Of a stretch of 29,876 bases of DNA, positions 1-29,876 are shown one piece after another. The notes under the pieces are model-generated. The model saw only the letters and a list, made by a program, of their open reading frames with translations, was not told the origin of the DNA and did not search any database. Within the stretch, counting starts at the first letter, position 1, and every line of letters starts with the position of its first letter. Source of the stretch: a virus. The DNA lies in the IMG/VR virus record IMGVR_UViG_3300030118_001859, positions 1 to 29,876 of that record. One strand, given 5' to 3'. A program made the translations under genes and the position numbers.

Positions 1-27
1 AGTATAATTATTAGTAAATTTGAATAA
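1..27 (+). CDS. 3' end of the exported thioredoxin-like gene that begins at 29520 (circular junction)
   Basis: Bases 1-27 read as eight sense codons (SIIISKFE) and a TAA at 25-27, in the same frame as the gene that leaves the right end at 29876. The TAA shares its last base with the ATG of the next gene at 27 (TAATG), the kind of tight junction seen throughout this genome. A lysine/phenylalanine-ending helix is a plausible end for the thioredoxin-like protein. It depends on the molecule being circular, which is inferred. Confidence 0.75.
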   Translation, partial: SIIISKFE

Positions 28-647
28 TGAAATTAACTAGAGAACTTATAGAAGAAACAGTAAAAGACAAAGGCTACGCTTGGTTTGACAAAGGCGATTA
101 TAATTTGAATATAGTAGGCGTTAGAAATCAAGCGACTAATAATATAGTTACTAATAGGTTTGACGATAAAATTACTCTTTCTTATAAAGTAGAGGGAGAT
201 TGGGTTTTTAAATCTTTTGACGCAACTACTGACCCTGGCTTATATTGGGTAAAAAATATAATGAGAAAGGAGGGCGTCGCCTGTTTAAAGGAGGGACAGT
301 GGCGGTCTGCTTATGTTATAGACAAACATAGAGGGCAATATGACGCTCTTTGTCAGAGAGGGAAAAACCCGGTTGTAATTTATAGAGATAAAAATAAGGA
401 CGAATGCTACGACTTAGAAGACGATAATACACAGGAGGGATATTTTGGAATAAATATACATAGAGCAACCGCTAGAGAGGGAAAAAAATCTAGTCAAGTA
501 GATAAATGGAGTGCAGGTTGTCAAGTAATAGCTAGTAATCAGGATTGGATTGATTTTATGTTTGCTTGTCATAAAGCTAATAAAATTTGGGGTAACAGTT
601 TTACTTATACATTAATAAAAAGCGACGATATTTATGGGAATATTTAA
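27..647 (+). CDS. Endolysin candidate with an L,D-transpeptidase-like His...SxGC motif
   Basis: This 206-residue soluble protein has no signal peptide or membrane segment. Its C-terminal half carries GINIHRA (about residues 141-147) followed by KWSAGCQV (160-167). That arrangement, a histidine and then S-x-G-C, resembles the catalytic His/Cys signature of YkuD-type L,D-transpeptidase folds, and similar proteins are common next to holins in Bacteroidota phages. The natural role would be cutting or remodelling host peptidoglycan at lysis. The gene overlaps the holin by 14 bases, which supports a lysis cassette. The ATG at 27 overlaps the stop of the preceding gene across the circular junction. 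The fold is inferred from motifs only; another cysteine peptidase-type hydrolase is possible. Confidence 0.6.
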   Translation: MKLTRELIEETVKDKGYAWFDKGDYNLNIVGVRNQATNNIVTNRFDDKITLSYKVEGDWVFKSFDATTDPGLYWVKNIMRKEGVACLKEGQWRSAYVIDKHRGQYDALCQRGKNPVVIYRDKNKDECYDLEDDNTQEGYFGINIHRATAREGKKSSQVDKWSAGCQVIASNQDWIDFMFACHKANKIWGNSFTYTLIKSDDIYGNI

Positions 648-1017
648 GAAATTATTAGGTACAGATAAAGTTATAGATAGCGTAGGAGGTATTATAGACG
701 ATTTAGTAACTACTAAAGAGGAAAAAATAAACGCTAAGACTAAATTAAAAGAGATTATGAACTCTTATAAAATAGAAGTAGAGAAAAATATAACGGCACG
801 TTGGGAAGCAGACGCTAACGGTAATATGTTAACTCGTTCTGTTAGACCTTTAGTACTTATATTTTGTATAGTTTGCACTATGCTACTAGTATTTATTGAT
901 AGCGGGTCTATAGCGTTTGAAGTTGCCGATAAATGGACGGATTTATTGACTATGGTTTTAATAACAATAGTCGGGAGTTATTTTGGAGGACGCTCAATCG
1001 AAAAACTAAAAAAATAA
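634..1017 (+). CDS. Phage holin, 3TM-type family
   Basis: The 127-residue protein has an amphipathic, charged N-terminal half (residues 1-60), then the family-like stretch RWEAD...TRSVRPLVL, and two clear hydrophobic segments at about 70-88 and 101-118, ending in a short basic tail (SIEKLKK). The layout and the RPL motif fit the 3TM phage holins found in many Bacteroidota and alphaproteobacterial phages. It would form inner-membrane lesions that release or activate the endolysin encoded just upstream. It starts 14 bases inside the endolysin gene, so translation is probably coupled. Its TAA stop at 1015-1017 is in the same frame as the metallophosphoesterase that follows directly. Confidence 0.8.
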   Translation: MGIFKKLLGTDKVIDSVGGIIDDLVTTKEEKINAKTKLKEIMNSYKIEVEKNITARWEADANGNMLTRSVRPLVLIFCIVCTMLLVFIDSGSIAFEVADKWTDLLTMVLITIVGSYFGGRSIEKLKK

Positions 1018-1020
1018 ATT

Positions 1021-1758
1021 ATTAAAAAAAATTACCGATTAAGATTAACTGAAACAGAACACAAACTTATTAAGTCTAGGCGAGATAAGTCGGTCAGAAA
1101 TACGCTTGTAATAGGCGATTTACACGAGCCTTTCTGTTTAAAGGGTTACCTAGAACATTGTTTAAAAGCTTATGAAGACTTTGCTTGCAACAATGTAGTC
1201 TTTATCGGCGATTTAATTGACCTACATTTTAGTAGTTTTCATACTAGCGACCCTGACGGATACGGAGCGGGGGAGGAACTAGACAGAGCAATAGACAAGA
1301 TTGCTATTTGGTATAAACATTTTGAACACGCTAAAGTTTGCTTAGGAAATCACGATTTAATAGTACGCCGTAAATGCTTTGAGTCTGGGATTAGTAAAAA
1401 GTGGGTTAGAGATTATAATAAAGTTTTAGAGACTCCTAATTGGGATTTTAAAGAATATCACAAAATAGACGGCGTTGTATATACTCACGGTACAGGAACT
1501 AGCGGAAGAAGTGCCGCCGTTAAAAAATCAGTAGAATTTCAGGACAATACTGTTCAGGGTCATATACATACAGAAAGCTCTATAATATTTGAAGGTAAAC
1601 ATTGGGGAATGCAGGTAGGTTGCGGAGTAGATAGGTCTAGTTATAGTCAAGCTTATGCTAAGTTTTTTCCTAAGACTTATAAAATAGCTTGCGGAGTCGT
1701 CTTAAACAACGGTAAGCTTCCGATTTTATTACCTTTAACTACTTTAAGCAGACAATAA
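1021..1758 (+). CDS. Calcineurin-like metallophosphoesterase without an ATG/GTG/TTG start
   Basis: An uninterrupted frame runs from the codon after the holin stop (1018) to TAA at 1756-1758, about 245 residues. It contains the full set of metallophosphoesterase motifs in order: GDLHEPF, FIGDLID, GNHD, YTHGTG and GHIH, which bind two metal ions and hydrolyse phosphoesters or phosphodiesters. No ATG, GTG or TTG lies before the first motif. The sequence just after the holin stop reads ATT ATT AAA AAA AAT TAC, and relatives I recall begin around this Lys-Lys-Tyr stretch, so ATT at 1021 (or 1018) is the likeliest start. Alternatives are readthrough of the in-frame holin TAA, or a base error in an original ATG. 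The substrate is unknown; processing of nucleic acid or a nucleotide signal is possible. It ends before a bidirectional terminator. Confidence 0.8.
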   Translation: MKKNYRLRLTETEHKLIKSRRDKSVRNTLVIGDLHEPFCLKGYLEHCLKAYEDFACNNVVFIGDLIDLHFSSFHTSDPDGYGAGEELDRAIDKIAIWYKHFEHAKVCLGNHDLIVRRKCFESGISKKWVRDYNKVLETPNWDFKEYHKIDGVVYTHGTGTSGRSAAVKKSVEFQDNTVQGHIHTESSIIFEGKHWGMQVGCGVDRSSYSQAYAKFFPKTYKIACGVVLNNGKLPILLPLTTLSRQ

Positions 1759-1775
1759 ATATAAATTCTCAGCTC

Positions 1776-1811
1776 AAAAAAAGAGGGAGCTAACCACAAC
1801 TCCCCCTTTTA
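1776..1811. terminator. Bidirectional intrinsic terminator between convergent units
   Basis: A-rich arm plus GAGGGAG (1783-1789) pairs with CTCCCCC (1800-1806) and a following T4, with a 10-base loop and one mismatch. Read leftward, the same hairpin is followed by CTCTTTTTTT, which is a stronger terminator. It sits between the rightward metallophosphoesterase (end 1758) and the leftward HTH gene (end 1892), so it can stop both. Confidence 0.8.
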
Positions 1812-1846
1812 CCTAGTATTATAAAACAATGAAAATGAATACTAGG
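1812..1846. repeat. Perfect 9-bp inverted repeat next to the terminator
   Basis: CCTAGTATT (1812-1820) and AATACTAGG (1838-1846) are exact reverse complements separated by 17 bases. There is no T-run after it, so it is not an obvious terminator. It lies in the convergent gap directly beside the terminator hairpin. It could be a protein binding site or an mRNA-stabilising 3' hairpin. Confidence 0.5.
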
Positions 1847-1891
1847 CTTGTTTTTAAGCGTTTTAAGCTACTTTCTTAGGTTTTATGTATA

Positions 1892-2131
1892 TTATATCAA
1901 CTGGCCTTTAAAAGTGTGCTTAAATACGTACTTAGCAAGCGTTACAGAATTACCAAATCTATTTTTCCTAGTAATAGGCTCGCTAATAATACCCCAACCC
2001 TCACTTCTTAAAGTGTGTATAATAGAACTAAGTCTAGTTATACCGTATTCTTTTATAGCTTCTAGGCTAGTAATATTTCCGAATTGTTTTAAATGTAAAG
2101 CAATAGCTTCTTTTTGATTTTTAGGATTCAT
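1892..2131 (-). CDS. Small helix-turn-helix protein
   Basis: The 79-residue protein begins NPKNQKEAIALHL, then has TSLEAIKEYGITRLSSIIHTLR, a winged-helix type recognition region often found in small phage proteins of the HTH_39-like type, followed by a basic beta-rich C-terminus. It probably binds DNA. It is the last gene of the leftward unit, 10 bases after a micro-membrane protein and before the convergent terminator. Phages use such proteins as excisionase-like or transcription regulators; which role applies here cannot be told from the sequence. Confidence 0.65.
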   Translation of the reverse strand: MNPKNQKEAIALHLKQFGNITSLEAIKEYGITRLSSIIHTLRSEGWGIISEPITRKNRFGNSVTLAKYVFKHTFKGQLI

Positions 2132-2141
2132 AATTATAATT

Positions 2142-2276
2142 TTAAATTAAACTAAATAAAACTGTCCCTATAAAATATCCTGCAATTATCCATAGGAACA
2201 AATAAATAAACTCTTCGCAGGTACGAGTACCCGTTAAACTTAACAGGTACACTAAAAAATCTCCTATTCTTTTCAT
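2142..2276 (-). CDS. 44-residue membrane micro-protein
   Basis: Reading leftward from ATG at 2276 gives MKRIGDFLVYLLSLTGTR followed by an acidic turn (CEE) and a strongly hydrophobic second half ending GTVLFSLI, stop at 2142. The start overlaps the stop of the previous gene in an ATGA arrangement, which strongly supports translation. One or two membrane helices are likely. The function is unknown; small inner-membrane proteins in phage early regions sometimes act in exclusion or host takeover, but nothing here shows that. Confidence 0.6.
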   Translation of the reverse strand: MKRIGDFLVYLLSLTGTRTCEEFIYLFLWIIAGYFIGTVLFSLI

Positions 2277-2500
2277 ACTATACTAATTTTATGAGCCATT
2301 TCGTTGACTAACTCAGGATACTTGTCTGTAAGTTTGTCTAGCTCGTTATCGGTTAAGGATTGTCCTGAGAAATACTCTCCATAAGAAAAGTATGCGTCGC
2401 AATACTCCGGGTAGTCCCACTTGTAAACTCCTGATACTTCTAAAGTATCCTCGTTTACGTCATTGTCATATAAATTTAATTTTCTATTCATAGCTTCCAA
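2273..2500 (-). CDS. Small acidic conserved-type hypothetical protein
   Basis: This 75-residue protein is rich in Asp, Glu and Tyr (for example YKWDYPEY and SYGEYFSG) and has a C-terminal helix with LTDNELDKLTDKYPEL. No catalytic motif or membrane segment is visible. Two in-frame ATGs are possible, at 2500 and 2491; both overlap the end of the HNH gene, so coupling is likely either way. Its stop overlaps the start of the 44-residue membrane protein. I do not recognise a function. Confidence 0.6.
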   Translation of the reverse strand: MEAMNRKLNLYDNDVNEDTLEVSGVYKWDYPEYCDAYFSYGEYFSGQSLTDNELDKLTDKYPELVNEMAHKISIV

Positions 2501-3180
2501 TTTATTTTGTAGTTAATATTATTACCTCTTTTCATGTTCTCTATACCCCAAAGAGGTCTAAAATTGGTATAGTGATTAAGTTTTATAATATCCTCTTCTG
2601 TTTGAGCAAATGAGATAGGTACAATATGGTCTAAGTGCCAGGTTTGCCTATTATCCCAAGACATACCCTCTACGAATTGGTCTTCTATATACTTAATAAA
2701 ACTATCGTAGTCTGTACCTAGTATCTCGTAGCTTCTACTTTTCTTAGAATAACCTTTTCTAGCTAAAGCTGTCCATATTTGTCTACGTACTCTTTTCTTC
2801 ATATCAAAAATTTTATCAGTAGCTTTTCTGTTTTTCTCGTACTGTCTTTCGTACTCTCTTCTCTTTGCTCTTTGTATAGGGTCTTTCATACGTCTACGCT
2901 CCTGCTCTCTCTTTTTCTTAGCTTGCTCAGGCGTTCTGTAATAAGCCGCTATACGTTTTTTGACGTCTTCTCTTTGATTATACTCTTTAGCTTTGGCTTT
3001 TTGCTTAGGAGTGTTTCTATAAGCTTTTCTAGCCTCACTATAACACTCTTTACATTTGCTACGTCTATATTTTACAGGAAGACCTTTTCTAGTTTTACTA
3101 TTATATAAAGTAAAGTTGTCTATAGTTAAAGACTTGCCGCAACAACAACAAGTCTTTTTTTCTTTAAATATACTTAACAT
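2488..3180 (-). CDS. HNH endonuclease with N-terminal zinc-binding cysteines
   Basis: The 230-residue protein starts with a cysteine cluster (CCCCGK at 11-16, then CKEC at 43-46) that can bind zinc. A long, very basic helical segment (about 50-150) follows, and then an HNH nuclease core near the C-terminus: WHLDHIVP (about 181-188), then NHYTN and the conserved FRPLW...N..K segment. It should be a metal-dependent DNA nuclease. It is the second gene of the leftward unit and starts 7 bases inside the preceding gene. It may be a free-standing homing-type endonuclease or a host-DNA degrading enzyme; the basic linker suggests extended DNA contact. Confidence 0.8.
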   Translation of the reverse strand: MLSIFKEKKTCCCCGKSLTIDNFTLYNSKTRKGLPVKYRRSKCKECYSEARKAYRNTPKQKAKAKEYNQREDVKKRIAAYYRTPEQAKKKREQERRRMKDPIQRAKRREYERQYEKNRKATDKIFDMKKRVRRQIWTALARKGYSKKSRSYEILGTDYDSFIKYIEDQFVEGMSWDNRQTWHLDHIVPISFAQTEEDIIKLNHYTNFRPLWGIENMKRGNNINYKINWKL

Positions 3181-3461
3181 GATGTATCGTATTTTAGTAT
3201 TAGAGTTTTTAGTGTTATTATGAACTCTAAAGCCTGTATAATTCTAGACTGAGTATCCTCTATTTCTTTTGTTAGCCAGGTACTTCTATTTATTCCTCCC
3301 TGTGTAGTATATAAACCTGACTCACAAACTTTGTCTTGTTTTTCTAATGGCGTTAGTCCTCTTAGTACTGACTTTAAGCTTCTTTGTTTGTTCTCTAACT
3401 CGCTTAAACTTGTTTCGTATTTGCTTAGTAGCGTGTTTAGTAATTTGACATTTGTATTCAT
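3174..3461 (-). CDS. Coiled-coil hypothetical protein, first gene of the leftward unit
   Basis: The 95-residue protein consists mainly of heptad-like helices (LLNTLLSKYETSLSELENKQ near the N-terminus, and a C-terminal helix of Ile/Leu/Lys), with a middle section containing one Cys and GLYTTQGG. No enzyme motif or signal peptide is seen. It is the promoter-proximal gene of the leftward unit, about 25 bases downstream of a good TAnnTTTG box. The function is not known. Confidence 0.55.
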   Translation of the reverse strand: MNTNVKLLNTLLSKYETSLSELENKQRSLKSVLRGLTPLEKQDKVCESGLYTTQGGINRSTWLTKEIEDTQSRIIQALEFIITLKTLILKYDTSC

Positions 3462-3486
3462 TGTTTTAAGTTTTTGGTTAATGATA

Positions 3487-3519
3487 CAAATATATATAAA
3501 AATATTTTAATAAAACAAA
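3487..3519 (-). promoter_or_regulatory. Leftward early promoter (Bacteroidota type)
   Basis: On the minus strand TTTG (3519-3516), 21 bases, then TATATTTG (3494-3487) match the Bacteroidota -33/-7 pattern (TTTG, TAnnTTTG). The start codon of the first leftward gene is at 3461, giving a leader of about 20 bases. Host polymerase should recognise it. Confidence 0.7.
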
Positions 3520-3616
3520 AATAAATTTTATTACAATTTTCTTCTTGGGGGGATTTGCGTCTAATGAACTTTCTCGCTATACTGAATAGGATTTCATACG
3601 AAAGGGGGTAAAATGT

Positions 3617-3636
3617 CTTAAATCAAAGATTTTAAG
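3617..3636. repeat. Imperfect palindrome, possible operator
   Basis: CTTAAATC (3617-3624) and GATTTTAAG (3628-3636) form a near-perfect inverted repeat around AAA. It lies between the two divergent promoters, where a Cro-like protein (encoded at 3855) or the HTH protein at 1892 could bind. Confidence 0.35.
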
Positions 3637-3723
3637 TACCTGTAATTTATTTTTAATATCCAAATATTTTGTAAAGTTTTTTTTATTTAGTTGAAAAAAA
3701 ATTAATCTTTATTAATACATTTT

Positions 3724-3731
3724 TATTTTTG
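3724..3731 (+). promoter_or_regulatory. Possible rightward early -7 box
   Basis: TATTTTTG matches TAnnTTTG exactly and would start a transcript around 3738, placing the 3773-3830 hairpin in the leader of the rightward unit. No good TTTG lies 19-21 bases upstream, so confidence is low. TATACTTG at 3744-3751 is a one-mismatch alternative. Confidence 0.35.
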
Positions 3732-3772
3732 AAATAATTTTTATATACTTGTTTTGAATTTTTCATAGCGGG

Positions 3773-3834
3773 GGGGGAGTACATCGGAAAACTTTTAAGC
3801 GGAGCTTGCTACTTAAATTTTGACTCCCCCTTTT
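3773..3834 (+). promoter_or_regulatory. Long leader hairpin with GGGGGAGT/ACTCCCCC cap, attenuator-like
   Basis: GGGGGAGT (3773-3780) pairs exactly with ACTCCCCC (3823-3830). Inside, TTTAAG (3794-3799) can pair with CTTAAA (3812-3817), and flanking A- and T-runs extend the inner helix. A short T4 follows, then the ATG of the Cro-like gene 24 bases after the stem. It resembles an intrinsic terminator with a short U-tract, so it may attenuate the rightward unit; a structural role at an origin is an alternative. Confidence 0.5.
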
Positions 3835-3854
3835 ATGAATCTAAAATATAAAAT

Positions 3855-4079
3855 ATGCAATTTAAAAAGTTTAAATCAGAGGTTGAAGTAAGAGAAAAAA
3901 TTATTTTACAAAGGTTAAAATACAACGTTAGAAAAAACGCTTTAGCTAAAGAATTAGGGATGTCGTACCCTACTATATTAACAAAACTAGAAAAGCCTTT
4001 AAGTTTTAAAGTTAGTGAGCTTTTAGTAGTTTGTAATATGATAAATATTGACTTAAATGAATTATTAATTAAATACTAA
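3855..4079 (+). CDS. Cro/CI-like helix-turn-helix regulator
   Basis: The 74-residue protein has the pattern of a lambda-repressor-like fold: a basic N-terminus, RKNALAKELGMSYPTILTKLEKP as helix-turn-helix (about 26-48), then FKVSELLVVCNMINIDLNELL, the usual last helices of this family. It is a DNA-binding domain only, with no dimerisation or cleavage domain, so it is Cro-like rather than a full repressor. It is the first gene of the rightward unit, directly after the leader hairpin, where it can control both divergent promoters. The next gene begins 4 bases after its stop. Confidence 0.7.
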   Translation: MQFKKFKSEVEVREKIILQRLKYNVRKNALAKELGMSYPTILTKLEKPLSFKVSELLVVCNMINIDLNELLIKY

Positions 4080-4083
4080 AAAA

Positions 4084-4482
4084 ATGGAGCAAAAAAAATC
4101 TATTGTTAAAAACGTCATTCCTAACGGTACTTGGGAGGGCAATTATGGTCTTATGTATAAATTTGAAGTAGAATTTGAAAACGGAGACGTAGGAGAATAT
4201 CTTTCTAAGTCAGAAAATCAGGACAAATTTATAGTAGGCAGAGAAACTGAATACCAATTTAAAGGAGGTCAATTTCCTAGAGTAAAACCTGTATCTAATT
4301 TTAACGCCAGTTATTCTAGCTCTAAGTCTGACGCTAAAGAGGATATAAGGTTTAGCGTTGCTTTTAAAGCGGCTATAGAGCTTTGTGCGGCAGATAAAAT
4401 AGGCTTAGAAGAAATTATTGAAACTACTATAGGTTTTGACGAGTTTTTAGATAAAAAGAAAGACACTAGATTACCTTTTTAA
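4084..4482 (+). CDS. SSB-like single-stranded DNA-binding protein (candidate)
   Basis: The 132-residue protein has a beta-rich N-terminal half (residues 10-65, with alternating aromatic and charged residues as in an OB-fold), a Ser/Asn-rich linker (70-85), a helix containing RFSVAFKAAIEL (89-100), and ends in TRLPF. The final L-P-F resembles the I-P-F tip by which bacterial SSB proteins recruit partners, although the usual run of aspartates is weak (FDEFLDKKKD). It precedes the replication initiator-like gene, which fits a role on replicating DNA. The assignment rests on layout and tail, not on a catalytic motif. Confidence 0.5.
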   Translation: MEQKKSIVKNVIPNGTWEGNYGLMYKFEVEFENGDVGEYLSKSENQDKFIVGRETEYQFKGGQFPRVKPVSNFNASYSSSKSDAKEDIRFSVAFKAAIELCAADKIGLEEIIETTIGFDEFLDKKKDTRLPF

Positions 4483-4502
4483 CTATTGACTGTTGAAAAC
4501 TA

Positions 4503-4517
4503 TAAAATATAATTTTA
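4503..4517. repeat. Small palindrome in the gap before the replication gene
   Basis: TAAAAT-ATA-ATTTTA is a perfect 6-bp inverted repeat in the 69-base gap between the SSB-like gene and the initiator-like gene. It could be an operator, but AT-rich palindromes arise easily by chance. Confidence 0.2.
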
Positions 4518-4551
4518 TTAAGTAATGTAAAATTTTTTATATCTTTTAATT

Positions 4552-5334
4552 ATGAACAATATCCTAGCGTCTTCTTCTTTTCTTATTATTAATAAGGTCG
4601 TTCTCCAAGAAATAGGAGTTGACGCTAGTATTGTTTTATCTCATCTAGTACATAGGCAACTATATTACGAAAAAGAAAATCAATTACAGGACGGCTATTT
4701 TTATAATACAAGTATTACTATATCTTGTTCTACTACTTTAAGCTACTATCAAATAAATCAAGCTTTAACAACTTTAAAAAATTACGGTTTTATTAGCACT
4801 AAGCTAAAAGGTATACCGGCTAAATTACATTTTAAAATAAACAAGACTCAGTTATTAAATTTTTTAAAAACTAGTAACGAAGAAATTAAAGAACTAGATT
4901 GCGAAATAACTGAAAACAAGAAGTTAAAAAACTCTAAACAAATTATAAATAAAAAAGTTATAAATAAAAATAATAATATTAATACACGCAAAGAGGATTT
5001 TGTTAAAGAAGTCTCTAAGTATACAGACGATATTAATATATCAAACGACTTTATAGATTATTGGACTGAGGATAATGGTAAAAAAATGAGGTTTGAAATG
5101 GAGAAAACTTGGAATACAAGTCTAAGGGTTAAGCGTTGGGAAAGAAATCAGAAGAATTTTAGTAAGGGAAGTAATGCAAATAATATGCCTGACTTTTTAG
5201 ATAGTGCATATTTAAACAGAATTAAAGACGACCAAGCACAGGTTAACAAGTTTTATAAACACTTAGTAGAGGACTGCGGTTATGAAAAGTACGAAACAGT
5301 TACAGGCTATATTAAATACAGAAAAAAGGTATGA
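4552..5334 (+). CDS. Replication initiator / DnaD-like winged-helix protein
   Basis: The 260-residue protein has an N-terminal winged-helix region (about 10-115) containing SITISCSTTLSYYQINQALTTLKNYGFI, as in phage replisome organisers that load helicase. An Asn/Lys-rich linker (about 125-150) follows, then a C-terminal segment with FIDYWTEDNGKKMRFEMEKTWN and RVKRWERNQKNF, a signature I associate with replication proteins of Bacteroidota phages. No polymerase or helicase gene is present, so this protein would recruit the host replisome. It overlaps the methyltransferase start by 4 bases (ATGA). It sits between the SSB-like protein and the methyltransferase, which supports a replication module. 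Confidence 0.65.
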   Translation: MNNILASSSFLIINKVVLQEIGVDASIVLSHLVHRQLYYEKENQLQDGYFYNTSITISCSTTLSYYQINQALTTLKNYGFISTKLKGIPAKLHFKINKTQLLNFLKTSNEEIKELDCEITENKKLKNSKQIINKKVINKNNNINTRKEDFVKEVSKYTDDINISNDFIDYWTEDNGKKMRFEMEKTWNTSLRVKRWERNQKNFSKGSNANNMPDFLDSAYLNRIKDDQAQVNKFYKHLVEDCGYEKYETVTGYIKYRKKV

Positions 5335-6005
5335 TTTTAAAACAAGATTTCCGAGATCTGCTAAAAGATATAGATAAAAAAAATACTCTAATAATTACTG
5401 ACCCTCCTTATAATATATATTGGGGATACAATAAAGATTATATAGACAAAGTAAGCGACGAAGAATATACTAAAATGTTTAGTTTATTTAAAGGCTTTAG
5501 AATAGTTATAATACATTATATAGAGGATATTATAAAATACGTAGTACCTGCTTTAGGAGTGCCTACTAAAGTTATACATTGGGTTTATAACATAAATTTA
5601 AAAAGACAAAGTAGAAGTATAGCTTTTTTTAATTGTACTCCTGACCTTACAAAAGTTAAGCAACCTTATAAAAACGTAACAGACAAAAGAATATTAAAAG
5701 ATATAAATAAAGGTAGCGAGGGTTGCAAGTTGTATGATTGGTGGTTTGTAAATATAATAAATAATAGGTCAAGCGAAAAGCTAGACTATAGTAATCAAAT
5801 ACCGGAAAAAATAATAAGCAATATAATAAAGATTACCGCAGAAGAAAACGATACTATATTTGACCCTTTTTGTGGTAGCGGTACAACTCCTGCGGTAGCC
5901 AGTAAATTAGGCTTTAATTATATAGCTACGGACATTTCAGAAAAAGCTTATGATATTACTACAAAAAGATTAAGAAAAATAGAAAATAACTTATTTAATC
6001 AATGA
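5331..6005 (+). CDS. Phage DNA methyltransferase (N6-adenine/N4-cytosine type)
   Basis: The 224-residue enzyme has DPPY (residues 24-27), the catalytic motif of amino-methyltransferases, near the N-terminus, and the S-adenosylmethionine-binding motif FDPFCGSGTT (177-186) near the C-terminus. This is the order of the beta class. The middle (CTPDLTKVKQPYKN, then KLYDWWFVNII) is the type seen in small phage DNA methylases. No restriction partner is nearby, so it is a solitary enzyme that may protect phage DNA. DPPY fits adenine N6 or cytosine N4; the target site is unknown. A copy of the 14-base GATC-containing word lies in its codons 6-11. Confidence 0.85.
   Translation: MILKQDFRDLLKDIDKKNTLIITDPPYNIYWGYNKDYIDKVSDEEYTKMFSLFKGFRIVIIHYIEDIIKYVVPALGVPTKVIHWVYNINLKRQSRSIAFFNCTPDLTKVKQPYKNVTDKRILKDINKGSEGCKLYDWWFVNIINNRSSEKLDYSNQIPEKIISNIIKITAEENDTIFDPFCGSGTTPAVASKLGFNYIATDISEKAYDITTKRLRKIENNLFNQ
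5348..5361 (-). repeat. Copy 1 of the 14-base word GCAGATCTCGGAAA
   Basis: On the minus strand the sequence is GCAGATCTCGGAAA, preceded by TTA. It contains one of only three GATC sites found in the window. It lies within the start of the methyltransferase gene and uses the rare codons CGA and CTG there. Confidence 0.8.
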
Positions 6006-6151
6006 TAGTATTTTTAACTTTTATTAAAAATGGTTTGTTATTAGGTGTTAGACATTTTGAGCCTGACGAGGTCAGGAATTATTGGGAAATACAAATACTA
6101 TTATTGTTTTTTAAAATTAACATATTTATTACAATAAATGATAGAACTTAG
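6002..6151 (+). CDS. 49-residue conserved-type micro-protein
   Basis: ATG at 6002 overlaps the methyltransferase stop (ATGA). The product begins MIVFLTFIKNGLLLGVRHFEP and has a hydrophobic second half with LLLFFKINIFI, ending at TAG 6149-6151. The GVRHF-P pattern with a following LLFFKINI is, as far as I recall, recurrent in Bacteroidota phages. It may be a membrane-associated peptide; the function is unknown. The next small gene starts 14 bases before its end. Confidence 0.6.
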   Translation: MIVFLTFIKNGLLLGVRHFEPDEVRNYWEIQILLLFFKINIFITINDRT

Positions 6152-6236
6152 CAACATAGGATTTTCAGCTCTTATAATACTAGTATTTTTACTAGGGTTT
6201 ATAACTGCTTTATATATTCATAGTCAAATTAAATGA
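6138..6236 (+). CDS. 32-residue single-pass membrane micro-protein
   Basis: Reading from ATG 6138 gives a short polar start (MIELSNIGF), one hydrophobic helix rich in Ile/Leu/Val/Phe, and the tail YIHSQIK. Its TGA overlaps the ATG of the nuclease gene (ATGA), and it starts within the preceding micro-gene. That overlap chain is the main evidence that it is translated. The function is unknown. Confidence 0.5.
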   Translation: MIELSNIGFSALIILVFLLGFITALYIHSQIK

Positions 6237-6577
6237 AAGAACAAGAATTACATAATAGTATAATAACTGTATTAGATTGTTACCCTTATATTTTATATAC
6301 TTCAACACTAGGCGGAGTTTATTTAGGTAAAGGAAACTATAAGCAAAAAGCTTTAGTAAAAAAACACTATAAAAAAGGTGTGCCTGATATTTTAATTTTT
6401 GAGCCAAATAAAGACTATAAAGGTTTAATGATTGAAGTAAAAGTAGGATACAATAAACCTAGTATTTATCAAAAAAAATGGATTGACAATTTAAACGCTA
6501 GAGGTTATAAAGCCGTAGTATGTTATAATTTAGAAGAGTTTATAGAAGTATTTACAGAATATATAAAAACAATATGA
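6233..6577 (+). CDS. VRR-NUC domain nuclease
   Basis: The 114-residue protein is the size of a stand-alone VRR-NUC domain, a PD-(D/E)xK nuclease fold. Visible residues are GVPD (49-52), then IEVK (67-70) with the E-x-K pair, and Q80 followed by W83, as expected in this family. The G-rich TLGGVYLGKG segment near residue 26 is also typical. It probably cleaves branched or flap DNA (Holliday junction-like) during recombination or before packaging. It overlaps its neighbours on both sides by 4 bases. Confidence 0.85.
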   Translation: MKEQELHNSIITVLDCYPYILYTSTLGGVYLGKGNYKQKALVKKHYKKGVPDILIFEPNKDYKGLMIEVKVGYNKPSIYQKKWIDNLNARGYKAVVCYNLEEFIEVFTEYIKTI

Positions 6578-6858
6578 GAAAAAAACACAATAAGCCTAAA
6601 AACATAAGAAGAAAAGACGAACATTTTAAATACTTTTTATTTGAAATTAATCACGGGCATACAAACGAAATATTAATACATAAAGAGACTCAAAAAATAC
6701 CGGATATAGACGAATATATTACTAATAAATTTGAAGCTATATACGATTATTTTGAGCCTAGAGTAGTAGAATTAGAAATAAGTCCGCTAGGAGAATACGA
6801 ATATAAAGAATTAGATTACTTGGGAGCGACCAAATTAATGACTCTTTGGAACAGTTAA
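6574..6858 (+). CDS. Hypothetical protein
   Basis: The 94-residue protein has a very basic start (MRKKHNKPKNIRRK), then a mixed alpha/beta section with FEINHGHTNEILIH and many aromatic and acidic residues. No known motif, signal peptide or membrane segment was recognised. Its start overlaps the nuclease stop (ATGA), and its end overlaps the sigma-like gene by 13 bases, so it belongs to the same translationally linked string. The function is unknown. Confidence 0.55.
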   Translation: MRKKHNKPKNIRRKDEHFKYFLFEINHGHTNEILIHKETQKIPDIDEYITNKFEAIYDYFEPRVVELEISPLGEYEYKELDYLGATKLMTLWNS

Positions 6859-7376
6859 ATAATTATATAGAAAATACCTATGACAAATTATTAGAAATTA
6901 GTAAGAGGATTACTAGTAATAGATTTCCTGACTATTACGATTTATTACATGAAAGTATAGAAGCTTTATATAATGCAGATAAAAAAAAGATTATAAAGAT
7001 TATAGAACAAAAAAAGTTAACCTTTTATTTTATAAGAATATTAATAAATCAATATCACTCTAAGACAAGTCCTTACTATTATAAGTATAAGAAATTTAAC
7101 GAGTTAATGAACAATATGGACGGTATTAATATTTATAGTAAAGAGGCTACGTCAAAAGAAAGAATAAAACAGTTAGAATTAAACGAAGAAAGGTTACAAT
7201 GGATTGAACAAAAGTTAAAAGGTTTAGCTTGGTTTGACGTAGAAGTATTTAAAATATATTTTAGAGAGGGTTTTAGTCTTAATAGTATGAGTAAGGCTAC
7301 TAAAATAAATAGAAGCACGCTAGGAAAGTCAATAAGATTTATTAAGAATTATTTAAAAGGTTTGAAAGATGATTGA
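6846..7376 (+). CDS. Sigma-like transcription factor with C-terminal helix-turn-helix
   Basis: The 176-residue protein looks like a divergent phage sigma-family protein. An N-terminal helical part has DYYDLLHESIEALY (about 29-42), similar to core-binding sigma region 2. The C-terminal part is WFDVEVFKIYFREGFSLNSMSKATKINRSTLGK..., a sigma-4-like helix-turn-helix (about 130-165). The only start available is TTG at 6846, inside the previous gene; no in-frame ATG precedes the conserved region. It lies at the end of the early/middle unit, just before the packaging genes, which is where a late-gene activator would be expected. It may recognise the bipartite motif found before four late units. It could also be an HTH protein without sigma activity. 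Confidence 0.6.
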   Translation: MEQLNNYIENTYDKLLEISKRITSNRFPDYYDLLHESIEALYNADKKKIIKIIEQKKLTFYFIRILINQYHSKTSPYYYKYKKFNELMNNMDGINIYSKEATSKERIKQLELNEERLQWIEQKLKGLAWFDVEVFKIYFREGFSLNSMSKATKINRSTLGKSIRFIKNYLKGLKDD

Positions 7377-7488
7377 ATTTATAAAACACTTTTTAGGTTT
7401 TTGTGGAGAGCCTCATATAAATATATTTACTATAATGATGAGTACGCCAATAATAAGTTATATAATATATAAATTTATAAAATTATGA
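7369..7488 (+). CDS. 39-residue membrane micro-protein
   Basis: ATG at 7369 overlaps the stop of the sigma-like gene by 8 bases, and the TGA at 7486-7488 overlaps the next ATG (ATGA). The product begins MIEFIKHFLGFCGE and has a hydrophobic C-terminal half with two Met and several Ile/Tyr, ending YKFIKL. A single membrane helix is likely. It is supported mainly by the overlaps on both sides. Confidence 0.5.
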   Translation: MIEFIKHFLGFCGEPHINIFTIMMSTPIISYIIYKFIKL

Positions 7489-7853
7489 CAGACAAAAGTA
7501 AAGGACTAGGAGATAGCCTAGAAAAAGCTTTTAAAGCTACTAAAATAGACAAACTGGCTAAAAAGGTCTTAGGGGAAGACTGCGGTTGTGAAGAGCGTAA
7601 AAACGCTTTAAATGCTATGTTCCCTTATTTTAAGAATATAAGGCAATTTACAGAAGACGAGATAAAAATTTATGAAGAAGTTATGCCTACAGTAGAAAAA
7701 CGTAAAAGGGTAACTCCTGAACAAAAAGTTATACTAGATGAATTATATAGAAGAGTCTTTGGTAATAAGCCTATTTGGAAAAGTTGTACGCCATGCAACG
7801 CCAAAATAATAAATAACTTAAAAAAAGTATACGAGAAAAGTTGTAAGGTATGA
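7485..7853 (+). CDS. Cysteine-containing conserved-type hypothetical protein
   Basis: The 122-residue protein has a helical N-terminus, a CGCEER motif (about 33-38) and a C-terminal CTPC (about 101-104) followed by a basic helix. Proteins with GDCGC-ER-x-LN and a second Cys pair are, as I recall, frequent in Bacteroidota phages near the terminase genes. The two Cys pairs could bind zinc together. No enzyme motif is present. It is joined to its neighbours by 4-base overlaps on both sides. Confidence 0.55.
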   Translation: MTDKSKGLGDSLEKAFKATKIDKLAKKVLGEDCGCEERKNALNAMFPYFKNIRQFTEDEIKIYEEVMPTVEKRKRVTPEQKVILDELYRRVFGNKPIWKSCTPCNAKIINNLKKVYEKSCKV

Positions 7854-8116
7854 AAAAGCACGTTAAAATCTACATGAAACATCACGGCTACGATATAGGA
7901 GACTTTATACCATGCGAAAACTGTGGAACTACTGCCGTCGACATTCATCACTTAGTAGGAAGAGGAATCGGAGGAGACCCTAGAGGGCATAGAAATCAAA
8001 TAGAAAACCTTATAGCTTTATGTAGGTCATGTCATATAAAAGCAGAAATGAATAAAGAATTTAATAATCAACTTAAAGAACAAAATTTAGTTAAACATAA
8101 TTGTAAATACTCATGA
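7850..8116 (+). CDS. Small HNH endonuclease near the terminase genes
   Basis: The 88-residue protein is a compact HNH domain: CENC (22-25), DIHHLVGRGIGG (31-42), N53, then LCRSCH (57-62). The four cysteines form the zinc site, and the His/Asn residues form the ββα-metal catalytic centre. HNH proteins beside terminase genes are known to assist cos-site cleavage in HK97-like phages, so a packaging role is reasonable, although a ParB-like gene separates it from the small terminase here. It starts in a 4-base overlap and ends in one (ATGA). Confidence 0.85.
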   Translation: MKKHVKIYMKHHGYDIGDFIPCENCGTTAVDIHHLVGRGIGGDPRGHRNQIENLIALCRSCHIKAEMNKEFNNQLKEQNLVKHNCKYS

Positions 8117-8595
8117 AAATAGAAAAAGTTAAAATATCAGAGCTGAAATTTGCAGATTATAATCCTCGGCAAATGACAAAAAAACAATATGAAGACTTAA
8201 AAGAGTCTATATCTCGCTTCGGTGTAGTAGACCCTCTTATAATTAATAACGATAATACTATAATCGGAGGTCATCAACGTTGTCGGATAATGAAAGAATA
8301 CGGAAGAGAGTTTGCTTACGTAGTTAGGTTAGACTTATCTAAGCAGGCAGAGAAAGAATTAAATATAAGGCTTAATAAGAATCAGGGTAATTGGGATATG
8401 AACTTACTAGCTAATTTTGAAGTACAAGACTTAAAAGATTGGGGATTCAAAGAAATAGAATTAGGATTTAATATAGATAAAATAGAAGAAAATCAAAAAG
8501 AAATTACTGTAGTAATAAAAGAAGAGGATGTAAGTAAAGCCGTAGAAATACATAGGGAACTTAAAGAAAGAGGGTATAACGTAACTATAAAATAA
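8113..8595 (+). CDS. ParB-like nuclease domain protein
   Basis: The 160-residue protein has the ParB/sulfiredoxin-fold signature: an N-terminal ISELKFADYNPRQM, then LKESISRFGVVDPLII and IIGGHQR (50-56), where the G-H-x-R part is the nucleotide-binding loop. The C-terminal part has WDMNLLANFEVQDLKDWGF, typical of phage ParB-like proteins that lie upstream of terminase genes, and ends in a charged helix. Phage members may nick DNA or methylate it through fused domains; no methyltransferase domain is fused here. It probably acts on DNA during modification or packaging. The next gene starts 10 bases downstream. Confidence 0.8.
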   Translation: MKIEKVKISELKFADYNPRQMTKKQYEDLKESISRFGVVDPLIINNDNTIIGGHQRCRIMKEYGREFAYVVRLDLSKQAEKELNIRLNKNQGNWDMNLLANFEVQDLKDWGFKEIELGFNIDKIEENQKEITVVIKEEDVSKAVEIHRELKERGYNVTIK

Positions 8596-8605
8596 ATTTA
8601 ATAAA

Positions 8606-8989
8606 ATGGGCAAAAAAGAACGTACACTAAAGAAAGAAATTTTAATACAAGCTTTAGAAAGTAGCTTAGGCATAGTATCAACCGCTTGTAATAAGTGCGG
8701 AGTAAGTAGAAGTAGCTTTTATAAATGGTATCACGAAGACGAAGAGTTTAGGCAAAAAGTAGACGAAATAGATAACCTTAAATTAGACTTTGTTGAAAGC
8801 CAGTTATTTAAGAATATACAAAACGAAAAAGAGAAAAGTATAATATTCTATTTACAACACAAAGGACATAAAAGAGGGTACATACAAAGACAAAATATTA
8901 ACTTAACATCAAACGAAGAAGACATAAAAAAGATTGAAATTGAAATCATTGAATCTAAAGGGAACAGTAGTCCTACAAAAGAATCTTAA
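8606..8989 (+). CDS. terS: Terminase small subunit (candidate)
   Basis: The 127-residue protein has an N-terminal helix-turn-helix of the terminase type: ILIQALESSLGIVSTACNKCGVSRSSFYKWYHEDEEF (about 12-48), followed by a long helix FVESQLFKNIQNEKEKSIIFYLQHKG (about 63-88) and a charged tail. This matches small terminase proteins that bind the packaging site and deliver DNA to the motor. Its 3' end overlaps the large subunit gene by up to 56 bases, which is strong context. Protein families with this HTH also include unrelated regulators, but position makes TerS the best call. Confidence 0.75.
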   Translation: MGKKERTLKKEILIQALESSLGIVSTACNKCGVSRSSFYKWYHEDEEFRQKVDEIDNLKLDFVESQLFKNIQNEKEKSIIFYLQHKGHKRGYIQRQNINLTSNEEDIKKIEIEIIESKGNSSPTKES

Positions 8990-10109
8990 TGCGAGTACAA
9001 GAATTGTAGTTAATCAGGGCGGTACTAGAAGTAGTAAGACTTATAGTTTAGCTCAATTAGTTATATTAAAGGCCTTACAAGAAAAGGGTAAAGTATATAG
9101 TATTTGTAGAAAGACTCTTCCTGCGTTAAAAGGAACTGCTTATAGAGACTTTCTAGGCATACTAGAAGACTTAAACTTATACAATCCTGACAAACACAAT
9201 AAGAGCGAATTAACATATAGGCTTAATGACAACCTTATAGAGTTTATATCAATAGACATGAGTCAAAAAATACGAGGTCGTAAAAGAAATGTACTATGGC
9301 TTAATGAGGCTAATGAGTTTACTATGGAGGATTGGATACAACTTACTTTAAGAACTACAGAAAATATATACTTAGACTTTAACCCGTCAGACCCTTATAG
9401 TTGGATTTACGACAATGTAATAAATAGGGACGATTGTACTTTTATAAAGTCTACATACTTAGACAATCCTTTTTTATCAGACGATACTATAAACGAAATA
9501 GAAAGGCTAAGGCAATTAGACTCTAATTATTGGAAAATATACGGACTTGGAGATATGGCTCAACCTACAGAAACTATATTTAGGCAGTTTGAATTATGTA
9601 ATAATATTCCTGAACAAGCAGAAAGAATCGCTTTAGGTATGGACTTTGGATTTACTAACGACCCGACCGCTATAGTAGAAGTTTATAAACTAAATGACGA
9701 CTTATACTTAAATGAATTATTGTACAAAAAAGGTCTTACGAATCAGGATATAGCTCGTAGTTTAACAGATTTGCAGATTACGCAAAGAACAGAAATTATA
9801 TACGATTCCGCAGAGCCAAAGAGTGGAGAAGAATTAAGAAGACTAGGCTTTTTAATGTACCCGGCAAAAAAAGGAGCGGATTCTGTAAATATGGGTATTG
9901 ACGTTTTAAGGCGATATAAGCTAAATATAACTAAGTCTAGTACAAACTTAATAAATGAAATAAAGTATTATAAATGGCTTGTAGATAAAAACGGTCATAT
10001 AATAAATAAACCTGCTACAAATCAACAAGACCACTTATTAGACGCCTGCCGTTACGTTGCTTTAAACAAACTAGTAACTAACTATACAGGCAAGTATTAT
10101 ATATTATGA
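8934..10109 (+). CDS. terL: Terminase large subunit, ATPase-nuclease (Terminase_3-like)
   Basis: The packaging motor has Walker A GGTRSSKT (29-36), Walker B NVLWLNEANE (119-128), the coupling motif YLDFNPS (146-152), then the RNase H-like nuclease with acidic residues at GMDFGF (D237), IIYDSAEPKS (D291) and QQDHLLDACRYV (about 364-375). At about 390 residues it is full length for this family. No ATG is available: the frame has TTG at 8934, 8940 and 8949, all inside the small-subunit gene. The 8949 start would place Walker A about 24 residues in, as in many relatives. It ends with TGA at 10107-10109, overlapping the first part of the proposed late promoter. Confidence 0.93.
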   Translation: MKLKSLNLKGTVVLQKNLNASTRIVVNQGGTRSSKTYSLAQLVILKALQEKGKVYSICRKTLPALKGTAYRDFLGILEDLNLYNPDKHNKSELTYRLNDNLIEFISIDMSQKIRGRKRNVLWLNEANEFTMEDWIQLTLRTTENIYLDFNPSDPYSWIYDNVINRDDCTFIKSTYLDNPFLSDDTINEIERLRQLDSNYWKIYGLGDMAQPTETIFRQFELCNNIPEQAERIALGMDFGFTNDPTAIVEVYKLNDDLYLNELLYKKGLTNQDIARSLTDLQITQRTEIIYDSAEPKSGEELRRLGFLMYPAKKGADSVNMGIDVLRRYKLNITKSSTNLINEIKYYKWLVDKNGHIINKPATNQQDHLLDACRYVALNKLVTNYTGKYYIL

Positions 10110-10134
10110 ACAAAAACTTAAAAACTATATTTAT
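10104..10134 (+). promoter_or_regulatory. Putative late promoter motif, copy 1 (before the tail module)
   Basis: TTATGAACAA (10104-10113), 14 bases, then TATTTAT (10128-10134), five bases before the ATG of the tail chaperone gene. It is one of four gap-located copies of TTRTRAACAA-N14-TAYTTAY. The very short distance to the ATG would give an almost leaderless message, or the start may vary. Confidence 0.5.
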
Positions 10135-10139
10135 ATAAA

Positions 10140-10766
10140 ATGAAGTACGAAGAAATACAAGTTAAAATTCCTACTGATTGGAAAGACATATCAATAAGTA
10201 TGTTTCAGGATTTTAAAACAATTGAAAAAACCGAGTACAATAATGAAGAGGAAAAGGCAATAGACTTTATATGTGCTATGACTAAAATAAAACCTGAGCA
10301 ATTAGTAAGGTTTAAATATAAAGATTTAAAGTATTTATCGAACAAGCTAACAAACTTAATGAGTAGTAGTTTTGACGATAAAACATTAATAAAGAAAGTA
10401 GACTTTAACGGAGTTAAGTACGGATTTATACCAAATCTCAGCTCTATAAGTCTAGGAGAATTTGTAGACATAGAAGAATATTGTAAAAAACCTTATGATA
10501 ATCTACATAAAATAATGAGCGTTTTATATAGACCTATCATAAAAGAAAGAGGAGAAAGATATAATATAGAAGAGTATAAGCCAGACGAATTTGAACAGGA
10601 TAAATTTAAAGACTTTCCTATAATAGAATCGGTATCTGCTCTGAGTTTTTTTTTTCGTTTAGGGAAGCAACTAAAGCTCGCTTTGCTCAAATATTCGACT
10701 CGGAAAGTGGAGAAGAAAATAGCAAAACTAAAAAGCTTTCAACGAAGTGGGGTTGGTATAATGTAA
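10140..10766 (+). CDS. Tail assembly chaperone, zero-frame product
   Basis: The first ~170 residues (MKYEEIQVKIPTDWKDISISMFQDF...) resemble the N-terminal part of tail assembly chaperones of Bacteroidota siphophages. After a run of ten T (10646-10655) the zero frame continues as a basic tail of about 37 residues (for example KLALLKYSTRKVEKK) to TAA at 10764-10766. That tail looks like out-of-frame sequence, while the -1 frame holds a conserved-looking domain. As in the lambda gpG/gpGT pair, both a short and a frameshifted long form may be made. The chaperone would coat the tape measure protein during tail assembly. It is the first gene after the terminase. Confidence 0.65.
   Translation: MKYEEIQVKIPTDWKDISISMFQDFKTIEKTEYNNEEEKAIDFICAMTKIKPEQLVRFKYKDLKYLSNKLTNLMSSSFDDKTLIKKVDFNGVKYGFIPNLSSISLGEFVDIEEYCKKPYDNLHKIMSVLYRPIIKERGERYNIEEYKPDEFEQDKFKDFPIIESVSALSFFFRLGKQLKLALLKYSTRKVEKKIAKLKSFQRSGVGIM
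10646..10687 (+). other. Probable programmed -1 ribosomal frameshift site
   Basis: Zero-frame codons AGT TTT TTT TTT CGT span ten consecutive T (10646-10655). Slipping back one base gives TTT TTT TTT TCG and enters a frame open to 10891. AGCAA (10666-10670) can pair with TTGCT (10683-10687), a small hairpin about 10 bases downstream that could stimulate slipping. A sequencing error in the T-run is the main alternative. Confidence 0.65.
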
Positions 10767-10891
10767 TATTTTTATTAAGTAACGATAATATACTTAATAC
10801 AGAAGCTATTACTAAACTAGAATTATACGTAGTATTAACGTATATGTGTTATAAGCAAGATATGGACGTAGAACAAAGAAATAAATATTAA
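10655..10891 (+). CDS. Tail assembly chaperone, -1 frame extension
   Basis: From the slip site the -1 frame reads SFREATKARFAQIFD, then KWGWYNVIFLLSNDN, AITKLELYVVLTYMCYKQD and stops at TAA 10889-10891. WGWYNVIFLL and LxLYxxLTYMxYKQD are typical of the second half of tail chaperones in Bacteroidota phages. There is no start codon of its own before the conserved part. The fused product with 10140 would be about 250 residues, comparable to a gpGT-type protein. The next gene begins at 10893, two bases after this stop, which shows that this frame, rather than the zero frame ending at 10766, fills the space. Confidence 0.7.
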   Translation, partial: SFREATKARFAQIFDSESGEENSKTKKLSTKWGWYNVIFLLSNDNILNTEAITKLELYVVLTYMCYKQDMDVEQRNKY

Positions 10892-10892
10892 A

Positions 10893-11399
10893 ATGATTAC
10901 ATATAAAAACATAGTAGACGACTTTAGGGATATTGCAACTAATCACTTTCAAATAAATAGTTTTCATAATGGCTTTTTGGACGAAGTAGATATAGATAAA
11001 ATGAACGAACTAGATTTCCCTATATTATATTTAGAGCCTGCTCCTACTACTTTAGACAAAGGAGTATTAACTTATAGCTTTAATGTATTTGTATTAAGTT
11101 TACTAAAAGAGGATTTAACAAATAGAGAGGAGGTTTGGTCTGATACTTTGCAAATAATGCAGGACATAGCCGCAGAAATAAAGCAAAATTTATCTTTACA
11201 AACATCAGGAGCAGATAGCGGTAAAAAGTTTAGCTATTTTGAAAACGAAGTAGTATTAGAACTGCCTTTAAATATAGAGCCTATTACTGCTAGATTTGCT
11301 AATATTCTTACAGGTTGGACTTCTAATATTAATCTACAAGTAAATAACACTAATAACCTTTGCGAAGCTCCTATAGAGCCTAGCGACAAAGCGGCGTAA
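10893..11399 (+). CDS. Tail terminator/completion-like protein
   Basis: The 168-residue protein has a helical start (MITYKNIVDDFRDIATNHFQINSF), a middle with EPAPTTLDKGVLTYSFNVFVLSLL, and a polar tail. The arrangement of an N-terminal helix followed by beta strands with a 'TYSF-V-V' core resembles small tail terminator or completion proteins that cap the tail tube at the head-proximal end. It sits between the tail chaperone and an HK97 gp10-like gene, which supports that role. It has no catalytic motif, and the assignment is from position and general layout. Confidence 0.5.
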   Translation: MITYKNIVDDFRDIATNHFQINSFHNGFLDEVDIDKMNELDFPILYLEPAPTTLDKGVLTYSFNVFVLSLLKEDLTNREEVWSDTLQIMQDIAAEIKQNLSLQTSGADSGKKFSYFENEVVLELPLNIEPITARFANILTGWTSNINLQVNNTNNLCEAPIEPSDKAA

Positions 11400-11401
11400 T
11401 A

Positions 11402-12013
11402 ATGAATATAAAACTACGAAATCCTAAAAGCGGTAGATTTACTAAGATAAAAGCTAAAAAGACTATAAAGGCTTTTGATAACTTTGGTCGTAGTATGGTA
11501 TTAAGGGGTAAAAAAATACTTGCTTCTAAAAATAAAAAAGCGTCAGGAACTCTTATAGACTCTTATCACTATAAATTTATACCGTTAAAAAAGAATCAGG
11601 GTATGGAGTTAAGGTTTGAATTTGGGCAAGCTTCCGATTATTGGCGATTTATAGACGAGGGAGTAAAAGGAGTAGGAGGATATACGGGTAGCGGTAGAAG
11701 TAGAGGAGGTAATAGTCCTTATAAGTTTAAATATGACAATCCAGGAGGTAAGCTAGCTAATGCTATAGAAAGTTGGATTAGATATAAAAGTATTAGCTTA
11801 AAAGACGGTATGACATTAACAGGATTATCCTACGCTATAGGTTATAGTATAAAAAGAAGAGGACTAGAAAGAACTTTATTTTTTACAAAACCTTTAGAGG
11901 CTATGTATAATAAAATGACTCAACAAGTTACAGATACTTATGCTAACGAAGTCCAAGAGTGTATCAATAAAATGGATACAGTAATAGCAAATTTAAAATC
12001 AGAATTAAGTTAA
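11402..12013 (+). CDS. HK97 gp10-like head-tail/neck protein
   Basis: The 203-residue protein is strongly basic at the N-terminus (RNPKSGRFTKIKAKKTIKAF). It has the core DYWRFIDEGVKGVGGY, then SPYKFKYDNPGGKLANAIESWI, a pattern characteristic of gp10-like tail completion proteins in Bacteroidota phages, including the Y-x-F-I-D-E-G-V-K-G motif (about 76-86). Such proteins join the head connector to the tail or complete the tail end. It begins 2 bases after the preceding stop and is followed 1 base later by a tail protein gene. Confidence 0.65.
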   Translation: MNIKLRNPKSGRFTKIKAKKTIKAFDNFGRSMVLRGKKILASKNKKASGTLIDSYHYKFIPLKKNQGMELRFEFGQASDYWRFIDEGVKGVGGYTGSGRSRGGNSPYKFKYDNPGGKLANAIESWIRYKSISLKDGMTLTGLSYAIGYSIKRRGLERTLFFTKPLEAMYNKMTQQVTDTYANEVQECINKMDTVIANLKSELS

Positions 12014-12014
12014 A

Positions 12015-13454
12015 ATGGCGTATACAATAGAACAGAAACCTAATTTATTAGCAGGAGCAAACAATAAGCAAATATTTGTTTTAAAAGAATCAGACGGAGC
12101 AATTACAGGAGCAACTAAGTTTAGGTATATAGCTCAGGTTTTTATAAACAATGTAGAAAAAGTAAAATTAAAAATACATAAAAATCAGGCAGGAGTCGCT
12201 ATAATTGACGTTCATAAAATAGTAAGGTCATTTGTAGAAACGCAAGAAAACGCACAAATAGAAAGTCCGTCAGGAACTTTTACAATACAAACAGGCATAA
12301 AAGGCTCTATACACGCTATAGGTTGCAAGACGACTACTAAGCCTTTTTCGTCTAATACTAATCAAATAGTAACAGTAACTATAAAAGCAGGATACGAAAA
12401 GTCTACAAGTGCTACTACTGCTCCTACAGAAACTTTAAACCTAGCAAATTATACATACGAAAGCGTACCGGCAGGCACTCCTTTTATACAAATAGATACA
12501 GACGACGGAGGCTTAGACGTATTGGGAGGTAATTATCCTCTAAAGACTTTTTTACCTAAAACAAGTTCTAGGAAATTCTTTACTAATTCTCCTTATAAAC
12601 AATTTGTAAGAGGCTCTAGTACAAGTGCAGATAATAAAGATTTGTTAACTTTAGGTTTTCCTATGGAGGGTACTTTAATTACTGATAGCAATATAGATTT
12701 TATAAAAAGAATATACGTTGCTTATTATGATAATAATGGAGTAGAATTAAATATAGACTATTTTACTAATCAATTAACCGCAGGAGGAATAGCTACTGCC
12801 GACGACGTTAAAAATAGTTTTTTGTTTTTTGGTTGCGGTACTAAAAACTTAGAAACTCAAACAGTAAAGTCATCTTTAAAACCTAGTAACGGTAGTAATA
12901 ACGGTTGGGCGTACTATGGCGTATTTGGAGCAGACTCCGCCGGAAATGCCGTTACAACTACTTACTATTTTTATAGGTACGGACAAACTATAAGCGGTAA
13001 TAATACTCCTGACGACAGACATCAGAGTTGCACTAGATACGATAATATTAGGCTAGCTTGGCGAAATAGATTAGGTACTTGGGACTATATGAATTTTAGA
13101 GGAAAGTCTCAGGAAAAAATAGACTTTACGTCTTCGCAAATGGAAAGAGTACCGGGAACTTGGGATAATGCTACTTATAGTTATGAAAATTGGAATAGGG
13201 GAAAGAAAACTATATATACAAAAGCAACTAAAAGTACTGTAGTAAACACGGATTTTTTAAATGAAGAAGAGGCTATTTGGTTAGAGGAATTATTTACGTC
13301 TACTAACGTTCATATAATAAACGACGATTTTTCTATAATACCCGTAGTAATAAAAGACAAATCTTACATAAAAAAAACAAGCGTAAATAATAAAATTAAA
13401 ATACAATATATAGTTAATTTAGAACACGCTAATAAAATAAATACTAATAGTTAA
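12015..13454 (+). CDS. Tail/baseplate protein (distal-tail-like)
   Basis: The 479-residue protein is beta-rich with few cysteines and no signal peptide or membrane segment. It starts MAYTIEQKPNLLAGANNKQIFVL, then has a repeated beta pattern and a long Asn/Thr-rich centre. Tail proteins of this type precede the large tail-tip protein in Bacteroidota siphophages, and the next gene fits that. It probably forms part of the tail tip or baseplate hub. No enzymatic motif was recognised. The gene ends one base before the next ATG. Confidence 0.5.
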   Translation: MAYTIEQKPNLLAGANNKQIFVLKESDGAITGATKFRYIAQVFINNVEKVKLKIHKNQAGVAIIDVHKIVRSFVETQENAQIESPSGTFTIQTGIKGSIHAIGCKTTTKPFSSNTNQIVTVTIKAGYEKSTSATTAPTETLNLANYTYESVPAGTPFIQIDTDDGGLDVLGGNYPLKTFLPKTSSRKFFTNSPYKQFVRGSSTSADNKDLLTLGFPMEGTLITDSNIDFIKRIYVAYYDNNGVELNIDYFTNQLTAGGIATADDVKNSFLFFGCGTKNLETQTVKSSLKPSNGSNNGWAYYGVFGADSAGNAVTTTYYFYRYGQTISGNNTPDDRHQSCTRYDNIRLAWRNRLGTWDYMNFRGKSQEKIDFTSSQMERVPGTWDNATYSYENWNRGKKTIYTKATKSTVVNTDFLNEEEAIWLEELFTSTNVHIINDDFSIIPVVIKDKSYIKKTSVNNKIKIQYIVNLEHANKINTNS

Positions 13455-16400
13455 ATGGATATAAGATTAGTTGCATACAGGAGAGCTGACAATACGGTAG
13501 GAACAAACGATTTGACTCAATTTGAGTTAGATTTAACGCAATCTCCTAACGTTGTAGCTAATTATAATTGGGTTAATTTAAAAGAACCTGATAAAAGAAA
13601 AGCTAGTTTTTCTCAAACTATAAAGTTACCTTTTACTAATAACAATAATCAATTTTTTGAAAACTTTTTTGAAGTAAATCTAAGTAGTTTAGTATATAAC
13701 ACAAAGCAAAAATTTAACGCTATTTTATACGTTGACAGTATTCCACAATTAAAAGGATTTATACAACTAAAAGCAATATATTTAAACGCCAGAGTTTACG
13801 AAGTAGCTTTATTTGGGCAAACGGCAGACTTTTTTACAGACATAAAAGCAAAAAAATTAAGAGACGCTTTTACAACTACGTCAAATTCTGACCCTGATGT
13901 AGAAATAATAGACGGGCAAATGGCTCATTTTTATACCGCTTCTAATATTGTTAAAAGTTGGGACAATGGAGCAAGCGGAACAGGTTTAGTATTAGCAGGA
14001 GGGGGAAACGATAAGGACGTAATGTATCCCGTTATAGACTATGGTCATACTACTAACCCTTATTCTTCCGCTATATTTTGGAGTCCTGACGATTACGCTA
14101 ACGCAAGTCAAAACGCTTTAGAATACTACGGAGCGGTTAGAACAGGCGATTTAAAGCCTGCTATACGTTTACAAAGATTAGTTAAAATAATCGCTCAGAA
14201 AGCAGGATATAGCGTTAAAAGTACATTTCTAGGGTTAGACGGAGACACGCAAAGCGACACAGGATATTTTAGTCGTATGTTTATGACTTTAGCAAATCAA
14301 TTTACTAGGACTCAAACTATATTTAACACAGTAGAGGGAAGCGAAGAGCCTTTTATAGGGTTTTCTGCAACTTTAGATAATTTTACAACTACTCTTTTAC
14401 CTACAGAGTGGTTTGATGTAAGCTCGCCTCCTCCTTATACTAATTGGAACTTATTACAATATAGAGATTTTACAAGTTTTACTGAAAGTTTTGACCCTAA
14501 TGGTATTTTTAGTGTATCTCCTGCCGGATTAAGTACGGAAAGCGTAGGAAATTTACCTGCTGCTCCTACAATTACTTTTCCGTCTAATTTTGACGGAGAC
14601 GACGTAATATTAAGTCAGGGTATATTTCCTGTTAAAACTACTATAACTTTTACTATACCTGCTACTACTTTTACCGGTTCGCCTATAGGCTCAGTAGATG
14701 TTAGTAGTCATTTTTATTTACCTTTTGAAAATGCTCCTGACTTTAATCAAATAAACTATCCGCCGGGAACTTATACAATAGAGGAAATTCATAACTTAAA
14801 TTGTTATCCGGGCAACGTATATAAATATTATTTAGGTTTTGAGGTATATAGTGCAAGCGGATTTCCTATATCAGGTCAACTTTTTCAACCTAGCGTAACT
14901 GCTTTTACAATAGAAACAATACAGGGAGGAGAAAATACTTTAATGAGTGGAGGAGAAAACGGACTTGTTTCTATGTATCACAATATGCCTGATATTTTGC
15001 AGTCTGATTTTATAAAAGATTTAGTAAATAGATTTAACTTAATTATACAGACTGACCCTGACGACGAAAAAAAACTACTAATAGAGCCTTATCAAGATTT
15101 TATAGACGGGGGAAGCGTGCAATATTGGACGGATAAACTAGATGTATCTAAAGAACAAGTAATAAAATCTACTAACGAACTACAAGCTAAAACTTTAGTA
15201 TATAGCGACTTATTAGACAAAGATATTTTAAATCAACGTTATAATAAATTATACGATACTGTTTACGGAAAATATCAACAAGAACAATTGTCGGAGTTTG
15301 CTAAAAAAACTTTCAAAAATTTTAGTATATTTTCGCCTTTCATAGCTCAGGGAATAGGATATTTTAACAACGGAACTATAAACGGTAGTATACCTACTAA
15401 CGACGTAGCTTTAGCTTATTTTTTTGGAGCAGAAGAGGGGGAAGAGGGTAAAGTATTAACTGACCTTAAACCTAAATTATTTTACTATAGCGGAACTCCT
15501 ATAAATGTTCAGGGGTCTAACGTAGATTCAGGTAACAATTATAGCTTCCATGTATACAGTAATCAATATCAACAAACAGGAGACGCTCATCCCTCAGACG
15601 ATAACAATGGAAGTGCAAACAAATTTCCTCTATGCTTACAGTATGATTTAGATAATTTAAGTACAGGTATAACGTCTACTACTAAGGTTTTAAATTGGAC
15701 GGCTTATAGTCCTAATTTTAACACAGGTTTTACTTTTAATCCTTTTGGTCAAAACTATACAGAAAAAGGATATTATAATTTGTTTTGGAGTCAATATATA
15801 AACGAAATATATAGCGACGAAGCTAGAATTATGGAATGTTATTTAAACCTAAGTCCTAGCGATATAAGAGAGTTTGCAGGTACAGGATTTCAAAATACTT
15901 ATTATATAAAAAATACTTTATGGAGAATTATAAGTATTGAAAAATATGCCGTAGGAAAAAATCAATCTACAAAAGTTAAGCTTTTAAAAGTATTAGAAAA
16001 ATTGACTAACGACTGCGGAGCAATACCTGCTTTTACTAATAGCGGTTTAATGACTTTTACAGACGCAGAAACAGGAGCAAGTACAACTATTACTAATTCT
16101 TGTTGCGAAGAAGTGAATCCCGATTGGACTTTTATACAAACTAACGCTACTACTGGAGTAGGTAATTGCTATTCTATAAGCGTAGGTACTGACGTTACTA
16201 CTAACGTACAAGAAGACGTAGGAGCAGTACCTCCCGGAACAAATAATAACTCAGGCTCTATTTCTGCTCCTGCTCTTATGCCTACTATACAGGATAACTT
16301 TAATATACTTACTTCTCAGGGTTTAGGTAAATCTTTTAAATATTATGCAGAATGTTCTACTTTTGACAATTCTACGGCTAAAACTTTGACCTTTAAAAAT

Positions 16401-16826
16401 ATAACTGACCATATAATAAACTTTCAAAATTTTAACTTTAGTTATGTTAAGCTTAAATTATACGGTAAAATAATAAATGCCTCTTCTTATACTTTATATC
16501 ATAGAATAGGTTATTTTGAATACGATATAGTAATTAGTTTTAGAGGAGAGACTAACGACTTCGTAGGGACATCAGGAGGAACTTTTTTAAAACAAATAAA
16601 AGACGCTGCGTTTAATACTCCTACTATAAACATGACTAATTTTATAGGTAAAAAATGGAGTCCAACAATAACAGGAGGACAGTCTGCTAATGTTTTTTGG
16701 GTAGCAGATATAGAAATTACTAGTATGCCGGTAATGATAGGAGAGTCTAATTTGAATCAATACGCAATATTTCAAAATGGAAATACTATTTTATTTATGA
16801 ATGTAGATTATTTAATATGGAACTAG
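13455..16826 (+). CDS. Large tail-tip / baseplate hub protein
   Basis: At 1,123 residues this is the largest gene. The N-terminal 140 residues (with KRKASFSQTIKLPF, NQFFENFFEVN, and LKGFIQLKAIYL) resemble the hub domain of tail-tip proteins in Bacteroidota phages. The centre has several Asn/Gly/Ser-rich beta segments, and near residue 870-960 there is a Cys-containing stretch (TNSCCEE) before a final beta domain. It probably binds the tail tube end and carries the host-contacting part. The rich, variable C-terminal third may be receptor binding. It ends with TAG at 16824-16826, and the next small gene begins 10 bases before this. Confidence 0.6.
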   Translation: MDIRLVAYRRADNTVGTNDLTQFELDLTQSPNVVANYNWVNLKEPDKRKASFSQTIKLPFTNNNNQFFENFFEVNLSSLVYNTKQKFNAILYVDSIPQLKGFIQLKAIYLNARVYEVALFGQTADFFTDIKAKKLRDAFTTTSNSDPDVEIIDGQMAHFYTASNIVKSWDNGASGTGLVLAGGGNDKDVMYPVIDYGHTTNPYSSAIFWSPDDYANASQNALEYYGAVRTGDLKPAIRLQRLVKIIAQKAGYSVKSTFLGLDGDTQSDTGYFSRMFMTLANQFTRTQTIFNTVEGSEEPFIGFSATLDNFTTTLLPTEWFDVSSPPPYTNWNLLQYRDFTSFTESFDPNGIFSVSPAGLSTESVGNLPAAPTITFPSNFDGDDVILSQGIFPVKTTITFTIPATTFTGSPIGSVDVSSHFYLPFENAPDFNQINYPPGTYTIEEIHNLNCYPGNVYKYYLGFEVYSASGFPISGQLFQPSVTAFTIETIQGGENTLMSGGENGLVSMYHNMPDILQSDFIKDLVNRFNLIIQTDPDDEKKLLIEPYQDFIDGGSVQYWTDKLDVSKEQVIKSTNELQAKTLVYSDLLDKDILNQRYNKLYDTVYGKYQQEQLSEFAKKTFKNFSIFSPFIAQGIGYFNNGTINGSIPTNDVALAYFFGAEEGEEGKVLTDLKPKLFYYSGTPINVQGSNVDSGNNYSFHVYSNQYQQTGDAHPSDDNNGSANKFPLCLQYDLDNLSTGITSTTKVLNWTAYSPNFNTGFTFNPFGQNYTEKGYYNLFWSQYINEIYSDEARIMECYLNLSPSDIREFAGTGFQNTYYIKNTLWRIISIEKYAVGKNQSTKVKLLKVLEKLTNDCGAIPAFTNSGLMTFTDAETGASTTITNSCCEEVNPDWTFIQTNATTGVGNCYSISVGTDVTTNVQEDVGAVPPGTNNNSGSISAPALMPTIQDNFNILTSQGLGKSFKYYAECSTFDNSTAKTLTFKNITDHIINFQNFNFSYVKLKLYGKIINASSYTLYHRIGYFEYDIVISFRGETNDFVGTSGGTFLKQIKDAAFNTPTINMTNFIGKKWSPTITGGQSANVFWVADIEITSMPVMIGESNLNQYAIFQNGNTILFMNVDYLIWN

Positions 16827-16990
16827 AAACTAAAATTAATTTGTCAGGTTTTTACATAATAGCGATATTATCTAACGTAACGCAAAAAGAATTTTACGGC
16901 AAAGAATGGAATTTTGTATACGGACAAAATGAACTAACAGACGATATAAAATTAATAACAAAACAATTAAAAAGAGTTTTTAAAAGATGA
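16817..16990 (+). CDS. 57-residue small protein between tail tip and tape measure
   Basis: ATG at 16817 overlaps the tail-tip gene by 10 bases, and the TGA at 16988-16990 overlaps the tape measure ATG (ATGA). The product has MELETKINLSGFYIIAILS, then a polar middle with YGKEWNFVYG, and a basic helix ending LKRVFKR. The tight overlaps support translation and coupling to the tape measure. It may help tail assembly; the function is unknown. Confidence 0.6.
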   Translation: MELETKINLSGFYIIAILSNVTQKEFYGKEWNFVYGQNELTDDIKLITKQLKRVFKR

Positions 16991-19014
16991 TAACGAAAAT
17001 TTTTAAAATTATAGCAGACACGAAAGGAGCAAACAAAGAACTAGATAAAACTTCTCAAAGTCTTAAAGCCGTAGGTAAAAGTAGTACTGCAACTAGTAAA
17101 GGCTTTAAAATGGTAGGTACTGCTTTAAAAGGCTTAGGAATAGGAATAGTAATAGCTAAAGTTATAGGTAAATTAACAGAAGTTTTAATGCAAAACTCAA
17201 AAATACAAGACTTAGTAGCTAGAGCCATGGATACACTAGGAAAGGTAATAAGCGTAGTTGTTGATATTATATTTGAGGCTTTGAAAGTTGTAGACTCATT
17301 GACTTTAGGGTTTTTTAATTTATCAGGAGAAGCAGACGGAGCGACAAAATCTTTACAAAGTCAAAGAAATGAATTTGAGTTACTAGACGCAGGTATGGAA
17401 AAGATAAAACTACAGTATCAAACTCAAATAGAACAATTAAGACAAGTCAGAGACGACACTTCTTTAACAATGGAAGAGAGAATAAACGCTAACAATCAAA
17501 TAGCGGCGGTACTAGACGAGCAACACGCTACAGAAAAAGCTCAGATTGAGGAAATGATACGAATAAAAAAGCAACTTTTGGCGACAGATAAAGATAATCT
17601 AGAGCTGAAAAAGGATTTATTAGTAACTGAAACAATGCTAGCAGAGTTAGACGAGAGAATTACAGGGCAAAGGTCAGAGCAACTTACTAACGTAAACGCT
17701 TTAAAAAGAGAACAAGCCGACTTGTCTAAAAGGTCTAGGACTGCAATTAAAAAAGAAGTAAAAAGCGTTGAAGAAATGATTAACGCTTTAGATAAATACG
17801 GTAGTAAGCTACAAAAAACAGACGAAGAAATACATAACGACGCTTTGTTAAGTATGGAGGAGGACTTTTATAAAAGTATAAACGAAATAAGAAGCCGAGG
17901 AAAAAGAAAAAGGAAGACAGAATTTGACGACGATATTAAGGATACTAAAAAAATTATTAAGAATCAAGAAAACACTCTTAGCAAGCTTTATTCGCAATTA
18001 GGTAAAGCTAGTAGTGAAGCAAGAAAAAACCAAATTAGAGAAGACATAGCAGGCTATAGAGAGAATCTAAAGGCACAGAAAAGAAATTTAAAAATACTAC
18101 AAGAAAACAGGGAAAAAGATTTAAGAAATCAGGGAGCGTATTCAGAAGACGAGCAGAAATTATTAGACTTCTACAATGAGAAGAAAAAACAAATGATAGA
18201 AGCCTACAATAAAAAGGTAACTGACGAAGCAAAAAAACAAGCAGATAGAATAAGAAAGATAAACGAAGACGCTTTAAGATTAGCTAACGAAGACCAACTC
18301 TCAGACTTTGCTAGAGAGTTTTTTGCTATAGAAGAAAAGTACGCCAAAATATTAGAGCAAGAAGAATTAGGAGAAGAAGAAAGAAAAGCTTTAAAAGAAC
18401 GTATGCTTAGAGACCAACAAGCCTTAGAAGACCAATACGAAGAAGAGGCAGAAGCAAAAAGGAAAGCTAGGCAACAAATGGCTTTAGACGCCGCAGTAAG
18501 TTTAGCTAATTCTTTAGTATCTCTTTCGGCAACTTCTGCAAAAAAAGAAATAAGCGAACTAGACAAAAAGCTAAAAGCAGGTTTAATTACAGAAGACCAA
18601 TACAATAAAAGAAAACAAAAAATAGAAGAGAATCAACTTAGAAAAGAGAAAGCGGCTACTTTATTACAAATAGGAGTAGATACCGCTAGGGGTATATCTG
18701 GAGCGGTAGCGGCAGGAGCAGGACTAACTTTTCCGGCAAACTTAGCGGCTATAGCTTCCGGGGTAGCTTCTGTATTAGCGGGTATAGCTTCTGCTAGTGC
18801 GGCTATGAATCAAACTATAGATACTCCTGAGCCTAATTTAGAAGAGGACGACGTTATAGAACAAGACAATAACGAAACTTTAGGACAACAAGCTAGCGTT
18901 ACTTTTGGAGCAATACAGGCAGACGCTCCTCCTATTCAAGCTTATGTAGTAGAAAGCGACGTAAGCGGTAGTCAAGCTTTACAAGAAGACTTAGACTTAC
19001 AGGCAACGTTATAA
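16987..19014 (+). CDS. Tail tape measure protein
   Basis: The 675-residue protein has the classic tape measure layout. A helical N-terminus with Ser/Thr/Lys repeats is followed by a hydrophobic, possibly membrane-active region (about 45-110, with GTALKGLGIGIVIAKVIG and VISVVVDIIFEALKVV), a very long charged coiled coil (about 130-500), a small-residue helix (about 560-600, with GAVAAGAGL and AAIASGVASVLAGIAS), and an acidic tail. It sets tail length. If 1.5 angstrom per residue applies, the tail would be about 100 nm. It follows, rather than precedes, the tail-tip genes, which is unusual. Antisense open frames here are shadows of its repetitive codons. Confidence 0.85.
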   Translation: MITKIFKIIADTKGANKELDKTSQSLKAVGKSSTATSKGFKMVGTALKGLGIGIVIAKVIGKLTEVLMQNSKIQDLVARAMDTLGKVISVVVDIIFEALKVVDSLTLGFFNLSGEADGATKSLQSQRNEFELLDAGMEKIKLQYQTQIEQLRQVRDDTSLTMEERINANNQIAAVLDEQHATEKAQIEEMIRIKKQLLATDKDNLELKKDLLVTETMLAELDERITGQRSEQLTNVNALKREQADLSKRSRTAIKKEVKSVEEMINALDKYGSKLQKTDEEIHNDALLSMEEDFYKSINEIRSRGKRKRKTEFDDDIKDTKKIIKNQENTLSKLYSQLGKASSEARKNQIREDIAGYRENLKAQKRNLKILQENREKDLRNQGAYSEDEQKLLDFYNEKKKQMIEAYNKKVTDEAKKQADRIRKINEDALRLANEDQLSDFAREFFAIEEKYAKILEQEELGEEERKALKERMLRDQQALEDQYEEEAEAKRKARQQMALDAAVSLANSLVSLSATSAKKEISELDKKLKAGLITEDQYNKRKQKIEENQLRKEKAATLLQIGVDTARGISGAVAAGAGLTFPANLAAIASGVASVLAGIASASAAMNQTIDTPEPNLEEDDVIEQDNNETLGQQASVTFGAIQADAPPIQAYVVESDVSGSQALQEDLDLQATL

Positions 19015-19039
19015 ACAAATATTAAAGAATTATATTTAT
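19009..19039 (+). promoter_or_regulatory. Putative late promoter motif, copy 2 (before the prohead protease)
   Basis: TTATAAACAA (19009-19018), 14 bases, then TATTTAT (19033-19039), four bases before the ATG at 19044. It occupies nearly the whole 29-base gap after the tape measure gene. Confidence 0.5.
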
Positions 19040-19043
19040 TAGT

Positions 19044-20063
19044 ATGACAAAGAAAAAAATAAAAAAAGTAGAATTAATAATAGACGAGCTTAGCGAAAAA
19101 TTTGGAGTAGAGGCTATAAGTTTAGTAGAATTTCCTGCAATAGAAGAGAACTTTATATTTTTTAATAAAGACAATTTTTTAAGTTTAGCAAAATTAGACG
19201 AAGAGCAAAAGACTTTAGTAGGAGCGGTACTAATTCCTGAAAAAGAGATACCTAGGTACGACCAAGAAAACAACGAGGAGTTTGTAGTTTTTTTTACTAA
19301 AGAGACAATTAAAAAAGCTCAGGAGCTATTTATGAGCAATCTAAGAAACAATAATGCTACTTACGAACATAAAGTGCCGGTAAAGGGCGTAAGCGTTGTA
19401 GAGAGTTGGATAAAGGAAGACAAGAAAAATGATAAGTCTACTAGCTACGGATTTAAAAATTTACCCGTAGGCACTTGGTTTGTAAAAATGAAAATTGAAA
19501 ATTCTGAAATTTGGGAATCAGTAAAACAGGGCAAAGTAAAAGGGTTTAGTATAGAGGGATATTTTACAGATAAATTAATAGAGGCACAAATTAGCAGATC
19601 TCGGAAAACAGATATAATAGATTTAGCGGAAGAGTGTACGGATTGTCCTGACGAAGTTACATTAGCAAAAATAACCGATATAATATTAGAAAACGAATTA
19701 GTAGTAGTAGCGGCTTTAGACGGCGAGCCTTTATTTGCTACAAAAGAAGAAGCGGAGTTGTACGCAGATATTATTAAAAAGTGTAAAGGATTTCATACTC
19801 ATAACGTAAACGGTCAAAAATTATATATGGCTTGTTACGACCACGCAGAAGCTACAAAAGACGAATACGTAGAAAATGGAAAAGGCAAAAAGAAAAAACG
19901 TAAAAAATATAAAAGCGTAAAATACGCAGAGTTTATACATAATCAAGCTTTAGCTAAGTATCCGTGGGAACAATGTATTCGAGACATGGTTAAAGAATAC
20001 GGCAATAAAGAAACGGCGGCTAAAATATGTTCCGCTATAAAAAATAGGACTAAAAAAAGGTAG
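19044..20063 (+). CDS. XkdF-like prohead serine protease with C-terminal extension
   Basis: The first ~185 residues match the XkdF-type capsid protease pattern: VGAVLIPEKEIPR (about 59-71), NATYEHKVPVKGVSVVESWI (about 103-122), DKSTSYGF, LPVGTWFVKMKI and GKVKGFSIEGYF. These proteases cleave scaffold and capsid N-termini during head maturation; the His/Ser residues at EH and FSIEG probably include catalytic ones. The C-terminal 150 residues add a domain with CKGFHTHNVNGQKLYM and KYPWEQCIRDMVKEYG...AAKICSAIK, similar to modules recurring in phage head proteins. A copy of the 14-base GATC word lies between the two parts. It is followed by the scaffold and capsid genes, as expected. Confidence 0.8.
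   Translation: MTKKKIKKVELIIDELSEKFGVEAISLVEFPAIEENFIFFNKDNFLSLAKLDEEQKTLVGAVLIPEKEIPRYDQENNEEFVVFFTKETIKKAQELFMSNLRNNNATYEHKVPVKGVSVVESWIKEDKKNDKSTSYGFKNLPVGTWFVKMKIENSEIWESVKQGKVKGFSIEGYFTDKLIEAQISRSRKTDIIDLAEECTDCPDEVTLAKITDIILENELVVVAALDGEPLFATKEEAELYADIIKKCKGFHTHNVNGQKLYMACYDHAEATKDEYVENGKGKKKKRKKYKSVKYAEFIHNQALAKYPWEQCIRDMVKEYGNKETAAKICSAIKNRTKKR
19594..19607 (+). repeat. Copy 2 of the 14-base word GCAGATCTCGGAAA
   Basis: Exact 14-base match, preceded by TTA as in copy 1. It is read in a different codon register (AGC AGA TCT CGG AAA) inside the protease gene and includes the rare codon CGG. It contains the second of only three GATC sites. Confidence 0.8.
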
Positions 20064-20067
20064 TCCT
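20046..20067 (+). other. 7-bp hairpin at the end of the protease gene
   Basis: AGGACTA (20046-20052) and TAGTCCT (20061-20067) pair perfectly around an 8-base loop. The right arm includes the TAG stop. No T-run follows, so it is not a simple terminator. Its last two bases overlap the start of the next late promoter copy; it may be an RNA processing or stability element. Confidence 0.3.
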
Positions 20068-20096
20068 GTGAACAATAATTTAAGTTTAATATTTAT
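20066..20096 (+). promoter_or_regulatory. Putative late promoter motif, copy 3 (before scaffold and capsid)
   Basis: CTGTGAACAA (20066-20075), 14 bases, then TATTTAT (20090-20096), with a 16-base leader to the ATG at 20113. The leader length equals that of copy 4, which supports this as a transcription start signal for the highly expressed capsid genes. Confidence 0.55.
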
Positions 20097-20112
20097 AAAA
20101 AAAGATTAGAAA

Positions 20113-20766
20113 ATGGCTACTACATTAGAAAAAATAAAAACATTGTTATCGACAGATAAAACTAAAAAAGTGGAATTATATGCAGAAATGATTTTAGACG
20201 ACGGAAGAGTTTTAGCTACTGAGGACGAAAAGTTTGCAGTAGGCTCTGTAGTTTTCGTTGTAGGAGACGACGGAGAAACTGAATCAGTCGCAGAGGGAGA
20301 ATACACTTTAGAAGACGGAACTAAAATAGGAATAGACGCAGAATCTAAAATATCTAGCTTGGGAGAAGAAGAAGCAGAAGAGGAAGTAGAGGAAGAAGTA
20401 GAGGCAAAAAAAGAAGAGATGAAAGAAGAAGAGGAAGACATGAAAAAACTATACGCAGAGTTAAAAGATAGAGTAGACGCTATAGAGAAAAAAATGTATG
20501 AAGAAGACGATAAAGAAGAAATGAGCGAAGTTGAAGAGTCAGAAGAGCTGAAAAATGAAGAGGAAAAAGTAGAGATGAGTAAAGACTTAATTACTTCTTT
20601 AGTTGAAGAAGTAGAACACTTAAAAGAAAAATTAGTCGAATTTGAAAAGTTACCGGCAGAAGAGGGATTTATACACTCTCCGGAAACTAATAACAAGAAA
20701 GAAAAAGTTAATCTAGCTAAACTATCTACTAAGGAGAGAGTAGCTTATTATATAAACAATAAATAA
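20113..20766 (+). CDS. Scaffold-like acidic head protein
   Basis: The 217-residue protein has a beta-rich N-terminal domain of about 75 residues (MATTLEKIKTLLSTDKTKKV, with LDDGRVLATEDE and YTLEDGTKIGI) followed by a long, extremely Glu-rich coiled coil (about 85-185) and a basic C-terminal tail. An acidic coiled coil between protease and major capsid genes is the usual place and look of a scaffolding protein that guides head assembly and is then cleaved. The N-terminal domain could instead act as a head decoration or delta-like domain. The antisense open frame of about 196 codons here is a shadow of the GAA/GAG-rich codons. Confidence 0.6.
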   Translation: MATTLEKIKTLLSTDKTKKVELYAEMILDDGRVLATEDEKFAVGSVVFVVGDDGETESVAEGEYTLEDGTKIGIDAESKISSLGEEEAEEEVEEEVEAKKEEMKEEEEDMKKLYAELKDRVDAIEKKMYEEDDKEEMSEVEESEELKNEEEKVEMSKDLITSLVEEVEHLKEKLVEFEKLPAEEGFIHSPETNNKKEKVNLAKLSTKERVAYYINNK

Positions 20767-20782
20767 TTAAATTTTTAATACA

Positions 20783-21721
20783 ATGAAAAAAGAAAATATT
20801 TCTAAAAAACATGAATTTGCGGCTAGTACGACTTCTAACTATGCAGGAGAAGCGGCGGCGGGATATATTTCGGCGGCACTCCTTAGCGGAAAAACATTAG
20901 CAGAGCAAAACATTACTATTTTAAACAATGTAAAATACAAAGCTAATCTAAGAAAGATTACTATGGCGGGTACTGCGGGTAACTTAATGGCGGACGCTAC
21001 TTGTGACTTTACTGACTCAGGTACTTTGACTTATGCAGAAAGAGTATTACAACCTAGAGACTTTGACGTAAACGTTCAACTATGTAAAAAAGATTATTTA
21101 GCTACGTGGGAGGGCGAAAACATGACGGCAGGCTTAAACGGTACTGTACCGCAAGCTTTCGGAGACTATATTATAGGACAAACTGCGGCTAAAGTATCAG
21201 AAGAAATAGAAAAGTCTATTTGGGACGGAACTACTGACGAAAACGGTCAGTTTGACGGATTCAGAAAACTATTATTAGCAGACGGAGACGTAAACGACGT
21301 AACAGGAGCTACTACTTTGTCTTCTGGTAATATTATAACTGAACTTAATAAAGTATTAAACGATATTCCGTCGGCGGTATATGGTAAAGAAGACTTAAAA
21401 ATTTGGGTGCCGACTAGTGCTTTAAGATTTTATGTTCAGTCGCAAGCTAATGCAGGTTATGCTAATTTTTACAATGCTCAAAGTGATATACCTTTAATCT
21501 TTAACGGCGTTACTTTAGCACACGCTCCGGGTCTAGCAGACAACACTATGGTCGCAGGTAGAAGTTCTAATATGTTCTTCGGTACTGACGGCTCTACTAG
21601 CGAAGTTAAATTGTTAGACATGACAGACTTAGACGGCTCAGACAATGTTAGACTTGTTATGAGATTTACCGCGGGAGTTAATTACGCTTTCGGTAGTGAT
21701 ATGGTATTATATGCAGGATAA
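20783..21721 (+). CDS. Major capsid protein
   Basis: The 312-residue protein follows the scaffold and is followed by a strong terminator. It begins with a charged arm (MKKENISKKHEFAASTTSNYAGEAAAGY), as in HK97-fold subunits, then LSGKTLAEQNITILNNVKYKANLRKI, and a core ending in RLVMRFTAGVNYAFGSDMVLY, a typical last strand for capsid proteins of Bacteroidota phages. It has no enzyme motif or membrane segment. It would form the icosahedral head. Codon choice is enriched for GGC/GCG-type codons relative to neighbours, consistent with high expression. Confidence 0.85.
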   Translation: MKKENISKKHEFAASTTSNYAGEAAAGYISAALLSGKTLAEQNITILNNVKYKANLRKITMAGTAGNLMADATCDFTDSGTLTYAERVLQPRDFDVNVQLCKKDYLATWEGENMTAGLNGTVPQAFGDYIIGQTAAKVSEEIEKSIWDGTTDENGQFDGFRKLLLADGDVNDVTGATTLSSGNIITELNKVLNDIPSAVYGKEDLKIWVPTSALRFYVQSQANAGYANFYNAQSDIPLIFNGVTLAHAPGLADNTMVAGRSSNMFFGTDGSTSEVKLLDMTDLDGSDNVRLVMRFTAGVNYAFGSDMVLYAG

Positions 21722-21726
21722 TAAAT

Positions 21727-21754
21727 AGGGAGTGAAATACCTCCCTTTTATTTT
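21727..21754 (+). terminator. Intrinsic terminator after the major capsid gene
   Basis: AGGGAG (21727-21732) pairs with CTCCCT (21741-21746) around an 8-base loop, followed by TTTATTTT. It would reduce readthrough from capsid into the tail tube gene, or trim the abundant capsid message. Confidence 0.75.
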
Positions 21755-21788
21755 AAAGGAATAATTAATAATTAAAAAATAAACAAAA

Positions 21789-22400
21789 ATGAGTTGTACT
21801 TTAACTAAAGGACTAGGCGTCGATTGTAAGGACTCTATAGGTGGCTTAAAAGCGATATTTATCGTTTCTACTTATTCTCCTGAAATTAGACAAGTAGCTA
21901 CTTTCAACGGAACTGATACTCTGCAAATAGACACTTGCGGTTTTACAGGTTGGTCTGCTTATGGTACGCCGACAGGTAGTACAGTAACAGTTTTCAAATA
22001 TGCTTTACGTCCTAACTTGTCTTCTATGACAGTAAACGTAAATTCAGACCCTAATACAGGGACTACGTTTTTTGAACAAACTCTAAGCTTACAATTACAA
22101 AAGCTTAGCGTTGCTCAAACTAACGAACTTAAATTAATTTGTTTTAATAGAAGTCAAGTATTTGTTCAGGACATGAACGACAATCTATTTTTATTAGGAA
22201 TGGATAATGGAGTTGACGTTTCAGGAGGGACTATTGTTACGGGAGCGGCTAAAGCAGATATGAGCGGTTTTACCTTAGAAATGAGAGCTGAGGAAAAAGA
22301 CCCTTTAATTTGGATTAAACCAACTGCGGGAAGTGGAACTGATTATCCTTTTGACGGATTAGGAGACGCAGACGCAGACTTAACTATTGTAGCGTCTTAA
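21789..22400 (+). CDS. Major tail tube protein
   Basis: The 203-residue protein begins MSCTLTKGLGVDCKDSIGGL and contains NSDPNTGTTFFEQTLSLQLQ, NELKLICFNRSQVFVQDMND and FLLGMDNGVDVSGGTIVTGA, ending with a beta strand rich in acidic residues. The GTTFFEQTL, 'V-V-x-D' and 'GMDNGxDVxGGT' patterns are typical of the tail tube proteins of Bacteroidota siphophages. It would polymerise into the tail tube around the tape measure. It lies away from the rest of the tail module, between the capsid gene and the portal. It is followed by a strong bidirectional terminator. Confidence 0.8.
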   Translation: MSCTLTKGLGVDCKDSIGGLKAIFIVSTYSPEIRQVATFNGTDTLQIDTCGFTGWSAYGTPTGSTVTVFKYALRPNLSSMTVNVNSDPNTGTTFFEQTLSLQLQKLSVAQTNELKLICFNRSQVFVQDMNDNLFLLGMDNGVDVSGGTIVTGAAKADMSGFTLEMRAEEKDPLIWIKPTAGSGTDYPFDGLGDADADLTIVAS

Positions 22401-22435
22401 TGTAATAAGAATTATATAAATCGTTACTCAAAAAG

Positions 22436-22463
22436 AAAGGGAGCTTATTTGCTCCCTTTTTTT
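22436..22463. terminator. Bidirectional intrinsic terminator between tail tube and inverted unit
   Basis: AAAGGGAGC (22436-22444) pairs with GCTCCCTTT (22451-22459) around a 6-base loop, followed by T-rich sequence on the plus strand; on the minus strand the stem is followed by CTTTCTTTTT. It separates the rightward tail tube gene from the two leftward genes ending at 22466. Confidence 0.85.
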
Positions 22464-22465
22464 AT

Positions 22466-22756
22466 TTAACATTCTACTTTATGTTTAAAATTATTTATTA
22501 TATAGTCTAACATTTCTTCGTAATCGTAACCCTTTTTTTTACAAAAGATAGATAAGTCTAATTCGTCTGACATTTTATATCTATGGTAATCTATTTCTAC
22601 TATACGAAGTTTTGCTATCTTAGTAAATGTATTATATAAACCTCGTATATTATATATACTTGTATTGAAAAAATTACTGCCTATTGTGACATCTATATCA
22701 ATAGCTAGTCCTGTATAAACTCTATTACGTTGTTTTTTTATTTGTATATTTTTCAT
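22466..22756 (-). CDS. Hypothetical protein, second gene of the inverted unit
   Basis: The 96-residue protein has a basic start (MKNIQIKKQRNRVY), a hydrophobic beta/alpha middle (GLAIDIDVTIGSNFF), and an acidic, Tyr-rich C-terminal helix with KKGYDYEEMLDYIINNF. No membrane helix or signal peptide is certain. Together with the gene at 22761 it forms a short leftward unit set between structural genes read in the other direction, with its own promoter and terminator. The codons look as AT-rich as the surroundings. The function is unknown; such cargo genes often act on the host. Confidence 0.55.
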   Translation of the reverse strand: MKNIQIKKQRNRVYTGLAIDIDVTIGSNFFNTSIYNIRGLYNTFTKIAKLRIVEIDYHRYKMSDELDLSIFCKKKGYDYEEMLDYIINNFKHKVEC

Positions 22757-22760
22757 TGTT

Positions 22761-23081
22761 TTATTTATTTAGTATAAAGTCTATAAATATGTTAAAGCTA
22801 TCCACTTCAGGTATTGACTTATGAGAAATAATTATTCTGTCTTGTATAGGTAATAATTTAGTTAATTTTAATTTTTTCAACCAATCTTTAGTAGTTATTG
22901 GTTGCTTACCTTTATTATTTGTACAAGAACTCTCAAAATGAAAATTTATACATTCAGTTTTAACATCATTAATTTCAGTAATATTTGTATTTAATTCTTC
23001 CAAATGATGAGGAACATTTTTAGTAATAAATTCAATTATTGATTTATCGTTAGATAAATTTATTTTTTGTGTTTTTTTCAT
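22761..23081 (-). CDS. Hypothetical protein, first gene of the inverted unit
   Basis: The 106-residue protein starts MKKTQKINLSNDKSIIEFI, has two Cys in the middle (TECINFHFESSC), a GKQPITTKDWLKKLKL segment and an Ile/Phe-rich end (DSFNIFIDFILNK). No known motif, signal peptide or clear membrane segment. It begins about 30 bases after a TAnnTTTG-type box and ends 4 bases before the next leftward start, so the two genes are one unit. Unlike most neighbours it uses many ATT and AAT codons, which may reflect separate acquisition. Confidence 0.55.
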   Translation of the reverse strand: MKKTQKINLSNDKSIIEFITKNVPHHLEELNTNITEINDVKTECINFHFESSCTNNKGKQPITTKDWLKKLKLTKLLPIQDRIIISHKSIPEVDSFNIFIDFILNK

Positions 23082-23112
23082 TGTTTTAATTTTTTATTGG
23101 TTAATTATAAAC

Positions 23113-23120
23113 CAAATATA
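23113..23120 (-). promoter_or_regulatory. Leftward -7 box of the inverted unit
   Basis: On the minus strand TATATTTG matches TAnnTTTG exactly, as in the leftward early promoter at 3487. The upstream TTTG element is not well conserved (GTTTTTA at the expected distance). The leader to the ATG at 23081 is about 30 bases. It suggests expression by host polymerase, independent of late genes. Confidence 0.5.
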
Positions 23121-23178
23121 TAAAAAAAATTTAATATAAAAACTATAATTATAAAATATTTTTTATAAAATACACAAT

Positions 23179-23209
23179 TTGTGAACAATTATAGAATATT
23201 TATACTTAC
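23179..23209 (+). promoter_or_regulatory. Putative late promoter motif, copy 4 (after the inverted unit)
   Basis: TTGTGAACAA (23179-23188), 14 bases, then TACTTAC (23203-23209), differing from the other copies by two T-to-C changes; the leader to the ATG at 23226 is 16 bases. It restarts rightward late transcription downstream of the inverted unit. Confidence 0.5.
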
Positions 23210-23225
23210 ATAAAAGTATATAACT

Positions 23226-23411
23226 ATGGCTTGGAAAGTAAAAAAAGAATACGACGGAAAAACTGTTCCTAATTTTAATATCCCTTTAAATGAATTATCG
23301 CAAAAGTTTATAAAAGGTTTGCCTGATAGTGTTAGAAATGGATATTTTATAGAAGAATCAAAACCAAAAAAAAAGAAAAATGGAAATAGAGAAAAATTAG
23401 ACAATGACTAA
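23226..23411 (+). CDS. Small basic hypothetical protein
   Basis: The 61-residue protein reads MAWKVKKEYDGKTVPNFNIP at the start, then LSQKFIKGLPDSVRNGYFIE, and ends in a Lys-rich tail (KPKKKKNGNREKL). The G-K-T-V-P pattern and a short basic tail are common in small phage proteins near head-tail genes; I do not know the function. It is the first gene after late promoter copy 4 and overlaps the next small gene by 8 bases. Confidence 0.6.
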   Translation: MAWKVKKEYDGKTVPNFNIPLNELSQKFIKGLPDSVRNGYFIEESKPKKKKNGNREKLDND

Positions 23412-23547
23412 AAAAAAAGGAGTTATTACAAATGAAGAAAAACTTCAAGAGTTTATAGAAAAAGCAGAAAAATTAACTGACGATAAAGAATATAATAAAC
23501 TTTTAGATGAGTATTATAATTTAATATGGAATTACGATAATGTATAG
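23404..23547 (+). CDS. 47-residue helical hypothetical protein
   Basis: ATG at 23404 overlaps the preceding gene, and TAG at 23545-23547 lies 8 bases past the next ATG. The product is MTKKKGVITNEEKLQEFIEK followed by a charged helix and the Tyr/Trp-rich end LDEYYNLIWNYDNV. No known motif. The overlap on both sides is the main support for translation. Confidence 0.55.
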   Translation: MTKKKGVITNEEKLQEFIEKAEKLTDDKEYNKLLDEYYNLIWNYDNV

Positions 23548-24166
23548 TATAACTTGGACAAAGAATCCGTCTATGGCTATTACGCAAGTCTTAAAGATGT
23601 ATATACCTTTAGGCTCTCACGTAGACAATGATACACTTAACGGAAATTTTATTTTTTGTAGATTTCAGGGCAGGACAACTAACTTTACTAGAATGGTTAC
23701 GGCTATACCTACTGCTTCCGGTAGTTTTACTAATCCTATATATGAATACAATAATAGATATTGGTTAATACAAGTAGACGTTTTATTCGGTTACGGAGCT
23801 AATGCCTTAGAAAATAGAGGAAGCGTATACGGACAGGATTTAATGTCTGTAAAAAGAGCGGGAAAAGTTTGTCTACAGTCAAGTTTTGAAATTTACGACG
23901 TTACTTTTTTTTATAAAGATACTAATAATTTAACACAAAGTCAAATGACAGAAATAGGAGCAACTACGACTTTTCAAGTTAGATGTACTCCCGACTATGT
24001 TGGTACAACGTATCCTTTTACTAGAAACGTAGTACCTTTTTATACAGAATATACTGATAATGATTTAGTAAATATAGAAACTTCTGCAAAAGGCGTTCCT
24101 GCGGGAGCTAGTGAAGACAAACAAAATGCTATTTATGGAATAGAAATATGGTATCCAAGTTATTAA
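23540..24166 (+). CDS. Hypothetical, probably structural protein
   Basis: The 208-residue protein has no signal peptide, membrane segment or enzyme motif. It is beta-rich with frequent Thr/Tyr/Phe and short turns (GSHVDNDTLNGNFIFCRFQG, YEYNNRYWLIQVDVLFGYGA). It lies immediately upstream of the portal gene, in the late region, so a minor virion protein is likely. I do not recognise the family. Confidence 0.5.
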   Translation: MYSITWTKNPSMAITQVLKMYIPLGSHVDNDTLNGNFIFCRFQGRTTNFTRMVTAIPTASGSFTNPIYEYNNRYWLIQVDVLFGYGANALENRGSVYGQDLMSVKRAGKVCLQSSFEIYDVTFFYKDTNNLTQSQMTEIGATTTFQVRCTPDYVGTTYPFTRNVVPFYTEYTDNDLVNIETSAKGVPAGASEDKQNAIYGIEIWYPSY

Positions 24167-24167
24167 T

Positions 24168-26312
24168 ATGAAAAAAAAAGAAAATATATCAGTAGTACAC
24201 TTAGCAGAATATAACCTGCCTAGTATAGTAGAAAACAATCATAAAGACTATATAGAGTTTGGAGTAGATAATTTATATCCTCAGTATTTAATAGAATTAT
24301 ATAACGGTAGTAGTATAAATAATGCAATTATAAAAGGCGTTGCCGCTATGATTTACGGAGAGGGTATAGACGCTACAGACAAAGACGACGACGACGTAAA
24401 AAAGGGAGACTGGCTTAAATTACAAAACTTACTTTCTAAAAATGAAGACGTCTTAAAATGCTTAGCTTTTGATTTAAAGCTTTTCGGAATGTGTTACGTG
24501 AATACTATTTGGAATAGACCTAGAACGGAAATAGTAGAAATTAGGCACGTTCCGGCTCAGTACATAAGAAGCGGAAAAGCCGACTCTTTTGGAAAAATAT
24601 CTCAATATTATTACTCTCCCGATTGGTCAAATCCTAGAAAACAAAAACCTAGAGTATACAATTCTTTTAATTCTAAAGACAGAACTAATGCTAGTCAAAT
24701 TTTATGTATAAAAGATTATTCTCCGGGTAGTTTTTACTATAGTACGCCTGACTATCAGGGTTCTACTAGCTATATTCAGTTAGATATGGAGGTAGCACAA
24801 TTTCACTTATCAAACATAAAAAGCGGTATGTTCCCTAGTCTTGCAATTTCAATGACAAACGGAATCCCAAGCCGTGAAGAAAGAAAAACAATAGAAAGAC
24901 AAATTAACCAAAAATTCGGAGGGTCAGGAAATGCAGGAAAAATACTACTTACTTTTAACGACGGTAAAGATACCGCTCCTGAGATAGTGCCTATAAATGC
25001 TAATGACAATTCCGAAAAATATCAATTTCTAGCTCAGGAAACTACTCGTAAAATTATGACAGGTCATAGAGTAGTTAGCGGACTCCTTTTTGGAGTTAAG
25101 GGAGACGGTCAGGGATTCGGTAATAATGCAGACGAGTTGAGAGATTCATTTTCGCTTTTTATGAATTCTGTAATCAAACCAATGCAGAACACTCTTTTAA
25201 ACGGTTTAAAGCCTGTTTTAAGAGCAAATGACATAAACCTAGATTTATACTTTAAAACGCTTAAACCCGCAGATTTTATAGACTTAGAAAACGTAGGCAA
25301 ATTAGACGAGGACGAACAAGAAAAAGAGGGAATAGATACAGGTAAAGAAATAAAAAAAGAGTTTAAAGACTTAAAAGATATAGATACTAAGCCAACTAAA
25401 GGAATGATAGCAGAAGCTAAAAAAGGTTTAGAATGGCGAAGAGAATACGGCAGGGGAGGAACTGAAACAGGAGTCGCTAGAGCGAGGACAATTTCTAACG
25501 GACAAAATTTATCTATTTCAACTATTCGTAGAATGAATAGTTTTTTTGCTAGACACGAAAAAAGTAGCAAAGGAGGAGAGGGATTTGAGCCGGGAGAGGA
25601 CGGCTTTCCAAGTGCAGGTCGTATAGCTTGGGCGTTGTGGGGAGGAGACGCCGGTCAATCTTGGGCGGCTAAGAAAGTCAAAGAAATAGAAAACGTAGAA
25701 GAGCTTACTGAGCTTTCAGACGAGCAATTTGACGAAGTAATGAGCAATCTAGGAGGAGAGCAAGTAGGTAAAGATTGGGAAGTTGTAGAAGAAAGAGACT
25801 ATGAAACTATGAATGAAACTTTTGAAGAGTGGGCAGAAAGAAAAATACAAAAAAGAGAAGACTTTGCTAGAACAATAGACTCAAAGCCTAGCGGCTTTAG
25901 TTATTTAGACAAGTCTTTTTATAAAATTAGATTTAAGTATATAAAAAAATCTAGTAAATCCTCTAGTAAATCTCGTCCTTTTTGTAAACAAATGATGAGC
26001 AAAACTTCTAGGGGTATAGTTTATAGAATAGAAGACATAGATAAAGCTAGTAGGTCAGGAGTAAATAGTAAATTTGGTCATAAAGGAAGAGCCTACGACC
26101 TTTTTAGATTTAAAGGAGGTTTGTATTGTAGGCACGCTTGGAGCGTTGTACTATACAAACTAAAAAAAGAAGCTTCTAAAGACTCTGAAAATATAAATGA
26201 TTATAAAAATGTATCGGCAATACCTAAAACTTATAAACCAAATCCGAGAGGGTTAGACGACGCTAAAACTGCTCCTGTAAATATGCCGAATCAGGGACGG
26301 TATCCGTCATAA
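24168..26312 (+). CDS. Portal protein with two added C-terminal domains
   Basis: The first ~390 residues look like a phage portal: VDNLYPQYLIELYNGSSI near 33-50, SYIQLDMEVAQFHLSNIKSG around 205-224, then a stem-like helical part with FLAQETTRKIMTGHRVVSGLL. A second segment (about 420-500) has EYGRGGTETGVARARTISNG and SIRRMNSFFARHE-type sequence with GFPSAGRIAWALWGGDAG, a module found in other phage head proteins. The last part (about 560-714) has RPFCKQMMSK, GFGHKG-like NSKFGHKGRAYDLF and GGLYCRHAW, resembling a MuF-type minor head domain. Together, portal and head-opening functions may be fused in one polypeptide. It is far from the terminase, unlike most phages. Confidence 0.8.
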   Translation: MKKKENISVVHLAEYNLPSIVENNHKDYIEFGVDNLYPQYLIELYNGSSINNAIIKGVAAMIYGEGIDATDKDDDDVKKGDWLKLQNLLSKNEDVLKCLAFDLKLFGMCYVNTIWNRPRTEIVEIRHVPAQYIRSGKADSFGKISQYYYSPDWSNPRKQKPRVYNSFNSKDRTNASQILCIKDYSPGSFYYSTPDYQGSTSYIQLDMEVAQFHLSNIKSGMFPSLAISMTNGIPSREERKTIERQINQKFGGSGNAGKILLTFNDGKDTAPEIVPINANDNSEKYQFLAQETTRKIMTGHRVVSGLLFGVKGDGQGFGNNADELRDSFSLFMNSVIKPMQNTLLNGLKPVLRANDINLDLYFKTLKPADFIDLENVGKLDEDEQEKEGIDTGKEIKKEFKDLKDIDTKPTKGMIAEAKKGLEWRREYGRGGTETGVARARTISNGQNLSISTIRRMNSFFARHEKSSKGGEGFEPGEDGFPSAGRIAWALWGGDAGQSWAAKKVKEIENVEELTELSDEQFDEVMSNLGGEQVGKDWEVVEERDYETMNETFEEWAERKIQKREDFARTIDSKPSGFSYLDKSFYKIRFKYIKKSSKSSSKSRPFCKQMMSKTSRGIVYRIEDIDKASRSGVNSKFGHKGRAYDLFRFKGGLYCRHAWSVVLYKLKKEASKDSENINDYKNVSAIPKTYKPNPRGLDDAKTAPVNMPNQGRYPS

Positions 26313-26324
26313 AAAATATTAAAA

Positions 26325-26900
26325 ATGGGAATACAAAGAACTTTATTTATTAGTACGCACAGATTAAAAATGGACACTAGTCTTGGAGGAAGTGTAGATA
26401 ACGATTTACTTTTACCATATATACTTATGGCTCAGGAAAGATATATACTTCCTGTTTTAGGTACAGATTTATATAATAAAATAATTTCTGATATAGGAAA
26501 TACTACTTTATCAGGTAATTACTTAACACTTTTACAGACTTATATACAACCTGCTTTAGTACAATTTGCTTACGCAACTATTTTACCGTTCCTGCGTTTA
26601 AGATTAGTCAATAATTCAGTTGTAACTATGAATACAGAAAACGGCTCTAGTGTAAGTCATAATGATTTAAAGCCTATAATAAACGCAAGTATTGACCATG
26701 GAGAATTTTTAAGAGAAAGATTAATAGAATATATAAGCAATAATACTTCTAGCTTTCCTGAATACTCTAGCAATACAGGAGCAGACCTTTCTCCTACAAC
26801 GGCTAACTATTACGCAGGCTTAAACTTAGACGTTTCTCCTGATAACGAGCGTATGAGTGCTATTTTAAGAAAAGCAGGAGTAACTATAGTAGATTGTTAA
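26325..26900 (+). CDS. Head-tail connector/adaptor-like protein
   Basis: The 191-residue protein is mostly helical. It begins MGIQRTLFISTHRLKMDTSL and has PYILMAQERYILPVLGTDLY (about 30-49), an arrangement seen in gp6-like connector proteins that sit under the portal, then a long helix with PALVQFAYATILPFLRLRL. Its place directly after the portal supports this. The Ser/Thr-rich, acidic C-terminus ends with a single Cys. No enzymatic motif. Confidence 0.65.
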   Translation: MGIQRTLFISTHRLKMDTSLGGSVDNDLLLPYILMAQERYILPVLGTDLYNKIISDIGNTTLSGNYLTLLQTYIQPALVQFAYATILPFLRLRLVNNSVVTMNTENGSSVSHNDLKPIINASIDHGEFLRERLIEYISNNTSSFPEYSSNTGADLSPTTANYYAGLNLDVSPDNERMSAILRKAGVTIVDC

Positions 26901-26903
26901 TAA

Positions 26904-27014
26904 ATGCAAACAAAAAAAAAGCTTAAAGAGCGTAAAATTAATATTAAAAAACTTAAAACCTATCTAAATAATGGCGGGACAAAGACTAACAGACAAAACA
27001 GAACTAACCGATAA
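26904..27014 (+). CDS. Possible 36-residue basic peptide
   Basis: ATG at 26904 follows the connector stop by 3 bases and gives a Lys/Arg-rich peptide (MQTKKKLKERKINIKKLK...), ending at TAA 27012-27014, 44 bases inside the next gene. The composition is AAA-rich and could arise by chance in this AT-rich gap, but genes of this genome are often packed like this. Confidence 0.25.
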   Translation: MQTKKKLKERKINIKKLKTYLNNGGTKTNRQNRTNR

Positions 27015-27513
27015 TTTAGCTACTACTGATAAATTACATGTAGTTGACGCTTCAGATACTACTTCATCTTCTCAGGGTACTTCTAAATTTTTTACACCTA
27101 AATTATTTAACATTACTGACAAAGTCAGTATAAATAATACTGAGTTTAAAGCTTTACCTACAAGCGGAGCAACAATAGTCGACTTACCCGGAGCAGGATT
27201 TATGATTGTTCCTTTTAGTGTTTTAGTAAAACATACACCGGGAGCAAGTCCTAATACTGCTTCAATGGGTATGAAAGTAGGTTATGTAAATAATAGTACT
27301 ACTTATTTTTGGGCGGAGACTAGATTTTGGCCTGATAGTCCAACCTATGTAGGACAATGGTTTGAATTTGGACAAACTTTTGGCTCAATGAAAGGATTGA
27401 GTTCTACTTCAATAGAAAATCAAAAACTTTATCTTTATGCTACAGGCTCGGTATCTCCAACTGCAACAGATTCTTTAGATGTTTATGTAACTTATAAAGT
27501 AGTTAAATTATAA
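26971..27513 (+). CDS. Probable virion surface (head fibre/decoration-like) protein
   Basis: The 180-residue protein starts MAGQRLTDKTELTDNLATTD and then DKLHVVDASDTTSSSQGTSK, a pattern often seen in phage fibre or head-spike N-termini that attach to virions. The rest is a beta-sandwich-like domain with FMIVPFSVLVKHTPG and LYLYATGS..., ending in DVYVTYKVVKL. No enzyme motif or signal peptide. Position after the connector and before exported host-modifying candidates agrees with a surface structural protein; the role is inferred from sequence style only. Confidence 0.5.
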   Translation: MAGQRLTDKTELTDNLATTDKLHVVDASDTTSSSQGTSKFFTPKLFNITDKVSINNTEFKALPTSGATIVDLPGAGFMIVPFSVLVKHTPGASPNTASMGMKVGYVNNSTTYFWAETRFWPDSPTYVGQWFEFGQTFGSMKGLSSTSIENQKLYLYATGSVSPTATDSLDVYVTYKVVKL

Positions 27514-27514
27514 T

Positions 27515-28546
27515 ATGGAATCTACAAAATATATATACGCTTTTTTAATAATATTAGTATTAGGATTAGGCACATGTAACGCTCAATTTTTTAAGTACGC
27601 TACATTTTATACTTCAATGAATGTAAATACGTCTATGACAGAAGTACAAGACTTTAGAGCTGAAAATAAAGGATATGAAGAAACAACTCAAATTAATGAT
27701 TATGACTATTCTTTCCAAATTGGGATTAGAAAGGTTGCAAGATACGACTTTGAACAAAAAAAGCGTACTTGGTATACAGGAACTGATGAGCAAACTTATA
27801 GCGATAATACTCTTATCGGTAATTCTATTGGTTGGGAGTATTTACTTAATTACGCTTTTATACGTAATCGTTCTGAAAAATTTATTAACTCAGATTTTTG
27901 GCTTAGATATTTAGGTAGTAAAGGAGTAACAAAAATACAAGTAAAAAAAGATGAGTATAGGGATTTACAATTCACGTCATTTGATACAAGACACAGAATT
28001 AATAAGGGACGTTGGGATTTTACTATAGGAATTTGCGGAAGAAGCCACCCTGTATACCATATAAACCCTATAGAGGATACTTGGGAAGTAGGAGAGCAGA
28101 GTTTTTTTGATTTAGCCGCAGATTTTGGATATTCTAATCAGTTTGTAAATGGTCGCTTTCATTGGTTTAAAGACGGAGAATTATTAGCAACGTCAAACGA
28201 CGAGTTTTTTAAGCACTATTTCGGCTCGGCTATAGCAGAATATAACAGAAACGAATTAAACGCTCTAGGCGACGTCTACGAGCTTTCTGCGGTATTAGGA
28301 GCTTCTTACTATCAGTATAGTAATAATTTCTGGCTTTTAAGTTGGGTTAATATTTTACCTTATAACTACGGTTTAAGCGAGTATAGTTATGAGTATGATA
28401 ATACGCCTATAGATTTTGACCTAGGAATAGTTACAGGTTGGAAAATTACAAAGTCTTTAGGTATATTTTTAGAGGGTACTTATTTACGCTATTGGGAAAA
28501 ACCTATATACGAGTGTAAATTAGGGTTTAATTATTTAATATTTTAG
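27515..28546 (+). CDS. Exported outer-membrane beta-barrel-like protein
   Basis: The 343-residue protein has an N-terminal signal peptide (MESTKYIYAFLIILVLGLGT, cleavage likely near CNA-Q at 22-24) and then many alternating aromatic/polar strands separated by polar turns, with the last strand YECKLGFNYLIF ending in Phe, the usual signal for outer-membrane barrel assembly. Host-like barrels on phage genomes can mask receptors or change the envelope at infection. It follows a virion protein by 2 bases and precedes the T9SS-like secreted gene. It might instead be a soluble beta-rich protein, but the signal peptide and terminal Phe argue for the envelope. Confidence 0.6.
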   Translation: MESTKYIYAFLIILVLGLGTCNAQFFKYATFYTSMNVNTSMTEVQDFRAENKGYEETTQINDYDYSFQIGIRKVARYDFEQKKRTWYTGTDEQTYSDNTLIGNSIGWEYLLNYAFIRNRSEKFINSDFWLRYLGSKGVTKIQVKKDEYRDLQFTSFDTRHRINKGRWDFTIGICGRSHPVYHINPIEDTWEVGEQSFFDLAADFGYSNQFVNGRFHWFKDGELLATSNDEFFKHYFGSAIAEYNRNELNALGDVYELSAVLGASYYQYSNNFWLLSWVNILPYNYGLSEYSYEYDNTPIDFDLGIVTGWKITKSLGIFLEGTYLRYWEKPIYECKLGFNYLIF

Positions 28547-28548
28547 TT

Positions 28549-29058
28549 ATGAAGAAATTTTTATTATTATTTGTATTTAGTTTTAGCTTTAGTCAAACAA
28601 ATTGCGAGTTATGCGTAGAGCAAAACGGCTTTTATTGTGGAGATGACGAGTCTAATTGGACTCAATACTCGCCGAATGGTTGCGTCCCTAACGGTTTAGA
28701 CGGATTGTTTTATCTTAATGACGGTTGGGCAGATTGTGTCAACGCCGCAGATGAGGACAGTGCCGTTCCTACTACTTTAGCAGACTGTGATATATACAAT
28801 ATTAACGATACTATATTTATAACTGATACTGTTTACGTAAATATAATAGATACTTTATACATTAATACTATAGATAGTTTATATGTAACTGAGTTTATAG
28901 ATTGCGTTACAGGTTTGCCGTGTGAAAATTTAAGTATTTTGCAGATCTCGGAAAAAAAGGAAAATAAAAATAAAATATATAACATTGAGGGAAAAGAAAT
29001 ATATAGACGTCAGGGGTTATATATACAGAATGGAAAAATAAATTTTAAAATAAAATAA
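28549..29058 (+). CDS. Secreted cysteine-rich protein with T9SS-like C-terminal domain
   Basis: The 169-residue protein has a signal peptide typical of flavobacteria (MKKFLLLFVFSFSFS-Q). A Cys-rich region (about 19-80: C19, C22, C30, C45, C63, C80) includes LNDGWADCVNAADED, like the calcium loop of LDL-receptor class A modules. Then come 8-residue repeats of the DT-hydrophobic-Y type (87-116), and a C-terminal segment with KIYNIEGKEI and GLYIQNGKINF. The latter resembles the type IX secretion sorting domain (YNLxGxxV...GxYIxNGKxxxx). It would be exported to the host cell surface. Phage genes with this layout may alter adsorption of further phages. It carries a 14-base GATC word. Confidence 0.65.
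   Translation: MKKFLLLFVFSFSFSQTNCELCVEQNGFYCGDDESNWTQYSPNGCVPNGLDGLFYLNDGWADCVNAADEDSAVPTTLADCDIYNINDTIFITDTVYVNIIDTLYINTIDSLYVTEFIDCVTGLPCENLSILQISEKKENKNKIYNIEGKEIYRRQGLYIQNGKINFKIK
28807..28896 (+). repeat. Short tandem peptide repeat in the secreted protein
   Basis: The codons specify DTIFIT, DTVYVNII, DTLYINTI and DSLYVTEF in sequence: three 8-residue units after a 6-residue partial one, with period about 24 bases. Such D-T/S-hydrophobic-Y repeats are frequent in surface proteins of Bacteroidota and may form a beta-solenoid or stalk. Confidence 0.6.
28941..28954 (+). repeat. Copy 3 of the 14-base word GCAGATCTCGGAAA
   Basis: Exact 14-base match, preceded by TTT rather than TTA, and read as (TT)G CAG ATC TCG GAA A in the secreted protein gene, a third codon register. 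It contains the third GATC. Confidence 0.8.
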
Positions 29059-29059
29059 C

Positions 29060-29245
29060 ATGAAAGAAGTAATAAATAAAATTATAAAAAGTCGTAAGTT
29101 TTGGTATGGATTTTCTATACTTATGGTTATAATGTTTTCAGAAGACTTGGGAATAAGTGCTACAAAAATGAATAGCTTGTTAGTTGTAGGAGTAGCTTTA
29201 ATTATTGGTCAGGGATTAGCGGATAAATCTTGTAATATGAAGTAA
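29060..29245 (+). CDS. Small membrane protein of the lysis region
   Basis: The 61-residue protein has a basic start (MKEVINKIIKSRKFWYG), then hydrophobic segments FSILMVIMF and SLLVVGVALIIGQGLA separated by EDLGISATKMN, i.e. probably two helices with a hairpin. It is one base after the secreted protein stop and two bases before the next gene, in the cluster that leads to endolysin and holin. It could be a second holin or an antiholin-like protein; no motif decides this. Confidence 0.55.
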   Translation: MKEVINKIIKSRKFWYGFSILMVIMFSEDLGISATKMNSLLVVGVALIIGQGLADKSCNMK

Positions 29246-29247
29246 CA

Positions 29248-29523
29248 ATGGCGACTGAAATCTCTGAAAATACTAAACTCCAACTTAACATTAAAACAAT
29301 TATAGCTATTATAGTTTTAGTAAGTAGCTTTGTTGGTCAATATTATGTTTTAAGTAATGAAATAGAACTAGCTAAACGTTTACCTGAATCAGAAATAAGC
29401 AGGTCTGAACTAGATTTAAAGCTAGAGTTAATTAGTAAAACAGTTATAGCTAACGCAGACAAACTTAACAAAATGGAAAACACAGTAGAAAAGATTGAGG
29501 AAAGAGTTTATCAATTAAAATGA
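29248..29523 (+). CDS. Membrane-anchored coiled-coil protein of the lysis region
   Basis: The 91-residue protein has one membrane helix (about 14-34, IKTIIAIIVLVSSFVGQYYVL) followed by a long charged coiled coil (about 45-91) with ELDLKLELISKTVIANADKL. Proteins of this pattern, with a helix and then a 'xExxLxLKLE' coil, are common beside lysis genes in Bacteroidota phages. It could be a spanin-like or holin-associated protein that links membrane to envelope. The next gene begins in a 4-base ATGA overlap. Confidence 0.55.
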   Translation: MATEISENTKLQLNIKTIIAIIVLVSSFVGQYYVLSNEIELAKRLPESEISRSELDLKLELISKTVIANADKLNKMENTVEKIEERVYQLK

Positions 29524-29876
29524 GATTTTTAATATATATATTATTATTGTCGGTAGGACAATCCATTAGTCAAAGTAAAATTACTAGTGCCTCAGAGTTA
29601 GATAAGATTACAAAAGTAAACGGCATAGTAGTAGTTGAGTTTTGGGCAAAGTGGAACGACAAAAATTCCTGTAGTTTTTTAAAAGACTTGGAAAATTGCA
29701 ATAAAGCGAGAGCTGACATTGGAGTAAGTACAACACTACAGACGAAATATAACATTGAAGTTTTACCGACAATAATACTTTTTAACAATTCAGAAGAAAT
29801 CTGTAGATTTAAAGGCAATCTATTATTTCAATTAAATGTTGAAAAGAAAGAAATACAAGCTAAAATAGATGAAATA
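29520..29876 (+). CDS. Exported thioredoxin-like protein lacking the CxxC pair (continues at base 1)
   Basis: ATG at 29520 overlaps the previous stop (ATGA) and the frame stays open to the last base, 119 codons. A signal peptide (MRFLIYILLLSVGQSISQ) precedes a thioredoxin-like domain: GIVVVEFWAKWNDKNSC (about 37-53), YNIEVLPTIILF with the cis-proline (about 79-90), and EICRFKGNLLFQL. The usual WCxxC is replaced by WNDKNSC, so only one of the two redox cysteines remains near that place. Joined to bases 1-27, the protein ends normally 127 residues long. It is predicted to act in the periplasm, next to the lysis genes; disulfide exchange is doubtful, and a binding role is possible. Confidence 0.75.
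   Translation, partial: MRFLIYILLLSVGQSISQSKITSASELDKITKVNGIVVVEFWAKWNDKNSCSFLKDLENCNKARADIGVSTTLQTKYNIEVLPTIILFNNSEEICRFKGNLLFQLNVEKKEIQAKIDEI

Follow-up and report, generated by a model that had tools for sequence, protein, structure and literature searches.

Why does an AT-rich phage genome carry one 14-nt word, GCAGATCTCGGAAA, three times without a mismatch in three unrelated genes? The window, the whole stretch of 29,876 nt that was analysed, is a tailed-phage genome (31.6% GC) that encodes a terminase, a portal, a prohead protease, a tail module and a small replication module, and whose end runs on into its own start in relatives (position 29870 joins position 1). By capsid, the nearest named phages are the Nonlabens phages P12024S and P12024L, at 28% amino-acid identity, and a marine Bacteroidetes-type bacterium is therefore the likely host. 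The closest relatives are 84-90% identical in DNA, and those compared were G001 (19.5 kb), G018 (13 kb) and L325 (4.9 kb). Three ORFs, 22466-22756 and 22761-23081 (minus) and 3174-3461 (minus), are without a relative in any related contig compared; the first two run against the strand of the structural module that surrounds them and look like a recently gained pair.

The initial annotation had reported the word in three codon registers and had proposed a count of exact and one-mismatch copies. We find exactly three exact copies in the window (Table 1) and none at one or two mismatches; matches at three mismatches are few and scattered (9773, 11211 and 28118). A TT had been described two bases upstream of all three copies, but in fact a single base separates it from the word. 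Copies A and B share 17 nt, TTAGCAGATCTCGGAAA, and copies B and C share 15 nt, GCAGATCTCGGAAAA, the shared lengths among the copies being unequal (17, 15 and 14 nt). The registers of the three copies do differ, one being antisense and the other two falling at codon positions 2 and 3; both strands are represented, the copies share no position within their genes, and the word is neither palindromic nor an inverted repeat beyond AGATCT. The host genes had been read as encoding a DNA methyltransferase, a prohead protease and a secreted protein, which agrees with their domains and, for the last, with its signal-peptide-like start. Codons inside the word that had been noted as rarely used are rare synonyms in this genome (CGA 3.7%, CTG 1.4% and CGG 1.8%). 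We observed no strand-composition switch, as a replication landmark, at the three sites, and a search for RNA elements and tRNAs gave no match.

Table 1. The three copies of the word, the genes that host them and the GATC sites of the window
Feature	Position	Strand	Description
Copy A	5348..5361	-	near start of DNA methylase gene; gene-strand reading D-F-R-D-L-L; 17-nt core TTAGCAGATCTCGGAAA common with copy B
N6_N4 DNA methylase gene hosting copy A	5331..6005	+	PF01555, 6e-21; swapped gene slot
Copy B	19594..19607	+	in prohead protease gene, just past protease domain; coincides with 12-nt in-frame insertion
Prohead protease gene hosting copy B	19044..20063	+	Peptidase_S78_2, PF14550, 3e-19
Copy C	28941..28954	+	variable linker near end of secreted protein gene; same length as relatives
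Secreted-type protein gene hosting copy C	28549..29058	+	signal-peptide-like start, no Pfam family
GATC no. 1 of 3	5355..5358		in copy A
GATC no. 2 of 3	19597..19600		in copy B
GATC no. 3 of 3	28944..28947		in copy C

No other repeated triple in the window is as informative as the word, and none as strong was found in about 120 related contigs. Chance was assessed by redistributing synonymous codons genome-wide while keeping proteins and codon usage (4,882 shuffles). None of the 4,882 shuffles yielded a 14-mer triple reaching the word's information content, whereas two-copy words of similar information arose in 1,162 of them (24%), and therefore it is the triple, and not any pair, that is unusual. 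Additionally, the genome lacks a general excess of 15- or 16-mer duplications, so that a generic copying process is not visible.

When examining GATC, which occurs three times in the whole window, we found every occurrence inside the 14-mer. The codon-preserving shuffles contained a mean of 39 and a minimum of 22 such sites, and G001, G018 and L325 contain none; we conclude that this phage lineage avoids GATC, probably as a result of host restriction. Of 133 related loci, 33 are free of GATC and others carry about the expected number, a pattern that restriction in some hosts would produce. The few sites left over in low-GATC relatives stand in unrelated contexts, and no analogous private GATC word was found among these relatives. 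Depletion of GATC in the window and its close relatives is what GATC restriction-site avoidance (GATC-type R-M) produces, but such avoidance by itself would leave no sites at all, or sites in random places, whereas here three are found in one identical 14-mer; restriction-site avoidance is the background and does not explain the shared context. Three surviving or re-appearing GATC sites that share ten further bases are not due to chance, and the three words therefore have a common cause. That protein conservation offers no explanation and that the cause lies at the DNA level, as the initial annotation had argued, is borne out by the differing registers, the rare codons and the confinement of the sole GATC sites of a GATC-avoiding genome to the word. 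Other restriction-type sites are also avoided in the window (GCGC absent, CGCG 1, GGCC 3 and CAGC 13), an avoidance common to the window, G001 and G018. In a 28-kb relative, G011 (L181/L182), all seven GATC sites fall inside 2.8 kb (4393-7195), a clustering that suggests a segment recently recombined from a phage tolerant of GATC.

Upon closer examination of the individual sites, the window reads EA-QISRSRKT-DII at site B, whereas all aligned relatives read EA-SRPK-DII or similar. The in-frame insertion at this site occurs in no aligned relative, including one with 95% amino-acid identity, and the word is missing at the orthologous protease position of a relative that is ~85-90% identical there. 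Site C is ILQISEKKENKNK in the window and IIEILKKSQNKNK in relatives. No identity step that would mark a mosaic boundary was observed at site B or C. Copy A sits at the edge of the swapped slot, and its residues agree with the pattern of the wider methylase family; the L174 orthologue reads D-Y-R-N-I-I at this site and is without the word, and the site has the same length as in its only close orthologue (DFRDLLKD versus DYRNIIKD). The peptides encoded at A and C are closer to the orthologue than those of permuted words (P = 0.0025 for A and P = 0.0098 for C, with one or two orthologues each), although a filter on tolerated insertions would likewise yield protein-compatible sites. Among the 8,765 five-codon runs of the genome, those at A and C rank 3rd and 6th in rarity, and rare codons that spell an orthologue-like peptide are the expected trace of selection on the DNA where the protein limits the choice.

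Other extreme rare-codon runs lie in conserved patches, and one of them is the site of a partial match, CTCGGAAA at 10699, that the initial annotation had listed as a weaker form of the word. It proved to be unrelated, and we rejected it as a decayed copy, given that it is common to the closest relative, G001, inside a nearly invariant patch. This patch (10640-10766) has a run of ten T followed by near-identity to G001, and holds some of the genome's rarest codons; its part at 10640-10710 is nearly invariant against about 84% identity around it. Situated just before the tail genes, the patch has the look of a region with a programmed frameshift or dual coding.

The genes around the copies offer further observations. 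The slot behind the replication gene holds the N6_N4 methylase in the window and, in L325 (594-2313), a C5 methylase together with an unidentified 280-aa ORF. CCGG sites number 28 in the window versus none in G001, G018, L325 and L048, and the window's methylase may protect CCGG. The methylase family is also present in G016 and an EndoVII-like nuclease in G023, both without the word, and therefore neither gene alone implies it; the window's own EndoVII-like nuclease (2488-3180) was considered as the reader of the word and set aside on the evidence of G023. At the C-terminus of the secreted-type protein, NKIYNIEGKEIYRRQGLYIQNGKINFKIK resembles a Bacteroidetes type IX secretion tail, and at least 94 IMG/VR stretches carry genes for relatives of this protein.

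Outside the window, the word was found at two or fewer mismatches in 0 of 53 protease-bearing related loci, exactly in 0 of 133 related loci and at one or no mismatch in 0 of 36 related records, many of them near-complete; around site A, no locus in relatives comes closer to it than three mismatches. A search for close relatives that span sites A and C and carry the same gene there found none, L325 spanning the slot without the methylase, and the relatives covering A or C that were compared are no closer than about 75-80% nucleotide identity. In IMG/VR and 84,980 prokaryote genomes (GTDB) the word occurs at chance frequency and, among the matches listed, in single copy per locus; a source in a host or mobile element, sought in phages, plasmids, IMG/VR and the 84,980 genomes, gave only single chance-level matches among those listed. 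The 17-nt form occurs 4 times in IMG/VR, always singly and never in the samples of the close relatives. On these searches the word is private to this phage. A mobile repeat (IS, MITE or REP-like) was rejected, with no multi-copy occurrence among the matches listed from IMG/VR or the GTDB genomes, and an ancient function conserved across relatives was rejected as well, with the word absent from all relatives examined. The initial annotation had asked whether related phages keep the position or copy number of the word and had named absence from close relatives as evidence against its reading; we found the word in none of them. The conserved packaging mark or established recombination site that it had suggested is not supported, as none of the related contigs examined has the word, not even at the orthologous protease position. 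The word was recently placed or selected by some process, and two mechanisms fit, namely a recognition site and tract copying. Any function would be very young, since even a relative ~85-90% identical around B is without the word.

Between these, and also over an artefact, we lean tentatively towards a recognition site that acts at the DNA level, was gained recently and serves a protein encoded by the phage or by its current host. A sequence-specific phage or host protein would read the word, for instance by nicking, cleaving, modifying or in a replication-related role, the three copies would have been kept where genes tolerate the word, and selection, not mere copying, would have fixed them. 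Selection is favoured because the spelling is protein-compatible yet codon-alien and because short duplications are in no general excess. The reading is further supported by GATC, which is otherwise fully purged and yet is present three times in one context. Against it, binding sites usually show degeneracy, whereas the window contains no near-match variants, and the copies are on both strands without a common gene position. In a fuller version, the three GATC sites of a GATC-purged phage, each set in an invariant 14-bp word, would be recognised by a DNA-binding or DNA-modifying protein of its own and so be protected or needed. This would be a new dispersed-site system that arose within one lineage; we regard it as rather unlikely.

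Recent copying of a tract of ~14-17 nt from one site to the other two, by template switching or patch conversion at microhomology and without function, is a real possibility that we rate behind the recognition site, and copy A, in a newly acquired methylase gene, may be the donor. Exact identity without decayed copies, unequal shared lengths such as copying edges would give, the private 12-nt insertion at B, the position of A at the edge of a recently swapped slot with residues that fit its family, and the absence of the word from relatives are all consistent with copying. However, a genome-wide excess of 15-16-nt duplications is absent, A itself has alien codons, unlike a typical donor, copying would have had to happen twice independently, each time in frame or without a change of length and with a protein product that is tolerated, and GATC is apparently counter-selected in this lineage.

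An oligonucleotide sequence built into the contig in the laboratory or during assembly, which the initial annotation had raised as an objection, is improbable. The word is GC-rich and alien, and nine of its bases, CCGAGATCT, are identical to what we take to be the Illumina P5 oligonucleotide, an overlap with the presumed sequence whose length is reached by 0.8% of permuted words. However, at all three sites syntenic phage sequence flanks the word on both sides and the reading frames are intact, none of the 11-mers of common adapters occurs in the window, and the 17-nt form is as rare and single in IMG/VR as described above.

The localized single-strand interruption (nick) sites of tf, phiKMV-like and T5 phages lie on one strand only and at similar positions among related phages (PMC3517423). 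Like the word, they are exact words dispersed within unrelated phage genes and read at the DNA level, and as a precedent for exact words spread over several genes these nickase sites come closest (PMC3517423). We nevertheless consider a phage nick site of the T5, phiKMV or tf kind very improbable here, as the word has only three copies, one on the minus and two on the plus strand, and is in no relative. Chance repetition can be practically dismissed, for although similar two-copy words are common in shuffles and the window was picked from many, no shuffle yields such a triple, and three GATC sites sharing ten further bases in an otherwise GATC-free genome would arise with a probability that we estimate, given three sites, at <1e-9.

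For a recognition site, a second comparison is with phage-plasmids such as N15, which have dispersed centromere-like sites. These resemble the word in being few, short and scattered among phage genes, whereas parS and the N15-type centromere are inverted repeats bound by a ParB with its own HTH, and the symmetry of the word ends at AGATCT. The window showed no partition operon, only a ParB_N-domain protein of phage type (8113-8595), which gave no Pfam match to a ParB HTH domain. A parS or phage-plasmid centromere was therefore rejected, there being neither an inverted repeat nor a ParB HTH match.

Phages under restriction usually lose the target sites. What is new here is that all remaining GATC of a GATC-avoiding genome is confined to one triplicate 14-mer. 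That three identical GATC sites were kept or gained would mean either that a DNA-level function outweighs their cost, or that tracts this short can be copied within a phage genome into genes that lacked them.
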